64,000 nt of DNA from Neomelitea salexigens DSM 19753 (GTDB lineage: Bacteria; Pseudomonadota; Gammaproteobacteria; Pseudomonadales; Spongiibacteraceae), in contig NZ_AULP01000009.1 of NCBI RefSeq assembly GCF_000422345.1, forward strand, positions 1-64,000, in the 5' to 3' direction. The notes beneath the pieces were generated by a model that searched no databases, was not told the DNA's origin, and was given only the letters and a program-made list of their open reading frames with translations. The stretch's first letter is position 1. The number at the start of each line of letters is the position of its first letter. Below are positions 1 to 64,000 of the stretch, in pieces. A program made the position numbers and the translations under genes.

Positions 1-123
1 CTTAACGCTGGCGACGCTGCATCATTCAGCTTCGTGACGTCAGATGGTATCGAAGGTGTTCGGGGGATTGCACCGACCGGTGCTTACTCAACTGATGCGG
101 CGCCTGCTGTACCGACTCTGTAA
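1..123 (+). CDS. C-terminal 40 residues of a protein in the Tad pilus cluster (partial)
   Basis: An open frame enters from the left edge and ends at TAA 121-123 with residues ...PAVPTL. The tail is rich in Ala, Gly, Ser and Thr and has no recognisable domain. It lies directly upstream of cpaB and on the same strand, which is where Flp pilins or other Tad components are usually found. A secreted pilin-like protein is therefore plausible but unproven, because the diagnostic N-terminus is outside the window. Confidence 0.55.
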   Translation, partial: LNAGDAASFSFVTSDGIEGVRGIAPTGAYSTDAAPAVPTL

Positions 124-137
124 TCATAAAGAACGAA

Positions 138-159
138 GTGGCGGCCTTCCGGCCGCCAC
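138..159 (+). terminator. Strong GC hairpin between the partial upstream gene and cpaB
   Basis: A perfect 9-bp inverted repeat GTGGCGGCC-TTCC-GGCCGCCAC starts 14 bases after the upstream stop codon. There is no T-run after it, so it is not a textbook intrinsic terminator. A hairpin between a pilin-type gene and its assembly genes could act as a partial terminator or 3' mRNA stabiliser, giving high pilin and low machinery expression. That role is inferred. Confidence 0.5.
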
Positions 160-204
160 GAATCAATCAACGTAGATAAACTGTAAAGAAATTAGAGGTG
201 CAGC

Positions 205-954
205 ATGAAGAGGAAATTAACAGGAAGCGCGACTGGCTCCATTGTCTTATTCTTCGCGTCAAGCATGCTGGCCTCAGTTCTCGGCCTGAGACAGATAGAC
301 CGATTGAATACTGAGACCGCCTGGGTGGCAGGTGGCGATATTCCGGCAGGGCAAATGGTTACTCGTGCTCTACTTCGCGAGGCGAAGGTAAAAGACACTA
401 GCCACGCAATTATTGATCCGCGCCAAATTATCGGAAAAACACTCACGAAAAATAAGCGCGACGGTGAGACGTTTAATGCCAGTGAGCTGGCTGTGCCGAA
501 GCGTCCAACCTTGGCCCAGGCTGTACCTGAAGGCCGTGTGCTGTATACGCTTAAACCAGATCCCACCAGTATTCCCTTCGCGCAATTGCGTGGTGGCGAT
601 CGTTTAGATGTATTGGTAAGAAATCGTCACGGTGTGCATACCGTGGCAACTGATGTCCGCCTGATCGGCGTTATGCGAAATGGGGCTGCCGCGAAAAACA
701 ATAGCGGTGATGTAATGAGCTTGCTCCCGAAGGACCGTTCGGCAACGGCTGGCGGTGCAAACGTGGCATCACTGGTGGTGGCGGTGTATCCGCAGCATGT
801 TTATCCGCTTGCCAGTATCGGTAAGAGTGATAAGGTGAGTTTAGTGTTGCACAGTGCTCGCGGTGAGAAGTTGGCGGTGCGGCCAGCGGCAACCCACCGA
901 GAAGTGGAAATGGTAAGCGGATTGGCTCGCAAGAAAGTGTTGCTGCGGCTTTAG
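205..954 (+). CDS. cpaB: Flp/Tad pilus assembly protein CpaB (RcpC)
   Basis: A 249-residue protein with an N-terminal membrane segment (about residues 12-28), then an SAF-like domain beginning AGGDIPAGQMVT (about 42-53). CpaB proteins have exactly this arrangement and work at the periplasmic/outer-membrane side of Tad pilus secretion, beside the RcpA secretin. The middle part (PEGRVLYTL, then RGGDRLDVLV) matches the usual CpaB pattern of a second beta-rich domain. AGAGG lies 6 bases before the ATG. cpaF follows after 27 bases on the same strand, which supports an operon. No secretin gene is inside the window; it may be upstream. Confidence 0.88.
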   Translation: MKRKLTGSATGSIVLFFASSMLASVLGLRQIDRLNTETAWVAGGDIPAGQMVTRALLREAKVKDTSHAIIDPRQIIGKTLTKNKRDGETFNASELAVPKRPTLAQAVPEGRVLYTLKPDPTSIPFAQLRGGDRLDVLVRNRHGVHTVATDVRLIGVMRNGAAAKNNSGDVMSLLPKDRSATAGGANVASLVVAVYPQHVYPLASIGKSDKVSLVLHSARGEKLAVRPAATHREVEMVSGLARKKVLLRL

Positions 955-981
955 CGGCAACTACTGGTAGAGGAAGGGATA

Positions 982-2322
982 ATGTTTGGTTCGCCACGCA
1001 GCACAGATAAAAGCAAAAATACGGCGCCAAGTAACAATAGCGAAGACTACCAGCGTCGCTTGCGCACGTTTGTTCATAAACGTTTGATCGATTCTTTAGA
1101 TGATGGCGGCGCCGATATCTTAGGGGATATTGAGCAAGTTCGAGTCCGCCTTGCCGACATTCTTGAAGACCTAGAAGAAGAGCGTGGCATAGCGGTTTCC
1201 GATAGCCAGCGCCTCCAGCTTGAGCAGGAAATTCTGGAAGAGCTCGGCGGCTTGGGCCCCTTGGCGGGCTTGATGATGGAAGATGACATCACCGATATTA
1301 TGGTGAATGGGCCCTATGAGGTGTGGGTGGATAGAGGTGGTCAATTACAAAAGACCGCAGTGCGCTTTGATGACGACAGTCACTTGCGCCGATTTCTCGA
1401 TCGTATTGTCGGTGCTCAGGGTAGGCACCTTGATGCTAGCAACCCGATGGTCGACGCAAGACTGGCCGATGGTAGCCGTCTGCACGCGGTGATTCCGCCG
1501 CTTTGCGCCAAGGGAGCGATCGTCTCAATTCGGCGTTTTCGCTGCGAGCAGCTTGATGAAGCGCAGTTGGTGGAGAGTGGTTTCCTTAGTCAAGACATGT
1601 TGGACACCTTGAAGCTGGCGGTGAACGCGGGTGTAAACGTGGTGGTGGCGGGTAGTGCCGCAGCGGGAAAAACCACACTGTTGAATTTACTTTCGAAAAG
1701 CATTCCCGAGAATCAACGTATTGTCACCATAGAAGAAACGGCCGAATTACGCCTGAGCCATCCCCATGTGATTCCCCTGGAATCAAGAGCAGGTAACATG
1801 GAAGGGCGAGGAAGCATCAGTTTACGCGAGCTGGTTCGTACGGCGCTGCGGATGCGCGCCGACAGGATTATTGTTGGCGAGGTCCGCGGCGGTGAAGTGA
1901 TGGATATGCTGCAGGCGATGAACGTAGGCCACGAAGGCAGTTTGACCACCGTACATGCTAATAGCCTTTCTGATGTACTGCGCCGACTGGAGTCCCTGGC
2001 GCTAATGAGCGATGCCGATATTCCCAGAGAGTCGGTACGCGAGATGATTGCTTCAGCGATTCAGCTGGTCGTGCATGTGGTGCGATTTCGCGATGGTTCT
2101 CGCCGTGTTGTCAGTATGGGAGAGGTGCATAGTAACGATGGCGAACTGGGCGTGACGCCACTGTTTAATTTTAAAACCGCTGCGGTCGAGCAGGATGCAG
2201 TGATACGTGGGTGCCACGAATACACGGGCGCGCCAATGCATTTTTTAGATCATGTCGCTGCACGGGGTTTTTCGGTTGTGCTGCCATTTTTGGCGAGCGA
2301 GGTGACCGGTGCCCTGGATTAA
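982..2322 (+). CDS. cpaF: Tad pilus assembly ATPase CpaF/TadA
   Basis: A 446-residue cytoplasmic secretion ATPase of the VirB11/CpaF family that powers Tad pilus assembly with TadB and TadC. The N-terminal part has the CpaF signature ITDIMVNGP. The P-loop is GSAAAGKT (residues 224-231), followed by a VTIEETAELRL Asp-box region and the Walker-B-like RIIVGEVRGGE (about 295-305). GHEGSLTTVHANS matches the His box of this family. The P-loop still fits GxxxxGKT, although the family usually has GGTGSGKT. The start is supported by GAGGAAGGGA just upstream. The 3' end overlaps tadB by 14 bases. Confidence 0.93.
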   Translation: MFGSPRSTDKSKNTAPSNNSEDYQRRLRTFVHKRLIDSLDDGGADILGDIEQVRVRLADILEDLEEERGIAVSDSQRLQLEQEILEELGGLGPLAGLMMEDDITDIMVNGPYEVWVDRGGQLQKTAVRFDDDSHLRRFLDRIVGAQGRHLDASNPMVDARLADGSRLHAVIPPLCAKGAIVSIRRFRCEQLDEAQLVESGFLSQDMLDTLKLAVNAGVNVVVAGSAAAGKTTLLNLLSKSIPENQRIVTIEETAELRLSHPHVIPLESRAGNMEGRGSISLRELVRTALRMRADRIIVGEVRGGEVMDMLQAMNVGHEGSLTTVHANSLSDVLRRLESLALMSDADIPRESVREMIASAIQLVVHVVRFRDGSRRVVSMGEVHSNDGELGVTPLFNFKTAAVEQDAVIRGCHEYTGAPMHFLDHVAARGFSVVLPFLASEVTGALD

Positions 2323-3199
2323 TCTGATCGAATGGGGGCTACTGATTTTTGCGGTGCTTGTCGCCGCAGTCGTCGCCTACCGCCAGTTATTACCTGCGCC
2401 ATTGCAGGCCGACAGTGATGCGCTAGCAGACCCTGATACTGACGGCAGTGAAATCCGTTCGCCAATGCGAGCAAATATGCGCACATTGAACTTGCGCATA
2501 GAGCCCTTTGTATTCGTGTTGGTCACGGTTGCCATTAGTTGCTGTGTGTTTTTTGTCGTATTGGAATTGTTCCCCAATGCGCTGTGGGTGGCTGTGATAG
2601 CCGCTGTAGCTGTGACGATAATGAGCTTCTTTATGCTGGCTGATATCAGCCAGATGCTGCGTCGAAAGTTTGAAGAAAAACTCGTCGATGCTTTAGATCT
2701 TGTCTACGCAGCGATTCAAGGTGGACTGCCCCCACGACAAGCTTTGCAGGTTGCCGCTGACTCCTCTAAGGGTGCCGTAAAGCGCGAACTCAACGAAATA
2801 GTTGCGCGCCTTGACTACGGTTTGAGTGTAGAGAAAGCGGTAGAGCGAATTCGCAGCCGCTACGATACCGAGGCGGTGCGCTTATTCAGTCAAGCACTGG
2901 TTGCCAAGTGGCATTCAGGCAGTGATTTCGGCTTGCTAATCAGCTCCGTGACGGTGCTGGTACGCGACCAGATTCGCATGCGAATCATGATTAGCGGCCA
3001 GCTCTCCGGTGCCCGCTACGCGGCCATCTTCACCGGCGCCCTGCCGTATCTGCTCGTACCCGTGTTTATGTGGAAACAGCCCGATTGGTTTGAGCCACTG
3101 AGCACTAACCCGAACGGCGGTAGTTATTTAATGGTGGCAGTATTGCTTCAGGTTGGTGGGTATTTATGGTTGCGCCGTTTGCTGAGGGCTGAGTTGTGA
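2309..3199 (+). CDS. tadB: Tad pilus inner-membrane platform protein TadB
   Basis: A 296-residue membrane protein with a type II secretion system F (T2SSF) domain. Hydrophobic segments lie at about residues 8-24, 68-85 and 87-111, with more at the C-terminus. The cytoplasmic T2SSF part includes LVDALDLVYAAIQGGLPPRQAL and GLSVEKAVERI. TadB pairs with TadC to form the platform on which the ATPase acts. The GTG start at 2309 lies inside the end of cpaF, which suggests translational coupling. A downstream start cannot be excluded, but the first membrane segment would then be lost. Confidence 0.87.
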   Translation: MPWINLIEWGLLIFAVLVAAVVAYRQLLPAPLQADSDALADPDTDGSEIRSPMRANMRTLNLRIEPFVFVLVTVAISCCVFFVVLELFPNALWVAVIAAVAVTIMSFFMLADISQMLRRKFEEKLVDALDLVYAAIQGGLPPRQALQVAADSSKGAVKRELNEIVARLDYGLSVEKAVERIRSRYDTEAVRLFSQALVAKWHSGSDFGLLISSVTVLVRDQIRMRIMISGQLSGARYAAIFTGALPYLLVPVFMWKQPDWFEPLSTNPNGGSYLMVAVLLQVGGYLWLRRLLRAEL

Positions 3200-4026
3200 A
3201 TGACAGCTGGTGGATCGACTTTGTTTTTGTATCGTTACTGATCGGCATTGCCTACATTGCTTTTCGGCTGCGTGCCGCGAGTCAAGACCTCGGTGACGAT
3301 ACAGAGGTTGATTTTGAAGAACAGCAGCGCTTTAGCCTTTATCCGAGTAAGCGCATTCGGCAAGCGGGTCTGGCGCCAAAAACGATGCGGCTCAGCTATT
3401 GGCTGCTGAAATTCACGCTGCTGCTGCTTGGGCCTACATTACTGCTGGAACTGAGTGCTGGGCAGGTAGCGCTGTGGTTGTTGGCGGCGGTCGCCGTCGC
3501 ATTATTTTTTGTGTTTGATGTTTGGTTGTTAATGGTTCGACGCAAGCGTCGTCAGCAGATTAGGCGGTCGCTGAATTTCTTCGTTAACTTGCTGGTGGTC
3601 TATCTTAAATCAGGAATGAGCTTGGGTAAGGCTTTTGACCAAGCCGCTGAGTACGGTTTAGGGAATAAAAACCCCTTGTCACAAGAGATCTCTTTGCTTA
3701 GTAAAGAAATTGAAGCAGGACGCGGCCGTGATGAAGCGTTCGCAAAACTTGCGCAGCGAACCGGCGTTGAAGACCTTGAAAAAATTGCCGCCGTGTTACG
3801 CGTGGGTTTTCAGGTTGGCTCGCCGGTGGCGGAAACCTTAGCCGCTCAAGCGGAGCTTCTGCGGGCCAAGCAAACACAGTTGGGCACCGAACTGGTGAAT
3901 CGAAAGTCTATGGAAGCCATGCTGCCAATGTTACTGGTTTGTATTCCAATGTTCGTTGTGCTGGTACTTTTCCCTGCCGGATCTCAGGTCTATGAGGTAT
4001 TGCAGATGATGAAAGACTTATTTTGA
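3196..4026 (+). CDS. tadC: Tad pilus inner-membrane platform protein TadC
   Basis: A 276-residue T2SSF-domain protein with a membrane segment at the N-terminus, two near residues 70-115, and one at the C-terminus (LPMLLVCIPMFVVLVLFP). The domain core has LVVYLKSGMSLGKAFDQAA and AKLAQRTGVEDLEKIAAVLRV, typical of TadC. The GTG start overlaps the tadB stop in a GTGA arrangement, so the two platform subunits are probably made in fixed ratio. A prepilin-like gene follows after about 10 bases. Confidence 0.87.
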   Translation: MNDSWWIDFVFVSLLIGIAYIAFRLRAASQDLGDDTEVDFEEQQRFSLYPSKRIRQAGLAPKTMRLSYWLLKFTLLLLGPTLLLELSAGQVALWLLAAVAVALFFVFDVWLLMVRRKRRQQIRRSLNFFVNLLVVYLKSGMSLGKAFDQAAEYGLGNKNPLSQEISLLSKEIEAGRGRDEAFAKLAQRTGVEDLEKIAAVLRVGFQVGSPVAETLAAQAELLRAKQTQLGTELVNRKSMEAMLPMLLVCIPMFVVLVLFPAGSQVYEVLQMMKDLF

Positions 4027-4036
4027 CAGGGTGATT

Positions 4037-5293
4037 ATGAGAAGCATGCCGACGCCAAGAAAAGATACAGCCAACCGCCGCCGGTTACGCCAGCGGCAAG
4101 GGGGGTTTATCATTACGGTGGAACTCATTCTGATCACGACCATATTAATTATCGGGTCGTTCGCCGGCATTGTTGCGATCCGCGATGCACTGCGTGATTA
4201 CAGTGCAGATAGGGCGGGTTCGGTCGCGCTAATCAGTGATGCCAATGGCGTTATATTAGGCCCGGCCGTCGATTACGACGAGCACGAGGCGCCCCGTATT
4301 CCCTATATCGACCGATCTGTACCGCCATTGGCGCCCGACCCAGAGCACCGTAATTATCGCGCGTTGATCGGCGTGCGCGATGATCGCTTTACCGGCCGGG
4401 AACCTGTCTATTATTCTGAGGCCAATTGCACTGGCACACCCTGCATCAAAGCACCCAGTGATGAACTGACAGATAGCCGCGGCTTAGACGGTAATTTGGG
4501 AGGCGGTTCGGTGGGGTATATCTATGCCCTGCAAAGTGGCCCGACCTACGCTATTGGCAGCTCGCCAGATGGCATCCAAGGCTTTTTGTATCGCCAAGCG
4601 CCTCAAGCGTGCCCGGTGGATTCAGCAGAAATTCGTTCACGCTATGTTTCTCAGAAAGTCGTGGCGGGCTCGCCGTGTGAGGCTTTTGATGGCGGTGGCC
4701 CGACCGAACCGCATACCGATTGTCTGGTTAGCACAACCGTTGTCGATGCTATTCCCTGTGAATGCCCCTCTGGTTATGAAAGTAAGGGGGATGTGTTAGA
4801 TATTTATCTCGCTGATATTGAATCACTGGCTGACCGAGTGTTTGCACAAATTAACAACGATAATGTCATTGGTAAAACGATAGCAGTAGTAAATGGCGGG
4901 CCGCTGGTGCGGCCTGAAATTGGGAAAATATGCTGCCCGATTGGTGCGGCACTGGAATCCGGTAATATTGTCGACACGGTTGTTTACTTGTTGGTGTATA
5001 ACTCTTTATTGAATATTACTGAGGACAACACGTTGACGGCCACTCTCGTGGAGAGAGCGGAAATCATCCTTGCTGCGCCGCCCCTCAGATTGGCCCCGGC
5101 TGATCTCAAGTGCCTGGCAAGTTTGAATTTTGCCCTAGCGGAACCCGTCCCCCATCCTGATGATGCGTCGTTAAACGCATTGGAGTTGTTTCAAGCGCCG
5201 TTCACCATGAGCTTACCTGCAGATGTGTCGACACAGTCCAGCGCTGGCTCGGGGAATTGGATTTATACCGCACCACGGAGTGAAACGCCGTGA
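4037..5293 (+). CDS. Large prepilin-like protein with Cys-containing extracellular domain (minor pilin/tip candidate)
   Basis: A 418-residue protein with a basic N-terminus followed by GGFIITVELILITTILIIG (about residues 24-42), which resembles a prepilin cleavage site and first helix. The Glu is at +6 if cleavage follows the second Gly, not the usual +5, so processing is uncertain. The rest is a secreted domain with about 12 Cys (for example NCTGTPC, IPCECPSGYE, KICCPIG), which suggests disulfides. ATG 4037 is chosen because AGGG lies 5 bases upstream; a GTG at 4031 is in frame. It follows tadC closely. A minor pilin or tip adhesin of the Tad pilus is the likely role, but no named family was recognised. 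Confidence 0.65.
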   Translation: MRSMPTPRKDTANRRRLRQRQGGFIITVELILITTILIIGSFAGIVAIRDALRDYSADRAGSVALISDANGVILGPAVDYDEHEAPRIPYIDRSVPPLAPDPEHRNYRALIGVRDDRFTGREPVYYSEANCTGTPCIKAPSDELTDSRGLDGNLGGGSVGYIYALQSGPTYAIGSSPDGIQGFLYRQAPQACPVDSAEIRSRYVSQKVVAGSPCEAFDGGGPTEPHTDCLVSTTVVDAIPCECPSGYESKGDVLDIYLADIESLADRVFAQINNDNVIGKTIAVVNGGPLVRPEIGKICCPIGAALESGNIVDTVVYLLVYNSLLNITEDNTLTATLVERAEIILAAPPLRLAPADLKCLASLNFALAEPVPHPDDASLNALELFQAPFTMSLPADVSTQSSAGSGNWIYTAPRSETP

Positions 5294-5404
5294 GCTAGCC
5301 TCGGTTAGCACGTATCGCTTCGATGTTGATATTCTCCTAACGTATATCTTTAGCCTTTTCTTGGGCGGGGTGTCGTGCCCAGCCGGAGGCTGAGGAGAAT
5401 GTCT

Positions 5405-5734
5405 ATGAAAAAGGCGGTACATAGGGGTTGGGTGAAGAAAGCTCAGGCTGGGGTTGTGAGTGCAGAAATTGCCGCGTTTACCGCTTTACTCGCCACCGGC
5501 GCAGGGGTGGGGTGGACGAGTATGCGCGATGCTCAGATAGCCGAGGCTGACGATATTGCAGAAGCGGTGGGCTCCTTAGATCAGGGGTATTACTACAGTG
5601 GTTTGCGGGCAGGTCACGGCAGTGCGGCGGTCGCAGGCTCACACTACCGCGATGCGGTGGACGTAGCGGCTGGGGATGGTCAGCGCTTTCAGTTTGCCCC
5701 AAGCGCAGGCCGTGAAGGCCAGGGGCGACCGTAA
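5405..5734 (+). CDS. Small Flp-like prepilin
   Basis: A 109-residue protein. Basic residues are followed by QAG/VVSAEIAAFTALLATGAG, in which the Glu is at +5 after the predicted Gly cleavage point, as in Flp and other type IV-family prepilins. A short polar tail with YYYSG follows. The ATG at 5405 has GAGGAG at a good distance (7 bases); the ATG at 5399 is too close and upstream in-frame starts lack a ribosome site. It is the last gene of the Tad block, so it is probably a pilin or minor pilin. The LuxO-type operator lies 16 bases after the stop. Confidence 0.65.
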   Translation: MKKAVHRGWVKKAQAGVVSAEIAAFTALLATGAGVGWTSMRDAQIAEADDIAEAVGSLDQGYYYSGLRAGHGSAAVAGSHYRDAVDVAAGDGQRFQFAPSAGREGQGRP

Positions 5735-5749
5735 ATGCTCTTCATAATG

Positions 5750-5766
5750 CATTGCAAAATGCAATG
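5750..5766. promoter_or_regulatory. LuxO-type operator/UAS no. 1
   Basis: Perfect palindrome CATTGCAAAATGCAATG with 7-bp arms and an AAA centre. It matches TTGCA-WWW-TGCAA at 13 of 13 positions. Its centre is 102 bp upstream of the sigma54 promoter at 5860. Confidence 0.8.
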
Positions 5767-5859
5767 AGAGAAGCTCAATAGATTAAGGTTCAGGGTTTTT
5801 TTGCGGCAAGGCCCCGAATTTAGAGCACTTTCGCTGCGCATTGCCCTACCTGTCTCTGC

Positions 5860-5875
5860 TGGCCCGACTATTGCT
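5860..5875 (+). promoter_or_regulatory. Sigma54 (-24/-12) promoter of the flippase gene
   Basis: TGGCCCGACTATTGCT matches TGGCACG-N4-TTGCW at 11 of 12 defined positions. The predicted transcript starts near 5886, about 30 bases before the ATG at 5918. Confidence 0.8.
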
Positions 5876-5917
5876 TTGTCCTTCCCATTATGAAAATCAA
5901 TACATCGGGATGGCGGC

Positions 5918-7165
5918 ATGTCTGCAGGTAATAGCTTTATAAAAAGTCTGAGTTGGCTCGCCACGGGTGAGTTGATGGTTCGTGTATCACGGCTGTTGAC
6001 GACCCTTATCTTGGCTCGCTATCTGAGTCTTCAGGACTACGGTATCGCCGCCCTAGCTGTTGCCTCGGCGGAAATTGTCCGCATCCTCGCCGCCAACGGT
6101 GTTGGTAATCTTATTTTAAAGGCGGAGCAAGCGAAGCTGACGATCGTTACACAAACGGTATTCTGGCTGAACCTGGCCATCGGTGTAGTGATGTTCGGTC
6201 TGCAGTTTTTCGCCGCGCCATTGATCGCAGAGCTATATAATGCGCCGGTACTTGAGTCGCTACTAAAAGCCCTTTCATTTAGCCACCTGATCTACCCCTT
6301 TGCCATGGTGCAGTTCAACCTGCTTCAGCGAGACAGTCGCATGAAAGAGGCGGGGTTGATCATGGGGGCAACGGTAACCCTGGACAATATACTCTGTGCG
6401 GTACTCGCCCTGAGTGGTTTCGGGGTATGGTCAGTTATTTGGCCTAAGTTATTCGCTGCGGCACTCTGGGTAGCGGTAATTAATCGTCGCGTGCCTTGGT
6501 TGCCTCGTTTTCAGTTCTCGTGGAGAGAGTTGCGCAAAGCTCGACGCTACTCCGGTGGAGTTCTACTTGCTGAGTGTTTAAAGAATGGCCGCAATCAATT
6601 CGATATGTTTATTCTCGGCCGGCTCTTGCCCGCTGACATGTTCGGCTTATATGCCTTTGCGCGCAATGCGGGGTTGGGGATTAGTCTGTCGCTTACCAAT
6701 GGCTTCAACACGGCGTTGCTGCCAAAGCTTTGCGATGCTCGCCGCGCCGGCGAAGCATTGGGTAAAAGTTATTTCTCTAGCTTATTAACCGCGATGAAAT
6801 TCATAGCTCCCTTAATACTTTGCCAGGCATTGTTGGCGCCGGTTTATGTTCCCCTGCTGTTTGGTCAACAATGGGCGCCCGCAAGCATGCTGATAGTGGC
6901 GCTGTGTTTGTCGGCGATCCCTCGTATGGTGTTTGAGTCAGCGAGTATGTATTTTCGGGCGGCTGACCAGCTGCGTAGCGAAAATCAAGCTGCCATGGTT
7001 TTCACCATCATGTTTTGCCTGGTGATAGCGGCAGTGAGTGTGCTGGGAGCGCAGGCGGTCGCGCTAGCAATGATTGCCTGCTATGTCGTCGGTGCGGGCC
7101 TGCTATTGATCGTCATCAGCCGCAGCGAGCGAGTGGATGTCAATGCGGAGCTTGCCGCTGGTTGA
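5918..7165 (+). CDS. Wzx-like polysaccharide flippase (MATE/MOP family)
   Basis: A 415-residue polytopic membrane protein with about 12 hydrophobic segments and the N-terminal pattern SLSWLATGELMVRVSRLLTT followed by LARYLSLQDYG, typical of polysaccharide flippases that move undecaprenyl-linked repeat units across the inner membrane. Length fits the family. CGGGA lies 7 bases before the ATG. It is the first EPS gene and has its own UAS and sigma54 promoter. With the Wzy-like and Wza/Wzc-like genes of the leftward operon it indicates a Wzx/Wzy-dependent pathway. Confidence 0.85.
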   Translation: MSAGNSFIKSLSWLATGELMVRVSRLLTTLILARYLSLQDYGIAALAVASAEIVRILAANGVGNLILKAEQAKLTIVTQTVFWLNLAIGVVMFGLQFFAAPLIAELYNAPVLESLLKALSFSHLIYPFAMVQFNLLQRDSRMKEAGLIMGATVTLDNILCAVLALSGFGVWSVIWPKLFAAALWVAVINRRVPWLPRFQFSWRELRKARRYSGGVLLAECLKNGRNQFDMFILGRLLPADMFGLYAFARNAGLGISLSLTNGFNTALLPKLCDARRAGEALGKSYFSSLLTAMKFIAPLILCQALLAPVYVPLLFGQQWAPASMLIVALCLSAIPRMVFESASMYFRAADQLRSENQAAMVFTIMFCLVIAAVSVLGAQAVALAMIACYVVGAGLLLIVISRSERVDVNAELAAG

Positions 7166-7266
7166 GCCGGTCTCTTACCGTGGCAGTCCGTGGCGTTGAT
7201 TGGTACAGCGCCTTCCTTTCAATATTTATCACTCCACATTTTTCCTAAATTAACAAATTAGTTCGC

Positions 7267-7281
7267 ATAGCATTTTGCAAA
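7267..7281. promoter_or_regulatory. LuxO-type operator/UAS no. 2
   Basis: ATAGCA-TTT-TGCAAA matches the 13-base core TTGCA-WWW-TGCAA at 12 positions. Its centre is 92 bp upstream of the sigma54 promoter at 7366. The gap 7166-7418 is AT-rich and holds nothing else recognised. Confidence 0.72.
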
Positions 7282-7365
7282 TCATTACTCCATTGAGCCT
7301 CAGGTCTATTTCTAATAACTTTTAAATTTACTTTAAAAACAATAGGTTAAAATAATTTTTGCTGT

Positions 7366-7381
7366 TGGCATACCGGTTGCA
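7366..7381 (+). promoter_or_regulatory. Sigma54 promoter of the priming sugar transferase
   Basis: TGGCATACCGGTTGCA has an intact TGGCA and TTGCA with correct spacing (10 of 12 positions). It places transcription start near 7392, which rules out the TTG start at 7359 and supports the ATG at 7419. Confidence 0.78.
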
Positions 7382-7418
7382 ATTTCGAGTGAAAGCAAAC
7401 TTCAACGGGATTACCGAC

Positions 7419-8108
7419 ATGCAAGCGATTAAACAACAAGTTAACAGCGTTTTCGCGCTTCTTTTCGCGACATGGTTTTCGTCTATCGATTTAGGCGTTA
7501 AGCAGTTTCTCCGCCGAGGCTATAAGCGCGGATACGATATCGTACTCAGCAGCCTGCTCCTTTTCGCTTTGTCGCCTCTACTGATCGTGACTGCACTGGC
7601 CGTTCGCGTTGAAAGCCGCGGTCCGGTGTTCTTTCGTCAGCAACGAGTGGGTAAAGACGGCAAATTGTTCAATATGATCAAGTTCCGCTCAATGACGACT
7701 GACGCCAAGTTGCATGCCGCCGTTGCAGAGATGGAAAGCGACCGGGACGGGGTTTGCAAGAAATTTGTTAATGACCCTCGGGTGACTCGCACTGGCCGCA
7801 TTATTCGCAAGCTGTCTATTGATGAACTACCTCAGCTGCTTAACGTGCTTCGCGGTGAAATGTCATTGATTGGTCCGCGTCCCGCACTGCAAGAAGAAGT
7901 CGCACAATACAGTGATTATGATCGCCAGCGTCTTGCTGCACTGCCAGGTATTTCAGGCTTGTGGCAGGTATCAGGCCGAGCCGATCTAAGTTTTGAAGAG
8001 CAGATCGACCTGGATCTCCGTTACATCCGCGAGTGCAGCTTGTTTGCTGACCTACGCATTACCCTGCAAACCATTCCGGCGGTGCTGCGCGGCAGTGGCG
8101 CCTACTAA
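7419..8108 (+). CDS. EPS priming sugar-phosphate transferase (bacterial sugar transferase family)
   Basis: A 229-residue polyprenyl-phosphate sugar-1-phosphate transferase of the WcaJ/PglC-type catalytic domain, which begins repeat-unit assembly on the inner membrane. Visible signatures: RGYDIVLSS plus a hydrophobic re-entrant segment (SLLLFALSPLLIVTALAV), PVFFRQQRVGKDGK, IKFRSMTTDA, RKLSIDELPQLLNVLRGEMS with the catalytic Asp-Glu, GPRPAL, and GISGLWQVSGR. It lacks the large N-terminal CoA-binding-like and multi-membrane region of full WcaJ, so it is the short form. The start was chosen after the sigma54 promoter, with CGGGA 8 bases upstream. Confidence 0.9.
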   Translation: MQAIKQQVNSVFALLFATWFSSIDLGVKQFLRRGYKRGYDIVLSSLLLFALSPLLIVTALAVRVESRGPVFFRQQRVGKDGKLFNMIKFRSMTTDAKLHAAVAEMESDRDGVCKKFVNDPRVTRTGRIIRKLSIDELPQLLNVLRGEMSLIGPRPALQEEVAQYSDYDRQRLAALPGISGLWQVSGRADLSFEEQIDLDLRYIRECSLFADLRITLQTIPAVLRGSGAY

Positions 8109-8149
8109 TTAACTCGCAGCGATAAACTCTTTCACTGAAGGTGCTGAAC

Positions 8150-9187
8150 ATGACATTTCTAGAAGACACAAAAAACGTTGCGGTAGTCGAAGCGCGCACC
8201 GGCGCTCCCCTGGTGAGTGTGGTGATTCCGATGTACAACGCTGCGGCATATCTACAGGACTGTCTGGATTCGGTTTTGGCGCAGACCTACAAGAACTTTG
8301 AAGTAATCGCGGTTGACGATGGTTCGCCGGATAACTGTGCTGACATTATTAATGCTTGTGAGGACCCGAGGGTGAAGTTGGTGCGCCAGCGTAATCGCGG
8401 GTTGGCGGGAGCACGAAATACCGGGGTTTGTCGCGCCAGTGGCGAATACATCGCATTTCTCGATTCAGACGATATGTGGCGACCAGAAAAACTCGAGCTT
8501 CACGTCGGGCATTTACGCGCGAACCCTTCAGTGGGTGTGAGTTACAGTGCCTCTCAGTTTATGGATGAAAGCGGCGCCCTCATGAGTGTCGGGCAAACAC
8601 CAAAGTGCGAGGGCGTGACGGCGGCGGATATTTTTTGTCGCAACCCAGTAGGCAATGGCTCTGCGCCAGTTATTCGCCGCCAAGCCTTAAAAGATATCGA
8701 GTTTATCCGCCCTGAACAGGGGCATTACGGTGCCATGTTTTTTGATGAGAGTTTTCGTCAGTCTGAGGATGTTGAATGCTGGCTGCGTATTGCCCTGTCG
8801 ACAGACTGGGGCTTTGCAGGAATCGACCAGGCTCTGACGCTCTACCGCGTTAATGGCGAGGGGCTGTCGGCCAACTGGCAAAACCAGCTGGCGTCCTGGG
8901 AACGCTCAGTTGAGTGCAACCGCCGGATTGATGCCGAATTCATTGGTAAGTGGGAATCTCTGGCCCGCGCGTATCAATACCGCTACCTGGCTCGCCGGGC
9001 GGTACAATCGCGTGATGGCGCCAGTGCACGTAAATTACTGACTATGGCATACCGTTCCAACCCCAGCATTTTGCTGAGGGAGTTTGGACGGACCACCGTG
9101 ACTACCGGGTGCACTGTGCTGCTGAGCTGCCTGCCTAATGACTATTATCACGCTCTGGAAAATCGCTTGATGGCGGCGATAGCTTAA
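8150..9187 (+). CDS. Family 2 glycosyltransferase
   Basis: A 345-residue GT-A glycosyltransferase. VSVVIPMYNAAAYLQDCLDS, then VIAVDDGSPDN and the DXD-type FLDSDDMWRPEKL are classical GT2 nucleotide-sugar-binding motifs. It probably adds a sugar to the EPS repeat unit at the cytoplasmic side. ATG 8150 has GAAGG 9 bases upstream; the in-frame GTG at 8141 is too close to that site. It lies 41 bases after the priming transferase and probably shares its promoter. The donor and acceptor cannot be read from sequence. Confidence 0.87.
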   Translation: MTFLEDTKNVAVVEARTGAPLVSVVIPMYNAAAYLQDCLDSVLAQTYKNFEVIAVDDGSPDNCADIINACEDPRVKLVRQRNRGLAGARNTGVCRASGEYIAFLDSDDMWRPEKLELHVGHLRANPSVGVSYSASQFMDESGALMSVGQTPKCEGVTAADIFCRNPVGNGSAPVIRRQALKDIEFIRPEQGHYGAMFFDESFRQSEDVECWLRIALSTDWGFAGIDQALTLYRVNGEGLSANWQNQLASWERSVECNRRIDAEFIGKWESLARAYQYRYLARRAVQSRDGASARKLLTMAYRSNPSILLREFGRTTVTTGCTVLLSCLPNDYYHALENRLMAAIA

Positions 9188-9191
9188 TATC

Positions 9192-9863
9192 ATGGTGACG
9201 ACGAAATTAGTGATAAAAAGGCGTCGCGTGCTAGAGATGCCCAGTATTGGGCGGTTGCTCTTGCCGCTAGTAATGAGCCTTGGAGCGCTGCTGTTGGCGC
9301 TGCTCGCAAGTCATCATACGGGGTTAAACCTGGCTGAAATTAGCGATGATGCGGCGTTGAGTGCCAAGCGCGGCTGGCTGATCGGCGCACTGTCCACGCT
9401 GGGAAATGTATTGCTGGCAATAGCGGTGGGTATGTCCTTGTTGGCAGTGTCATTGCGTAAACATCTTGGTGCGGGTAGGCGGCGAACCAGTGCCAGTTTT
9501 TGGTTGGGTTGCTGTAGTTTATTGCTGCTGCTCGATGACGCATTTCTCTTGCACGAGGGCTTATTTCTGCAGGTATTTGGTATTCCAGAGGTGTTGACCC
9601 AGATGCTGATTGGGGCGGTAGTCATTGGGGTATTGATGCTGTTCCGACAGGCGATAGCCGGGTCACTGTTCTTCGCGTTGCCTGCCGTGATTTGCTGGGC
9701 AATCTCTGTGCTTAGTGACAGTTTTTTAGACGGGCAGCAATTGGCTGCATTGGTGATCGAAGACGGTTTTAAATTACTGGGTATTTGCCTGTGGCTACAG
9801 TTTAGTTTCGATGTCGCCCAGCGCAACCTGCGACAGCTTGTAGGGGAAAGTAAGAAAATCTAA
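9192..9863 (+). CDS. Multi-spanning membrane protein of unknown function in the EPS cluster
   Basis: A 223-residue protein with about six hydrophobic segments. A LLLLDDAFLLHEGLF motif (about residues 114-128) places Asp-Asp and His-Glu in or next to a membrane helix, and a later VIEDGFKLLG carries Glu-Asp. Such buried charged residues suggest a membrane enzyme, possibly a metal-dependent hydrolase, but I recognise no named family. It follows the GT2 gene by 4 bases and is likely co-transcribed, so a role in EPS modification or export is a guess. No strong ribosome site precedes ATG 9192. Confidence 0.6.
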   Translation: MVTTKLVIKRRRVLEMPSIGRLLLPLVMSLGALLLALLASHHTGLNLAEISDDAALSAKRGWLIGALSTLGNVLLAIAVGMSLLAVSLRKHLGAGRRRTSASFWLGCCSLLLLLDDAFLLHEGLFLQVFGIPEVLTQMLIGAVVIGVLMLFRQAIAGSLFFALPAVICWAISVLSDSFLDGQQLAALVIEDGFKLLGICLWLQFSFDVAQRNLRQLVGESKKI

Positions 9864-10021
9864 TCAAGTAACAGCCATCGGCGCTGACACAAGCCGCGTC
9901 ATACTAAAACCCCGGTGGAGAGGATAGGTGGATTTGCTATCCTATTCGTTATATTGTCGTCCTTTATGCAATTCAGCATGCCAAGCCAGCACCTTGCGGC
10001 TCGAAGGACGGATCCTCACCT

Positions 10022-11548
10022 ATGCGTTCATGGTTTTTCTCAGTATTTCTTATAGTTTTATCTGCGGGGCCAGCCTACGCAGCAATCAAGCCGATTGTTG
10101 CGGACGTTTATTCGTACAACAGCGACGATTATTTACGCATCAAAATCCAGCCTGAATTTGCTGCGGATATGCTTATGGGCGAGCCACTTATCGCATGTCG
10201 CGCGAAATGGTCGATTCAATCAGCCCACATCAACGGCGAAAGCTACCCTGCAAACTATTTTCCTACTGATTCACTAAAAGAAGCACGTCTTTTTTCAGTG
10301 CAGCTTATATTTAAAATAGGCCAAGGCGGCTCTACTGCCATCCCCTGCGATCCCGGCTATCTCGGTGAACCCGGCAGCAACAAATGGAGTTATACGGTCA
10401 CTGGGAGCCCTGCTTGGGGGAAATTGATCCGCACCGATCTTAAAAACACATTTACAAACGGCTTGCAGTCCCAATTTAATCTTCGCGCTGTGCGCAAACC
10501 TGATTACCTAGATGCCGATTCCGCCGAAAAAATCTACCACCAGTCCGTTATCGAAGCATCGGCATTGGAGCAGAATTGGCTGCGATGGGTCGCCATCGAA
10601 AAAGGGGAAGTCAATGTATGGCCAATGAAACGTTTCATACAAGAAAAACGTTTAGCCGATCGTGAAAGAGCCTTCAAAAAGCGTGACACCGAAACAAGCC
10701 CCGTAGTTGTTGATGACATAGACGCCCTATTTAATGACGCCACATTTGATGCGCAGCTTACACAGATCAGCAAGTTGGCCGATGATCGTTCGGCTCTGGA
10801 CGCAATGGAACGCGACATTGAAAACAACGACAAGCAATCTCAAAGTAAAAATAACGCTTTGGCCAGACAATATCTTCTCGCTAAGCGCAGTATCAAAACC
10901 TGTATTGAAGAGACGCCGGATAAACTGACAACGCTATTAGCGAGAACACAAGAATGCCTCGCAAAATCTCAGAGACTCAAACCCTTTGAGCGCTATGGCC
11001 GTTACGGATACAAACTGGACGGTGATATCGTAATAGAAGCGCAGTACTCCGCTGCAACAGCCTTTAAAAATGGCTATGCACTGGTTAAAAAAAATGACCG
11101 GCTTCTGTCCATTACCCCCACCGGCGAAGAGCATAAACGGCTCTATGATATTAAGCTTCGGTCATCTTATTACTCATCTCAAGGCCTAATACTGGCAAGT
11201 GAAGACGGACGCTACGGCTTTATTAATTCTGAAGGCGAAACGGTGATCGATTTTCAATACAGCGACGCGGAGCCTTTTGACGACCTAGATCGAGCGATTG
11301 TAAAAAACGGTAGAGGCGCTGAACTTATCGACGAAAGTGGCACAGTGCTCGCTCGCAGTCCAATCAACTTTACGCTAAAAGATGGTCGCTATATTAGTAG
11401 CGAATCCTACGAGCGGGAACAAGGAAGCTGCGACGATGGCGACCTGATCAGTGGTACCCGGCAAGCCTACACGGCAGACGGTGAAAAAGTCGGTGGCCGA
11501 GAGCACTATAGCTATCGCCAGAAAAAGTTGTGTCTACAGCGTAATTGA
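10022..11548 (+). CDS. Secreted WG-repeat protein
   Basis: A 508-residue protein with a Sec signal peptide (MRSWFFSVFLIVLSAGPAYA). The C-terminal third has WG-type repeats: ERYGRYGYKLDGDIVIEAQY, DGRYGFINSEGETVIDFQYSD and related segments. The middle is charged and probably helical. WG repeats are thought to form beta-propeller-like or solenoid surfaces in secreted proteins; their ligands are mostly unknown. It lies 158 bases after the membrane-protein gene; I see no clear promoter in that gap. Base composition looks more AT-rich than the flanking EPS genes. Function is unknown. Confidence 0.7.
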   Translation: MRSWFFSVFLIVLSAGPAYAAIKPIVADVYSYNSDDYLRIKIQPEFAADMLMGEPLIACRAKWSIQSAHINGESYPANYFPTDSLKEARLFSVQLIFKIGQGGSTAIPCDPGYLGEPGSNKWSYTVTGSPAWGKLIRTDLKNTFTNGLQSQFNLRAVRKPDYLDADSAEKIYHQSVIEASALEQNWLRWVAIEKGEVNVWPMKRFIQEKRLADRERAFKKRDTETSPVVVDDIDALFNDATFDAQLTQISKLADDRSALDAMERDIENNDKQSQSKNNALARQYLLAKRSIKTCIEETPDKLTTLLARTQECLAKSQRLKPFERYGRYGYKLDGDIVIEAQYSAATAFKNGYALVKKNDRLLSITPTGEEHKRLYDIKLRSSYYSSQGLILASEDGRYGFINSEGETVIDFQYSDAEPFDDLDRAIVKNGRGAELIDESGTVLARSPINFTLKDGRYISSESYEREQGSCDDGDLISGTRQAYTADGEKVGGREHYSYRQKKLCLQRN

Positions 11549-11655
11549 TTAACCTGACGACAACCCATGTATAAACGGTGTTAAAAGAAGATTCACAGCA
11601 GGTGAATACGAAGCGAGCAAAACTATAGCCAACAGCATCACGGGACCAAAAAATC

Positions 11656-12609
11656 ATGGGTAAAATCGCAATACAAGCCGCTAAAGTCTTTTTTAGTGTG
11701 ACGGTTCTGCTAGCAATGCAGGCGTGCGCTGCCCATAAAGAGCTAAAAACTGAATATGTCGGCGTGCAACACCGCTGGGACAAAGACTATAAAGCTAAGG
11801 ACGACAATGTTCGCAATATAGAGCTAACTGACTTTAGTGTGCGTGAAGGGAAATTACATTTCTCCCGAAACACGCATTATGTGCTGGAAGAGTATAGTTT
11901 TGATCGCTATCAAAATTTAGAACGTACGCATCATGCGCCGAAGTGGAAATTTATACTTACGCCAGTCTTCGGCTGGTTCGCATGCCTATTTGACATACCG
12001 TATTGCGTTGGTCGCACAACGGGGTGGTACGACGCTGGCTATACAGATAAGAACGAACGCCCAACAGGGAATATCGAAAATAAAACCAAATCAGGGATAC
12101 CATACGGTGCAATCTTAACTGGGAATTTATTTGGACAATCAGAGGCAGGGGAGCTTCGTAGCGAGTCCGAAACCTATTATCGTTCGATGAACGTTAAAAG
12201 CATAGTACAAAACTGGTCCCACAAACCTCGCACATTAACCGCACAATTTACTGTGCAGTATCGAGATGAAAAGTTTGAAACGGTCTACCACTTTACCGAA
12301 ACGCAAATGGCATCGCTTGAACTGGAATCGGATAACTGGAATAGCCCAAAAGAGAATAAACACAAGTATTTCTATCGGTTGACCAGTGCGTTAAAGACCG
12401 GTAAGTACACAGAGGCTCTACGTGCGTTTAAAAAAATGGAAGAGATGGATTTCGAAAAACCGGAATCTTTTTGGTACCACTATGCGCGGAGTGCACGCGA
12501 TGCAGGGAAGCATGTTTTGGCCGCAGCTAAGGCCGAGCGCTATTTGGATGTTTCAGTAAAACGTACTTATGAGGCAGAAGCCGCAGCTATGTTGTCGGGC
12601 GAAAAGTAG
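11656..12609 (+). CDS. Probable lipoprotein of unknown function
   Basis: A 317-residue protein whose N-terminus is hydrophobic and ends in AMQAC (Cys 24), a weak lipobox because Met and Gln occupy the -3 and -2 positions. The C-terminal 70 residues look like one or two TPR-like helical hairpins (TGKYTEALRAFKKMEEM, then WYHYARSARDAGKHVLAAAKA). The middle has no recognised domain. Like its upstream neighbour it is AT-rich relative to the rest of the locus. The leftward EPS operon ends 130 bases away and converges on it. The gap between shows no clear terminator. Confidence 0.62.
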   Translation: MGKIAIQAAKVFFSVTVLLAMQACAAHKELKTEYVGVQHRWDKDYKAKDDNVRNIELTDFSVREGKLHFSRNTHYVLEEYSFDRYQNLERTHHAPKWKFILTPVFGWFACLFDIPYCVGRTTGWYDAGYTDKNERPTGNIENKTKSGIPYGAILTGNLFGQSEAGELRSESETYYRSMNVKSIVQNWSHKPRTLTAQFTVQYRDEKFETVYHFTETQMASLELESDNWNSPKENKHKYFYRLTSALKTGKYTEALRAFKKMEEMDFEKPESFWYHYARSARDAGKHVLAAAKAERYLDVSVKRTYEAEAAAMLSGEK

Positions 12610-12739
12610 GCGGTGGGTACCGTCCTGCCAGTCGGTTTTATATAGGACTTCCGTTAAATATAAGATCGATCCTGTTTCTGCGTTCGCATCCTTCGAATGT
12701 AATTCACTGTGTTTGCGCTTTTTTCCTTCGTAGCCCGCC

Positions 12740-13654
12740 TTAACTTTTCGAACTCATACGTAGTTTCAGTCGCCACTTAAGCAACCTTTTGGGGAGCATC
12801 CAGCACCGTTGGTCTGCCAGTAATTGACGTGCGGCATCTCGATTGTCGGCGAGAATATTGAGTTGCGCGAGGTGGAGTAAATGATTGGCGGTCAGGCGTA
12901 ACATGTCTCGCCGGCGCGGATCGTCGCTATATTTGCTGTGCTGAAACAGCCTTTGACTAAAGGGGCACTCCGTACTCGGAATATTTGCTACGCAGGCGCG
13001 GTTTTCCGCATCTTGCAAGTAGTAGCAATACACTTCATGCGAGTAGGCCATGGGGTAGTGGTAGGCAATGCGTATCCAAAGGTCTTGATCTTCGCCGATA
13101 GGTTCGCCTTCAGGAAAGCCGCCACACTGCTCTAATATCTTGCGGGGAATACAGCAGCTCGATGGCATTATAGGGAGCTCGCCGCGACTGGCGACTGCGA
13201 AAAAGTCGTAGAGGCAGTGGCGTTGTTTGCGTTGCTTGCGATTAAAGCGGGGTTTAACCGGTTTCTTTTCACCATCGGCGAATTGGTGGGCATAGCCGCA
13301 GGAGTAGGCGCCAGCCTCGGGGAAGCGCTTGATCAACTGGCGGATCTCACTGAGAAAAGCGGGATGCCAGAGGTCGTCCCCATCTAGGAAGCAGAGATAA
13401 TGGCCCTTCGCTTCGCGGATTCCTGTATTTCTAGCTTTCGAGACACCGCCATTGGCCTGTGTAACTAAACGTATTTGTGAAGCCTGTTGTTGCAAGTGCT
13501 CGACAACTTCTGGGCCGTTATCTTTAGAGCCATCATCGACAACAATAATTTCGAAGTCCTGCTCATCCTGGGCCAACACCGACTGGATTGTGTCGGCGAT
13601 ATGGCTAGCTTTGTTGTAAAGCGGGATCACTACGGAGAATAGGCATTGATTCAC
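12740..13654 (-). CDS. Family 2 glycosyltransferase (last gene of the wza operon)
   Basis: A 304-residue GT-A enzyme with FSVVIPLYNKASHIADTIQS, FEIIVVDDGSKDNG, GVSKARNTGIREAKG and the metal-binding CFLDGDDLWHPAF. The later GEPIGEDQDLWIRIA has the ED acidic pair typical of inverting GT2 enzymes. It probably adds a sugar during repeat-unit assembly. The start overlaps the pyruvyl transferase stop by 4 bases (ATGA), so it belongs to the five-gene leftward operon. Confidence 0.87.
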   Translation of the reverse strand: MNQCLFSVVIPLYNKASHIADTIQSVLAQDEQDFEIIVVDDGSKDNGPEVVEHLQQQASQIRLVTQANGGVSKARNTGIREAKGHYLCFLDGDDLWHPAFLSEIRQLIKRFPEAGAYSCGYAHQFADGEKKPVKPRFNRKQRKQRHCLYDFFAVASRGELPIMPSSCCIPRKILEQCGGFPEGEPIGEDQDLWIRIAYHYPMAYSHEVYCYYLQDAENRACVANIPSTECPFSQRLFQHSKYSDDPRRRDMLRLTANHLLHLAQLNILADNRDAARQLLADQRCWMLPKRLLKWRLKLRMSSKS

Positions 13655-14748
13655 GGCAGTGGTCTCCAGTTTTTCTGGGCCTTATTACAGGCGTCCTGCA
13701 CGCTGAGCGATGGCGGTGAATAATCTCCTTGCCAAATGTTTGCAAGGGCAGTCTGCAAGACGTCGTTATCGATGTTGCCGCTGTCGGCCGTGTTGCTTGA
13801 GAGCTGGCCGATGTCCCGACACCAGTTGTGACATTTGGGGTGGTAATTCAAATTAAAACACGGTGTTCCCGTAAGGAAGGCAAAGATCGCCGCGTGCAGA
13901 CGCATGGCGACAATGCCGCGTAGTTTGCTAATTTCATGTACGGCGGCGTAGGGGTTGGGGTTATAGGGGATGATTTTCACTGGCAAGCCGCTGAGCATGG
14001 CGGCGAGCTCGGTGTGAACGGCGTTGTCACCAATATCGGGATGACCGTTGAAGTCGATGAGGCGGATTTCAGCGCCGCTTTGCTGGTGGTGTTCGCGCAG
14101 CACCTGCGCAAGTTGTTTGAGCCGACGAGTTTCGAGATCGGCACGACCCTGAAAACGCTCTACCGGGCACAGCGCGACACCGATGGCGTTGTCAGTTGCG
14201 CTGGAGAGAGCGCCTTGGAATGGCTGGTCGAAACGTAGGCCAGGCGCGAGGTCGAACGTAAGCGCAATATTGGCCTGTGGGGCGATACACTGGGCAATTT
14301 CAAAGCTATCTCGATCTCGTAGGCCGGTGAAGTGGCATTCATTAAGAAATTTGGCGCAGGCTTTTTCAGCCGCACTGTCGACAAACGGCCCCAGGCCAAC
14401 GCCGGCTGCGATATGGCGGCGCGAGTTTGCCAGTTTGAGGTAGTGTCGTTTTTGCTGGATATCTTTAGCGGTATGGAATACCGAGCCGCCTCCAATAATG
14501 ATATGACGGCTTCGCAAAGCGCCTAGGTATTTCAGCAGACGGTCCTGCCCCTTAAAGCGTTGCTCGTTACTTTGAACCCCTTGGATCTCTTGGATCTTTC
14601 CGGTGGCGCTGTCTTTGGCCGCGGTAGCGCCGATATTACTTGCGCTGAATAGCTGCTTTGCCCCGGCAGCGGCGGCAGCCATGAGCATATCGTCGCCGGT
14701 ATTTTGCATTCCATAAAAACCGACGAGCAGAGCATCAAAATTTTTCAT
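13651..14748 (-). CDS. Polysaccharide pyruvyl transferase family protein
   Basis: A 365-residue protein of the CsaB/WcaK type. Markers are the N-terminal VGFYGMQNTGDDMLM, the middle GGGSVFHTAKD and FTGLRDRDSF, and the C-terminal MRLHAAIFAFLTGTPCFNLNYHPK, where Arg, His and the NYHPK stretch are typical of the phosphoenolpyruvate site. Members add a ketal-linked pyruvate to a sugar, giving the polymer negative charge. It lies between the Wzy-like and GT2 genes and overlaps both, which supports a role in repeat-unit decoration. An acidic, pyruvylated EPS is therefore expected. Confidence 0.85.
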   Translation of the reverse strand: MKNFDALLVGFYGMQNTGDDMLMAAAAAGAKQLFSASNIGATAAKDSATGKIQEIQGVQSNEQRFKGQDRLLKYLGALRSRHIIIGGGSVFHTAKDIQQKRHYLKLANSRRHIAAGVGLGPFVDSAAEKACAKFLNECHFTGLRDRDSFEIAQCIAPQANIALTFDLAPGLRFDQPFQGALSSATDNAIGVALCPVERFQGRADLETRRLKQLAQVLREHHQQSGAEIRLIDFNGHPDIGDNAVHTELAAMLSGLPVKIIPYNPNPYAAVHEISKLRGIVAMRLHAAIFAFLTGTPCFNLNYHPKCHNWCRDIGQLSSNTADSGNIDNDVLQTALANIWQGDYSPPSLSVQDACNKAQKNWRPLP

Positions 14749-16036
14749 ACTGGTTGGGATCCACTGTTTTAGCGATAGTGTCAGACCGGAACGCGATACC
14801 GATTAATACCAGCGCGGGCCAAAAAAGGTAGGCGAGGATTTCTAGGTTCTCGCCAAAACTAAACATAAAAAGAATTAAGATGCAGCATAGTGCAGCCTGT
14901 GAAGTTGCGCAGCGCTGCGCCTTGCCAATAAGCAATACAAAGGTAACTAACATGGGGATCGCCAGCGCGAAAAATCCGACGATGCCTTTAACAAAGAGCA
15001 AACCGTACCAGCTGTGGTGGGAGCCGATAGGCATGTACTCCACTAAGTGTGGGCCGCGCTCTACAACGCCGTGTCCCCAGATTGGCGCTTCGTCGCGCCA
15101 GCGCTGTAAAGCAATACGCGCCAGCGCCGCGCGGACGCGGCTAGAGCCAGCGCGGGCGGCTTTGAACTCTTCGATCGATGATTCCGCGAATGCCATGAGT
15201 TGCGTTGCGATCACGGCCATACCGGCGAGGCCGACGCCGCCAGTTAACCAGAGCGCAGGTGAATTGAGTCGTGAGATGAAAAATACGGCCGGGGAGACGA
15301 ACAGCATGGCAACCAAGCCGGCCCGAGATTGGCACATCAGTACCATGGCAATGCTTCCCACGATACCAATCCAGCGCCAGCGAATATTTTTTTCTTTCAA
15401 CGCGAATACAAGGTAAAAATTGGCGAGCAGCCCAGCTGCAGGTGCCCAGGGCGTGAAAAATCGCCATCGTGGACCGAGAGATTCGGGGTTAATGCCGTAC
15501 AGCTGAAATTCGAAGAACTCGGGCCCAGGGCCGCCTATTGCCTTTAACGGCGAGATGTAAATCGTGCCGGGGATTGGCGTGTAGGCCGCGATAACAAACA
15601 ACGGGATAAGAAGTAGCGTGTGTAAGCAAATCACGCAGCAGGCGCGGTATATCAGCTCTGGTCGTATCGGTAAGGTAGCTCCGATAAGAATAAATACGGC
15701 CAGTAAAGCCCAGCCTTTTGCCCAGCCTATGGTTGATTTAATCGTCGCCGGTATGCCGAGATAAAAGTCGAAGTGGCCGAATACCAGCGCGACTTCCATC
15801 ACTAACATCCCCGCAATCCATAGGATGACGACCGGGTGGGGCTCTGTTTGAATGCTGCGCGCACGCATCGGTGCGGGGAGCCACAAGTTGTAGGCCCAAT
15901 AGCCAAGTAGCAGCCACCCCAGAACGGGGGCAACAATATACACGGCGCCGAGCACGTAGAATGGGTAGGTCAGTATTAGAGCGTACCAAATCCACTTTTC
16001 GATAATATTGTTTGGAGTAATTGCTTGCGCTTCCAT
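14735..16036 (-). CDS. Wzy/O-antigen-ligase-like polysaccharide polymerase
   Basis: A 433-residue membrane protein with about 11-12 hydrophobic segments and a large periplasmic loop, the layout of the Wzy_C/O-antigen ligase family. The loop contains RIALQRWRDEAPIWGHGVVERG followed by PIGSHHSWYGLLFVKGIVG, which matches the family pattern of a Gly-rich turn and a conserved His before the next helix. It would join repeat units on the periplasmic face. The start overlaps the upstream Wzz/Wzc-like gene by 61 bases; a later start is possible, as no clear ribosome site marks this ATG. Confidence 0.8.
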   Translation of the reverse strand: MEAQAITPNNIIEKWIWYALILTYPFYVLGAVYIVAPVLGWLLLGYWAYNLWLPAPMRARSIQTEPHPVVILWIAGMLVMEVALVFGHFDFYLGIPATIKSTIGWAKGWALLAVFILIGATLPIRPELIYRACCVICLHTLLLIPLFVIAAYTPIPGTIYISPLKAIGGPGPEFFEFQLYGINPESLGPRWRFFTPWAPAAGLLANFYLVFALKEKNIRWRWIGIVGSIAMVLMCQSRAGLVAMLFVSPAVFFISRLNSPALWLTGGVGLAGMAVIATQLMAFAESSIEEFKAARAGSSRVRAALARIALQRWRDEAPIWGHGVVERGPHLVEYMPIGSHHSWYGLLFVKGIVGFFALAIPMLVTFVLLIGKAQRCATSQAALCCILILFMFSFGENLEILAYLFWPALVLIGIAFRSDTIAKTVDPNQYEKF

Positions 16037-17382
16037 AGCAGGAATAATCCGAAAAAGGCCATGCCACTGCCCATTACGCCGCCGACAACAGCGAGCACTT
16101 TGTTGGGAGAAGCTGGCTTGCTGGGCAGCGATGGCGCTGCGAGTACTTGAACCAGTGGATAAGAAGCAAAAATATCGGCTTTGCTCGTGTCTATCTGGGT
16201 AACAGCGGAAGTATAGACGGCCTCGGCAATCTCGTAGTTGCGTTCGAGCTCTTCCAGTGTTGCCGCTTCTTCAGCAAAGCGCTTGAGGCTTACGCCGTGC
16301 TGAGTAATGGCGCCATCGAGCTGCTTAATTTTGCCAACCAGACCTTCGATTTTTGCAAACGACATTAACAAGTCCTGGAATAAACCGGCGTTTTCTCCAG
16401 ATTCATTTAAGCTTATTAATTTAATGGTGTTCATGTCGCTATGTCCGACGAGTGTAAAGCTACGCTGCTGTAGGGCCTTGAGTGTACTTTCCTGTTTGGC
16501 GTTTTCTTTAATCACAGAAGGGTGGCCTTCCCCCCACTTGCTGCGAAATACAGCGAGTGTTGTGGTGGCCGTCTGATAATTGGCAAGATGGTCGCGGAAC
16601 TGTTGGTCAGCATTGAGAATGAAGGCGCTGGCGGCGAGTTGCGGGGTAATGCCGAGGTTGCGCGCTAGTTGGGCGACGTAGCCACTCACTTGATCCCTTT
16701 CGGCCAGAGCGCTCACGCGGTTTTCCTTTATCCGCTCCAAGCGCATGCTCAATTCTTCATACTGTCGGCCCGATACATATTCAGATGTTTGTTTGTGATC
16801 GATTAGCGCTTGCTGTGCCTCGTCCAAGCGTTGTTGATATACCGACAAGGCTTGGGCGATACCCTCTTCACGGCGCTTAAGTTCATCTTTTCGGAGCTCG
16901 GCAATTCGCTCGTTGAAAGCGTCTACGAGCGCCTTCGATTTGTCCTGTGCAGCAGAGGGGCTGCCACCTTTTACGGCCACTTGAATGATTGCGGTTTCGT
17001 CGACGAGCTTGATGACCGGTTTGCCAAAGTCTGCGTAGTCTATCTCCAGATCTTTTGCAGCAGTACCAATGACGGTGTCACTGAGCAACATCTCTTTATA
17101 ATTGACGCGGGGGTTTATGCCCTTCGTGCCAAAGGGCGAAGCACTACTGGTGCTGGCCTCGCCAATGCTCTGCAGGTTGACTTTAGCGCCGCCCGATTTG
17201 CCGGGCAGAACAAAGGCAAACTTACTGACGTACTGCGGTGCCGACAGTAGATAGAGCACCACCATTCCCCAGATAGCGAGCATCGCAAGCACGCCGATAA
17301 CGATGTAGCGCGTCCATCGCGGGCGGTCGACTGTGCGCTTATAGGGTACGGGAGCGCGATGTGGGTCGATGGTCGGTGACAT
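15976..17382 (-). CDS. Wzz/Wzc-like polysaccharide co-polymerase without kinase domain
   Basis: A 468-residue inner-membrane protein with two membrane segments (about residues 27-48 and 430-450) around a large periplasmic coiled-coil region (roughly residues 165-400). SYPLVQVLAAPSLPSKPASPNK just before the second helix is the Pro-rich motif of the Wzz/GumC/Wzc family. No P-loop or Tyr-rich tail follows, so it is a PCP protein without the BY-kinase; no separate kinase gene is in the window. It would control chain length and contact Wza. It starts 17 bases after the wza stop. Confidence 0.84.
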   Translation of the reverse strand: MSPTIDPHRAPVPYKRTVDRPRWTRYIVIGVLAMLAIWGMVVLYLLSAPQYVSKFAFVLPGKSGGAKVNLQSIGEASTSSASPFGTKGINPRVNYKEMLLSDTVIGTAAKDLEIDYADFGKPVIKLVDETAIIQVAVKGGSPSAAQDKSKALVDAFNERIAELRKDELKRREEGIAQALSVYQQRLDEAQQALIDHKQTSEYVSGRQYEELSMRLERIKENRVSALAERDQVSGYVAQLARNLGITPQLAASAFILNADQQFRDHLANYQTATTTLAVFRSKWGEGHPSVIKENAKQESTLKALQQRSFTLVGHSDMNTIKLISLNESGENAGLFQDLLMSFAKIEGLVGKIKQLDGAITQHGVSLKRFAEEAATLEELERNYEIAEAVYTSAVTQIDTSKADIFASYPLVQVLAAPSLPSKPASPNKVLAVVGGVMGSGMAFFGLFLLWKRKQLLQTILSKSGFGTL

Positions 17383-17399
17383 TGCTTATAAGTCTCCGC

Positions 17400-18662
17400 T
17401 TAGCGCAATATTGAAAAAGGTGACGCAATTTCTACCACCGCACGAGCGATGTCGCGGATATTATTCAAAGTAGAGTCATAGCAGCTTACGGTGTCATTAG
17501 GCAATAGGTAGGGGTTGAGGCCAGGTGCGTCGGGGTTTCTTAGTAGCTCTTCGATATTGCGTTCAATGACTTCCGACTGTCCCGTAAGCGGATTTTTGCC
17601 GACTAAAACGACATACCGCGAGGAGTTGGTCATCCGTGTACCGCCAGTACAGTTGCCCGATACAACCGCCTCCAGCAGTCGCGTGCCGTAGGGCATACTG
17701 CTGGCATATTTGCCCACCGCAGCTGCGGCATTGTTACGGGCTGTGTCAGTTAGGTTTGAAATGAACACACGAACCCCTTTGGGCGTGATTTGAGTAGGGC
17801 GAATTAGTTGTGACTGAAGGCAGCCAGCGCTGGGCACGATGATTTGATCACCAGCGATTAGCGGCACATCCTGACTTTGGTGGCCAGAGAAAATCCCTGC
17901 TAGGTTAATTTCCTGCTGCCAGCCATCGCGCACTAAAATCACTTTGTCTACGCGAGCATCGGGCCTTACGCCCGCCGCTGCTCTCAGCGCCTCGCTAAGG
18001 AAGCGTTTGGTGGGGTAGTCGCCGGTGATGCGGGTTTTATTTTCATCGGTTTGCTGCGGTAATAAGTCGTTAATTAACACTCGCCCGGGCTGGAACACCG
18101 CTCCTGACACGGTAACCATTACCGGTGCCCACTGCATGGGGCGTACGCTTAGGCGCAGGGTGTGTGCCAGAAAGATTTGTTTTTCTATCAACTGAAGGCT
18201 CAAACGGGTTTCCACTTCTTCAGTATCCAGTCCGACCACTGTGATCGGCGGCAAGTAGGGCAGTTCAATACTGCCATCGTGGTTCACCACATATTCACCG
18301 CTGAACTCCTCACCTTCGTGGATGCGAATTTCTACTTTGTCGCCTGGTGATAACGGCAATAAACGACGGCTTTGGGTCAAAGTGCTGCGCGGGCTACCTG
18401 GGGTGCGGAATGAACTGGGTAGCTGAGTATTTGGGGTGATGAAGCTTTGGTCCCCTGCAAAGTGTGTGGCGTTCGCCTCACAGCGGTCAGTGAGCCGGCG
18501 GCTGTGTTCATCGGTCACAATGTGAGCGGGGTCCTGATTGTCGAAAGAGTGCACTGACTGATGCCGTCCAGCGGGATTGCCTGCGCAGCCGCTCACGCCG
18601 ATGGCAATTAGTGAAGCGATGAGCAGTTTTGTCGTTGCTGTCCATGTCTGTTGGTGTTTCAT
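17400..18662 (-). CDS. wza: Wza-like outer-membrane polysaccharide export lipoprotein
   Basis: A 420-residue lipoprotein with signal peptide and lipobox GVSGC. The polysaccharide-export domain is seen as LSPGDKVEIRIHEGEEFSGEY followed by NHDGSIELPYLPPITVVGLDTEEVE, and later SLBB-like segments include VTVSGAVFQPGRVLIND and VPLIAGDQIIVPS. It would form the outer-membrane exit channel for EPS. The ATG at 18662 is preferred over 18671 because AAGGA sits 8 bases before it. It is the first gene of a five-gene operon read from the sigma54 promoter at 18710-18725. Confidence 0.88.
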   Translation of the reverse strand: MKHQQTWTATTKLLIASLIAIGVSGCAGNPAGRHQSVHSFDNQDPAHIVTDEHSRRLTDRCEANATHFAGDQSFITPNTQLPSSFRTPGSPRSTLTQSRRLLPLSPGDKVEIRIHEGEEFSGEYVVNHDGSIELPYLPPITVVGLDTEEVETRLSLQLIEKQIFLAHTLRLSVRPMQWAPVMVTVSGAVFQPGRVLINDLLPQQTDENKTRITGDYPTKRFLSEALRAAAGVRPDARVDKVILVRDGWQQEINLAGIFSGHQSQDVPLIAGDQIIVPSAGCLQSQLIRPTQITPKGVRVFISNLTDTARNNAAAAVGKYASSMPYGTRLLEAVVSGNCTGGTRMTNSSRYVVLVGKNPLTGQSEVIERNIEELLRNPDAPGLNPYLLPNDTVSCYDSTLNNIRDIARAVVEIASPFSILR

Positions 18663-18709
18663 TGTCTGCATCCTTTGGCGCTGTGCACATGAGTAATTGC
18701 CGTGGAACT

Positions 18710-18725
18710 TGCAGACTTTGTGCCA
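18710..18725 (-). promoter_or_regulatory. Sigma54 promoter of the wza operon
   Basis: On the minus strand TGGCACAAAGTCTGCA: perfect TGGCAC at -24 and TGCA at -12 (10 of 12 positions). Predicted start near 18700, about 38 bases before the chosen wza ATG. Confidence 0.78.
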
Positions 18726-18817
18726 AACCTAATGGCTTAGTTAAAGTCATTAAAAACAATGGCTTAGGATGTTCTGGTTGATTGAGGGGAAATTGCAGAA
18801 TGCCTTTTCTAAATTGG

Positions 18818-18832
18818 TTTGCAAAATGCAAG
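18818..18832. promoter_or_regulatory. LuxO-type operator/UAS no. 3
   Basis: TTTGCAAAATGCAAG contains the full TTGCA-AAA-TGCAA core (13 of 13). Its centre is 100 bp upstream of the wza promoter. In the same gap a GC-rich inverted repeat (GCGGGGCGG 18901-18909 with CCGCCCCGC 18941-18949) lies just after the next gene's stop and may end its transcription, though it has no T-run. Confidence 0.8.
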
Positions 18833-18965
18833 GCAAGTTGAATGGTGAGGCGCAAGCTGTCATGGCGCTGTGCATCTTGCGCCGTACTGGTAAGGCATGA
18901 GCGGGGCGGTTAAGCTCTTACTTATTGCTGTATTGTTCGCCCGCCCCGCCAGTAATACATTTTTC

Positions 18966-20180
18966 TTATGCTACCGAGCCAGTGTTTCTTTGCAGCCTCA
19001 GTAAAAACAGGGGATTGCCGATAACGTAACGTTTCCACATGCGGCTGGGCTCTTCTTTCAACCGCCATACCCATTCCATGCCTAACTCGCGCAACCACAA
19101 GGGTGCCCTTGACACCTTTTCTGCATAGAAGTCGAACAGTCCGCCAACAGCCATCGCGACAGGAATGGTAATTTTGTCGCGATGCGCCGCGAGCCATTGC
19201 TCTTGAATCGGTTGACCTAGGCCTACGAGCAACACATCGGCGCCACTGTTGTTGATCTCGGCAATGAGAGCATCACAGTCATCCTTGTCGAAGAAGCCGT
19301 GATGACAGCCGGCTGAGATTAATTGAGGGACGCGCTTTTGGATATTCTTCATCGCCTTGTCTGCAATACCAGGTTCGCCGCCGAGCATGAATAGACGCTG
19401 ATTCTTTCTCGCCATTTGTTCGCAGAGGAGCGGCAGCAGATCCGTGCCATTAATATTGCCTTTGCGATGTATACCGCTGCGGCGGCATGCGATCTCTATG
19501 CCGCTGCCGTCCGGCAACAAATAATCGGCGTTGTTCAGTGTGCGTCGGTAAGTCGCATCGTTATAGGCTTGATTGAGTGTATGCGCATTGGCAAAGAAAT
19601 AGCTTGTGCCAGCGTCATTGAAAATGTCGCGAGCAATGGTAGCCAGGGTTTTGTCCATGCTGAAGTTGTCGATACGAACGCCGAAGACGTTAAAGGCGTC
19701 GCAGTCGCGCAGTGGCGTTTCATTGCGATACATTGTCGCGGCAGCCAGGCTTCGGAAGAAGATCGCGAGACGCTGACCTAAGCTGCAGTTTTCCGCGAAT
19801 TCCGCATTGCACTGTTGTTCATCGATAAAATCCAGGCCGGAGATGCGGCGTAACTCGTAGAGTGAGAACAGCCCCGGTTGGTAAAAGGGGGCGTCTGTGC
19901 CAGCACGACTGGCCGCCGAGCGTGGGCGTGTGCCGACAAGATCAATGTCGCCAGTCACCACATTCCACAGCATGGGGGCGCGCGACCAGGTATTGCGTTC
20001 GCTCAGGGTGATGACATCGGTGGTGCCACCATTTGCGCGATATATTGTTTCTCGTTTGATAAAGGGTTTTTTGGCGATGCGCTGTTTAACAGCGTGCGCG
20101 GCAAGTAGTGGACTGATAAAAACAAGGCTAAGCGCGGCAATGAATCGCTCAGTTATCGCGATAATGGTTTGTTTTTTCAT
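18966..20180 (-). CDS. Fusion of a degenerate sugar-transferase-like region with a WecG/TagA/CpsF glycosyltransferase
   Basis: A 404-residue protein. Residues about 165-400 are a clear WecG/TagA/CpsF domain, which adds a sugar to a lipid-linked intermediate: YFFANAHTLNQAYND, LLPDGSGIEIACRR, RLFMLGGEPG, DVLLVGLGQPIQEQWL and AVGGLFDFYAEKVSRAPLWL. Residues about 1-110 resemble the bacterial sugar transferase family: an N-terminal hydrophobic stretch, MLWNVVTGDIDLVGTRPR (compare LLNVLRGEMSLIGPRP in the gene at 7419) and LRRISGLDF. The catalytic Asp-Glu and FRSM motifs are missing, so this half is probably inactive. It has its own UAS and sigma54 promoter. GAGGG precedes the ATG. Confidence 0.85.
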   Translation of the reverse strand: MKKQTIIAITERFIAALSLVFISPLLAAHAVKQRIAKKPFIKRETIYRANGGTTDVITLSERNTWSRAPMLWNVVTGDIDLVGTRPRSAASRAGTDAPFYQPGLFSLYELRRISGLDFIDEQQCNAEFAENCSLGQRLAIFFRSLAAATMYRNETPLRDCDAFNVFGVRIDNFSMDKTLATIARDIFNDAGTSYFFANAHTLNQAYNDATYRRTLNNADYLLPDGSGIEIACRRSGIHRKGNINGTDLLPLLCEQMARKNQRLFMLGGEPGIADKAMKNIQKRVPQLISAGCHHGFFDKDDCDALIAEINNSGADVLLVGLGQPIQEQWLAAHRDKITIPVAMAVGGLFDFYAEKVSRAPLWLRELGMEWVWRLKEEPSRMWKRYVIGNPLFLLRLQRNTGSVA

Positions 20181-20230
20181 AACGGTACCCTCGATATTAA
20201 TGTCAGCGCAACGGCTGCTGCGGGGGGTAT

Positions 20231-20246
20231 CGCAAGCTCTGTGCCA
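20231..20246 (-). promoter_or_regulatory. Sigma54 promoter of the WecG-type gene
   Basis: On the minus strand TGGCACAGAGCTTGCG: perfect TGGCAC and TTGC with correct spacing (10 of 12). The start would be near 20221, about 40 bases before the ATG. Confidence 0.8.
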
Positions 20247-20318
20247 TGGGGTTTAATTTCTTAACACGTTGATATTTAACAAAAATAAATTTTTACTAAC
20301 TTGTTGACCGCAATGCGC

Positions 20319-20333
20319 TTTGCAATATGCCAA
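20319..20333. promoter_or_regulatory. LuxO-type operator/UAS no. 4
   Basis: TTTGCA-ATA-TGCCAA matches the core at 12 of 13 positions and is centred 80 bp upstream of the WecG-gene promoter. It lies in the divergent gap shared with the histidine kinase gene, so it could act on both; a weak rightward -24/-12-like element is at 20374-20389. Confidence 0.7.
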
Positions 20334-20437
20334 GCATGCTGCATTGCGTTTCCTGTTCTGGCTTGAGTTGACCTGGTCGCTAGATAGCTGTGTTAATACG
20401 GGAGGCGTCGATAGCAGGGAAAACGTTGAAGAAGGTG

Positions 20438-22855
20438 ATGATTAATTCCGCTAAGCAAGATTGGTTGCGCAAATTGAGTTCTCGCCTGGGGGCCAGCATT
20501 GGCGCCCTGCTTATTGGCACCGCGGTCTTGGTGGGAGGAGTTGTGTTGGAAAGCGAGCACGCGCAGACAGTGCGCTCCACCGAGGTAGCAAAAATGCTGC
20601 GGGAGGTGTCGGTACTGAGAGCGAGGGTTGAATCTGCACTTAACGCTAAACTTTATTTGGTCCAAAGCCTTAACGCCTTGGTTCATGCCGAGCCGGAAAT
20701 CAACGACGTAACATTTCAGCAGTTTGCAGAGGAGCTGGGCCAGAATATCCGTTCGATACGTAGCCTGCAGTTAGCTCCAAAAGGGATCGTAAGATATGTG
20801 TGGCCCGTGGAAACCAACAGCAAGGCAATTGGTCACGACCTCCTTGCTGACCCGCGTCGCAAAACAGCGGCAGAGCTGGCGATATCTACTAAAAGTATCT
20901 GGCTTGCGGGGCCGTTTGAGCTGATTCAAGGAGGGCAGGCGCTGGCTGGCCGTTTGCCGATTTTTGTTGCTGAAGATACGGAACAGCGCGAATTCTGGGG
21001 CTTTGGGACGATTCTCCTCGATATAGAGGAGCTGATCGAAGAGGTCGGGTTGGATGACTTTGCGCGTCAACATGACGTCGCCATACGGGGAGCGGACGCG
21101 CTGGGGGAAGTCGGTGCGACGTTCTATGGTGGTGCTGATCTATTCAGCAGCGATGCCATTCTCAGTGAGATCAAGCTACCGGCCGGCAGTTGGCAGATCG
21201 CGAGTATGCCACGCAACGGCTGGTCAACGACATGGCCAACGAAAGCACGTGACCGTTTGCTCTGGATGGTAGCGGCTGGCGTACTATCGGCCTTCGTCTA
21301 TTGGCTGATGCGTTTGCCTAATAGTTTGCGAATGGCAGTGCAGCGTGCGGTAGCGGCGCTGGGGGCCAGTGAATCTCGCTTTCGTGATGCAATTGAAGCG
21401 CTGCCCGATGGCTTTGCTATTTACGATGCTGAGGGAGTGTTAGTGGTTGTCAACGAGCGCCTGCGCGAGCAGTTTTCAGCGGTCAGCTCAACAGTGGGCG
21501 TCGGCAGTACTTATGAGGACTTGCTAAGAACGGGCGTCGAGCTTGGTCAGTATAAGTTTAATAACAAAGAAGAGGTCCAGCACTTTGTAGAGCGCCAACT
21601 GGCACGCCGAAGCCAAGGGGTGTCCTACACTGAAAGGCAGCTGTCTGACGGTCGCTGGCTATTCGTGACAGAAAGTACGATGAGTGACGGTGGGCTGGTT
21701 GTTTTTTATAGAGACGTTACCGAGTTAAAGCAAAAAGAACTGCAACTCATCGAAGAGAAAATCGGCGCTGAGGCCGCCAATAGAGCAAAGAATGAATTCC
21801 TCGCAACGATCAGTCATGAGTTGCGAACGCCGCTTAATGCTATTCTCGGGTTGTTAGAGTTGCTCGGCGACGAGGATGGCTTAACTGCCCAGCAATGCAG
21901 CTTTATCGACACCGCCAATAACTCAGCGAAGCAGTTGCTAAACATCCTGAATGAAATTCTCGATATCAGCAAAATGGAGGCTGGCAAGCTCGAGCTTACT
22001 GAAGAGCCTTTTAATCTTGTTGACACGCTCGATGCGGCGGCGCGGGTAATGAAGGCCAATGCGCAAGCCAAGTCACTAAGATTGAGCGTTGAGCTTGCTC
22101 CTGCTTTGGCCGTGCCCTTATTGGGCGACGCGGGTCGCGTGCGCCAGGTAGTACTCAATCTATTGGGCAATGCGATTAAGTTCAGTAACGAGGGCGAGAT
22201 AGCACTGCGAGCGCGCAGTATTAAAGAGACTGAGGCGTCGATGACGGTGGTGATCGAGGTCAGTGACCAGGGGATCGGTTTTGACAGCGAGCAGGCCGAT
22301 AGCTTATTTGAACCGTTTTCCCAGCTCGATAACCGTTCCATACGTCCCCATGGCGGCACGGGGCTGGGGTTGGCGATTTGCCGCCGAATAATAGAGAAAA
22401 TGGGCGGGGAGATTAGTGCGAACAGTCAGCTTGGCACGGGATCCTGTTTTACTATCGTATTGACGCTGTCAAAGCCTGATACACGCCCATCGGAACCCGC
22501 GCTCAACGTGCTGCTGCTAGAGCCCAGTCTTGCCGGGCGAGCGATCTGTGAAGCCATGTTGAATGATAACCAGGTTGAGTTGCAAAGTGTGAGTAACCGA
22601 GCCGAGTTGGACACGGCATTGGCCCAAACATATTTTGACGTGGTGCTTTTTGATTGTCCTTCTGTGCACGAAGGGCGCGAAACGCTGGAGGCTATTGTCA
22701 GTCGGCACGCCAGTGCGCGGGCAGTGGCTTTGTGTGATGGTGTGAGCGCCATGCCTGAGGGGGCGCATGGCTGGTTGAAAAAGCCTGTAGATAAACGTCG
22801 GCTTTATCATCTCTTGGAGGAATGTCGAAAAACTTTGCTGCAATTACATAGCTAA
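20438..22855 (+). CDS. CHASE-PAS hybrid sensor histidine kinase with degenerate receiver
   Basis: About 805 residues. A first membrane helix (about 15-33), a periplasmic CHASE-like sensor, a second helix (about 270-290), a PAS domain beginning SESRFRDAIEALPDGFAIYD, then HisKA (FLATISHELRTPLNAILG, His about 460), HATPase (NLLGNAIKFSNEGEI, GGTGLGLAICRRI) and a C-terminal receiver-like domain. The receiver keeps VVLFDCPS and KKPV but lacks the usual acidic pair (LLLEPS), so its phosphorylation is doubtful. Starts at GTG 20390, TTG 20426 (CAGGGA 5 bases upstream) and ATG 20438 are in frame; the last two fit better. It probably feeds the LuxO-like relay downstream, an inference from position. Confidence 0.85.
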   Translation: MINSAKQDWLRKLSSRLGASIGALLIGTAVLVGGVVLESEHAQTVRSTEVAKMLREVSVLRARVESALNAKLYLVQSLNALVHAEPEINDVTFQQFAEELGQNIRSIRSLQLAPKGIVRYVWPVETNSKAIGHDLLADPRRKTAAELAISTKSIWLAGPFELIQGGQALAGRLPIFVAEDTEQREFWGFGTILLDIEELIEEVGLDDFARQHDVAIRGADALGEVGATFYGGADLFSSDAILSEIKLPAGSWQIASMPRNGWSTTWPTKARDRLLWMVAAGVLSAFVYWLMRLPNSLRMAVQRAVAALGASESRFRDAIEALPDGFAIYDAEGVLVVVNERLREQFSAVSSTVGVGSTYEDLLRTGVELGQYKFNNKEEVQHFVERQLARRSQGVSYTERQLSDGRWLFVTESTMSDGGLVVFYRDVTELKQKELQLIEEKIGAEAANRAKNEFLATISHELRTPLNAILGLLELLGDEDGLTAQQCSFIDTANNSAKQLLNILNEILDISKMEAGKLELTEEPFNLVDTLDAAARVMKANAQAKSLRLSVELAPALAVPLLGDAGRVRQVVLNLLGNAIKFSNEGEIALRARSIKETEASMTVVIEVSDQGIGFDSEQADSLFEPFSQLDNRSIRPHGGTGLGLAICRRIIEKMGGEISANSQLGTGSCFTIVLTLSKPDTRPSEPALNVLLLEPSLAGRAICEAMLNDNQVELQSVSNRAELDTALAQTYFDVVLFDCPSVHEGRETLEAIVSRHASARAVALCDGVSAMPEGAHGWLKKPVDKRRLYHLLEECRKTLLQLHS

Positions 22856-22860
22856 TTTGC

Positions 22861-22875
22861 TTCGCAATTTGCATA
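22861..22875. promoter_or_regulatory. LuxO-type operator/UAS no. 5 (weakest copy)
   Basis: TTCGCA-ATT-TGCATA matches the core at 11 of 13 positions, with a WWW centre. It starts 5 bases after the kinase stop and is centred 89 bp upstream of the sigma54 promoter at 22957. Confidence 0.65.
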
Positions 22876-22956
22876 TGCTTTTGATGTGCTGGTCATTCCG
22901 ATCGCAATGGCTATTTAAAAATACATAATAATCAGTATCTTACGATTTCTTCGAGT

Positions 22957-22972
22957 TGGCCCATGCTTTGCT
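22957..22972 (+). promoter_or_regulatory. Sigma54 promoter of the EAL gene
   Basis: TGGCCCATGCTTTGCT matches TGGCACG-N4-TTGCW at 10 of 12 positions, with an intact TTGCT. The start is predicted near 22983, about 30 bases before the EAL ATG. Confidence 0.78.
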
Positions 22973-23014
22973 GTATTCCAGGCAAATGAGGGCTGCTTTT
23001 ACTCGGAGAGATTT

Positions 23015-23878
23015 ATGTTAACGCCACACTGCACCAATGACGCATGCCAACCGGACGCCGATGCACCGTATCAGAATGCCGGCGCTATCCCAGATTTTTT
23101 AGATGAGGTGATCAATGACGCGCTGGCTGGCGACCATTTTAGAATGGTTTATCAGCCTCAATTCTCCATGACGAGTGGTAAGTTGATGGGCTTTGAAGCA
23201 TTGATTCGCTGCCAGTCGCCCAAATTTGGCGTTATCTCGCCGGCAGAATTTATTCCCCATGCTGAAGAGAATGGCAGCATAGTGGAAATTGGTAATTGGA
23301 CGTTCCAGCAAGCGTTGAGCGACCTCGCGCAAATGCGTAACAAGGGCATGGATTGTTATATGTCAGTTAACTTGTCGCCAGCTCAGTTTGGTGAGGGCGA
23401 TGTGTTCGAAAGAATCATGTTGATGTTAGTTGAGTTGGACTTGCCCGCTTCTGTTTTGAAGCTTGAACTGACGGAAACCGCATTGATTCGCAATGCAAAA
23501 ATGGCCATGCGCACCTTTCAAGCTTTTCAGCGAGAGGGCGCGCAAATATGGCTAGACGATTTTGGTACGGGTTTCGCTTCGCTGAACCTGCTGCGCGAAT
23601 TTAATATTGACGGGCTAAAAATTGACCGCGGTTTTATTGAGGGTTTGCATCGCAGCGATGACGACTTCACGCTGTGCTCTGCGATTATTGCTATGGCGCA
23701 GCGCCTGGGTCTTTTCATCGTCGCCGAAGGTATCGAGAACGAAGAGCAAATGGCGATCCTCGGGCAATTGGGTTGCGATAGCGCTCAAGGTTTCTTACTT
23801 GGCCGTCCTGTGAGCTTGGACGAAACTTTGCAGACGTTTGCTTCTAACCTGGCGACAGGGTCGACAGGTAGATACTGA
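23015..23878 (+). CDS. Stand-alone EAL-domain cyclic-di-GMP phosphodiesterase
   Basis: A 287-residue soluble protein that is almost entirely one EAL domain, which hydrolyses c-di-GMP to pGpG. All usual catalytic and metal-binding motifs are present: GFEALIRC (EAL at 61-63), VNLSPAQF, LELTETAL, LDDFGTGFASL, LKIDRGFI, VAEGIENEEQ and QGFLLGRPV, so it should be active. No sensor, GGDEF or receiver domain is attached; control may be mainly transcriptional through its sigma54 promoter. CGGAGAG precedes the ATG. Its 3' end overlaps the convergent hybrid kinase gene by 35 bases. Confidence 0.92.
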   Translation: MLTPHCTNDACQPDADAPYQNAGAIPDFLDEVINDALAGDHFRMVYQPQFSMTSGKLMGFEALIRCQSPKFGVISPAEFIPHAEENGSIVEIGNWTFQQALSDLAQMRNKGMDCYMSVNLSPAQFGEGDVFERIMLMLVELDLPASVLKLELTETALIRNAKMAMRTFQAFQREGAQIWLDDFGTGFASLNLLREFNIDGLKIDRGFIEGLHRSDDDFTLCSAIIAMAQRLGLFIVAEGIENEEQMAILGQLGCDSAQGFLLGRPVSLDETLQTFASNLATGSTGRY

Positions 23879-26501
23879 TCGCGGCACGTGTCCCCTCGAT
23901 GTAGGCGTTGCTTTTCTGGTGCAGCGCCTTGAGTTGATCTTGATCCAACAGGTCGCAGGCCGTTTCAAGCTGCTGGCAAAAACTCTGCAGTTGTGTGGCG
24001 CCGCAATATCCTGCACTACTTTTGCTTGAATGCGCAGCTTCACGAAGCTGGGCGATGGTGGCATTGCTATAGTCTAGTGAAGAAAGCTGGTCAGATAATT
24101 TATCAATCTCTTCGATGATCATGGCCATGATGGTGACCACTGCGTCGGGAGACGTGTCATCCACAAGCTGCTGGATAATGCCGGCGTCAAGCACTTCATC
24201 AGGCTGGCTTGTGCTGTTATTGAGCGCTTGACTGTCCGTTGCTTGGCCCGAGTTCAGCCACTTATCCAAACTAAGCAGTAGGCCCTGGCGGTCGACAGGC
24301 TTGGCAATAAAGTCGTTCATGCCCGCGTCTAAGCAGCGAGCGATATCACTGGCAAACGCATTTGCCGTCATCGCGATAATAGGAATATTTGCGGTATCGC
24401 TATCGAGCGCCCTAATGCGTTTGCAGGCCTCTATACCATCGAGCTCAGGCATTCGCAGGTCCATTAGTATCAAGCTGTAATTGCCGGTTTCCGCCGCTTC
24501 CACGGCAAGTAAGCCATTGTCAACGATATCGAGTTGATAGCCAGCGCGCTCTAGCATGGTTTTAGCAACCAATTGGTTTGCCTGATTATCTTCGGCGAGC
24601 AACAGCTTGTGTCTCTTTTCGGGGGAGCTTGTTGCTGGGAGTGGCTCACCTTGCGCCGGTGCTGAATTGGGCGACATATTTTTTATTCGCCCTGCCGCCA
24701 GTGTAGAGGGCTTGAGCGGGCGGTGGAGAACGTTGGGGAACCCCGCTGACGATGCTCCGAGTACGCTGTCAGTAGAGAAGGCTGGCGCGTAAATAATGAC
24801 TTTGTCGGGGTCTATTCCTTTTACGGCACATTTGCGAGCGATGACACTGGGTGCCGAACTCGTTTGGCTAATATCGATAATATAGAGTCCCGCTTCGCCG
24901 AAATCGCTAATATCTGAAACGCACTGACAATCGTGTTGCCATAGGGCGGCTTGCTTCGTGATGGCATTTTTAAAAGATGGGTTGCTAGTGGCGACAGCAA
25001 TGGAACAGTCCAACTTTGGTGAGCTGCTTGCAGGCAGAGCTTCTGTTTTAAAGGGCATAACGATACGAAATAGAGAACCCTGGCCAGGCTGACTTGTAAG
25101 ATGGATATAACCGCCAAGTTGCTCGATAAGCTTCTTGCAGATAGCGAGCCCGAGTCCGGTGCCGCCGTAGTCGGTGGTGTCGCTGCTGTCCACTTGACTG
25201 AACTCTTGGAACAATTGGTGTTGCTTGTCTTCGGCGATTCCAATTCCGGTGTCACTCACTTCGAAAATAATGTCTGCGTGGTTTTCGGTGGCAGAGATTT
25301 CGCCGACAACAACGCTTAGGCAAACGCCGCCGTCGTGAGTAAACTTAACGGCATTATCCAGCAGGTTGGTTAAAATTCGGCGCAAAAAACTAATGTCACT
25401 TTGGACGGCACTGGGAAGGTTCGGATCCAGCACTACGGCAATATCGATATTTTTATTACCGGCTCTCACGGTGATCACATCGGCAACCTGCTCGCAGAGG
25501 TCCGCAAGTGTAATCGCCGTGAAATTTGCTTTGAACTCTCCGGCCTCAATCTTTGAGAAGTCGAGTATGTCATCAATGATGCCGAGTAAGCCCGCACCCG
25601 CGCTCATCGAGGTTTCAACCAGAGACTGTTGCTCCGGATTAATGCTTGAGTCTAACAGCAAGTCCATGCAGCCCAGTACGGCGTTCATCGGCGAGCGTAT
25701 TTCGTGACTCATGTGTGCCAAAAAACGAGTTTTTGCTAAGTTACTGGCTTCTGCAATCTCCCTCGCTTTTTTCAATGATGCCTCGTGAGCGCGGCGCTCG
25801 GTGATATCCCGAATGGTAGCTGTAAAGTAGGTTTGCCCATCTATCGGCTGGGTGGGAACCACTGTTAGCTCGCAGGGAAAAATACTTTCATCGCGGCGCA
25901 TGGCCTGAACTTCTACGCGGGTATTGAGCACGGGGCCGGTCAATGTTTCATGAAAATTCCGCATGCCGTCGTGGTGAGCTTGACGAAGTGCCGGCGGGAT
26001 AATGATATCAGCGACATTCTTTCCGAGCACTTCATGGCGTTGGTAGCCAAAAAGTTTTTCCGCAGATTCTCCGAACTCGCAGATCAGGCTGTTTCCATCG
26101 ATGGTGATGATTGCATCTAAGCTTGATTCGTAAAGGGAGCGCGAAATAACTTCTAAGCGTTGGTTTTTTTCGTACAGCTCACTCAAGCCGATGCTGTCTT
26201 TATAAAAAAGTAGTCTACGTGTATCTGGGATACTGCCAGCCGATGTGGTTACCACAACGAACTGGTCGTCGATATTCAGGAAGATGGTCGCCGGCTTTTC
26301 GTCGTGTTTACCGTGGGTGGAGTTTGTAACGTGCTCCGGAATATTTGGGAGTATATCGCGCAGGTATCGACCTTCCTGTTCCGCATTGAGCTCCTTGAAA
26401 TCGTGGGTATTCAGCACAGTAAGCGCTGTTATAAGCCCGCTGGGGTCAAGAATAATTTCACAGAAGGCCTCGATGCCGGCGAGCTGTCGATCCTGAGTCA
26501 T
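23844..26501 (-). CDS. Hybrid sensor histidine kinase (PAS-HisKA-HATPase-REC-Hpt)
   Basis: About 885 residues with no clear membrane helix, so likely a soluble sensor. Order: N-terminal PAS-like region, PAS/PAC (SLDAIITIDGNS ... FGYQRHEVLGKNV ... TATIRDITERR), HisKA (RFLAHMSHEIRSPMNAVLG, His 266), HATPase (DYGGTGLGLAICKKL), a degenerate receiver-like stretch, a true receiver (LLLAEDNQANQ, LILMDLRMPELDG with Asp 681, FIAKPVDRQ) and Hpt (AAHSSKSSAGYCGA, His 824). This is a full internal relay that could pass phosphate to the LuxO-like receiver. ATG 26501 has GAGGA 8 bases upstream; GTG 26516 is less likely. Confidence 0.9.
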   Translation of the reverse strand: MTQDRQLAGIEAFCEIILDPSGLITALTVLNTHDFKELNAEQEGRYLRDILPNIPEHVTNSTHGKHDEKPATIFLNIDDQFVVVTTSAGSIPDTRRLLFYKDSIGLSELYEKNQRLEVISRSLYESSLDAIITIDGNSLICEFGESAEKLFGYQRHEVLGKNVADIIIPPALRQAHHDGMRNFHETLTGPVLNTRVEVQAMRRDESIFPCELTVVPTQPIDGQTYFTATIRDITERRAHEASLKKAREIAEASNLAKTRFLAHMSHEIRSPMNAVLGCMDLLLDSSINPEQQSLVETSMSAGAGLLGIIDDILDFSKIEAGEFKANFTAITLADLCEQVADVITVRAGNKNIDIAVVLDPNLPSAVQSDISFLRRILTNLLDNAVKFTHDGGVCLSVVVGEISATENHADIIFEVSDTGIGIAEDKQHQLFQEFSQVDSSDTTDYGGTGLGLAICKKLIEQLGGYIHLTSQPGQGSLFRIVMPFKTEALPASSSPKLDCSIAVATSNPSFKNAITKQAALWQHDCQCVSDISDFGEAGLYIIDISQTSSAPSVIARKCAVKGIDPDKVIIYAPAFSTDSVLGASSAGFPNVLHRPLKPSTLAAGRIKNMSPNSAPAQGEPLPATSSPEKRHKLLLAEDNQANQLVAKTMLERAGYQLDIVDNGLLAVEAAETGNYSLILMDLRMPELDGIEACKRIRALDSDTANIPIIAMTANAFASDIARCLDAGMNDFIAKPVDRQGLLLSLDKWLNSGQATDSQALNNSTSQPDEVLDAGIIQQLVDDTSPDAVVTIMAMIIEEIDKLSDQLSSLDYSNATIAQLREAAHSSKSSAGYCGATQLQSFCQQLETACDLLDQDQLKALHQKSNAYIEGTRAAISIYLSTLSPG

Positions 26502-26614
26502 ACACAATTTCCTCACTGCAGTAACTATTCAGTATTTTCTATGCTCGCCGTAAGGTCAACGACTTCGCTTTTTAAGCCATCGCGCGACGGAATGGCAGGA
26601 TGACTTTCAATTTG

Positions 26615-26631
26615 ATTTGCAATATGCAAAT
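26615..26631. promoter_or_regulatory. LuxO-type operator/UAS no. 6
   Basis: Perfect palindrome ATTTGCA-ATA-TGCAAAT with 7-bp arms; core match 13 of 13. Its centre is 101 bp upstream of the rightward sigma54 promoter at 26724. I found no sigma54 element for the divergent kinase gene. Confidence 0.8.
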
Positions 26632-26723
26632 ACTGGTCTACTCTTTGGCTATGGCAGGTAGCTAACACGGTCGTATATTCCTAATAGACTGAATTATATA
26701 GCTTTATTTTTGTCCGCTCGTTT

Positions 26724-26739
26724 TGGTTTGTATTTTGCT
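26724..26739 (+). promoter_or_regulatory. Sigma54 promoter of the REC-Hpt/luxO operon
   Basis: TGGTTTGTATTTTGCT keeps the GG and GC dinucleotides and a full TTGCT (9 of 12). It is the weakest of the six -24 boxes. It implies positive autoregulation of the activator. Confidence 0.68.
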
Positions 26740-26797
26740 AACTAACTTGTCGTCCTATTAACTCAATGCTGATGTTATCTTTTCTATGGGGAGTGGT

Positions 26798-27541
26798 ATG
26801 ACGGTTCAAGAATCTTCAAAACGAGATACGGTTTTGCTTGCCGACGATAGCCTTCCCGGCTTGTTGACCGTGAAAGCCATGTTGACGAAATTGGGTTACC
26901 AAGTGAGTACGGTAGCAAATGGCGGGGAGGCGCTGCAGCTCGCAAGCCAACAGGCGTTTGACATTATTTTACTTGATGAACACATGCCAGTCCTACGAGG
27001 CTCCGAAGTGGTACGCCAAATTCGGCAAACCCGCGGCCCAAATGCTTCCACGCGGGTGGTTGCACTGAGTGGTGAAGCATCCGCTAGCGCATTGAGTAAC
27101 ATGCGCGAATCTGGGTTTGATGACTGTATTGAAAAGCCAGTTATAGCCTCTCAGTTAGAAAACCTTATGCGAGGTGATACCGGCGAGCCTGCGTCACCCA
27201 CGTATTCGTCAGCGCTTGAACAGCTCTACGTGGACTTGGGAGAGGAGTCTGCCTCTCGATTACTCGGGCTATTTGTCCAAGAGCTGGCTCAGTTACGGGA
27301 TCGATTACTCACGGCGCGTGACCGCGGAGATGAAACAGAAATACTGGCTGTAGCGCATATTCTCAAGAACTCGGCTGCGATGTACGGAGCAGCTTCGCTT
27401 GCCGAGCTTGCTCTAAGAATCAACGACGAGGGTGCACGCGGTGATGTGTCGCAAGCTGCGCCGCTAATAGAACTTTGTGATAAGGCGGCAGAAGCTGCAC
27501 GGACTCGGCTGCTGCCGAAAGAGGAAAGTGATCATGAGTGA
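26798..27541 (+). CDS. Receiver-Hpt phosphotransfer protein (LuxU-like role)
   Basis: A 247-residue soluble protein with an N-terminal receiver (VLLADDSLPG, Asp 60 in ILLDEHMPVLRG, Lys in IEKPV) and a C-terminal Hpt domain (AVAHILKNSAAMYGA, His 187). It could take phosphate from a kinase on its receiver or Hpt and pass it on. In vibrios the separate Hpt protein LuxU serves LuxO; here an Hpt domain sits next to luxO but carries an extra receiver. ATG 26798 has GGGGAG 4 bases upstream; ATG 26786 is in frame but has no site. The 3' end overlaps luxO by 8 bases. Confidence 0.87.
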   Translation: MTVQESSKRDTVLLADDSLPGLLTVKAMLTKLGYQVSTVANGGEALQLASQQAFDIILLDEHMPVLRGSEVVRQIRQTRGPNASTRVVALSGEASASALSNMRESGFDDCIEKPVIASQLENLMRGDTGEPASPTYSSALEQLYVDLGEESASRLLGLFVQELAQLRDRLLTARDRGDETEILAVAHILKNSAAMYGAASLAELALRINDEGARGDVSQAAPLIELCDKAAEAARTRLLPKEESDHE

Positions 27542-28997
27542 GACGCAAGAGCTGGTCTATGTGGTTGAGGACAGTTTGTCCAGTGGTGCTTTGTACTGCG
27601 GTTATTTGGAAAATGCCGGTTACCGCACGCGCCACTTCGTCGATGGCCATAGCGCGATGCTGGGGGTGAAAGAAGAGCGACCAGATATCATGGTGCAGGA
27701 TGTGAGTCTGCCCGATGTCAGTGGTTTGGAGGTAATGCGCTTTGCTAAAGAGCGCGCGCCCAACTTACCCGTGATCGTGGTGACCGCTAACAGCTCAATT
27801 GATGTCGCCGTCGATGCAATGCGCCTAGGTGGTTTTGACTTCATTGAGAAGCCGTTCTCTAAAGACCGATTGATTACCTCGCTACATGCTGCCAGTGAGC
27901 AGCTGGCCGCTGACCGTACGCAAGACAATGACTCTACCCAGCCTGTAGCGCAGGCCGACGAGCGAACGTCGCCCAAGACAGCTGGGCAGCCTGTGGAGTC
28001 TCACTTTGTCGGTGAATCTGCGGCAATGAAAACGGTATTCCGTTTGCTTAACAGCGCTGCGCGTAGCAAAGCCAGTGTTTTTGTTACGGGGGAGAGCGGC
28101 ACGGGTAAAGAGGTCTGTGCACAGTCTTTACACGATGCAAGCGCCAGGGCTAATGGCCCGTTTGTGGCAATAAACTGTGCGGCTATTCCGGCAGAGCTGT
28201 TTGAGTCAGAAATTTTTGGCCATGAAAAAGGCGCCTTTAGCGGGGCTGTAAGTCAGCGCTTGGGGGCAGCAGAACAGGCGAATGGTGGCACGCTCTTTCT
28301 CGATGAAATCTGCGAGATGGATCTGAGTTTACAGGCAAAATTATTGCGTTTTTTGCAGACGGGCACTTTTACCCGGGTCGGCGGCAATAAACTTCTTAGC
28401 AGCGATATTCGCATTGTGTGCGCAACGAATCGGGACCCGGCCAAAGAAGTGGGGGAAGGTCGCTTTCGCGAAGACTTGTTTTATCGCCTGAACGTGATTC
28501 CGGTGCAATTACCGCCACTGCGCAATCGCGGCAGCGATGTATTGCTGCTTGCCAAACATTTTTTACAGGAAAAGAGCCGGCAAAACGGCAAAAGCTTTTC
28601 CGGCTTTACTGCCGACGCGGAAGCACTTATTAATCAGTATGACTGGCCCGGAAATATTCGCGAGCTGCAAAACGTTATTGAGAATATTGTGGTTATCAAT
28701 GATGCCGAGGAGATTGATCGAGGCATGTTGGCGGCGTTGACCACCGATGGGCAGCCTCCGATCGGCCGCCCAGCCAGTCCGCTCAGTAAAACACGTAGCG
28801 CGGGGGAGCAGAAAAACCCTGTGACCAGCCTTAACGGCGCAGAGGGCATACGCCCCTTATGGCTGGTAGAAAAAGAGGCGATCGAGTCCGCGATAGAGCA
28901 GTGCGAAGGAAATATCCCCTTGGCGGCCGCGTGCTTGGGCGTTAGTGCCTCAACGATATACCGAAAAATAAAGGGCTGGGAAGTGGGCGAGGTGTGA
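27534..28997 (+). CDS. luxO: LuxO-like sigma54-dependent response regulator
   Basis: A 487-residue activator: receiver (VYVVEDSLSSGALYCGYL, Asp 56 in MVQDVSLPDVSG, Thr 84, Lys 106), AAA+ domain (Walker A GESGTGKE 186-193, sigma54-contact loop GAFSGA 233-238, GGTLFLDEICEMD, FREDLFYRLNVIP, WPGNIRELQNV) and a Fis-type HTH at the C-terminus. The receiver start and the segment from RLGAAEQANGGTLFLDE to ATNRDP closely resemble Vibrio LuxO as I remember it. The loop has Ser where GAFTGA is standard. LuxO binds TTGCA-WWW-TGCAA, the palindrome found six times nearby. ATG 27534 lies within the end of the REC-Hpt gene. Confidence 0.9.
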   Translation: MSETQELVYVVEDSLSSGALYCGYLENAGYRTRHFVDGHSAMLGVKEERPDIMVQDVSLPDVSGLEVMRFAKERAPNLPVIVVTANSSIDVAVDAMRLGGFDFIEKPFSKDRLITSLHAASEQLAADRTQDNDSTQPVAQADERTSPKTAGQPVESHFVGESAAMKTVFRLLNSAARSKASVFVTGESGTGKEVCAQSLHDASARANGPFVAINCAAIPAELFESEIFGHEKGAFSGAVSQRLGAAEQANGGTLFLDEICEMDLSLQAKLLRFLQTGTFTRVGGNKLLSSDIRIVCATNRDPAKEVGEGRFREDLFYRLNVIPVQLPPLRNRGSDVLLLAKHFLQEKSRQNGKSFSGFTADAEALINQYDWPGNIRELQNVIENIVVINDAEEIDRGMLAALTTDGQPPIGRPASPLSKTRSAGEQKNPVTSLNGAEGIRPLWLVEKEAIESAIEQCEGNIPLAAACLGVSASTIYRKIKGWEVGEV

Positions 28998-29016
28998 CCG
29001 CCATTGTTGTGGCGGT
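28997..29016. terminator. Hairpin between convergent luxO and thiolase genes
   Basis: ACCGCC, 8-base loop, GGCGGT starts at the luxO stop codon. There is no T-run on either side, so a bidirectional terminator role is only plausible. Confidence 0.4.
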
Positions 29017-29029
29017 GCGGCGATAGTGG

Positions 29030-30271
29030 TTAAGGCGTATCCCGACCGATAATAAGGCTGGCGCAGGTGGTTGCGCTGCCGCCGAGGTTGAAGGTCATGA
29101 TATTTTTGGCGCCCGCTATTTGGTAGCCGCCAGCAGTCTGACGAACCTGTTTGCTGGCGTCCAAAGCCATGCGTACGCCGGTGGCTCCAACGGGGTGCCC
29201 GAGGCCAATTAAACCGCCACTCATGTTAACCGGCAGTTTGCCGCCGGGCGCGATATCGCCATTTTCAATGGCTTTCCAGGCTTCCCCCGGTGAATATAGG
29301 CCGCAGTGGTCGATAATCATATATTCGGTGATGCTAAAGCAATCGTGCACTTCCAGGCCGTCGACGTCATTGATATGCGTCATGCCCGCCCTTTGTAGGG
29401 TTTGGGAGAACAATTGCTGTATATGCGGGAAGATGGCCGGTTGCCCAGCGCTCATGCGCAGTTTTTCGGCGAAGCCGATAGGGGCATTGATGTGACCCCA
29501 GCCCTTGATATAGGGCAGCGATTCCAGGGCGATACCGCGCTGCGTGGCATAGTCCTTTGCGCGCTGTTCGCTGGCCAGAAACACCACGGCCGCCCCGTCG
29601 GTAATTTGTCCGCAGTCCTGGCGACGAATGTTGCCACTGATCCTTGGGTTAGCGGTGTCGTCGTCACTGAAGCTATCGGGGCCAAACTGCCAGTTTCGGC
29701 TTTGGGCATTGGGGTTGAGTTTGGCGTTGTCAAAATTTTGCTGGGCAATGGCGTAGAGGTGCTGTTTATCCAGGCCGTATCTCTGCTGGTATTCATCAAT
29801 CATATTGTCAAAGGCGCAGGGCCACACATAGGGTGTGTCTTGCCATTCCTGACTCGCCCAGGCCGCTGGTCGCAGATTGTTGGCGGCGTCGTCCCCGGGC
29901 ACATTGCGCATGACTTCGATGCCGACTACGCAGGCTACGTCGTAGCGCTCAGCCTGTAGGTCTGCCATTGCCGCGAGCAGCGCCATAGAGCCGGAGGCGC
30001 AGGCCGCCTCGTGGCTGGAGGCGGGCAGGGTTGCCATGGCAGGATCGACATGGCCGAAGAAGCCGCCCAGTTGAGACTGGCCGGTAAACAGCGATGAGAC
30101 AAAGTTGCCTACGTGACCCACCTCTACGTCGGCTGGGTCGAGCGCGCAGGCATCGAGCCCCTGCCGAACCGTATCGATAAAAAGCGATGCGATATCACCG
30201 CCACTGCGGTAGAGGTTGTTGGCAAAATCACTTTGCGTCCCCCCTAAAATGTATACCCGTGGACGGCTCAT
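29030..30271 (-). CDS. Thiolase-family acyltransferase (acetyl-CoA acetyltransferase/SCP-x-like)
   Basis: A 413-residue thiolase fold protein. The nucleophile is Cys 91 in HEAACASGSMALL; the C-terminal GLIGLGHPVGATGVRM gives the catalytic His, and VDGLEVHDCFSITEYMI resembles the HDCF motif of SCP2-type thiolases rather than the NEAFA of FadA/PhbA. A final Cys-containing stretch (GGSATTCAS) replaces the usual CGGG. It probably cleaves a beta-ketoacyl-CoA in side-chain or beta-oxidation-like degradation. It follows the fadD-like gene by 5 bases, so both are co-transcribed. Confidence 0.85.
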   Translation of the reverse strand: MSRPRVYILGGTQSDFANNLYRSGGDIASLFIDTVRQGLDACALDPADVEVGHVGNFVSSLFTGQSQLGGFFGHVDPAMATLPASSHEAACASGSMALLAAMADLQAERYDVACVVGIEVMRNVPGDDAANNLRPAAWASQEWQDTPYVWPCAFDNMIDEYQQRYGLDKQHLYAIAQQNFDNAKLNPNAQSRNWQFGPDSFSDDDTANPRISGNIRRQDCGQITDGAAVVFLASEQRAKDYATQRGIALESLPYIKGWGHINAPIGFAEKLRMSAGQPAIFPHIQQLFSQTLQRAGMTHINDVDGLEVHDCFSITEYMIIDHCGLYSPGEAWKAIENGDIAPGGKLPVNMSGGLIGLGHPVGATGVRMALDASKQVRQTAGGYQIAGAKNIMTFNLGGSATTCASLIIGRDTP

Positions 30272-30276
30272 GAACG

Positions 30277-31980
30277 TTAGACCTCTTCCGTTTCTTTACG
30301 CAGTTCCTTGCGCAGAACTTTACCCACTGGCGTCATGGGCAGCTCGTCGCGGAACTCGATGTACTTAGGGATTTTGTAGGCGGTTAGCTGCTCCCGACAA
30401 TAGCTCAGCAGGGTTTCTTTCGTCAGCGTTGGGTCAGTGGGCACCACAAACAATTTGACGGCCTCGCCGGTTTTTTCGTCTTTCACTCCAATGGCCGCAG
30501 CCAGTTCCACTTGAGGGTGCTCGAGTACAACGTTCTCGATTTCATTGGGGAAGACGTTAAAGCCCGATACCAGCACCATGTCCTTGAGGCGGTCGACGAT
30601 GCGCACAATGCCCTGCTCGTCGATGGTGGCGACATCGCCAGTGTGGAACCAGCCGTCTTCATCGATGACCTCGGCGGTGGCGTCGGGGCGTTGCCAATAG
30701 CCTTGCATGACTTGTGGGCCTTTCACGCACAGCTCTCCCGGTTCGCCCAGAGCTGTTTCCTTGCCGTCGCTGTCGACGGTTTTCAGGGCGGTATTGGGTA
30801 CGGGTAGCCCCACTGATTCAGGGTTAATGAAGGCGCCTGCGCCACTGGCGCTAACCACGGGCGAGCACTCTGTCAGGCCATAGCCTTCCCCAATGTTGCA
30901 GCCGGTGAGTTCGCGCCAACGGCTGGCCGTGTCGGGAACCAGCGCCGTGCCACCTGAGTTCGTGGCCTTCAGCCCGCTGAAGTCGAGCTTGCGGAACTCG
31001 GGGTGTTTGAGCAGCGAAACAAAAAGCGTGTTGAGGCCGATGAAGACGTTGATTTTCCAGGGTTTGAGCGCGCGCACAAAGGTGTTTGCGTCGCGTGGGT
31101 TAGCGATAAGAATATTGTGCTGACCATTATATGCCGCTGACATTAGGTGCATGGAGAACGCATAGATATGGTACAGCGGCAGCGGCGCAACGATGTTCTC
31201 GCTTTTGGTTTTATCAAACAGCGGCTGCCCGTGTTCGTTGTGCTGCTCCAGAATGCCATTTATTTGCATCATATTGGCCACCAAATTTCCGTGGCTGAGC
31301 ATTGCACCTTTTGCTGCGCCGGTCGTACCACCGGTGTATTGCAACATGGCCAAGTCGTCGCGCTTGGGTGAAACGGACTGGCGTGCTGGCGCTTTTTTGC
31401 CTTGTGCTAATACGTCGCGCAGCTGCAGTTGTTGTGGCAGGTGGTAGCTTGGCACCATCTTCTTCACGTGCTTGGCAACAAAGTTGAAAAGCAGGCGTTT
31501 ACCGGTGGGCAACAGGTCACCGAGATTGGTGACAATCACCGTTTCAATGTCGGTGTCGGCGATGACTTCTGCGACGCTGTCACCAAATGTGCTCATGAAG
31601 ATCAGCGCCTTGGCGCCCGAGTCTTTAAATTGATGACGCATTTCCCTGGCGGTATAGAGCGGGTTGGTATTCACCACCACCAAGCCAGCGCGCAGCGCAC
31701 CGTAAATCACCACGGGGTACTGCAACAGGTTGGCCATTTGGATGGCAATGCGGTCGCCGGGTTTAAGGTTGGTGTTGTGCTGAAGATAGCGGCAGAAAGC
31801 GTCGCTAAGTTGATCAATTTCGGCGTAACTCAATGTGTGATTGATGCCCGTAAAAGCAGGGCGCTGGGCGTGTTCGGCAAAGGCCTGCTCAATGATTTCC
31901 AGCACATTATTGTAGGCTTCAGTATCTACGGTATTTGGAATACCTGGCGCGCGGAGGCCGTCCCAGAAAGCTGCGTCCAT
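30277..31980 (-). CDS. fadD: Long-chain fatty-acid-type acyl-CoA ligase (FadD-like)
   Basis: A 567-residue ANL-superfamily enzyme that activates a carboxylic acid to its CoA thioester using ATP. Motifs: A3 loop LQYTGGTTGAAKGAM (about 212-226), A5 IGEGYGLTECSP, A7 GWFHTGDVATID, A8 IVDRLKDMVLVSGFNVFPNEIE and A10 MTPVGKVLRKELR with the catalytic Lys. Length and motifs fit FadD. Its neighbours (SCP-x-like thiolase, carotenoid-type oxygenase) suggest a special hydrophobic substrate, not only ordinary fatty acids. Confidence 0.9.
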   Translation of the reverse strand: MDAAFWDGLRAPGIPNTVDTEAYNNVLEIIEQAFAEHAQRPAFTGINHTLSYAEIDQLSDAFCRYLQHNTNLKPGDRIAIQMANLLQYPVVIYGALRAGLVVVNTNPLYTAREMRHQFKDSGAKALIFMSTFGDSVAEVIADTDIETVIVTNLGDLLPTGKRLLFNFVAKHVKKMVPSYHLPQQLQLRDVLAQGKKAPARQSVSPKRDDLAMLQYTGGTTGAAKGAMLSHGNLVANMMQINGILEQHNEHGQPLFDKTKSENIVAPLPLYHIYAFSMHLMSAAYNGQHNILIANPRDANTFVRALKPWKINVFIGLNTLFVSLLKHPEFRKLDFSGLKATNSGGTALVPDTASRWRELTGCNIGEGYGLTECSPVVSASGAGAFINPESVGLPVPNTALKTVDSDGKETALGEPGELCVKGPQVMQGYWQRPDATAEVIDEDGWFHTGDVATIDEQGIVRIVDRLKDMVLVSGFNVFPNEIENVVLEHPQVELAAAIGVKDEKTGEAVKLFVVPTDPTLTKETLLSYCREQLTAYKIPKYIEFRDELPMTPVGKVLRKELRKETEEV

Positions 31981-32052
31981 ATGTTCCCCACTTTTTATTG
32001 TTGGTTGTTATGGCCGCTTGTCGGCGGCACGAACGTCAAGACTACCAGCGCT

Positions 32053-33525
32053 TCATGAATTTTGGTACGTGCGAATACTCTGGCCGTCGGCCCAAGTCGC
32101 GTGGGTACCGCTGCTAATGCGGTGGGGGAGAATAATTCGGCAAACGGGGCCCGCCTCAATGTCTTTGGCGTCGATCAACACGCACTCAGATCGGTCGGCT
32201 TTCATGTCGGTGATAAAGCTAACCAGGTAGCCATCGTCCTCGTCTCTGGCATTTACCCGTGGCGCGAACGGTGCTTCGCTACCGTAACGTTGTTCGCCAA
32301 AGGGCAGCTCCCAACTGTCGCCGGTTTCCAGGTCGTGTTTGACTATGCCGGAAAATAGAAACATGCCGGGTTCGTTCCATACGGAGTAGAGGTAGCGGGA
32401 TTTGATGCCGGCATAGCGCTGGTTGAAGGTTCCGAATTCCAGGGCGCGCTCGTCCAGATGTTGCTCGTTGACCTCGCCGGTTTTCAGGTTGAAACGCCAG
32501 CGATGCAGCCGTGTTTTTAGCGAGCACAGGTCGATGTTGGCCATCATTTTACCCGCAGCGGGCGGTAGGCCCGGCAGCGGTGCTGGGTCGGGGTCATCCT
32601 GAAAGTAGCCGTCCAAAATAATTTCATCGCCATCTTCGTAGGCGTTCATCCAGTGCAGCACATAGGTGGGCGACGCTTCAAACCAAATGGCGTCTTCGTC
32701 AGTGCCATAGCGCGGCAAAATAGCAAAGCGCGTGGGTAACTCGGGGTGGTACTCCGCGTGATATTTGCCTTGCTCTAGCAGCGCGGGGTTCCAGAACATC
32801 GGCAGGTCGACCAGGATGGAATAGTTCTCTGTGAACGCCATGTCGTGCGGGAGGCGCGGCCCCGGTGTTGGCACCGGTGTGTAGTGCACCAGCTTGTTGT
32901 TGCTGTCTACCACGCCGTAATGTTGGTAGGGCGGATAGGTGGAGTAGTTGAAAAACAGCATTTCGCCACTGCGCTCGTCCACTTTCGGGTGGGCAGAGAT
33001 GCCGTCCAGTGGTGTCCATCGCTCTGCACCGTGCTGTTCCAGGGTGAAAGGGTCGAGGCGGTAGCCGTCGCCGCATTGCCAGAAGGTGGACAGCACTTGA
33101 CCGGCATGAACCACAACATCCGTCGATGAGGCATCTTTTAGATAGCCCTGCGCACCCCAGCCTGGGCGTTTGGATTTCTTCGGATTATTGGCGATGCCCG
33201 CCCAAATGGCCTCGCCAGCCTCTTGTTCAGCCTCAAAGCCTTTGGTGCGAACAAAGCGATTTCTGTACTCAGCTTTCCCGTCTTTAAACACCATCGCGTG
33301 CAGCATGCCGTCGCCGTCAAAGGGGTGATAGTGGCCGATAGCTTCGTGGACGGGGTTCTCGGTATTTCGAATATAGACGCCGTCGATATCGCTGGGAATG
33401 GTGCCAATCACCTCGAGGTCGGTGGCTGTGAGCTCGTCAAAGTTGGGTGTCCAGGCACCGTTGAGGTAGGGGTGTAGGCTCGGTTTGAGCGTGTGTTTGA
33501 CGGTGTTTTTATAGCTTATCGTCAC
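32053..33525 (-). CDS. Carotenoid/stilbene-cleavage-type oxygenase
   Basis: About 490 residues, a seven-bladed propeller iron oxygenase of the carotenoid cleavage/RPE65/lignostilbene dioxygenase family, which splits a C=C bond in apocarotenoids or stilbenoids. The four expected iron-binding His are visible in GISAHPKVDE, RLPHDMAFTE, VLHWMNAYEDGDE and SSGTHATWADGQ. PFDGDGMLHAMVFKDG is also typical. The GTG at 33525 is chosen because AAGGAA sits about 8 bases upstream; the longer frame to 33681 would overlap the divergent regulator's 5' region. The substrate cannot be read from sequence. Confidence 0.86.
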   Translation of the reverse strand: MTISYKNTVKHTLKPSLHPYLNGAWTPNFDELTATDLEVIGTIPSDIDGVYIRNTENPVHEAIGHYHPFDGDGMLHAMVFKDGKAEYRNRFVRTKGFEAEQEAGEAIWAGIANNPKKSKRPGWGAQGYLKDASSTDVVVHAGQVLSTFWQCGDGYRLDPFTLEQHGAERWTPLDGISAHPKVDERSGEMLFFNYSTYPPYQHYGVVDSNNKLVHYTPVPTPGPRLPHDMAFTENYSILVDLPMFWNPALLEQGKYHAEYHPELPTRFAILPRYGTDEDAIWFEASPTYVLHWMNAYEDGDEIILDGYFQDDPDPAPLPGLPPAAGKMMANIDLCSLKTRLHRWRFNLKTGEVNEQHLDERALEFGTFNQRYAGIKSRYLYSVWNEPGMFLFSGIVKHDLETGDSWELPFGEQRYGSEAPFAPRVNARDEDDGYLVSFITDMKADRSECVLIDAKDIEAGPVCRIILPHRISSGTHATWADGQSIRTYQNS

Positions 33526-33666
33526 GGCGGTATTCCTTGTTGGGCGTGCCAAATCAATCGATATAGTGAGTTGCATTATGATACTGAATTTTGTGCTGTC
33601 AATGTTTTCGACTGTTGCGGCGGTGGCTTTGGTCCTATACTGCTGCTTCTCAGGTATAGAGAATCT

Positions 33667-34641
33667 ATGAATATCAACCACTTAGTTGTTAACAGCAGTA
33701 TTGCGCAAGGTTTGGATGTGATCGGCGACCGCTGGTCGTTGTTGATCTTGCGCGATGCTTTTTTGGGGCGCCAACGGTTTGAAGAGTTTCGGCGTCACAC
33801 CGGGGCCAGCCGGGCGACCCTGAGTCGCCGGCTCAATGCCCTTGTCGCAGAGGGCGTGCTGCAAAAGCATGCCTACGGCGAAGGCTCCAGCCGCTTCGAA
33901 TACCGCCTCAGCGAGAAGGGCCGAGCGTTGTTTTCCGCTTCACTATTGGCATGGCAATGGGAGTTGGAGTGGGGCGGGGCCGCCTATCGTGATGCCCTGC
34001 CTTACACATTGCTGCATACGCATTGCGGGCAGCCAATGCACCCGGTTGCCGTATGTGGACACTGCCATGCGCCGATAACCCTGGGCTCAATGGCTTTGCC
34101 CTCCGTGGCGCGAGATACCGAGCAACAAATCGCTGCAATTAAGTCGCTGAGCGGTCAGCGACGTGTGCGGGTTTCTCAGTCTACCGGTGAAGAAGATCTG
34201 GCCATGGCGGGGATTAGTGATCTGATTGGCGACCGCTGGACGCTGCTTATTCTCATTTGTGCGTTTTTCGGCACGCGGCGCTACGACGGATTTTTGAAGC
34301 AGCTGGGTATTGCATCGAACATATTAACGGACCGCCTCAACCTGTTGTCTGCGGTGAATGTGTTTGAGCGCAAAAGCTATCAGACCAATCCGCCGCGCTA
34401 CGAGTACCACCTAAGCAAAAAAGGCTTGTCGTTGTATCCAATCATCATTGCCTTGCGACAGTGGGCGGTGGACTGGCGGCCACAGGGCGAGGTTCTGGCG
34501 CTAACGCACAAACCCTGTGGGCAGGCACTGAAAATTGATGTGCAGTGCGGCAGTTGTGAGATGCTTGCCAAGCAACAGGATGTGCAATTTGCTGCCAGCA
34601 GCCCCGCTGCGCAAGAAACGGAAGGGGAGCTGCCCGCATGA
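33667..34641 (+). CDS. Tandem HxlR-family transcriptional regulator
   Basis: A 324-residue protein with two HxlR-type winged-helix domains in one chain: LDVIGDRWSLLILRDAFLGRQRFEEF at about 16-41 and SDLIGDRWTLLILICAFFGTRRYDGF at about 185-210. Each is followed by a Cys-containing segment (HTHCGQPMHP/VCGHCH and THKPCGQAL/VQCGSCE), suggesting a small metal-binding tail. Ordinary HxlR proteins have one domain and act as dimers, so this may be a covalent pseudo-dimer. ATG 33667 follows AGAG. It is divergent from the oxygenase gene and coupled to the next gene, so it may control both directions. Confidence 0.85.
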   Translation: MNINHLVVNSSIAQGLDVIGDRWSLLILRDAFLGRQRFEEFRRHTGASRATLSRRLNALVAEGVLQKHAYGEGSSRFEYRLSEKGRALFSASLLAWQWELEWGGAAYRDALPYTLLHTHCGQPMHPVAVCGHCHAPITLGSMALPSVARDTEQQIAAIKSLSGQRRVRVSQSTGEEDLAMAGISDLIGDRWTLLILICAFFGTRRYDGFLKQLGIASNILTDRLNLLSAVNVFERKSYQTNPPRYEYHLSKKGLSLYPIIIALRQWAVDWRPQGEVLALTHKPCGQALKIDVQCGSCEMLAKQQDVQFAASSPAAQETEGELPA

Positions 34642-35615
34642 AAAACGCAATCTTGCTGCTAAGTTTGCTAATGATCACCGCCTGTAATGACAGTAGCACT
34701 GGCGGTGGCAGTGCAAACACTTCTTTCACGCCGAGCTGTGTCGCGGAGGAATGTCGCAGCAAGCAGCGTATATTGGAGATCCCCGGCGCGGAGAATGTGT
34801 TTTTTACCGACAGTGGCCGTTTATTTGTCACGGGTAACGCCAATATCTATGAAGTGGTAAAAGAGTCTGGTGAGTTTCGCGCGCTGCCTCGTTCGGTGGG
34901 TACAGCCGGTGGCAGTGGTTTTGGTGGTATGGCCCAGCGTGGCGACACGCTCTATGTCAACGTATTCGACGACGGCGGATTGTGGGCTGCGCGGCTTACC
35001 GAAACCCCTGAGTTTTCTCTTATCCATCCGCTCGGTCTGACTATGCCCAATGGCTTGGCTGCCGGGCCGAGCGGGGAGCTGTATGTTGTTAACGGGCCGG
35101 TTGAACTGGGTTTGACGCTGCCTGACCCCAAGGTGGTTAGGGTTCGATTTTCCGCCAGTGATGCCATGCAGGTTGTTGAGCAGAGCGACTGGCTCTCGCT
35201 AACAGGCTATCAACCCAATGGTATTGCGAGTGTCGGGCGCAGTTTGTTTATTACGGCAAGCCGACTACTGCCGCCAACACTCGGTGTGCTACTGCGGGTA
35301 GACATTGCCGCCGATGGCTCCGCCGGAGAGCCAGAAGAGCTTTTTCAGTTCACTAGTATTCCCGACGATTTGAGTGTCGCAGGCGATGCACTCTTACTCA
35401 GCTTGTTCAGTGAGGGCGCTATCGCACTGGTTAGTCAGGACGGCGAATTGCTTAGTCGCAGCGAGCCTCTCAGCTTTGATAGCCCCAGTCAGTTACGCCT
35501 GGGTCGCCCACCGCTTTTTGAGCCGACAGACATTCTCGTCAGTGAGAAAGGCTTACTGATTCCCAATCCCTTTCCCTACGGCAATGCGCTTTCTCTCTAC
35601 CGGCTTATTCCCTAG
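34638..35615 (+). CDS. SMP-30/gluconolactonase-like beta-propeller lipoprotein
   Basis: A 325-residue lipoprotein with signal peptide and lipobox LMITAC (Cys 16). The body is made of beta-propeller-like blades: GGMAQRGDTLYVNVFDDGGLW, MPNGLAAGPSGELYVVN, YQPNGIASVGRSLFITAS and IPDDLSVAGDALLLSLF. These resemble SMP-30/strictosidine-synthase-type propellers, which include lactonases. It starts within the regulator stop (ATGA overlap). A periplasmic or outer-membrane lactone hydrolase or binding role is an inference. Confidence 0.72.
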   Translation: MKNAILLLSLLMITACNDSSTGGGSANTSFTPSCVAEECRSKQRILEIPGAENVFFTDSGRLFVTGNANIYEVVKESGEFRALPRSVGTAGGSGFGGMAQRGDTLYVNVFDDGGLWAARLTETPEFSLIHPLGLTMPNGLAAGPSGELYVVNGPVELGLTLPDPKVVRVRFSASDAMQVVEQSDWLSLTGYQPNGIASVGRSLFITASRLLPPTLGVLLRVDIAADGSAGEPEELFQFTSIPDDLSVAGDALLLSLFSEGAIALVSQDGELLSRSEPLSFDSPSQLRLGRPPLFEPTDILVSEKGLLIPNPFPYGNALSLYRLIP

Positions 35616-35975
35616 GCGGGACTCATCCATTTTATAGCCGCATACGTACAATTGGTCGCGTTGATGCAGCTAATGCGCATCAATTGCACGTCGTGACTTA
35701 CTTGCATTTACCGGTTCGCTGGCAAATGATGTATGAGCCTTGATTCAGTAATAATGGCGAAAAATAAAAGTCGAGGTATCAGGAAAATTGGCCGCTCGGT
35801 GTGCGCCTAAGCACACTGTTAAGCAGATCAATATCACTTTGAACCGCGGCGTTTCGGCAGCGTCATTTGGCAGCCGAATCACTGCCTGAAGCAGGCGATT
35901 TAATTGCTCATCACAGAAGAATGTAAGTAATTGAAGCCTGTTGCGCAGCCGGTGGATAGCTGAAGGAGATGCTCC
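35616..35975. other. 360-base gap upstream of the DUF1295 gene
   Basis: No convincing gene. An inverted repeat TTGATGC-N9-GCATCAA lies at 35661-35683, bracketed by two CAATTG hexamers (35649 and 35681); it could be an operator. AAGGAG upstream of the ATG at 35976 is the ribosome site. No sigma54 element was seen. Confidence 0.45.
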
Positions 35976-36860
35976 ATGAAAAAGAAACTAATTGCACTGG
36001 CAGTGATCCTGGTGTCGGTGCTAATTGCCGTGGCAATCGCTCTTGCTGGCGGTGATGGTGGCCTCGAGGTTGCCGGTTTTCCGTTGATGTTGGCCTGTGC
36101 GGGGTTGGCGTTTTTAGTGCAGTGGCTGATTTTTGTTCCATCGTATATTTTCCAAACCGAGCACTACTACGACCTTACCGGCAGTCTTACCTACCTTGCT
36201 GTGATTACGCTTGCGCTGCTGGCGTCGTCGACCTCATTGGCAGAGGCCGCTCCCCGATCGATACTGCTCAGTGCAATGGTATTCATTTGGGCATTGCGCC
36301 TCGGGCCTTTCTTATTTCGCCGGGTAAAACGTGCGGGAAAAGATGGCCGCTTCGACGAAATTAAACCTATTTGGTCTCGCTTTTTGGTTACCTGGACGCT
36401 GCAGGGGCTCTGGGTGTTTGTCACTCTTGCGGCAGCCCTCGCGGCGATAACCAGCTCGCGAGCGCCTGACATCGATGTCTGGGCGATTGCTGGTGGTTTG
36501 GTGTGGCTGGCCGGCTTGTCGATAGAAGCCATCGCCGACGCGCAGAAAACCCGTTTTAACCAGCAAACAGAGAACGCCGGCAAATTCATAAATATGGGCC
36601 TGTGGCGGTGGTCGCGTCATCCCAATTACTTCGGTGAGATTGTGCTCTGGCTGGGTGTGGCGATTGTGGCTATTCCCAGTCTGCAAGGCTGGCAGTGGGT
36701 GACGATGATATCGCCGCTGTTTGTGGTGGTGCTGCTCACGCGGATTAGCGGCGTGCCGCTGCTTGAGAAACGCGCTGACGATAAGTGGGGTGGTCAAGTG
36801 GACTACGAAGAATATAAAGCCAATACGCCGGTATTGGTTATGCGCCCGCCAGCGCGATAA
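35976..36860 (+). CDS. DUF1295/steroid 5-alpha-reductase-like membrane protein
   Basis: A 294-residue protein with about seven membrane segments. The C-terminal signature GLWRWSRHPNYFGEIVLWLG (about 208-227) is the conserved NADPH-site motif of the DUF1295/5-alpha-reductase/isoprenylcysteine methyltransferase-like superfamily. Members reduce steroid or fatty C=C bonds. AAGGAG supports the start. With the thiolase, CoA ligase and oxygenase nearby, a role in steroid-like or terpenoid metabolism is plausible, but homologues also occur in other settings. Confidence 0.82.
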   Translation: MKKKLIALAVILVSVLIAVAIALAGGDGGLEVAGFPLMLACAGLAFLVQWLIFVPSYIFQTEHYYDLTGSLTYLAVITLALLASSTSLAEAAPRSILLSAMVFIWALRLGPFLFRRVKRAGKDGRFDEIKPIWSRFLVTWTLQGLWVFVTLAAALAAITSSRAPDIDVWAIAGGLVWLAGLSIEAIADAQKTRFNQQTENAGKFINMGLWRWSRHPNYFGEIVLWLGVAIVAIPSLQGWQWVTMISPLFVVVLLTRISGVPLLEKRADDKWGGQVDYEEYKANTPVLVMRPPAR

Positions 36861-36879
36861 GACTGAGGCCAGTGGATAA

Positions 36880-39141
36880 ATGATGAAGAAGCGATTGCTT
36901 GCTAGTGTATTTTGTCTGTTGAGCACAGACTTGATGGCGCGCTCACCGGTGCTCGAAGAGATCGTCATTACCGCGCAAAAACGTGAAGAAAGTCTCCAAG
37001 AGGTGCCCATATCGGTGGTGGCGATGTCGGCGGAAATGATGGCGGATGCCAATATTGGCAATATGGAAGACATCTCCAACTTCACGCCTAATCTCAGCGT
37101 TTTTAGTCATGCGCCTTTTACCAGCCTGCAGGTGCGGGGCTTGGGCTCGCCCTTTGATAAAGGCTTTGAACAATCGGCTGGCCTGTTTTTGGATGGTGTC
37201 TACCTCGGTCGCCTGGCGTTTCTTGATGCGGCCTTTCTCGATGTGGCTTCAGTGGAAATTCTGCGAGGCCCTCAGGGCACACTATTTGGTAAGAACACTA
37301 TCTCGGGTGCTATCAGTATTCGCTCTAACCAGCCCAGTCAGGAGTTGGAGTTCTCTGGTGAGCTGGTAACGGGCGAAGAAGACCTCGATAAGTACAGCGT
37401 AACCGCGAACATTCCTATTAACGATAGGCTGGCATTACGCGCCTCTGGTTTGATTAACCAGCGCGATGGCGCCGTGTACAACACCACCCTGGGTCGCGAT
37501 GAAGGCAGTGTCGATGCGCGCATTGGTCGCCTGCAGCTGCGCTGGGATATTGCCGACTGGCTGGATGTTACCTTCGCAGCGGCCGATACCAATCAGGAAT
37601 TTCGTCTCGGCAGTTTTCAGGTGCAGACCGCAACGCCCGAGCAGTTTCAGCTGATGCAGTTTTATGACCCGCGTGTTGAGCTCGACCCTTCCAATGAATT
37701 GAGCTCGCAGGACTACCCTGCTGAGACATACCAAAATGGCAATAAATACGATATCCGTTTCAACGCACAGCTGTGGGGGCATGAATTTGCCTGGATAAAT
37801 TCGCTGACTACCATCGCAGAGGAATCCAATAGCGACTTGGATTTTTCACCCATTCCCCTACTGTATTTTTTGAACGCTGAGGATTATGAACAGCTGAGCA
37901 GCGAGCTGCGCATTGTTTCTCCGCTGGGCATGTTTGACGGCAAATTTGATTACGTGGCAGGTATTTACGCCGCCACCAGCGATACCCGTATTCGCGTGAT
38001 TATCGATGCCGCGCCGAACCCTGAGGATTTGCTAACGGGGCTATCGGCAACCAGTGGACTGCTGGCGAGTCTCGACCCCATTTTGGCCTCAGTGATTGGC
38101 GGTGGTCCGGGAGAGAGGCTGTTGATTGACGGCTACCAGGAAAACCTCAGTACGGCGGCTTATGCGCAGGCAAGTTGGCATTTTTCGCCGGAGTGGACGT
38201 TAACTGGTGGTATTCGTGTATCGCGTGAAGAGAAGGACGTCGACCAACAGCTGCAAATGTTCACTGCCGGCACGGATCTCGATGGCCCCATCTTTACCCA
38301 GCTGGTAACCGCCGAGGAATATCGCCTTATCGATAAACGCGTCGATGAAGATGTTAGCCCCAAGTTGTCTCTCAGCTGGATTCCAGGTGACGATATTACG
38401 TTTTATGGCAGCGCGGCGGCGGGGTTTAAAAGTGGCGGCTACAGTGGTTCGGCGGTGCGCGCTGAAATAACCGAAGTAGAACCTGAGTCCTCGCTGACCT
38501 ATGAGCTGGGTGCGAAAGCTCGTTTTTTCGGTGGTGCAGCCTCACTTAACTTCGCCACGTTTTACACGGAATTTGAAGACCTTCAACTTACTATTTTTGA
38601 AGGCAATGTTAGTCGTATCTCCAATGCAGCGGGGGCGATCTCCAAAGGTGCAGAGTTGGAGTCGGCCTTCGTGACGCCCTGGGGCATTTCAGGCAACCTC
38701 GCTGTTGCCTATCTTGATGCCAGTTTTACCGACTATGAAAATGGCCCCTGTCCCGCTGGTGAAGACACGCCCTGTGATCTAACCGGTCGACCGCTGGCGA
38801 ATGCGCCGTTGTGGAAAGCAAACTTCAGTGTGAATTATTTTCATGACCTCGGTGAATGGCCGGTGAACGTACTGTTTGGTGTCGACGTGCTATATGAAGA
38901 CGACAAGTACCTGCAGGCCGACCAGGATCCGATAGATTTTCAAAGCGAGTTTGGCACCTATAATCTGCGCCTGCGTGTCGCCGATGACGACGAGCAGTGG
39001 TCATTGCAGGCATTTTTGCGCAATGCCGGTGACAAACATGCGCTGGAAGGCAGCGGTGATATTCCAACACTTAGTGGCGCGCATTTTGGAAAGGCGATCG
39101 CGCCGCGTCAGCTAGATGTCAGCCTGAAATACCGGCTTTAA
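36880..39141 (+). CDS. TonB-dependent outer-membrane receptor
   Basis: A 753-residue receptor with a short signal peptide ending near MARS, TonB box LEEIVITAQ (about 25-33), a plug domain (VPISVVAMSAEMM ... VEILRGPQGTLFGKNTISGAIS) and a beta-barrel closing in a C-terminal aromatic/hydrophobic strand (LDVSLKYRL). This subfamily (EEIVVTAQKREE start) is expanded in marine gammaproteobacteria that use hydrophobic organics; its substrates are mostly unassigned. It follows the DUF1295 gene by 19 bases. Two in-frame ATGs (36880, 36883) are possible. Confidence 0.9.
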   Translation: MMKKRLLASVFCLLSTDLMARSPVLEEIVITAQKREESLQEVPISVVAMSAEMMADANIGNMEDISNFTPNLSVFSHAPFTSLQVRGLGSPFDKGFEQSAGLFLDGVYLGRLAFLDAAFLDVASVEILRGPQGTLFGKNTISGAISIRSNQPSQELEFSGELVTGEEDLDKYSVTANIPINDRLALRASGLINQRDGAVYNTTLGRDEGSVDARIGRLQLRWDIADWLDVTFAAADTNQEFRLGSFQVQTATPEQFQLMQFYDPRVELDPSNELSSQDYPAETYQNGNKYDIRFNAQLWGHEFAWINSLTTIAEESNSDLDFSPIPLLYFLNAEDYEQLSSELRIVSPLGMFDGKFDYVAGIYAATSDTRIRVIIDAAPNPEDLLTGLSATSGLLASLDPILASVIGGGPGERLLIDGYQENLSTAAYAQASWHFSPEWTLTGGIRVSREEKDVDQQLQMFTAGTDLDGPIFTQLVTAEEYRLIDKRVDEDVSPKLSLSWIPGDDITFYGSAAAGFKSGGYSGSAVRAEITEVEPESSLTYELGAKARFFGGAASLNFATFYTEFEDLQLTIFEGNVSRISNAAGAISKGAELESAFVTPWGISGNLAVAYLDASFTDYENGPCPAGEDTPCDLTGRPLANAPLWKANFSVNYFHDLGEWPVNVLFGVDVLYEDDKYLQADQDPIDFQSEFGTYNLRLRVADDDEQWSLQAFLRNAGDKHALEGSGDIPTLSGAHFGKAIAPRQLDVSLKYRL

Positions 39142-39145
39142 TAAC

Positions 39146-39164
39146 GGCGCCGCGGGGCGGCGCC
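39146..39164 (+). terminator. GC-rich hairpin after the receptor gene
   Basis: GGCGCCGC-GGG-GCGGCGCC, a perfect 8-bp stem 4 bases after the receptor stop. It has no T-run. It separates the receptor from the convergent 29-residue gene. Confidence 0.5.
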
Positions 39165-39175
39165 GAATGGCTGAG

Positions 39176-39265
39176 TTAATCGCTGTTTCTGCGTTTTTCG
39201 CGCTTCTCGCGGCGTTTATCCTTCAGCGATTTTTGGGCGGTTTTTTTCGGCTTTTCTTTGGCCAT
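39176..39265 (-). CDS. 29-residue highly basic small protein
   Basis: A complete frame begins MAKEKPKKTAQKSLKDKR and continues with REKREKRRNSD before the stop. About half the residues are Lys or Arg. GGAGAG lies 5 bases before the ATG, a strong ribosome site, and the frame is isolated rather than a shadow of another gene. Similar short Lys/Arg-rich proteins are, to my memory, annotated as hypotheticals in gammaproteobacteria. Binding to nucleic acid or ribosome is a reasonable guess, nothing more. Confidence 0.62.
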   Translation of the reverse strand: MAKEKPKKTAQKSLKDKRREKREKRRNSD

Positions 39266-39391
39266 GTTTACTCTCCCACGATCCAGCGCCATGCTGCGCC
39301 GCGTTGCGAGCGCTGCTGATCGCATTCATGTATGAATAAATAAGCGTGCGGCGCGATGAAAGCTCCATAGCGGGTTTCCCTCCACAGATGA

Positions 39392-39787
39392 TTAGCGATA
39401 GAAGTGCAGCAGTCGGAACGTTACCGGGCGGCGAGCCATCTTGATGGACAGCTCCGCGCCGAGTGGCTGTTGATAAACGGCCCTGCCCAGCGGCGAAAGC
39501 ACAGAAAGGTGGTAGTGCCTGAGCGTCACGTCTTTTGGTAACACCAATTTGACGCACAGTAATTCGCTAAATTCGCCGCATTCAAGTAGAACGTGATCAC
39601 CCAGTCGCACCCGGTCATCTCCCGCAGGTGCCTGCTCGAGCCTGCACAATATTGCCAGTAACTCAGCGGGCTGGCTGAAAATTGGCGTGTCGGACAGAAG
39701 CCCGGATAAGCGTCGTGCAGGGAACAGCGATTCACGTTTGTCGGCGATGTTGCGCTTGATAGTTTGGGTAGTCTCGCGAGAAGACAT
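39392..39787 (-). CDS. GreA/GreB C-terminal-domain protein (Rnk-like)
   Basis: A 131-residue protein whose second half (DRVRLGDHVLLECGEFSELLCVKLVLP, then LSVLSPLGRAVYQQPLGAELSI) matches the FKBP-like C-terminal domain of GreA/GreB/Rnk. The N-terminal part is short and helical, like Rnk, not a long Gre coiled coil. Such proteins bind RNA polymerase. GGAGGG 5 bases before the ATG supports the start. The 130 bases between it and the small basic gene hold nothing recognised. Divergent from the heme operon. Confidence 0.75.
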   Translation of the reverse strand: MSSRETTQTIKRNIADKRESLFPARRLSGLLSDTPIFSQPAELLAILCRLEQAPAGDDRVRLGDHVLLECGEFSELLCVKLVLPKDVTLRHYHLSVLSPLGRAVYQQPLGAELSIKMARRPVTFRLLHFYR

Positions 39788-39994
39788 GTCGACCCTCCAG
39801 TAGTGAAAACAAGGTGTTTGCCTTCATGCCGGAGAGCGAACTAACTCCCCGGCTTAGGAGAGAAATTTGAGTGGTGTTGTGCAGGTCTTGAGCTTGCGTT
39901 TCATGGTTGCCGGGAAGTCGATGAGTGAGCTGACAGCATAGCCTGGCCAAAATAAAAGGCAAGGGCTTGACTGAGAGTTGACGACATCTAAAAA

Positions 39995-40013
39995 TTAAAT
40001 GATAATAGTTCGC
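39995..40013. promoter_or_regulatory. Fur-box-like site upstream of the heme operon
   Basis: Within AAATGATAATAGTTCGC the core AATGATAAT is intact; about 12 of 19 positions match the classical Fur consensus. It lies about 25-40 bases before hemP, where a repressor site would be expected for iron-regulated heme uptake genes. Confidence 0.65.
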
Positions 40014-40035
40014 ATTACCGTTTGGAGAGTTTGAT

Positions 40036-40200
40036 GTGGAACCGGATCGCCGCTCAAGCCAGCGCTATGTCACGATTCGTGACAACGTTGTGCAGAGTTC
40101 GCAGTTGCTTTGCAAGGAAGGCCCGTTGCGTATTTTGCACGCCGGCGAGCAATATCAACTGCGAATTACTCGTCAGGGAAAATTGATTTTAACCAAGTAA
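40036..40200 (+). CDS. hemP: Hemin uptake protein HemP
   Basis: A 54-residue protein starting with GTG, preceded by GGAGAG 6 bases upstream. Its C-terminus, EQYQLRITRQGKLILTK, is the HemP hallmark (YxLRxTRxGKLILTK). HemP is a small cytoplasmic protein encoded at the head of heme-uptake operons and needed for full receptor expression in some species. The ATG at 40034 is out of frame, so automated callers may miss this gene. The heme receptor follows after 62 bases with GGAG before its ATG. Confidence 0.87.
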   Translation: MEPDRRSSQRYVTIRDNVVQSSQLLCKEGPLRILHAGEQYQLRITRQGKLILTK

Positions 40201-40262
40201 TTTCATCTCAAAATTAGGCCAGCCAGCACGTCGCCAGCAACGCCATCGTATTTGGAGCAACT

Positions 40263-42392
40263 ATGCGAATTGCGCGACTGGGGCTGCTGGCAGGCAGTCT
40301 TACTATTCTTCCTGTGCTCGCCGATAGTCAAGGTGAGCCCGCCGATACGGCACTGCTTAGCACCGATAAATTAACCGTGTACGCGACCCGCTCAGCGCGC
40401 GACAGCCATCGCTTGCCACTGATGAGCAACGTTGTTGATGCGCGGTCGGCTGAGCATGCCTCTGCCTCACGAGTGGCCGATATTTTCGATAGCCTGGCGT
40501 CGGTAGAGGTTGCGGGCAGTGCGCGCCGCAATGGTCAAACACTGGTGATGCGCGGTTACGACAGCGACGGCGTGCTGGTGTTGCTCGACGGTGTTCGCCA
40601 GCGTTTTGAGTCCGGGCATGATGGTGCCTTCTTTGTCGACCCCGCGCTGTTGCGGCGGGTGGAGGTGATACGCGGAGCGAGTTCCATGCTCTATGGCTCC
40701 GGCGGGCTCGGCGGTGTGGTGGCGATGGAAACGGTCGACGCGGCGGATTTGCTGGCGCCGGGCGAGCAGGTCGGCGGTCAGCTGGCGGCGGGTTATCAGT
40801 CTGTCGACAATGAACGCAGCCAGACCGCCAGTGTATTTGGTCGCACCGCCGCCATGGATGGCTTGCTGTCAGTGAGTCGACGCGAGTCGGGTGACATCGA
40901 TCTTTCTGACGGCAGCACACTGCCGGCCGATGATGAGGTGCTCAGCGGCTTGTTCAAGCTGGGCATAACACTGGCAGATTTTCACAGCTTGAAACTCAGT
41001 GCCCAGCACTATCGCGGCGACGCCGAAGAGCCTAACAATCCCCAGCTGGGAGTTGGCGACGATCACAGTGAGGAGCTGGTGGATAAGCGCATTGACTCGA
41101 CCTTGTGGCGCCTCGGTTATCGCTATGAGAACCCAGACCACGAGGGCGTTAATCTCGACGCTCAGATCTATCGCGTAGACACGGACCTGGAAGAAACACT
41201 GACCGTCGCCACCGGCATGGGTGCGCAGGGTGACGAGCGTCGACGTCAATTGATCACCGATGGTGTGAAGTTGGAAAACAAACAGCTGTGGCAGTCGGGT
41301 GACAGCGTCACGGTGTATGGCATTGAGGCCTACCGAGAGGAGCAGCGCGGGTCAGATTCTGCAAACGGTGAAGCCAACGGTATCCCCGACGCCAAGGCGG
41401 ACTTTGCCGCCGTGTACGCCCAGCAAGAGTGGCAGTGGCAGAATGCGGCGGGGCAGTGGTTGCTGCTCGCCGGTGCTCGCTACGACCGCTACCGCTCCAA
41501 ACGTCAGGGCGAGGGGGCCGTATCGGGTGGCGCGGGCTGGCCGTTGCCATTTCCTCTGCCAGGCAGTGCGAGTGATCCGGATCCGGCGAGCTCAATTGAT
41601 GCGTCCAAGTGGTCGCCAAGGTTTGGTATCAGTCTCGCGCCAAAGGACTGGCTGCTGCTGTTTGCCAATTATACCGGAGCATTTCGCGCGCCGACGATGA
41701 CCGAAATTTATGCGACGGGAAATCACTTCTGCTTAAACATTCCCGGAGCGGGCGGTTGTAACCGCTTTGTGCCTAACCCAGACCTAAAGCCGGAAACCAA
41801 TTTGACCGCAGAGCTGGGGATGGGCTTGAGCTTTCAAAATGTATGGCGAGCGGGGGATGCCCTGAATGTTAAAGCGGCTTACTTCAATGTTGATGCCGAA
41901 GACTACATCGACCTGGAGGTGAACTTCGTTCCGCCGTTTTCCGGTCAGCCCTGTTGCGGCACAACACAATCTCGCAATATTTCTGATGCGGTTATTCGGG
42001 GTTGGGATGCCACTGCCGACTACCGACTTGGGCCCTGGCAACTGGGTTTGAGTGTGGCATATAGCACGGGTAAGAACAGCCGAACCGACGAGTATCTGGT
42101 TAGCAATCAGCCGCGTACCGCCGCGATCAGTCTGGCCTACGAGGTCGCTGCGATTAACACCGAGATCGGTTTGCGTAGTCGCTTTGCGGACTCCACCAGC
42201 AAGGTGCCGCAGGACGAGCTGCGGCGGGATAGCTACCAGGTTCACGATGTTTATGCTCGCTGGTCACCGGTGGATTCGCTGACGGTTGATTTCGGCGTTA
42301 ACAACCTTACCGAAGAGACCTATCAACGGCCTGTTGCACTCACTGCCGCGCCGGAGCGTAACCTAACGGCGAGAGTGAGTTATCAATGGTAG
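40263..42392 (+). CDS. hmuR: TonB-dependent heme/hemoglobin receptor
   Basis: A 709-residue outer-membrane receptor with a signal peptide (LAGSLTILPVLA), TonB box DKLTVYATR, plug domain (VLVLLDGVRQRFESGHDG, VEVIRGASSMLYGSGGLGGVV) and a 22-strand-type barrel ending in VSYQW. The heme-receptor signatures FRAP (474-477, in GAFRAPTMTEIYATG) and an NPNL-like NPDL (about 505) are both present. Two Cys pairs occur in extracellular loops (HFCLNIPGAGGC, QPCCG). Its end overlaps tonB. Confidence 0.92.
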   Translation: MRIARLGLLAGSLTILPVLADSQGEPADTALLSTDKLTVYATRSARDSHRLPLMSNVVDARSAEHASASRVADIFDSLASVEVAGSARRNGQTLVMRGYDSDGVLVLLDGVRQRFESGHDGAFFVDPALLRRVEVIRGASSMLYGSGGLGGVVAMETVDAADLLAPGEQVGGQLAAGYQSVDNERSQTASVFGRTAAMDGLLSVSRRESGDIDLSDGSTLPADDEVLSGLFKLGITLADFHSLKLSAQHYRGDAEEPNNPQLGVGDDHSEELVDKRIDSTLWRLGYRYENPDHEGVNLDAQIYRVDTDLEETLTVATGMGAQGDERRRQLITDGVKLENKQLWQSGDSVTVYGIEAYREEQRGSDSANGEANGIPDAKADFAAVYAQQEWQWQNAAGQWLLLAGARYDRYRSKRQGEGAVSGGAGWPLPFPLPGSASDPDPASSIDASKWSPRFGISLAPKDWLLLFANYTGAFRAPTMTEIYATGNHFCLNIPGAGGCNRFVPNPDLKPETNLTAELGMGLSFQNVWRAGDALNVKAAYFNVDAEDYIDLEVNFVPPFSGQPCCGTTQSRNISDAVIRGWDATADYRLGPWQLGLSVAYSTGKNSRTDEYLVSNQPRTAAISLAYEVAAINTEIGLRSRFADSTSKVPQDELRRDSYQVHDVYARWSPVDSLTVDFGVNNLTEETYQRPVALTAAPERNLTARVSYQW

Positions 42393-43096
42393 TGTCGTCG
42401 GGCACCTACCCAGCGCGGGTGTGCCAGGGGCTAAGTGCCGCTGGCGCACTTGCGGCGTTGTGGCTGCTGCAAGTACTTGCGCCGGCGTTGCTACCCGACA
42501 CGGCGCCGGTTTCCGTCGCTGTTCCCGTGGGTGTAAATCTGGTGTCACCGTCATTTCAGCCGGAATCAGAAAACACGGCGGATAACGCAACAGCAAACGA
42601 GCCACCATCGCAGGCGTCGCCGCCGGTTCAACAAGCGCTCGCTGTACCCCCGCGAGAAAAATCGTCTGCACAGCCGGCCCGCCATCGATCGCCACCGGCA
42701 CCGCGGCGCACCCGACGTGAGCCCCAACAAACTCAGCAGCGCGAACCAATATCACAAGCCTCACCGCAGGAAAGCGAGGTAGCCGATGCCGTTGCCGCGC
42801 AACAGCAAACCCAAAATCAGGCATCGACGCCGACCGCGTTGGCCGAGGCCGAGGTAGTTGAGCGACGAGCGCCGCGCTATCCGCGCCGCGCCGTTGAGCT
42901 GGGTATGCAGGGCATGGTGGTTCTGCATGTGTTGATCGACAGTGGTGGTGCGCTGCGCTATGTGAAGGTAGCCGAGTCCTCTGGCTTTGGTTTGCTGGAT
43001 AAGGCCGCGCTTGCCGCGGTATCTCGGTGGCGCTTTGCCCCAGGCCCCATGCAGGGACAGTGGATGCGAGTACCCATCGAATTTTTACTCAATTGA
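42386..43096 (+). CDS. tonB: TonB-like energy transducer of the heme operon
   Basis: A 236-residue protein with an N-terminal membrane anchor (about 14-35), a long Pro/Gln/Ala-rich periplasmic spacer and a C-terminal TonB domain: RRAPRYPRRAVELGMQGMVVL, then IDSGGALRYVKVAESSGFGLLDKAALAAVSRWRF. It spans the periplasm and energises the heme receptor using ExbB/ExbD encoded downstream. The start overlaps the receptor stop (ATGGTAG). The spacer is Gln-rich rather than the Lys-Pro/Glu-Pro type of E. coli TonB. Confidence 0.9.
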   Translation: MVVSSGTYPARVCQGLSAAGALAALWLLQVLAPALLPDTAPVSVAVPVGVNLVSPSFQPESENTADNATANEPPSQASPPVQQALAVPPREKSSAQPARHRSPPAPRRTRREPQQTQQREPISQASPQESEVADAVAAQQQTQNQASTPTALAEAEVVERRAPRYPRRAVELGMQGMVVLHVLIDSGGALRYVKVAESSGFGLLDKAALAAVSRWRFAPGPMQGQWMRVPIEFLLN

Positions 43097-43108
43097 TATG
43101 GAGGGTGT

Positions 43109-44143
43109 ATGAATACCTTAGTAAAGGACGGCCAGAGTTTGCTGCAGCGCTACGAAGCACTGCAGCAACAAGGGAAAACACTTCGTGCGCGCAATGCCGC
43201 TGAATCGCTGGGAGTGTCAGAGGCGGAGTTGGTCGCCAGTCGCATTGGCCTTGGCGTAACGCGTTTACGCAATGATGCGAAGGCAATACTGAAAGAAGTA
43301 AAAACACTGGGCGAGGTAATGGCCCTGACCCGTAATGAACACTGCGTGCATGAACGCAAAGGCTGCTACCAAAAAATCGGTTTTAACGGCAGCATGGGCC
43401 TGGCCGTAAACGATGAGATTGACCTGCGACTATTCATGCACCATTGGTCGAGTATTTTCGCGGTCGAGGAATCTGGTCGTCACAGTCTGCAGTTTTTTGA
43501 TCGCTCGGGAACCGCGGCCCACAAGATTTATTTGACCGACGCCTCTGATGCCGCCGCGTATCGCGCCCTGGTCAGCAAATTTTCTGACTGTCCTCAGGTT
43601 GAGGAACTGGCGTTGGAGGCCTACCCCGAGCCGTCGCCGCCGCTCGCTGATAGTGACATCGATATCCAGGGGCTGGAGGGCGCGTGGCGGGCGCTGAAAG
43701 ACACCCACGATTTTCACGCCTTACTCGCGACCTGCAAGGTGCAGCGTGAGCAGGCCTTGCGCTTGGTCAGCGACGATCTTGCGAAGCCGCTCGGCACAGA
43801 ATCTCCCCGCCGCCTGCTTGAAGCGGCGCGCGACAGCCAGTGTGAAATTATGGTGTTTGTAGGCAACCGCGCCTGTATTCAAATTCACAGTGGCCCGGTC
43901 ACTAATCTGCGCGCCACACCGGGGTGGTTTAACGTGTTGGATCCACGTTTCAATCTTCACCTTAAGGAAGATGCGGTCGCCGCGTGCTGGCTTACTCGCA
44001 AGCCCACTGTCGATGGTGTGGTCTCCGCGTTGGAGGTCTACGGCGCGGGTGGTGAGCTGATCGTCACATTCTTTGGGCGCCGCAAACCCGGTCAACCGGA
44101 ATTGCCGCTGTGGCGCGAGTTGTTGCAGACCTTGGCTGACTGA
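43109..44143 (+). CDS. hmuS: Heme-degrading/trafficking protein HmuS (HemS family)
   Basis: A 344-residue cytoplasmic protein with the duplicated HemS/ChuX-type fold. Markers: N-terminal AAESLGVSEAELVASRIG, VMALTRNEHCVHERKGCYQ in the first repeat, and RDSQCEIMVFVGNRACIQIHSGPVTNL followed by FNLHLKEDAVAACWLTRKPT in the second. It accepts heme after import and either stores or breaks it down. GGAGGG precedes the ATG. Position between tonB and exbB is usual for Hmu/Phu operons. Confidence 0.9.
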   Translation: MNTLVKDGQSLLQRYEALQQQGKTLRARNAAESLGVSEAELVASRIGLGVTRLRNDAKAILKEVKTLGEVMALTRNEHCVHERKGCYQKIGFNGSMGLAVNDEIDLRLFMHHWSSIFAVEESGRHSLQFFDRSGTAAHKIYLTDASDAAAYRALVSKFSDCPQVEELALEAYPEPSPPLADSDIDIQGLEGAWRALKDTHDFHALLATCKVQREQALRLVSDDLAKPLGTESPRRLLEAARDSQCEIMVFVGNRACIQIHSGPVTNLRATPGWFNVLDPRFNLHLKEDAVAACWLTRKPTVDGVVSALEVYGAGGELIVTFFGRRKPGQPELPLWRELLQTLAD

Positions 44144-44712
44144 TGATGGCGATGTTTTCCATTGATACTCTCGGCGTACTCGCGTGGCCGCTAATCTGTT
44201 GCGCCTTACTGTTGTTCGCGGTAGCGGGAGAGCGATTGTGTTTTGCCGTGTGGGCGTTTTGGCATCGGCAACAAACCTATAGTGATGCCCTGGATTTGCT
44301 AGACCGTAACCGCGAGTGTGACAAAGCACTGCGCGACGAAGTGCTGGCCCTGCATTTACACATGCTCTCCACGCAGTGGTTGCGCGGCCAAAACGTATTG
44401 CGTGGCCTGGCTACGGTAAGCCCGCTGCTGGGAATGCTGGGCACCATCATCGGTGTGATGGCCGCTTTTCACCGTCTTAGTGAACACCGCGGTGCGGTGA
44501 ATCCCGCACTGCTTGCCGATGGTCTGTGGCAGGCACTAACAACGACCGCTGTGGGTTTGTCTATCGCACTGTTTGCCGCCGTGCTGGCCGCGTTGCAAAA
44601 CAGTGTTTGCCGAGTGGTGCTGCAGAACTGGGCCGCAAAACTCAATCAGCGATCGTTGGATATGGCTGGAGCCAAAGTGGCAGCACAGGCGCTGCGCGCG
44701 GAGCTTGCATGA
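44143..44712 (+). CDS. exbB: ExbB-like proton channel subunit (MotA/TolQ/ExbB)
   Basis: A 189-residue inner-membrane protein with three membrane segments (about 10-28, 88-107, 127-147). TVSPLLGMLGTIIGVMAAFHRL and DGLWQALTTTAVGLSIALFAAVL are conserved MotA/TolQ/ExbB motifs including the Thr lining the channel. It lacks the long N-terminal extension of some ExbB proteins. ATG overlaps the hmuS stop (TGATG). Confidence 0.9.
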   Translation: MMAMFSIDTLGVLAWPLICCALLLFAVAGERLCFAVWAFWHRQQTYSDALDLLDRNRECDKALRDEVLALHLHMLSTQWLRGQNVLRGLATVSPLLGMLGTIIGVMAAFHRLSEHRGAVNPALLADGLWQALTTTAVGLSIALFAAVLAALQNSVCRVVLQNWAAKLNQRSLDMAGAKVAAQALRAELA

Positions 44713-45131
44713 TCAAGCTGCCTGACTCTGCAGAGCCCGCGGCGATGGAGCTGATGCCGTTGATGGATATTCTCTTCATTCTGTTGCTGTTTTTCTTACT
44801 TACTGCCGGCGCTGCTGTTGCGCCAATGCCGGTAGCGCTGGTGGAGGCCCAGGGCAGCGAGTCGTCGCCTATGCCCGATACCCCGCTGCAGCTAAGTGTG
44901 GATGCGAAAGGCGTTTATGTATTGGACGGGCGTCGCTATGCCACCACCGCCGAACTGATGCCCAAACTTCTGGCGCGTTATCAGGCGAGCGCTGATGCCA
45001 CCTTGCTCATCGCCGGCGACCAGCAGGCGCCGTTACAGGCCTTGGTCAGCTTGCTCGACGCCCTGCAAAAAGCGCAGGTCGAGCGCGTTCAATTATTACA
45101 CCAAAGGGAAATGTTTAATGAGAATAAATAA
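44709..45131 (+). CDS. exbD: ExbD-like biopolymer transporter
   Basis: A 140-residue protein: short cytoplasmic start, one membrane helix MPLMDILFILLLFFLLTAG with the essential Asp at about residue 20, then a periplasmic domain with VSLLDALQKAQVERVQLL. ATG overlaps the exbB stop (ATGA). The C-terminus overlaps hmuT by 14 bases. With tonB and exbB it forms a dedicated energy module for heme uptake. Confidence 0.9.
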   Translation: MIKLPDSAEPAAMELMPLMDILFILLLFFLLTAGAAVAPMPVALVEAQGSESSPMPDTPLQLSVDAKGVYVLDGRRYATTAELMPKLLARYQASADATLLIAGDQQAPLQALVSLLDALQKAQVERVQLLHQREMFNENK

Positions 45132-45987
45132 ACGCGCCGTGGCACTGGCCCTTGGCGCGGCATTGCTCTCCAGTCTGGGGAACGCGAGTGAGCGCCTGGT
45201 CACCTTGGGCGGAGATGTAACAGAAATTGTGTTTGCGCTCGGCGCCGGTGATCGCGTGGTGGCAGTAGATAGCTCCAGCGTTTACCCGCCGCAGGTGCGT
45301 CAGCTACCCCAGCTGGGTTACCTTCGCGCCCTGTCCGCCGAGGGCGTATTGTCGGTGTCGGCAGATCGTATCATCGCGAATGCCGACATTGGCCCGCCTG
45401 CAGTAAAGCAGCAGATCCTGGCCGCTGGTCAGCAACTGGAGCTAGTGGAGGCAACGCCGACACCTGAGCAGTTGTATGACAAGATTCGCCGGCTAGCATC
45501 GTTGCTGGGAACCGTGGCCGCCGGCGATGACATTATTGCAGGGCTCAAAGCGGACTTCGCTGCGCTTGCCGAGCGGCGTCAGCGTTTGTCGCATCGCCCT
45601 GGGGTACTGTTTGTGATGAATCACGGTGGTGGCGCACCGATGATAGCGGGGCGTAATACCGCGGCCGACAGCATGATTCAGTTGATGGGCGGGAGGAATG
45701 TTGCCGACGCGATACGCGCTTACAAGCCCATGACGGCAGAGGCGTTAGTGAGTGCGGCGCCAGACTGGATTGTGGTGACAAACCAGGGACTTGAGCAGTT
45801 TGGCGGTGTCGACGGCTTGTTGCGCCAGCCCGGTATGGCGTTAACGCCGGCCGCTGAGTCGCGGCGCATTCTCAGCATGGATGCATTGCTGTTGCTGGGC
45901 TTTGGTCCGCGCACGGCTGACGCCGCGACCACACTGTTTAATGCGCTACACGGCGAACTCGAAAATGATGCCCAGCGCGATTACTGA
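45118..45987 (+). CDS. hmuT: Heme ABC transporter periplasmic binding protein HmuT
   Basis: A 289-residue secreted protein with signal peptide (RAVALALGAALLSSLGNAS) and the class III binding-protein fold: RLVTLGGDVTEIVFALGAGDRVVAVD, LPQLGYLRALSAEGVLSV and MIQLMGGRNVADAI. The usual heme-ligand Tyr/His are not firmly placed from sequence alone. AAAGGGA 8 bases upstream supports ATG 45118, inside the end of exbD. It hands heme to HmuU. Confidence 0.9.
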   Translation: MRINKRAVALALGAALLSSLGNASERLVTLGGDVTEIVFALGAGDRVVAVDSSSVYPPQVRQLPQLGYLRALSAEGVLSVSADRIIANADIGPPAVKQQILAAGQQLELVEATPTPEQLYDKIRRLASLLGTVAAGDDIIAGLKADFAALAERRQRLSHRPGVLFVMNHGGGAPMIAGRNTAADSMIQLMGGRNVADAIRAYKPMTAEALVSAAPDWIVVTNQGLEQFGGVDGLLRQPGMALTPAAESRRILSMDALLLLGFGPRTADAATTLFNALHGELENDAQRDY

Positions 45988-46987
45988 AACGCGTCACCCA
46001 AATGCGGCGTATCGCGTGCTTTGGCTATTAATGGCCTGTTTATTGGCAGCGTTGATGATGGCTGCCTTTGTCGGTGCGGCCCGAGTCGAGTGGCAGCACT
46101 GGCAGTGGCGAGCGTGGCAGAATCCTGAGGCCGCCATACTCTGGCATATCCGGTTGCCGCGCTTATGTTTGGCGGCCATCGTTGGGGCGGGGCTCGGGGC
46201 ATCGGGCGCGGCGATGCAGGGCTTGTTTCGCAACCCGCTTGCTGACCCCGGCCTGCTGGGCATCGCCAACGGCGCGGCGCTCGCCGTGGCCATCAGCTTA
46301 ATTGCCATTCCATCCAGTTGGGGTTTGCTGGGCCTGTACAGCATAAGCATCGCCGCATTTTGCGGCGGTTTGATTTGCTGCATCGTTATATTTCTTTTTG
46401 CTCGTCGCAGCGGCGGCGGTGTTGCGGCGCTGCTGCTGGCGGGGTTGGCGATAAACGCCCTTTGTGGTGCGGCGATTGGTTTTCTCACGTATTTGAGCGA
46501 TGACCAGCAATTGCGCAGCCTCAGCTTCTGGACGATGGGAAGTCTGGGCGGCGCGCTGTGGACGCAAATCGCCGTGTGTTGCAGTGTACTGATACCGGCC
46601 TTGTTGTTGCTAACACGAAGTGCTCGGCAATTGGATGTTTTGCAGTTGGGGGATCGCAGCGCCGAATATCTGGGTATTGACCCCCGCCAGTTACAGCGCC
46701 GCACCGTCATACTGGCGGCATTAATTGTTGGTAGTTGTGTGGCAGTGAGCGGCGTTATCGGTTTTGTTGGTCTACTGGTGCCACACCTCCTTCGTATGCT
46801 TATCGGCCCTCAACATCGATGGCTATTGCCGGGCAGTGCCCTGCTTGGTGCATTGTTGCTATTGGCTGCCGACACACTGGCAAGGACGGTCGTTGCGCCT
46901 GCGGAGCTGCCGGTGGGCGTCATTACCAGCTTGCTTGGCGCACCGTATTTCCTGTATTTGCTACTGTCTCAGGGAAGGCGACTATGA
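45965..46987 (+). CDS. hmuU: Heme ABC transporter permease HmuU
   Basis: About 340 residues with around ten membrane segments, of the FecCD/BtuC family. Clear motifs are RLPRLCLAAIVGAGLGASGAAMQGLFRNPLADPGLLGI and, near the end, GFVGLLVPHLLRMLIGPQHRWLLP and GVITSLLGAPYFLYLL. ATG 45965 (or 45968) overlaps the hmuT end by about 23 bases, so coupling is likely. Confidence 0.9.
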   Translation: MMPSAITETRHPNAAYRVLWLLMACLLAALMMAAFVGAARVEWQHWQWRAWQNPEAAILWHIRLPRLCLAAIVGAGLGASGAAMQGLFRNPLADPGLLGIANGAALAVAISLIAIPSSWGLLGLYSISIAAFCGGLICCIVIFLFARRSGGGVAALLLAGLAINALCGAAIGFLTYLSDDQQLRSLSFWTMGSLGGALWTQIAVCCSVLIPALLLLTRSARQLDVLQLGDRSAEYLGIDPRQLQRRTVILAALIVGSCVAVSGVIGFVGLLVPHLLRMLIGPQHRWLLPGSALLGALLLLAADTLARTVVAPAELPVGVITSLLGAPYFLYLLLSQGRRL

Positions 46988-47745
46988 GTTTGCTGGCAGA
47001 GAGACTGGGGTGGGCGCAAAAAGGCAAACAAATTCTTACCGATGTGAGCGGCGAGATAACGCCGGGAACACTGCTGGCGATTATCGGCCCCAACGGCGCG
47101 GGTAAGTCGTCATTGTTGCATTTGTTAGCAGGTGGTGAACGACCGGATAGCGGGACAGTGAGTTTAGATGGGCAATTACTTTCCAGCTATAGTGCAGCGT
47201 CCTTAGCACGACGCAGGGCGGTGTTGACCCAGGAGCAAAGCCTGCTCTTTCCGTTCGCGGTCAGGGATGTTGTGGCTATGGGGAGTTTACTCGCCGTCAA
47301 CGACGAGGATATCGAACATTGCCTGCGATACTTTTCGGCCGCAGAGCTTATTGATCGCCAGTACTTATCCCTATCCGGCGGCGAGCGTCAGCGGGTACAG
47401 ATAGCGCGGGTGCTGTTGCAATTGCTGCCATCATTAAAGGCCGGTGACCCCGCTTATCTGTTTCTCGATGAGCCGCTCAATGCCTTGGACCTGAACCATC
47501 AATTTGCGTTGATGGCCTTGCTTGAGTCGCTGCGAGATCGCGGTTTTGCGATCGCCTGTGTGATCCATGATCTGGTACTGGCGCGCCGCTTTGCCGACCA
47601 GGTTTGGGTATTATCCAACGGTCGGCTCGTCGCCAAGGGCGGTGCTGCGGAGGTAATTAACGAGTGCTTGCTCGACGAGGTGTTTATGCTGCCCGAGCAG
47701 CCCCGTAGAGTGATGGCCTCACTACTTGACTGTGCCGGAGCATAG
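46984..47745 (+). CDS. hmuV: Heme ABC transporter ATPase HmuV
   Basis: A 253-residue ABC ATPase with Walker A GPNGAGKSS (about 39-47), Q-loop VLTQEQSLLFPFAVRD, signature LSGGERQRVQIARVL, Walker B LFLDEPLNALD and H-loop IHDLV. The ATG overlaps the hmuU stop. It is the last gene of the heme operon, which ends with a 268-base gap before a convergent gene. Confidence 0.92.
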   Translation: MSLLAERLGWAQKGKQILTDVSGEITPGTLLAIIGPNGAGKSSLLHLLAGGERPDSGTVSLDGQLLSSYSAASLARRRAVLTQEQSLLFPFAVRDVVAMGSLLAVNDEDIEHCLRYFSAAELIDRQYLSLSGGERQRVQIARVLLQLLPSLKAGDPAYLFLDEPLNALDLNHQFALMALLESLRDRGFAIACVIHDLVLARRFADQVWVLSNGRLVAKGGAAEVINECLLDEVFMLPEQPRRVMASLLDCAGA

Positions 47746-47929
47746 TGGGGTGTTTGCAGCGCCGCTCTGGACTCAGGCTGCTGCCAATAAAGTAAGCGAC
47801 ATCAGATAAGCTGAAACGCCGTTTTGGCAGGCTAGAAATTTTCGGCGCAAAATCGCCGTGTATGAGGATGCTTTCGCCGCGATAGCTGGCGTGACATTTT
47901 GCCGAGTTTTATCGCCTGATTGATTGCCG

Positions 47930-47959
47930 CGCTCCGCGAGGACGAGTCCTCCAGGAGCG
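47930..47959. terminator. Long two-part hairpin after hmuV
   Basis: CGCTCC-gc-GAGGAC-ga-GTCCTC-ca-GGAGCG forms a 6+6 bp interrupted stem in the gap between convergent hmuV and the LLM oxidoreductase gene. No T-run follows. A bidirectional terminator or a small mobile palindrome are both possible. Confidence 0.45.
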
Positions 47960-48013
47960 CCGTGCATTCTGTGCCTGCGTCGCTCGGCATTGCGTGATAA
48001 ATAGTCGATGTAT

Positions 48014-49087
48014 TTATGCAGGTCGATTGCTGCGTCCAGAAAAACGTGCGTGCTTGCGTATTTTCCCGTAGCTGGCAATAGCAGGCGCGCATTCCTCAGC
48101 GGTGCTGGCGTGGAGAATAACGCCGTCTGCGCCGGCCTTGAATTGCTCATCAATACGCTGTGCGGCGTGGGATGCCGTGCCGAAGGCAGCGGGCAGCCAT
48201 TCCTCGGGAATCAGCGTCTGTATTTCCTGAAGTTGTTCAAGGCTGGCTACACTATCGATACCGCCAGGCATGCTCGCAACAGTAGGGTGAGCGCGGAAGG
48301 CGTCGAGTTGTCGCTGATCCCACTCGTTAATCGCAACTAGCAGTTCACCGTAGCCGGGGGCTTGTAAATAGGTTGCCATTCGAGCCACTGCCATTCTCAG
48401 GTAATCTTCTTCGCTCGGGTCTACGCCGCAGGCAAGTACACTCCAAACCTTCACACTGTCGGGGTCGCGCCCGGCGTGTTCCGCGCCTTGGCGAACCCGT
48501 TCACAGGCCCGCGAGAGTGCAGCGTCACTGAGAAACGTGTGCAGAATAACGCCGTCGAAGACACTGCCGGCAAAACTGAGACTTTTGGGGCCGAAGCCAA
48601 CAAACAACTGGGGAATATCGGCAGTCACCCAGTCTGCCATATGAAGGTAGGGAAAGTTGCCCAAGCTGCCATCGTAGCCGGCAACGCGCTCGCCGCGCCA
48701 CAGGCGTTTCATCATGTCACTGAAGTCGCGCAGCTGGGCGTTATTCACCTTCGACAGACCCCACAAGTCTTGGCGGATGCCGACACCACGAGCAATGCCC
48801 AGTGCGAAGCGGCCATTGGAGATATGATGGGCGGTGCTGGCCATGGCAGCGGTGTTCATGACATGCCGTGTATTGATGTTGGTCGCAGCGGTACCAACAT
48901 AAATCCGCTCGGTCACAGCCGCCGCCGCGCCAACGGTGACCCCGGCCTCCTTAGCGTCGAATCGCTCTGATATCCAAGCAGAGCCCAGCCCCAGCCTTTC
49001 GGCATCGCGAACCTCGGTGAGCAGGTCCGCGGGCGTTTGGCTGTGGCCGGGAAGTAAATAGCAGCCTAGTTCGGGGTAATCTTGCAT
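48014..49087 (-). CDS. LLM-class (luciferase-like, F420/flavin-dependent) oxidoreductase
   Basis: A 357-residue TIM-barrel protein of the bacterial luciferase-like family. Motifs include DAERLGLGSAWISERFD, VTERIYVGTAATNINTRHV, SNGRFALGIARGVG and IPQLFVGFGPKSLSFAGSVFDGVILH. It resembles a subgroup of LLM proteins annotated as F420-dependent; whether the cofactor here is F420 or FMN cannot be decided from sequence, and F420 is uncommon in gammaproteobacteria. It is divergent from a TetR gene with operator-like repeats between. Confidence 0.82.
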   Translation of the reverse strand: MQDYPELGCYLLPGHSQTPADLLTEVRDAERLGLGSAWISERFDAKEAGVTVGAAAAVTERIYVGTAATNINTRHVMNTAAMASTAHHISNGRFALGIARGVGIRQDLWGLSKVNNAQLRDFSDMMKRLWRGERVAGYDGSLGNFPYLHMADWVTADIPQLFVGFGPKSLSFAGSVFDGVILHTFLSDAALSRACERVRQGAEHAGRDPDSVKVWSVLACGVDPSEEDYLRMAVARMATYLQAPGYGELLVAINEWDQRQLDAFRAHPTVASMPGGIDSVASLEQLQEIQTLIPEEWLPAAFGTASHAAQRIDEQFKAGADGVILHASTAEECAPAIASYGKIRKHARFSGRSNRPA

Positions 49088-49105
49088 TGGTTGGTATCCT
49101 GCTTT

Positions 49106-49119
49106 GTTATTTTAATAAC
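49106..49119. promoter_or_regulatory. Palindrome GTTATTTTAATAAC, operator candidate
   Basis: Perfect 6+2+6 palindrome 19 bases before the LLM gene's ATG, in the gap shared with the divergent TetR gene. A likely binding site for that regulator, by position. Confidence 0.45.
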
Positions 49120-49142
49120 GGCGTTAACTTAATGGACAGTAG

Positions 49143-49163
49143 TTTATTAACATTGTTAAATAA
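49143..49163. promoter_or_regulatory. Palindrome with TTAACA-T-TGTTAA core, operator candidate
   Basis: A 21-base imperfect palindrome with a perfect 13-base centre, between the LLM and TetR genes. The two palindromes share AT-rich TTAA/TTATT elements, which fits a TetR dimer binding two sites. Confidence 0.45.
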
Positions 49164-49201
49164 GTCAATAACTTGTTTACACATCAGCTACCCGAGCGAT
49201 C

Positions 49202-49855
49202 ATGAATACGCGTCCTTCAATGACCAAATCCCGGCTTGGCCGACCCAGCGCCACGAGCAGGGGGGCTATTCTGGAGGCCGCGCGAGCGCTGTTACTATCG
49301 GAGGGACAGCAGGCACTTAGCATGCGGCGTATTGCGCAACAGCTCGGCGTGACACCGACCAGCTTGTATGGGTACTTTGCCAATAAGGCGCAATTGCTGA
49401 CGGCGTTGGCGCAGGAGCTGTATGACGGCTTCGACGTGCAGCTGGAGACCGAGCTGCCTTGGCCGCTTGCCATTGAGCATTGGCTAAATCGTTGGCGCGA
49501 CTGTTTATCAGGTGCCCCGGAGGCGCTGTTTATGGTGGGCATGATGGCGACCACGCCGCGCGGGCTTAGGGAGTTAGAGGCGGTGGCATCATTGCTGCGG
49601 CCGGTATTGGCCGACGACGTTCAAGCGGTGGCGCAGGCACAATCGCTGTGGTGGACGGTGCTCAGCTTTTGCAGTTTTGAACAGGATGCCAAACAGCCAG
49701 GTGTGCTGAAGCATTTGAAGCAAGCTCTTCCCCAGGACGGTGAGGCGAGTTGGCTGCAGGATCACCTTGCGGTGGATGATTACACCCAGATGTGGCGGGC
49801 TACAGTAGCGAGAAATATTGCCGGCCTGGAGGTGTTGGCCGGCAAGGTTGGCTGA
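49202..49855 (+). CDS. TetR/AcrR-family transcriptional regulator
   Basis: A 217-residue regulator. The N-terminal HTH reads ILEAARALLLSEGQQALSMRRIAQQLGVTPTSLYGYFANKAQLL (about 20-65), the TetR signature. The rest is a helical ligand-binding domain with no assigned ligand. It is divergent from the LLM oxidoreductase and probably represses it and itself. An internal ATG at 49220 is an alternative start. Its stop is 3 bases from the convergent ybiT stop. Confidence 0.88.
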   Translation: MNTRPSMTKSRLGRPSATSRGAILEAARALLLSEGQQALSMRRIAQQLGVTPTSLYGYFANKAQLLTALAQELYDGFDVQLETELPWPLAIEHWLNRWRDCLSGAPEALFMVGMMATTPRGLRELEAVASLLRPVLADDVQAVAQAQSLWWTVLSFCSFEQDAKQPGVLKHLKQALPQDGEASWLQDHLAVDDYTQMWRATVARNIAGLEVLAGKVG

Positions 49856-49857
49856 GC

Positions 49858-51450
49858 TTAAACGGCGACCTGCTGGCTAGCTAGAAACTCTTCATAACTA
49901 CCTTGGAAGTCATTGAGCTTCTGGTCTTTGATTTCGACAACACGAGTGGCCAGTGACGAGACAAACTCTCGGTCGTGACTCGCGAAAATCAATGTGCCTT
50001 CAAAATGTTCCAATGCGAGGTTTAAGGCTTCGATGGCTTCCATGTCCAAGTGGTTAGTGGGCTCGTCCATAATGAGCACATTGCAGTCCATCATCATCAG
50101 CTTGCCAAACAGCAGGCGGTTTTTCTCACCGCCTGAACAGACCTTAACCGGCTTTTTGAAATCGTCGGAAGAGAACAACAAGCGACCCAGCGTTGCGCGT
50201 ACAATTTGGTCATCGTGACTGGGCTTCTGCCATTGCGCCATCCAGTCGAAAAGTGTGAGGTCGTTGTCAAAGTCGTTGCTGCTGTCTTGTGGGCAGTAAC
50301 CGAGGGTGGCGTTTTCGGCCCATTTTACATTGCCTTCGTTGGCTTGAAGCTCTTTCATCAGGCAGCGAAGCAGGGTGGTTTTGCCCGCGCCGTTTTCACC
50401 AATGACGGCTAAGCGACTGCCTGCCTCAAGGATCATCTGGCCGTTGCTAAACAGTGGCTCATCAAAGCCGTGGCCGACGCTTTCTAGCGTCAGTGCTTGG
50501 CGATGGAGTTTTTTGTCTTGTTTGAAGCGGATATAGGGTGATACACGGCTGGACGCTTTGATTTCATCCAGCTTGATCTTGTCTATTTGCTTGGCGCGGG
50601 AGGTTGCCTGCTTGGCCTTTGAGGCATTGGCAGAGAAGCGGCTGACAAACTGCTGTAGCTCGGCGATCTGTGCAGACTTCTTGGCGTTTTGAGACTGCAG
50701 GCGCTCCCTGGCTGCGGTAGCCGCGGTCATAAAATCATCGTAATTGCCGGGATAGACACGCAGCTCACCGTAATCGATATCTGCCATGTGGGTACACACC
50801 GAATTCAGGAAATGGCGGTCGTGGGAAATGATCACCATGGTGCTCTTGCGCTCATTGAGCAGCTCTTCCAGCCAGCGAATCGTGTTGATGTCGAGGTTAT
50901 TGGTGGGTTCGTCTAACAGCAGTACATCGGGGTCTGAAAATAGCGCTTGGGCCAGCAATACACGCAGTTTCCAGCCGGGGGCGACTTCACTCATCGGTCC
51001 GAAGTGCAGGCTTTGATCAATTCCGGCGCCGAGCAAAATTTCTCCGGCGCGGCTTTCCGCACTGTAGCCATCCATCTCCATAAAGCGGGTTTCCAGCTCG
51101 GCGACCTTCATACCGTCTTCTTCCGACATTTCTGTCAACGAATAAATACGGTCTCGCTCTTGTTTCACTTCCCAAAGCTCGGTGTGGCCCATGATCACGG
51201 TATCGATCACTGAATACTGCTCAAAGGCGAACTGGTCTTGATGCAGCTTGCCGATGCGTTCATTGGGGTCGAGAGAAACATTGCCAGAGGTGGGCTTGAG
51301 GCTGCCATCGAGGATTTTCATAAACGTGGATTTGCCGCAGCCATTCGCGCCAATAAGCCCGTAGCGGTTGCCGTTGCCAAACTTCACTGAGATGTTTTCA
51401 AATAGCGGCTTGGCACCAAATTGCATGGTGATGTTTGCAGTAGAGATCAA
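49858..51450 (-). CDS. ybiT: ABC-F family translation factor YbiT
   Basis: A 530-residue protein with two ABC ATPase domains and no membrane segment, the same length as E. coli YbiT and very similar to it as I recall ([20 protein letters not shown] start; [35 protein letters not shown]). Walker A sites are GANGCGKS and GENGAGKT, Walker [12 protein letters not shown] and [11 protein letters not shown], and the linker includes [28 protein letters not shown] proteins act on the ribosome. The 120 bases upstream of it hold no recognised signal. Confidence 0.94.
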
Positions 51451-51573
51451 CAGAATATCCAGAGCCTGCGCGATGCAGTGCGACAGTGATGAGCAGAGAG
51501 GCGCGCACTATAAGCCTTTCGGCGCGCGAGGTCGAACGGGCAGGGCTACTTTGGCGCAATATTTCCGCAGTCT

Positions 51574-52998
51574 CTAGCCTTTGAGGGGTTGTGCCAGAAT
51601 CCACAGGCCGAAGCCGGTAAACACAATCATCAGTGCCAGCATTGGGAACTGACTGAGTGTGGCCTGCCGGCGGCTATTAAAGCAGCGCAGGGCTTCGACG
51701 TGAGCCAACCACACACTGGCGACGTGACCGATCAGTATCAGCCAAACCTGGCTATCCCAGACCACGCCCATGTCGGGAATGATGGGCAGGCGACCAGTAA
51801 TAGCATTGCCAAAAATGTTCCAGCCCCAGCCAAAGGGGTCGGAGATCAAGCCGCGAATTTTCACTCCCTGATTCAGCAGTAAGGTGTAGTAGTGGGTGAT
51901 GTGATAGACCAGCGCGATGGGCAGCAGGCTATAGCTGAAACGTGCGGTAAGCTCAGTGAGGGTTAGATCGCTGCGGCTCAGCGTCTTGCCCAGCCATAGA
52001 AAGCCGAGAAACAGGCCCAAATACAGCAGCGGCGACAGCAGCAACCAAAATACCTCGTAAGCGATGAACCAGGGCCGCAAATAGGGGTAGGCGTAGATTG
52101 GGTGTTCGCCGAGCAGCGGGGTGAGAATATTCCAAGGGTCTTTCCAGAATAGGTTGAACCACAGCTGCGTTTCTTTTAATCCGTCGAAGGCAGTGGACGA
52201 CAGCATAAACAGAATGAATATCAGCAAACTCGGGTGCGTCGCGCGCTGGCCGATTAAGCCGGCGAACGGCCACTGCAGCACCCAACGCTGTTCCGCATTT
52301 TTTTGCAGCGGTGCCATGTGGCCGATTACACGAAATAGCACCGAGAACAGGTCGGCGTAGTAAAACCACTGGCGACTCCCGAACAGCCAGCTACCCAGCA
52401 GGGTTAAGGCTGTATACGCGAGCAGAATGACTGACAGTGAAAACGGCCGTGTATCGCCAAACAGCTCGATAATGATAAACACCATATACTGAGCCAGCGC
52501 CGGCCAGTAGGCGAGGCGTTTTGGATAGGCGATGTAGCCGCTGCCAAAAACAGGCCAGCGTTTTGACAGCACTTCTGCAGACACCTTCCAGGGATTTACG
52601 GCGTCGTACCAGCCACCCACCAGCGCACTCAGATAGCAGCCGCCCAAGGCAAACACGATCCAGAAGTAGGTCATGTTGATATTGCGATAGCTGTCCTGAT
52701 TACCGATGAGGCCGGCGACGATGGCCAACACGATGCTGGCAAACATAACGGTTTGAAACAGCCGCCCTAGCCACGGCAGTTTAAGCTCGCCAAGCTGCAG
52801 GTGTCGCGGTTGCTGAGCGCTGGGGCTTTCTCTCAGAAAAAAGGCCAGCACAACAAAGGAAAGTGCCAGTGCCGCCATTGCCCCGTAGATGTACATCCAG
52901 TAGGGCATGGGGAGCTGGTAGGGTTGGGCGAAGGAGTGAGCATGCACGGTGGTGCTGCCCACACTGGCGGCGAAAGCCGTTGCGAGTCGATGTTTCAC
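51574..52998 (-). CDS. Polytopic membrane protein, FedB (fenitrothion hydrolase)-like family
   Basis: A 474-residue protein with a signal-like start ending HAHSFAQPYQLPMPYWMYIYGA and about ten membrane segments. The opening (His-Ala-His, then a PxPxW stretch and a long helix) resembles proteins annotated after fenitrothion hydrolase FedB; this label is from memory and may reflect poor annotation transfer. Several His and Trp sit at membrane edges. It is translationally coupled (4-base overlap) to a cupredoxin gene upstream, so a copper or redox role is more likely than organophosphate hydrolysis. Confidence 0.6.
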   Translation of the reverse strand: MKHRLATAFAASVGSTTVHAHSFAQPYQLPMPYWMYIYGAMAALALSFVVLAFFLRESPSAQQPRHLQLGELKLPWLGRLFQTVMFASIVLAIVAGLIGNQDSYRNINMTYFWIVFALGGCYLSALVGGWYDAVNPWKVSAEVLSKRWPVFGSGYIAYPKRLAYWPALAQYMVFIIIELFGDTRPFSLSVILLAYTALTLLGSWLFGSRQWFYYADLFSVLFRVIGHMAPLQKNAEQRWVLQWPFAGLIGQRATHPSLLIFILFMLSSTAFDGLKETQLWFNLFWKDPWNILTPLLGEHPIYAYPYLRPWFIAYEVFWLLLSPLLYLGLFLGFLWLGKTLSRSDLTLTELTARFSYSLLPIALVYHITHYYTLLLNQGVKIRGLISDPFGWGWNIFGNAITGRLPIIPDMGVVWDSQVWLILIGHVASVWLAHVEALRCFNSRRQATLSQFPMLALMIVFTGFGLWILAQPLKG

Positions 52999-53357
52999 TG
53001 CCGAGGGTACACTTCCAAGGTGCCAAACTGCAGGTCGTTACCATGTAGCTCGAGCATAAAACGGCCAGTGCTATCGGCGGCGAACTCCAGCGTGGTTAGT
53101 TCGCCTGCCGGCAGCACTAAGTGTTTCTCATAGCCGTGTACGTGCATGGCATCGTCGCTGTCGCTGATGACGTCCAAACGCAAAGTATCGCCGACAAAAG
53201 CCGTGAGCGTTGCTGGTCCTTGGTATTGTTGGTCACTGAACAGCAGTGAGTACTGTCGCAACTGTGGTTCGCTCGGTGCTGAGGTGGTGGGTTTAAGCCC
53301 CCACCACAGCGCCGACAGAATCGCCGCACTACTGAGAATTAATACAATGGTGCGCAT
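52995..53357 (-). CDS. Membrane-anchored or secreted cupredoxin-like protein
   Basis: A 120-residue protein: one N-terminal hydrophobic segment, then a beta-sandwich-like domain with FVGDTLRLDVISDSDDAMHVHGYEKHLVLPAG and TGRFMLELHGNDLQFGTLEVYP. The HVHGY and ELHG stretches match the cupredoxin-like pattern for Cu sites, though no Cys ligand is seen, so a type 1 centre is unlikely. ATGA overlap with the following membrane protein. Confidence 0.72.
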   Translation of the reverse strand: MRTIVLILSSAAILSALWWGLKPTTSAPSEPQLRQYSLLFSDQQYQGPATLTAFVGDTLRLDVISDSDDAMHVHGYEKHLVLPAGELTTLEFAADSTGRFMLELHGNDLQFGTLEVYPRQ

Positions 53358-53366
53358 TGTGGCAGC

Positions 53367-55556
53367 CTACTGCGCATTGCGCGGGTTGTATGAGCGCTCC
53401 CAGGTCTGCAGATAGGCCTCTGCTGAGTTGAACAGGGCATCGATAGCTTCTTGACCGCCTTCGAGTCTGACCTCTTCAACGTAGTCGGCAACGAGGCCGT
53501 AATGGGCCATGCCCACTTCATCGATATGCCAGTACTTGCCGCTTTCGGGAATGGTCAGCATTTGCACGGTGACGGGCTCGGCGTCTTGGAACTGTGGCCC
53601 CCAGTCGTCACCCTGGAACAGCACAAAGGGATATTGCACCGGTTCAGAATCGCCACCGCGTGGCCCGGCGTGGCCGCCAAAGCCGTTGCCATCGGCGCCA
53701 TAGCCCAATGCCATCAGGGAGTCGCTAACACCGGCTTTTTCGCGCCAGAATTTCAGTTTCTCCATAAACTCTTTGTGCTTAACACCGTTGCCCTTGTAGG
53801 GGTAGATTACGCCGCCATTTTTAAGGATGCGCGCAGCCTGGTCGCTGGTCAGGCCACCGTGGGCGTCGTGCGACGATACCATGGGGTAGGCGGGCGTACG
53901 CTGCTCAGCTAGGTCGAGCATAATATCCTTGCTGTGGTAGGCGGCGTGGTCAATATCCATCACCATGCCGCGGTCCATCATCGCGTTAAGCGCATAGTTA
54001 CCCAGCTCGGTTACTGTGCGGGCGTTACAGCGCAGTCCCTCGGGGTAGATTGGCAATGCGCCGCCGGTGATGTCGAGCACCATGCTGGATAGCGGGTCAT
54101 TGCCGCTGCCGGGCAGTGATGTTGCAATGGCGAGACCGGGGTCGCGTACGGTGGGTTCTTCGCTGGGGTAGTCGCGGCACTCTGAGGTTTTCCAGAAAGA
54201 GCCGGTATCCAGCAAATTGAGGAAGTTCATAATGTCGCTGAACAGGCCAGTGCCGCCCAGCGCTGTGTCGATGTCGTGGTAGGCGTAGAGATGGCGCACG
54301 CCAAGATCCCACAGCTCCTGTAGCTTGGCGTCGATCTGCGCTTCATCGCATTTGGGGATTTCGATATTGCCTGCGATCATGGTCATGCCGCAGTCGAAGA
54401 CCTGCGCAGCTTCCATGCCCAGCACCACTGCCAACTTACCCTCGTTAATCACCTCGCGTGCCTGCTGGGGGCTGGTGACTATGCGGTACCAGCCTTTACC
54501 AGGGCCGCCGTGCTGGGCGTCGACGTAGTCCTGAATTTCATACATGTATTTGATTTGTTTGATGGCGATGCTCATATCGTTGCAGTCGGCATCGGGCGTC
54601 AGTGAATAAATAGAGCCCACGGTGCACAAACCAGCGATATTGGTGCCGTGGTTGACCATCAAGCGAAGTCCCGCCAGCCAAGCGCGCTCCACCCAGCGGT
54701 AATACAGCACGGTATGAGACAGAGACTTGTTGCGTGGCCAATCGACAAAAGTCGGCCAGCCCTGCGTTTCGTGGTTGGGCGATGCGCCGGTTTCCAGGAT
54801 GAGGTCGGGGCCACGAATACCGTTGGGGCCGTGGAGTTCTTCGCAGTCTTCGAGTGCATGGGTCACACCAAAGCGATGGAAGGCCTCCCCGTAGAGTACG
54901 CCGCCAGCAGAGGGGCCAACGTCACCGGCGTAGGACAGCTCGCTGCTCATACCCATGTGATTGTGGATGTCGGCAAAGCCGATAGCGGGTTGGTCAACGC
55001 CGCGGCCTTTGAAGGTTTCGCCAGCCACCGAGGTGGGCATTTCCGGATAGTCACTGCAGCCCGCCGTGGGTGCAAACAGGAATTGGCTGGCGGTGCCGCT
55101 GGCGTCGCCTGTACTTAGCGCGCCATCGGCAGCAACGCTCAGTGTTTGTCCGCTGTGGCTTTGCAGGCTAAAGGTTTTTGAGCTGGCATCGCGCTCAATG
55201 GTCCAAATGGCGTCGTCGCTGGGTTCAGTCGCCGCGGTGATATTGCCGCCGCTGGCTGTAATAAAGCGCTCGTCGCTGGTGTATAGCAAGTATTTACCGA
55301 GTGTTGCCGGTCTCATATAGAAGCGTTCGGCGCTGGTTTTCGCGCCGTCCATACGCAAGGTGCCGTCGCTGAGAGCAGCGTATTGCTTAGTCGCATTGGA
55401 TTGCAGAGAGTAGCAGCCGTTGGCCATGGCAAAGCGGGTTTCGGGAATACCGCGTTGGCTGGTGCTGTTATTGTTGTTACTCGATGATGAGCTAGAGCCG
55501 CCGCATGCGGCGAGCAGCACGGCGGCGAGAAGCGTGATAAAGAGCTTGGCGTTCAT
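53367..55556 (-). CDS. Lipoprotein with peptidase M19/amidohydrolase-like domain
   Basis: About 729 residues. Signal peptide and lipobox LAAC with a Ser/Asn-rich linker, an N-terminal ricin-like or beta-trefoil-like region (about 40-170), then a TIM-barrel hydrolase. Possible metal ligands are in FADIHNHMG, NHGTNIAGL, LGMEAAQ, HLYAYHDIDTALGG, VMDIDHAAYHSK, SSHDAHGG and GYGADGNGF, the order seen in M19 renal-dipeptidase-like enzymes. Large inserts make it much longer than standard dipeptidases. ATG 55556 gives the signal peptide; the frame extends to 55616. Substrate unknown. Confidence 0.72.
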   Translation of the reverse strand: MNAKLFITLLAAVLLAACGGSSSSSSNNNNSTSQRGIPETRFAMANGCYSLQSNATKQYAALSDGTLRMDGAKTSAERFYMRPATLGKYLLYTSDERFITASGGNITAATEPSDDAIWTIERDASSKTFSLQSHSGQTLSVAADGALSTGDASGTASQFLFAPTAGCSDYPEMPTSVAGETFKGRGVDQPAIGFADIHNHMGMSSELSYAGDVGPSAGGVLYGEAFHRFGVTHALEDCEELHGPNGIRGPDLILETGASPNHETQGWPTFVDWPRNKSLSHTVLYYRWVERAWLAGLRLMVNHGTNIAGLCTVGSIYSLTPDADCNDMSIAIKQIKYMYEIQDYVDAQHGGPGKGWYRIVTSPQQAREVINEGKLAVVLGMEAAQVFDCGMTMIAGNIEIPKCDEAQIDAKLQELWDLGVRHLYAYHDIDTALGGTGLFSDIMNFLNLLDTGSFWKTSECRDYPSEEPTVRDPGLAIATSLPGSGNDPLSSMVLDITGGALPIYPEGLRCNARTVTELGNYALNAMMDRGMVMDIDHAAYHSKDIMLDLAEQRTPAYPMVSSHDAHGGLTSDQAARILKNGGVIYPYKGNGVKHKEFMEKLKFWREKAGVSDSLMALGYGADGNGFGGHAGPRGGDSEPVQYPFVLFQGDDWGPQFQDAEPVTVQMLTIPESGKYWHIDEVGMAHYGLVADYVEEVRLEGGQEAIDALFNSAEAYLQTWERSYNPRNAQ

Positions 55557-55705
55557 ACGTATTACCCGGGTTGTGATGGTTTTGCCTTCCTGGCGCACTG
55601 CGATTGCAGTGGGCAAATTCTAAGCAATAAGAACTCGTCGATACCCTAGTGTGCAATAGTATGTTGTCACTGTCATCTATCTAACAGTAATTTAAAGTTT
55701 GTGGT

Positions 55706-56518
55706 TTAATTTTGCCGCTGCGCGGCAATTTTCATTTCTGTGGCAAGGGGCTCACCCAGGTAGCGGTCGATGGCGTAGTGCGCCGCATAAATTACCGGAG
55801 TGAGTGCAATGGCCATGGTAAATTTGTACAGGTAGTTCACCACACCAATGGCCAGCACCAGCGACAGCCCCCATTCGGCCCCCAAATAAAAGGCGATAAA
55901 CAATACAACAAAGCTATCGATGAACTGGCTCACGAGTGTGGAGCCGGTTGCACGCAACCAGATCAAGCGCTCGCCGGTACTGGCTTTGATGCGATGAAAT
56001 ACCGCGACATCGATGATTTGGCCAATAAGAAAAGCGATGAGTGAGCCGATAATAATCCATAGGCCCTGGCCGAAAACCAGGCGGTAGGCGTAGTCGTAAT
56101 CGGCTACTTTAGCCGCAATCGCTTGTTGCTCGCTGCTTGGCAGGGCGGGGTTGATGTGAGACTGCGGCCAGAAATCCGCTGGGGTGAGTTCTATGCCCAC
56201 GTAGAACATCGCAAAGGCGTATAAAATCAGGCCGACGGTGAGGTAGGAGAGTAGCTTCACGCCGCGCTGTCCGTAGTATTCGTTGATCAGGTCAGTGAGC
56301 ACAAACACAAAGGGCCACAGCAGTACCCCGGCGGTTAAGTTGAAGGAGAGGTTGTCGACGCCGAACAGGCTCAGAGACAGTGGCTCAACCCCCAGGCTGT
56401 GTTCCAGCGAGAAAATCTTAACGCCAATAAACTCAGCAATTAATGCATTGGCGACAAAAAAGCCCGCCATTAAGATGAAGAGTTTGATAGCTTTGTTATT
56501 AACGATATTGTCGATCAT
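55706..56518 (-). CDS. yhhQ: Queuosine precursor transporter (YhhQ/VUT family)
   Basis: A 270-residue membrane protein with about six to seven helices. The family motif VFVLTDLINEYYGQRGVK and later FGQGLWIIIGSLIAFLIGQIIDVAVF, RATGSTLVSQFIDSFVVLFIAFYLG match DUF165/YhhQ. These proteins import preQ0/preQ1 for queuosine in tRNA. ATG 56518 is chosen; the longer frame to 56710 runs under the divergent SDR gene and has a non-homologous start. The insertion at about 110-145 is longer than in E. coli YhhQ. Confidence 0.85.
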   Translation of the reverse strand: MIDNIVNNKAIKLFILMAGFFVANALIAEFIGVKIFSLEHSLGVEPLSLSLFGVDNLSFNLTAGVLLWPFVFVLTDLINEYYGQRGVKLLSYLTVGLILYAFAMFYVGIELTPADFWPQSHINPALPSSEQQAIAAKVADYDYAYRLVFGQGLWIIIGSLIAFLIGQIIDVAVFHRIKASTGERLIWLRATGSTLVSQFIDSFVVLFIAFYLGAEWGLSLVLAIGVVNYLYKFTMAIALTPVIYAAHYAIDRYLGEPLATEMKIAAQRQN

Positions 56519-56576
56519 TCGTGGCCTGATGCTTGGGGTAAAATGAGCTCGGCAGAGCTGCCAAACAGGAAATAAC

Positions 56577-57311
56577 ATGACAGGAAGCGTTTCTGAGAAC
56601 AAGTCGCCACTGCTGCTGATAAGCGGTGCCTCCCAGGGTATCGGCGCAGCAATTGCCCGGGAGTTTAGCCGCCAGAAGCCCGCTATGCGGTTGGCATTGG
56701 TGGCGCGCAATGCCGATAAACTGGAACAGGTTGCCGCGCAGTGTCGCGGTTCCGCACAGCTTGAAATCTACCCCTGTGACGTAAGCGATGCGGCGGCTGT
56801 GCAACGTCTTGGTCAGCAACTGCAGCGCGATATGGGCGCCGTCGATGTGCTGATTAATAATGCGGGCAGCTGGCACGGAGAGCCGGTAGCGGAGATGGCC
56901 GTAGAGGACTTTGACCGGATCATCGCCAGTAATTTACGCAGTGTCTTTTTGATGTGCCGCCAGTTTTTGCCGGCGATGCTGGAGCGTGAAAGCGGTGATA
57001 TTTTTAATATGGCCTCTACCGCTGGGTTGGAAGGCTACGCCGGCGTGTCCGCTTACTGTGCAGCCAAGCATGGTGTACTGGGTTTTGCTAAGGCCTTGCG
57101 TGAAGAGGTGCGCGGTAAAAACATTCGTGTATGCAGCGTTTCGCCGGGGCCGACCTGGTCGCCGTCGTGGGAAAATAGCGGTATCGCCGAGCAGGCCCTG
57201 ATGCCAGCTGACGATGTTGCGCGCGCGTTTTGGCATCTCTACGCGATGGATCGCAATGTCGTGACCGAGGACATTGTGCTGCGACCGCAACAGGGGCATA
57301 TCAGCAGCTAA
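56577..57311 (+). CDS. Short-chain dehydrogenase/reductase
   Basis: A 244-residue SDR with the NAD(P) motif ISGASQGIGAAIA (about 15-27), LINNAGSW, the catalytic Ser in NMASTAGLEG and Tyr 160/Lys 164 in SAYCAAKHG. Arg in VARNADK after beta-2 suggests NADPH preference. Substrate not predictable. Divergent from yhhQ with 58 bases between. Confidence 0.88.
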   Translation: MTGSVSENKSPLLLISGASQGIGAAIAREFSRQKPAMRLALVARNADKLEQVAAQCRGSAQLEIYPCDVSDAAAVQRLGQQLQRDMGAVDVLINNAGSWHGEPVAEMAVEDFDRIIASNLRSVFLMCRQFLPAMLERESGDIFNMASTAGLEGYAGVSAYCAAKHGVLGFAKALREEVRGKNIRVCSVSPGPTWSPSWENSGIAEQALMPADDVARAFWHLYAMDRNVVTEDIVLRPQQGHISS

Positions 57312-57360
57312 GCGACTCGTCCATTTGGGTTTTGCTGGCGGGACACTGAGCAGCGTAAGA

Positions 57361-57383
57361 TCACGTTAATAACAATAACGTGA
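57361..57383. promoter_or_regulatory. Inverted repeat TCACGTTA-N7-TAACGTGA, operator candidate
   Basis: Perfect 8-bp arms, ending 15 bases before the esterase ATG and just upstream of its AAAAGG ribosome site. It may be a repressor site for the esterase/GH3 pair, or a weak terminator of the SDR gene. Confidence 0.45.
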
Positions 57384-57398
57384 CAAAAGGTTTTGCGT

Positions 57399-59675
57399 AT
57401 GCGCGCTCAGTTGTCGGTGCTTGCTGCACTGCTGTTCGGCCTAACCGCTTGCGGTGGGCAGTCTTCCTCATCATCAAATACAGTCTCCCCAGCGTTAGAC
57501 ACAGCCCTGACTCGTGGTGCTGTACCCAGTGGCGCGCCCGCGGCAGCGTTTGGGGACATACCCCAGCTCCAGCCGCCGGCAAGCTGGCCCTTTGAAGAGG
57601 GTGCGCCGCGAACGTCCGGCACGGGCCGCTATGCTCACGGTGCCTATTACTGGACCGACTTTATTTACGACGCCAATGGTGCCAAGGGCCCCAATGTGCC
57701 GTTCTATCGCATTGGCACGCCCACTGGCGGCAGCCTGCATTACCCTGAGGCAAGCATGGCGGGTAACGGTGCCGATTTATTCGTTGTGGCGCTGGGCCGA
57801 AAAAATGGCGAATTATTTTTCCGCGTGGATTGGCAGACGCTAATTGACCACAGCGTGCCGGTTGCAGCCTTTGCCATCGACAACCAGGAAGGGGGCAGCG
57901 ACGAGTGGCCGGGTATTGCAGGCCTGCGCAGCCTCGGGGTCGATGCCCTGCTGATGTTATCGGCTAATGGGGCCTTTATTGATTATAAAGATGGCAGTGG
58001 CCCACAGTTTGTGGCACCGGTCACTGTGGATATGGCATCGCGGTCGTTTATTGCGGCGCTGCCGCAGAGCAGCTTGGCGACGGACCAGCCGTGGACGCTG
58101 TACGTTGCCTCGGGCATCAACAATGGCGAAGGTGGTTTCCTTAATGACAACGCCGGCTTTCGCAGCCTGCCCAATCAGCCGCCGGTATTTAACCTGGCAT
58201 TTCGCGACTACGACGATGAGCCGGCGTTATTTAATTTTTGGTTTGATGAAAGTCAGTCGACGGCGCTGAACACGGGTGATGTTTCCGCCTTTTCCAGGGA
58301 AATTGACTGGGCGCGAATGGGCGAGACGGAGCCCGAGCCGCTGCGCTATGGCTACAGCAATCGCTGGTATCTGTCCTCGGTATCGGGTGCCGAGCTCGGT
58401 GATGGGAGCTTCGCGGCGGGTGTTGATCGCAGCGAGGCGGGGGTGGTCGCCGACCCCGGTTACTACGATGCTGTTCAGCCCTACGGTATTTATATTCCCA
58501 GCAGTTACTCGCCATCTTCTGAGTCGCCGAGCCTGTTTACCTGGCTGCTGCACAGCTTTACGCAGAACCATAATCAATACAGTGCCAGCGTCCCGAACTA
58601 CTTGTTAGCGGCCTGCGAAAACCTTCGCCAGTCAGTGTGTGTTACGCCGCTGGGCCGGGGTTCCGCCGGCTACTATGAGGCCGCCGCAGAGCTGGATTTT
58701 TGGGAGGTATGGCGCGATGTGGCGGCGCATTTCAATATCGACAGCGAAGCCGTGTTTACCACCGGCTACTCGATGGGCGCGATTGGCTCGATCAATCTCA
58801 TGGTGAAATACCCCGAGGTATTTTTCGGCGGGGTGATTCTGGCCGGCTCCCATGCCAATGCCAACCTGTTGCCGTGCTCGCTGGATAACAACGGCTGCGT
58901 CGAGCCCAAGGGGCCGGAGTTGATGGAGAACCTGAAATGGAACGGTTACTACCAGGCCCACGGCACCTTTGATCAACTTGTGCCCTTTCCGGATGCGCGC
59001 GCCACGGCAGACGGCATGCGCGACTTCGGCTATCGCTATGTCTTCGACCACTACTTAGTTGAGGATCACATTGTCTGGACCCTGAAAGATGCCGGCTACT
59101 CTGCCTTTGAAAAAGCCGCGCAGTGGATGGTGGACTGGCAGGCTTCAGAAGGGCAGCGTCGCTCTGCCCCGGGTGAGCTGGTTTATCGCTGGGAGCCAGA
59201 TAAGGTGAATACAGATTGGGGCATCGGGCCTACTGGGGCGTGGTGGCTAGAAGAACTTGAGGCAGTTGCAGGCGCCGAGTTTGCCGAAATTCGCGCCCAG
59301 TCCGGCGCCTTGCCCGAGCCCAGCATTTCGCCGGAGCCCAGCGTCGGCGAGTTGATTTTTCCCGATGCGACTACCCTGAGCCCCGCAGTACGCGACAGCC
59401 AGTTGTGGCAGCGAGGGAGTGCCGAGGCGGCGACCGGAGAGCTGCGGGCCAGCCTGGTTCAGGTGGCGGCGCTAACGATCAATTTGCGCGAGGCAGGCAT
59501 TGCTGAGCGCGACGATAAACGTCTGGTACTCAGTAGCGATGGTCCCTACCAGCTTCGCCTCACCGGCCTTGATGATGGCCAAAGCGCTGAGGTTGAGGGC
59601 AGGCGCTGGCAGGTGCGTAACGGCGAGCTTGTATTGAGTATGCCGGCGGGCGACAGCCAGGTGGTGTTCCCATGA
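57399..59675 (+). CDS. Lipoprotein with alpha/beta-hydrolase (esterase) domain
   Basis: About 758 residues. Signal peptide and lipobox FGLTAC, then a Ser-rich linker. The N-terminal half is a beta-rich domain; the C-terminal half holds an alpha/beta-hydrolase with nucleophile Ser 458 in TGYSMGAIGS, LAGSHAN following, and a likely His in LVEDHIVW (about residue 555). It resembles secreted polyester/feruloyl-type esterases only in general layout. The stop overlaps the GH3 start, so both lipoproteins are made together. ATG 57399 has AAAAGG 8 bases upstream; TTG 57393 is not needed. Confidence 0.75.
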   Translation: MRAQLSVLAALLFGLTACGGQSSSSSNTVSPALDTALTRGAVPSGAPAAAFGDIPQLQPPASWPFEEGAPRTSGTGRYAHGAYYWTDFIYDANGAKGPNVPFYRIGTPTGGSLHYPEASMAGNGADLFVVALGRKNGELFFRVDWQTLIDHSVPVAAFAIDNQEGGSDEWPGIAGLRSLGVDALLMLSANGAFIDYKDGSGPQFVAPVTVDMASRSFIAALPQSSLATDQPWTLYVASGINNGEGGFLNDNAGFRSLPNQPPVFNLAFRDYDDEPALFNFWFDESQSTALNTGDVSAFSREIDWARMGETEPEPLRYGYSNRWYLSSVSGAELGDGSFAAGVDRSEAGVVADPGYYDAVQPYGIYIPSSYSPSSESPSLFTWLLHSFTQNHNQYSASVPNYLLAACENLRQSVCVTPLGRGSAGYYEAAAELDFWEVWRDVAAHFNIDSEAVFTTGYSMGAIGSINLMVKYPEVFFGGVILAGSHANANLLPCSLDNNGCVEPKGPELMENLKWNGYYQAHGTFDQLVPFPDARATADGMRDFGYRYVFDHYLVEDHIVWTLKDAGYSAFEKAAQWMVDWQASEGQRRSAPGELVYRWEPDKVNTDWGIGPTGAWWLEELEAVAGAEFAEIRAQSGALPEPSISPEPSVGELIFPDATTLSPAVRDSQLWQRGSAEAATGELRASLVQVAALTINLREAGIAERDDKRLVLSSDGPYQLRLTGLDDGQSAEVEGRRWQVRNGELVLSMPAGDSQVVFP

Positions 59676-62050
59676 AGTGTGGTGTTTCCAGGAAGCGTGA
59701 CTTCCCCGTTAGCTGGCTACTTTTTCTCGCCGCAGTGAGTGCCCTGTTAGCTGCCTGCGGTGGCAGCTCTTCACCCTCTGGCACAACGCCAAGCCCGGTA
59801 AGCCAACATTGCGGCGAGCTTAGCGAACGACCGTGGTGTGACGTCTCGCTATCAGCCGCGCAGCGCGCGGAATTGTTGGTGTCCGCAATGAACCTGGAGC
59901 AGAAAATTGATTACCTCGCGGGAGACGATCCCCAGGCCTCGGCCAGTGGTGACCCCTATGTCGGTATCGTCAATGGTATCGATGCCCTGGGCATCCCGCC
60001 GCTGAGAATGAGCGACGGCCCGGTTGGCGTGCGCGGTAGTCCGGCCACGGCGATGCCGATACCTCTGGCCTTGGCGGCAAGTTTTAACCCGGCGTTAGCG
60101 CGTGAAACCGGCGCGGCGATCGCCAATGAAGTGCGTAACAAGGGTAATGATCTTGTTCATGCGCCGGTGGCCGATTTAGTGCGCAACCCCTTGGCGGGTC
60201 GCAGCTTCGAAACCTTTGGCGAGGATCCCCTGCTGGCAACACGAATGGTTGTGGAGTGGGTGAAAGGTAGCCAAGCCCAGGGCGTAATGGCCAATATCAA
60301 ACACTATTTGATGAACACCCAAGAGGGCATCGTTAGTGTGCCGCCCGTCGCTGCGGTGGTGGGTGGTCGCTCGGTGGTGAATGCGGTGGTGGATGAGCGC
60401 AGTATGCGCGAGTTGTATATGCCGCCCTACGAAGCCGCGGTGAAGGAGGCAAATGTTGCTTCGGTAATGTGCGCTTATAACTACGTGAATGGTGCTCCAG
60501 CGTGTTCTTCAGAGTACTTGTTGAAAAGCGTATTACGCGATGAATGGGGGTTTGACGGCTTTTTAGTTACCGACTACTTCTTTGCCCAGAAGGATACGGT
60601 GCAAACTGCAAATGCCTCGCCCATGATCGAAATGCCCTACGGCGTATTTTTCTCACAGCCTTTGTTACAGGCAGCTGTGCAATCTGGCGCAGTGCCCGAG
60701 CAGGTTCTGGACGACAACCTTACCCAGATATTTCGGCGCTTGTTCAGTGTCGGTTTTTTTGACCGCCCCCGTTATCAACGCAACGACGACAATATCGACC
60801 AGGCGGCCCATGCGGCATTGGCACAAGATGTTGCCGAGCAGGGGGCGGTGTTGCTGCGCAATGAAGGGGTGTTGCCGTTGAGCGATGATGTTCGCCGCAT
60901 CGCAGTGATCGGCGCGTCGGCGCAAACGCGCCCGAGCGGCGGTGGTTCCTCTTTTGTCACGCCATTTCGTTTTAAAACGCCACTCGAGGCGTTAAGGGAA
61001 CGGGCGGGCGAAGATGTAGAAGTTTCGTACTATGATGGCGGTGATATCGCTGCCGCAGTAGCGGGCGCCGCCGAGGCAGATGTCGCACTGGTGTTTGCCA
61101 GCAATTTGGCAACCGAGGGCAGCGACCGTTTTTGTTTGGCACTCGACTGCACACTCGCCGATGCGCCTGACTCCCTATTGCTAAACAACCTCCAAGGGGG
61201 AGCCCCCACCTTATTGGATCAGCTGACAGATCCGGTATTTGCCAGTTCGCCAATACGCGAGGTACTTGATCAACTGTTTGCGCCGCTGCTGTTAGGCGCG
61301 CCGTTGCTGCCGGTGTCTCACGACAACCAGGATGCATTAATCACAGCGGTGGCGGCAGCAAATCGCGATTCCGTGGTGGTGTTACAAAATTCGGGGGCGG
61401 TGCTCACGCCGTGGCGCGAGCAGGTTAACGCGCTATTGCAGGTCTGGTACCCAGGGCAGGAGGGCGGTAGTGCCATCGCCCGGCTGCTGTTTGGCGATAC
61501 CGACCCCGGCGGCCGCCTGCCGCTGAGCTTTCCGGAAGAGGAGCTGGACAACCCTGTTGCCGGAGACCCTCGGCGCTACCCGGGCCTCGCCAATCAAGCG
61601 GAGCATAGTGAAGGGGTTTTTATCGGCTATCGTTGGTTTGATCAGCAATCGCGTGAGCCCGCCTACCCCTTCGGCTACGGTTTGTCATATAGCGAGTATT
61701 CGTTGACGGACTTGCGAGTTGAGCGCGACGAGGGTGGGGTTGTGGTAACGGCGCGGGCGAGCAATATCGGCGACCGCGCCGGTTGGGTGGTGCCGCAGCT
61801 ATATGTTGGCCTGCCAAGCCCGGCTGCTGGTATTGAGCAGCCGCCGTGGGCGCTAAAAGACTTCTCCAAGCATTGGTTGGCACCGGGCGAGTCAGCAAGC
61901 CTGCGCTATCAGCTTAGCCCACGGGATTTGAGCTATTGGGATCAAAGCGGCAAAGACTGGGCCATGGTGGCCGGTGACTACCAATTCGCGCTGGGCTGGT
62001 CCTCTCGCGACCGTGTTATGCAACGGCAGCTATCGCTGGGTGGCCTGTGA
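59672..62050 (+). CDS. Glycoside hydrolase family 3 lipoprotein (beta-glucosidase-like)
   Basis: A 792-residue lipoprotein (LLAACGG lipobox) with GH3 N-terminal TIM barrel (LGIPPLRMSDGPVGVRG, NDLVHAPVADLVRNPLAGRSFETFGEDP, ANIKHYLMNTQEG), GH3 C-terminal domain (EQGAVLLRNEGVLPLSDD, LQVWYPGQEGGSAIARLLFGDTDPGGRLPLSF) and a fibronectin-III-like end (YPFGYGLSYSEYSL). The nucleophile is Asp 301 in GFLVTDYFF, where SDW is usual. A set of GH3 enzymes on plant-type glycosides or glycosylated steroids/terpenoids has this look; the coupled esterase suggests an acylated glycoside. Confidence 0.88.
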   Translation: MKCGVSRKRDFPVSWLLFLAAVSALLAACGGSSSPSGTTPSPVSQHCGELSERPWCDVSLSAAQRAELLVSAMNLEQKIDYLAGDDPQASASGDPYVGIVNGIDALGIPPLRMSDGPVGVRGSPATAMPIPLALAASFNPALARETGAAIANEVRNKGNDLVHAPVADLVRNPLAGRSFETFGEDPLLATRMVVEWVKGSQAQGVMANIKHYLMNTQEGIVSVPPVAAVVGGRSVVNAVVDERSMRELYMPPYEAAVKEANVASVMCAYNYVNGAPACSSEYLLKSVLRDEWGFDGFLVTDYFFAQKDTVQTANASPMIEMPYGVFFSQPLLQAAVQSGAVPEQVLDDNLTQIFRRLFSVGFFDRPRYQRNDDNIDQAAHAALAQDVAEQGAVLLRNEGVLPLSDDVRRIAVIGASAQTRPSGGGSSFVTPFRFKTPLEALRERAGEDVEVSYYDGGDIAAAVAGAAEADVALVFASNLATEGSDRFCLALDCTLADAPDSLLLNNLQGGAPTLLDQLTDPVFASSPIREVLDQLFAPLLLGAPLLPVSHDNQDALITAVAAANRDSVVVLQNSGAVLTPWREQVNALLQVWYPGQEGGSAIARLLFGDTDPGGRLPLSFPEEELDNPVAGDPRRYPGLANQAEHSEGVFIGYRWFDQQSREPAYPFGYGLSYSEYSLTDLRVERDEGGVVVTARASNIGDRAGWVVPQLYVGLPSPAAGIEQPPWALKDFSKHWLAPGESASLRYQLSPRDLSYWDQSGKDWAMVAGDYQFALGWSSRDRVMQRQLSLGGL

Positions 62051-62078
62051 GTGCAGTTTACGGCGCTTGCTGCTAGAG

Positions 62079-62095
62079 TGTATTCACTGAATACA
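62079..62095. promoter_or_regulatory. Palindrome TGTATTC-ACT-GAATACA, operator candidate
   Basis: Perfect 7-bp arms in the 97-base gap before the molybdopterin oxidoreductase gene. Its shape fits a TetR- or MarR-type repressor site. A second small stem, TGCGCG-ATGG-CGCGCA, follows at 62099-62114. Confidence 0.5.
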
Positions 62096-62147
62096 TTGTG
62101 CGCGATGGCGCGCAGATAATAATAAGCGTGTGCAAGAGAGGCCTGTT

Positions 62148-64000
62148 ATGCCGCGATCCGGTACGTTTTATCGAACCTGTAACCTCTGTGAAGCCATGTG
62201 CGGTGTGGCGATAACGCTGGAAGAGGAGCAGATTATCGCGATAAAAGGGGATGAAAACGACCCTTTTAGTCGCGGCCATATCTGCCCCAAAGCGCTGGCT
62301 CTAAAAGACCTGTATGAAGACCCCGATCGCCTGCGCAAGCCGATGGAAAAGCGCGATGGCCAGTGGCATGAGCTGGAGTGGGAGGAGGCGCTGGATAAAG
62401 TTGCCGAGCGTATGCGCAGTCTCCAAGAGGAGCATGGGAAGGATGCACTTGGGGTCTATTTGGGCAACCCAAATGTGCATAATCTGGGTGGAACCCTGCT
62501 CAACGGCGGCTTTTTGCGCGCGCTGAAAACGCGCAATAAATTTTCTGCGACGTCGGTAGATCAACTGCCCCACCATATGGTCGCCTGGAAACTGTTCGGG
62601 CATCAATTGCGCATCCCTGTTCCCGACATCGATCGCAGTGATTATTTTGTCATTATGGGCGGCAACCCGCTTGCGTCGAATGGCAGCATTATGAGTGTGG
62701 CAGACGTGCGCGGTCGGCTAAAGCAGGTAAGGCAGCGCGGCAAAGTGGTGGTGATTGACCCGCGGCGAAGCCAAACGGCAGAGCTGGCTAATGAGCATCA
62801 CTTTATACGCCCGGGTAGCGATGTACTGCTCCTCTTGGCCATGTTGAATCACTTGTTTGTCTCAGAGCAGGTGACGGCCGGTCACTATCGCAGTTTGCTC
62901 GATAGCGACCCAATGGCGCTAAAACCGCATTTTGATGCCTACACTCCCGAGCGGGTGGCGGAACATATTGGCATCAGTGCCGCCGATATTCGCAGACTCG
63001 TCGACGAGTTTTGCGCGGCCGAGGCGCCGGTGCTGTACGGGCGCATGGGCGTGTCGGTGCAGGAGTTTGGCGCGCTGTGTCAGTACTTGATTATGCTGTT
63101 CAACGTGCTGACCGGGACTCTCGATAGCCCCGGCGGCTTGATGTTCACCACGCCCGCAGCCGATATTTTGCCCCAGACTGGGCGCGGAAATATGGGGCGC
63201 TTTCACAGCCGGGTTCGTCAGCTACCAGAATTTAATGGCGAGCTGCCGGTCTCGACGCTGGCAGAGGAAATTACCACCCCCGGTGAAGGCCAGATTAAAG
63301 GCATGGTGCTGATCGCGGGGAACCCCGTACTGTCGACGCCCAATGGCGACCAGTTAGATAAGGCCTTTGCCAGCTTGGACTTACTGGTGTCGGTAGACTT
63401 CTATCTAAATGAAAGCAGTCGCCATGCCGATTTTATTTTGCCGCCAGTCAGCCCGCTTGAGCGCGAGCATTTCGATGTAATTTTTAATCTGTTGGCGGTG
63501 CGCAACAATGTTCGCTATGCGCCAGCATTATTTCCTCCCGGTGCTGATGCCCGCCACGACTGGCAAATTTTGTTGGGGCTGCGGGACCGCCTGGCACCGC
63601 CCCGCTCGCTGAAGGAACGGCTGAGCCGCCGCGTTGAACAACGCCTCGGGCCAAGCGGTCTGTTGGCCTTCCTATTGCGTCGGGGCCCCTACGGCGCAGG
63701 TTTGCATCCCTTTAAGGGACTGACTCTTTCCAAGCTCAAATCCGCCCCACACGGTATTGATCTGGGGCCGCTCCAGCAGCAGTTGCCGAAGGGGCTGTTT
63801 CACAAAGATAAGCGAATTCACTTGAGCGCGGCGTTTTTCCTGGCGGACCTACCCCGTGTTGAGCAACGCTTCTTCGAACAACAACGCGCAGCAACATTCT
63901 TACTTATCGGCCGCCGGGATGTGCGTAGCAATAATTCTTGGCTGCACAATAGCCAGCGCTTGGTGAAAGGGAAGTCGCGCTGCACGGTATTGGTTCACCC
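62148..64000 (+). CDS. Molybdopterin oxidoreductase, N-terminal part (runs off the window)
   Basis: The first 617 codons of a Mo/W-bis-MGD enzyme of the DMSO reductase superfamily. CNLCEAMC plus GHICPKA gives the N-terminal [4Fe-4S] cluster. ICPKALALKDLYEDPDRL, LPHHMVAWKLFG and VVIDPRRSQTAELANEHHFIRPGSDVLLLLAML are typical. There is no Tat signal, so it is cytoplasmic. No SelCys or Cys is seen in the position used by formate dehydrogenases. AAGAGAG 7 bases before the ATG supports the start. Substrate unknown; similar genes occur near fatty-acid and steroid catabolism. Confidence 0.88.
   Translation, partial: MPRSGTFYRTCNLCEAMCGVAITLEEEQIIAIKGDENDPFSRGHICPKALALKDLYEDPDRLRKPMEKRDGQWHELEWEEALDKVAERMRSLQEEHGKDALGVYLGNPNVHNLGGTLLNGGFLRALKTRNKFSATSVDQLPHHMVAWKLFGHQLRIPVPDIDRSDYFVIMGGNPLASNGSIMSVADVRGRLKQVRQRGKVVVIDPRRSQTAELANEHHFIRPGSDVLLLLAMLNHLFVSEQVTAGHYRSLLDSDPMALKPHFDAYTPERVAEHIGISAADIRRLVDEFCAAEAPVLYGRMGVSVQEFGALCQYLIMLFNVLTGTLDSPGGLMFTTPAADILPQTGRGNMGRFHSRVRQLPEFNGELPVSTLAEEITTPGEGQIKGMVLIAGNPVLSTPNGDQLDKAFASLDLLVSVDFYLNESSRHADFILPPVSPLEREHFDVIFNLLAVRNNVRYAPALFPPGADARHDWQILLGLRDRLAPPRSLKERLSRRVEQRLGPSGLLAFLLRRGPYGAGLHPFKGLTLSKLKSAPHGIDLGPLQQQLPKGLFHKDKRIHLSAAFFLADLPRVEQRFFEQQRAATFLLIGRRDVRSNNSWLHNSQRLVKGKSRCTVLVH

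What the first reader, a model, noticed from the sequence alone, without database searches (positions are those of the whole stretch)
5750..28997. Six LuxO-type operators paired with sigma54 promoters form a local EPS regulon
Seen: palindromes matching TTGCA-WWW-TGCAA at 5758, 7274, 18825, 20326, 22868 and 26623 (centres), with 13, 12, 13, 12, 11 and 13 of 13 matches. All are intergenic and all have an A/T-only centre. Each is followed on the correct strand by a -24/-12 promoter (5860, 7366, 18725, 20246, 22957, 26724). Known: Vibrio LuxO binds this operator upstream of sigma54-dependent qrr genes. Inferred: the LuxO-like protein at 27534 directly drives the flippase, priming transferase, wza operon, WecG gene, EAL gene and its own operon. 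Direct LuxO control of a whole EPS locus by this operator is, to my knowledge, not described.
Basis: partly seen in the sequence, partly recalled or inferred. Interest (0 to 1): 0.92.

Follow-up and report, generated by a model that had tools for sequence, protein, structure and literature searches.

The report
LuxO-like switch for slime and pili
In an unnamed bacterium, a relative of the quorum-sensing regulator LuxO appears to switch on, through one repeated DNA tag placed before many special promoters, a whole set of genes for a sugar coat and surface pili, and in related species the tag occurs almost only where the regulator does.

Summary
Six pairs were seen; simulation gives 0.05. The locus is larger than the window: contig C7 ends with the window's first 3907 bases and carries three more pairs, before a secretin operon and two pilin genes of a Tad-like pilus. 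In the genus, 7 of 18 genomes hold the LuxO-like protein; only these hold the marker genes of this EPS and/or Tad module, and they hold 29 exact operators (27 at the locus) against 3 in the other 11. Pairs recur before orthologous genes. The protein keeps 10 of 11 residues that LuxO needs for DNA binding. It is below the LuxO model's cut-off and forms its own clade; a Qrr search was uninformative. Closest precedent: SypG of Vibrio fischeri, which drives four sigma54 promoters of an EPS locus. So: a new variant of a known kind, with the LuxO operator, wired to EPS, Tad pili and itself. The EAL site is weakest. No binding or expression data exist.

The parts
5752..5764 (+). LuxO-type operator before wzx-like flippase gene
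   Evidence: TTGCAAAATGCAA, exact; also before wzx in G006, G008, G013, not in G011
5860..5875 (+). -24/-12 promoter TGGCCCGACTATTGCT
5918..7165 (+). flippase (Polysacc_synt_3, Wzx-like)
7268..7280 (+). operator before priming glycosyltransferase gene
   Evidence: TAGCATTTTGCAA, 1 mismatch; such a site in 5 of 5 genomes with the EPS module, spacing 84-86
7366..7381 (+). -24/-12 promoter TGGCATACCGGTTGCA
7419..8108 (+). priming sugar-phosphate transferase (Bac_transf); the in-frame ATG at 7419 is more likely the start than the TTG at 7359, which lies before the promoter
   Evidence: start is inference
18819..18831 (-). operator before wza operon
   Evidence: exact; 5 of 5 genomes with the EPS module
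   Evidence: TTGCAGAATGCCT, 2 mismatches, 26 bases from the first; doublets 26-28 bases apart in 5 of 5
18710..18725 (-). -24/-12 promoter TGGCACAAAGTCTGCA
12740..18671 (-). wza operon: Wza-like export (17400-18671), very weak Wzz/GNVR-like match (15976-17382), Wzy-like (14735-16036), pyruvyl transferase (13651-14748), GT2 (12740-13654)
   Evidence: that it is one operon is inference
20320..20332 (-). operator before WecG-type gene
   Evidence: TTGCAATATGCCA, 1 mismatch; 5 of 5 genomes with the EPS module
20231..20246 (-). -24/-12 promoter TGGCACAGAGCTTGCG
18966..20180 (-). WecG/TagA-type glycosyltransferase with a partial Bac_transf match
22862..22874 (+). operator before EAL gene (weakest of the six)
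   Evidence: TCGCAATTTGCAT, 2 mismatches; not seen before EAL genes of G001, G002, G011
22957..22972 (+). -24/-12 promoter TGGCCCATGCTTTGCT
23015..23878 (+). EAL-domain protein (predicted c-di-GMP phosphodiesterase)
26617..26629 (+). operator before the regulator's own operon
   Evidence: exact; operator before this operon in 7 of 7 genomes, promoter (score 23-25) in 6 of 7
26724..26739 (+). -24/-12 promoter TGGTTTGTATTTTGCT
26786..27541 (+). receiver-Hpt protein (phosphorelay), LuxU-like in its Hpt domain only
27534..28997 (+). LuxO-like sigma54 enhancer-binding response regulator (receiver, AAA+, Fis-type HTH)
20390..22855 (+). CHASE-PAS histidine kinase, possible input
   Evidence: role is inference
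23844..26516 (-). hybrid histidine kinase PAS-HisKA-HATPase-receiver-Hpt, possible input
   Evidence: role is inference
205..5734 (+). Tad/Flp-like pilus genes: CpaB-like (205-954), TadA ATPase (982-2322), two T2SSF proteins (2309-3199, 3196-4026), two proteins that look pilin-like by eye (4031-5293, 5375-5734); continues on contig C7 with secretin, TPR protein and pilin-like genes

Best explanation
The protein at 27534-28997 is a LuxO/SypG-type response regulator. When a phosphorelay (the hybrid kinase at 23844, the CHASE kinase at 20390 and the receiver-Hpt protein at 26786 are the candidates) phosphorylates it, it binds as oligomers to the palindromic operator GNW-TTGCA-WWW-TGCAA-WNC and, about 75-130 bases downstream, drives open-complex formation by sigma54 RNA polymerase. 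One regulator thereby switches on together the EPS assembly genes (wzx, priming transferase, wza-wzy operon, wecG), the Tad-like pilus genes (secretin operon, pilins) and its own operon (positive feedback). Shown here: the sites, their pairing with sigma54 promoters, their recurrence before orthologous genes, co-occurrence with the regulator, and conservation of the DNA-binding residues. Inferred: binding, activation, the kinases, the signal and the positive feedback.
For: Six of six operators in the window have a sigma54 promoter; simulation gives 0.05 pairs. Three more pairs lie on the overlapping contig C7. With correct spacing (TGG-N9-TGC) the composite searches return all nine locus pairs plus 26 rows elsewhere (backward control 3 in all); with the spacing off by one base they return 22 places, none at the locus (an unplanned control). 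Regulator orthologs (66-72% identity) in 6 of 17 other genus genomes; exact operators 7, 6, 5, 2, 3, 3, 3 in the seven genomes with it, against 0 in 8 and 1 in 3 of the eleven without; the marker genes of the EPS module (Wzy) and of this Tad module (TadA at 70% or more) only in those seven. 37 operator/promoter pairs, nearly all before orthologous genes; outside the 13 bases used for picking, a G at -3 in 33 of 37 and an A at +13 in 30 of 37 (own genome: G at -3 in 9 of 9). 10 of 11 residues needed for DNA binding by LuxO are identical, the eleventh is L to I. Of 80 named loci, pairs are found at 5 of the eleven best matches (L095-L105, E 4e-108 or better) and at 0 of the other 69.
Against: No binding, transcript or mutant data. 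Related genomes are not independent, so counts across them overstate the evidence. Other enhancer-binding proteins exist in this genome (16 matches scored in G000) and were not excluded directly. The palindrome at up to 2 mismatches alone is at chance. Outside the locus the composite is no commoner than the off-by-one control (26 rows against 22). The EAL site is not conserved; the wzx site is missing in G011; the regulator operon of G008 has an operator but no good -24/-12 element. Six of the eleven best-matching named loci have no pair in the stretch held. All 18 genus genomes have a more distant TadA (41-45%) elsewhere, so other Tad-type loci exist without this control. The AAA+ domain has GAFSGA in place of GAFTGA in all seven genus members. 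The search for orthologous promoters used the same motif that it is taken to support.
Confidence: 0.82

Rival explanations
1. The sigma54 promoters are real but another enhancer-binding protein of the NtrC family, not the LuxO-like one, binds the palindromes.
For: The genome has further proteins of this kind (16 matches scored in G000); a palindrome alone does not name its binder.
Against: Operators occur where the LuxO-like gene occurs (7 of 7 genomes) and almost not elsewhere (3 exact sites in 11 genomes), although those genomes have other such proteins. The operator lies before the regulator's own operon in 7 of 7. The five NtrC-like proteins with a readable HTH (G094n, G061n, G074n, G007n, L114) keep only 4-5 of the 11 LuxO contact residues.
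Confidence: 0.08
2. It is simply SypG: the same regulator and the same regulon as the syp locus of Vibrio fischeri. (Overlaps with the main explanation in mechanism.)
For: Same logic: LuxO relative inside an EPS locus, several sigma54 promoters with enhancer sites, phosphorelay genes. The tree does not resolve the order of the groups, so nearness to SypG is not excluded.
Against: In two Vibrio EPS loci with a protein that I take for SypG-like by its setting (L098, L099) the palindromes are TTCTCA-WWW-TGAGAA, not TTGCA-WWW-TGCAA. In the window TTCTCA-N3-TGAGAA has five 2-mismatch matches (1.82 expected; 4 of 100 shuffles reach five), only one of them near the six promoters, inside the wzx leader downstream of the promoter. 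L098 keeps 7 of 11 LuxO contact residues, the window protein 10. A Tad-like pilus is part of the regulon here.
Confidence: 0.12
3. The palindromes are a composition or repeat artefact of AT-rich intergenic DNA; the sigma54 elements are chance.
For: At up to 2 mismatches the palindrome is at chance frequency.
Against: 6 of 6 pairs against 0.05 expected; the off-by-one control finds none at the locus; recurrence in six other genomes and conserved flanks not used in picking.
Confidence: 0.01

Closest known systems
SypG / syp locus of Vibrio fischeri
   Same: LuxO-like enhancer-binding response regulator encoded within an EPS locus; four operons, each with a sigma54 promoter and regulator sites (PMC10804989, passages); SypG is the class I bEBP of that genome most identical to LuxO (PMC10162802 section 7).
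   Different: Operator half-site is TTGCA here and TTCTCA in the two SypG-like Vibrio loci I looked at (no V. fischeri locus was fetched); here the regulator's own operon and a Tad-like pilus are included; a receiver-Hpt protein precedes the regulator; probably not Vibrionaceae (inferred: 11 of 18 congeners lack a LuxO-like protein).
LuxO and the qrr promoters of Vibrionaceae
   Same: Same operator, TTGCA-N3-TGCAA, upstream of sigma54 promoters (consensus quoted in PMC3352281, passages); 10 of 11 DNA-binding residues identical; best sequence match among solved structures is LuxO 5ep0; in L096 and L104 such a site lies just upstream of luxO with a promoter that reads away from it.
   Different: Targets are structural genes, not small RNAs; below the LuxO model's cut-off (548.6 against 800 bits); own clade in the tree; regulator sits in its target locus.
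PEP-CTERM response regulator PrsR (TIGR02915) and other sigma54 control of EPS (BerB, NtrC in Burkholderia)
   Same: Sigma54 enhancer-binding proteins tied to EPS; the PrsR model matches the window protein. The Burkholderia papers were seen in a listing only.
   Different: 366.1 bits against a cut-off of 502.6, well under the LuxO match; none of the 19 proteins scanned with NCBIfam reaches the cut-off of a PEP-CTERM/XrtA model, which is not a full search.
Pseudoalteromonas sp. 0303 Tad locus (L095)
   Same: 56% identical regulator, in the same clade (98/97), beside Tad genes and an EAL gene, with TTGCATTTTGCAA and a -24/-12 element (TGGCATGCTTTTAGCT) before the pilin gene.
   Different: No match to the EPS proteins in the 11.6 kb held; other family. 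A luxO has been named in Pseudoalteromonas before as a quorum-sensing gene (PMC6275029, passages); whether it is this gene I did not test.

Membership tests
LuxO (NCBIfam NF041946) | Receiver, sigma54 AAA+ and Fis-type HTH domains | tested here: met
LuxO (NCBIfam NF041946) | Score above the curated cut-off of 800 bits | tested here: not met
   548.6 bits, though the best of the NCBIfam models
LuxO (NCBIfam NF041946) | Groups with Vibrionaceae LuxO in a tree | tested here: inconclusive
   L096 and L104 pair at 100/100; window clade with L095 apart at 98/97; order among the groups unresolved
LuxO (NCBIfam NF041946) | Recognises TTGCA-N3-TGCAA | tested here: inconclusive
   Sites present and paired with sigma54 promoters, contact residues conserved; binding itself not testable
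LuxO (NCBIfam NF041946) | LuxU next to the gene | tested here: not met
   A receiver-Hpt protein instead; its Hpt part scores 41.6 bits against LuxU's cut-off of 140
LuxO (NCBIfam NF041946) | Drives qrr small RNA genes | tested here: inconclusive
   No Qrr at E 0.001 in the genome, no Rfam family in the window, but the Qrr control set rang nowhere
SypG / syp | LuxO-like bEBP in an EPS locus with several sigma54 promoters and enhancer sites | tested here: met
SypG / syp | SypG-type enhancer (TTCTCA half-site; consensus recalled, the half-site seen in L098/L099) | tested here: not met
   No exact or 1-mismatch TTCTCA-N3-TGAGAA in the window; form in Vibrio loci
SypG / syp | syp gene content and order (sypA-R) | not tested
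   no V. fischeri syp locus was fetched
Tad/Flp pilus locus | Secretin, CpaB, TadA ATPase, TadB/C, TPR protein, Flp-type pilins | tested here: inconclusive
   TadA-like (343.3 of 373.15 bits), T2SSF pair, secretin and TPR found; CpaB weak (40.7 of 71 bits); pilin-like proteins match no model; a prepilin peptidase or TadZ was not looked for beyond these proteins

The most novel reading that the evidence does not exclude
LuxO-box control is a portable wiring kit for surface structures that is much broader than quorum sensing: one regulator type with one operator code has been attached, in different lineages, to EPS loci, Tad-like pili and a chaperone-usher-like fimbria (G068, L086/L092), and the qrr/quorum-sensing use in vibrios is one special case of it. 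The direction of evolution is not shown by my tree.
Probability: 0.35. Interest if true: 0.78.

Novelty: new variant of a known kind. Interest (0 to 1): 0.63.

Why it matters
LuxO is known as the activator of quorum regulatory RNAs. Here the same operator code sits directly before matrix and pilus genes, with the regulator in the locus. If true, attachment organelles and matrix are switched on as a set by one phosphorelay, without need of small RNAs, and the operator gives a simple way to find such regulons in other genomes. The genus gives a natural experiment: regulator with EPS only, with the pilus only, or with both. It also bears on how LuxO-like proteins came to read different operators (TTGCA against TTCTCA) with few changes in the recognition helix.

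Tried and rejected
Chance: rejected for the set, left open for the EAL site. Composite searches with the -24/-12 spacing off by one were a mistake of mine and serve as a control. Genome-wide composite hits outside the locus: searches list 26 such rows; all were looked at in 21 fetched neighbourhoods (L035-L055), in L002 and, for C9:34584, in the window; L056 and L057 come from the off-by-one lists. Of the 23 loci L035-L057, 10 gave a core palindrome with a promoter score of 23 or more at 50-165 bases; 9 of these 10 lie in stop-to-stop frames of 128-654 residues on one strand or the other, and one (L039, C2:130461) does not, but has poor outer operator bases. C9:34584 was not scored there; it gave no pair by the rule. 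Qrr search: none found, control uninformative. Plasmid search with the regulator: 859 records at E 1e-60 or better, all under 60% identity, best 49% in an Aeromonas record of chromosome size; nothing of use. Literature: no paper that describes LuxO-box control of an EPS or Tad locus turned up in searches; I judged by listings and by passages of some papers, the library holds open-licence papers only, and the key SypG paper (Ray 2013) is not held, so this is not proof of absence. Passages of PMC12195369, PMC4263508, PMC12369376 and PMC8919034 added nothing decisive. The GAFSGA/GAFTGA meaning was not followed up. No structure prediction was run.

Full report
What was claimed and what is there. 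A direct search finds all six at the stated places with the stated numbers of matches, and the ORF list shows that all are between genes. The promoters are at 5860, 7366, 18725 (minus), 20246 (minus), 22957 and 26724, each with GG and GC ten bases apart.

Is it more than chance? The palindrome alone, at up to two mismatches, is not: ten matches with 8.04 expected. The pairing is. With an operator rule of one mismatch to TYGCAWWWTGCRA (GCA and TGC intact) and a promoter score of 24 or more at 55-135 bases, the window has six operators and six pairs; 150 second-order Markov simulations give on average 0.73 operators and 0.05 pairs, never more than one pair. The promoter score is my own weighting of TGGCACG-N4-TTGCW, and the operator rule was set after I had seen the relatives' sites. 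In the 3.44 Mb genome the exact palindrome TTGCANNNTGCAA has nine places; with an A/T-only centre it has seven, six of them at this locus. Composite searches with correct spacing return all nine locus pairs and 26 rows elsewhere (the built-in backward control gives 3 in all); with the spacing one base off they return 22 places and none at the locus. Outside the locus the composite is thus no commoner than its control. Of 23 fetched neighbourhoods (L035-L057), ten gave a pair by a laxer score and nine of those ten lie in open frames of 128-654 residues.

The locus is larger than the window. The last 3907 bases of contig C7 are identical to the first 3907 of the window, so I take the two contigs to join. 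On C7 lie three more exact operators, each with a sigma54 promoter: before a small ORF, a secretin gene and a TPR protein gene, and before two nearly identical pilin-like genes with duplicated leaders. The window itself begins with a CpaB-like protein, a TadA-type ATPase and two T2SSF proteins. The regulon therefore covers a Tad-like pilus and an EPS locus. The pilus call rests on TadA, the secretin and the T2SSF pair; CpaB is below its cut-off, the pilin-like proteins match no model, and a prepilin peptidase was not looked for.

The EPS locus. A Wzx-like flippase, a priming transferase, glycosyltransferases, a minus-strand gene row with Wza-like, Wzy-like, pyruvyl-transferase and glycosyltransferase genes, and a WecG-type gene. 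A CHASE histidine kinase, an EAL protein and a hybrid kinase lie next to the regulator operon of a receiver-Hpt protein and the LuxO-like protein.

Natural experiment in the genus. Of 17 other genomes of the genus, six have an ortholog of the regulator at 66-72% identity; in the other eleven the best match has E about 1e-82 to 1e-88, at 38-40% identity where the row is shown (the rows of G003 and G016 are not). The seven genomes with it have 7, 6, 5, 2, 3, 3 and 3 exact operators (29), of which 27 lie at the locus (one of G002's two is counted by its gene neighbours at a contig end); of the eleven without it eight have none and three have one. An ortholog of the EPS polymerase (84-88%) is found in five of 18 genomes, own included, and of this TadA (70% or more) in four of 18; every one of these has the regulator, and every genome with the regulator has one or both. 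All 18 also have a more distant TadA at 41-45% elsewhere, outside this locus. By these markers and, G006, G008 and G013 have EPS only; G001 and G002 the pilus only; G000 and G011 both. If the genomes were independent, which they are not, 7 of 7 against 0 of 11 has a chance of 3 in 100,000.

The promoters recur. Operator/promoter pairs stand before the priming transferase in 5 of 5 genomes with the EPS module (spacing 84-86), before wza in 5 of 5, always as a doublet of operators 26-28 bases apart, before wecG in 5 of 5, before wzx in 4 of 5 (not G011), before the secretin operon in 4 of 4 and pilin genes in 3 of 3 that could be tested (G002's contig ends there), and before cpaB in G011 and G002. 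The regulator's operon has an operator in 7 of 7 and a promoter, of lower score (23-25), in 6 of 7 (G008 lacks it). Before EAL genes only the window has one; G001, G002 and G011 do not. I listed 37 pairs by hand, one operator per promoter. Left out were the second operators of doublets and other near neighbours, the G008 regulator site (no promoter), one exact G008 operator (joined-locus position 31256) with a promoter 63 bases off before a gene I did not identify, and a G002 site at a contig end. In the 37, all centres are A/T-only, and bases outside the 13 used for picking are conserved: G at -3 in 33 of 37, A at +13 in 30 of 37, C at +15 in 20 of 37; in the own genome G at -3 in 9 of 9. The operator looks like a 19-base palindrome GNW-TTGCA-WWW-TGCAA-WNC, better kept on the side away from the promoter.

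The regulator. It scores 548.6 bits against the LuxO model, the best of the NCBIfam models but below that model's cut-off of 800. The best sequence match among solved structures is LuxO, 5ep0. An alanine scan of V. cholerae LuxO found eleven residues of the HTH needed for DNA binding (PMC11407668, passages and first part of section 16). Ten of the eleven are identical in the window protein and the eleventh is L to I; a SypG-like protein (L098) has 7 and the NtrC-like proteins with a readable stretch 4-5 (counted by eye from the printed stretches). In a 28-row tree the seven genus proteins and one from Pseudoalteromonas sp. 0303 form a clade (98/97), the LuxO of L096 and L104 another (100/100), both within a LuxO-like group against NtrC-like proteins (100/100); the order within is unresolved.

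Beyond the genus. L095 is a Pseudoalteromonas Tad locus with an exact operator before its pilin gene. In L096 and L104 (Vibrio, Photobacterium) the site lies just upstream of luxO with a promoter reading away from it, as one would expect for qrr1. In other families of the order, EPS genes of the same kind stand beside LuxO-like genes with palindromes (G077, G068), and in G068 two doublets of exact palindromes, 174 and 185 bases before sigma54 elements, stand before small secreted proteins (one of four with a weak DUF4402 match), a weakly PapD-like chaperone and an 888-residue protein of usher size; calling it a chaperone-usher fimbria is my inference.

Comparison with what is known. The nearest precedent is SypG: the syp locus has four operons, each with a sigma54 promoter and SypG sites (PMC10804989, passages), and SypG is the class I enhancer-binding protein of that genome most identical to LuxO and can activate qrr1, while active LuxO does not activate syp (PMC10162802, section 7). 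In two Vibrio EPS loci with a protein that I take for SypG-like from its setting (L098, L099) there are palindromes TTCTCA-WWW-TGAGAA, two in each with a -24/-12 element 58-70 bases downstream. The window has no exact or one-mismatch match of that type; five two-mismatch matches (1.82 expected) include one in the wzx leader. So the present system works like SypG/syp but with the LuxO operator, for which TTGCA-N3-TGCAA is quoted in PMC3352281 (passages). That sigma54 often controls outer structures has been argued before (PMC3162934, abstract and passages). I found no paper describing LuxO-box control of an EPS or pilus locus, within an open-licence library.

Mechanism, with what is shown and inferred. 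Shown: sites, promoters, spacing, recurrence, co-occurrence, contact residues. Inferred: phosphorylation through the nearby kinases and the receiver-Hpt protein; binding; activation; positive feedback through the regulator's own promoter. The signal is unknown. The sensors are less conserved (40-48% for the two kinases and the receiver-Hpt protein; 32% for the hybrid-kinase match of G001) than the polymerase (84-88%), which suggests that the input changes faster than the output (the reading is mine).

Verdict. The finding is real and its main inference well supported by comparison, though not tested at the bench. It is a new variant of a known kind: SypG-like logic with the LuxO operator, wired to EPS, a Tad-like pilus and itself, probably outside the vibrios.

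Noticed in passing
window 1-3907 and L001 12383-16289 (contig C7 end): The window's first 3907 bases are identical to the end of another contig; the assembly broke inside the pilus locus, next to duplicated pilin genes.
   Followed up: yes
L001 10045-10663 and 11890-12505: Two nearly identical pilin-like genes share a nearly identical leader and promoter; G011 has seven matches to this protein in a row.
   Followed up: partly
L001 11796-11830: An exact operator lies within an inverted repeat followed by a T run, so terminator and operator appear to share the same bases.
   Followed up: no
L001 10774-11703: Pilin-like protein with a long repetitive tail (GGT and TDPVT units).
   Followed up: no
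L002 4935-4947 (contig C8): The only exact A/T-centre operator of the genome outside the locus overlaps the -12 element of a strong sigma54 promoter (TGGCACCGGCTTTGCA) before a Porin_O_P gene, with a weaker core 137 bases upstream; relatives of this porin lie next to the regulator in G011 and G002, where I saw no such site.
   Followed up: partly
window 27534-28997: GAFSGA in place of GAFTGA in the sigma54-contacting loop, in all seven genus members aligned.
   Followed up: no
L086 18913-19660 and L092 100-5489 (G068): Two doublets of exact LuxO-type palindromes before small secreted proteins, a weakly PapD-like chaperone and an usher-sized protein, beside a LuxO-like gene.
   Followed up: partly
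L101 11907-11968: Rhizobiaceae-group MAG: two palindromes with sigma54 elements on both sides, one reading towards a mannose-1-phosphate guanylyltransferase-type gene, near a LuxO-like gene.
   Followed up: partly
L039 1462 (contig C2 near 130461): Strong sigma54 element TGGCATGTCCTTTGCT upstream of a 197-residue protein that looks isochorismatase-like (recalled, not searched), near a core palindrome with poor outer bases.
   Followed up: partly
L098 and L099: Vibrio EPS loci with a SypG-like protein have TTCTCA-WWW-TGAGAA palindromes; in L098 a small Hpt protein gene lies next to the regulator.
   Followed up: partly
G008, joined L063-L065 at 31256: Exact operator with a sigma54 promoter 63 bases off, before a gene not identified; a possible further member of the regulon.
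   Followed up: no
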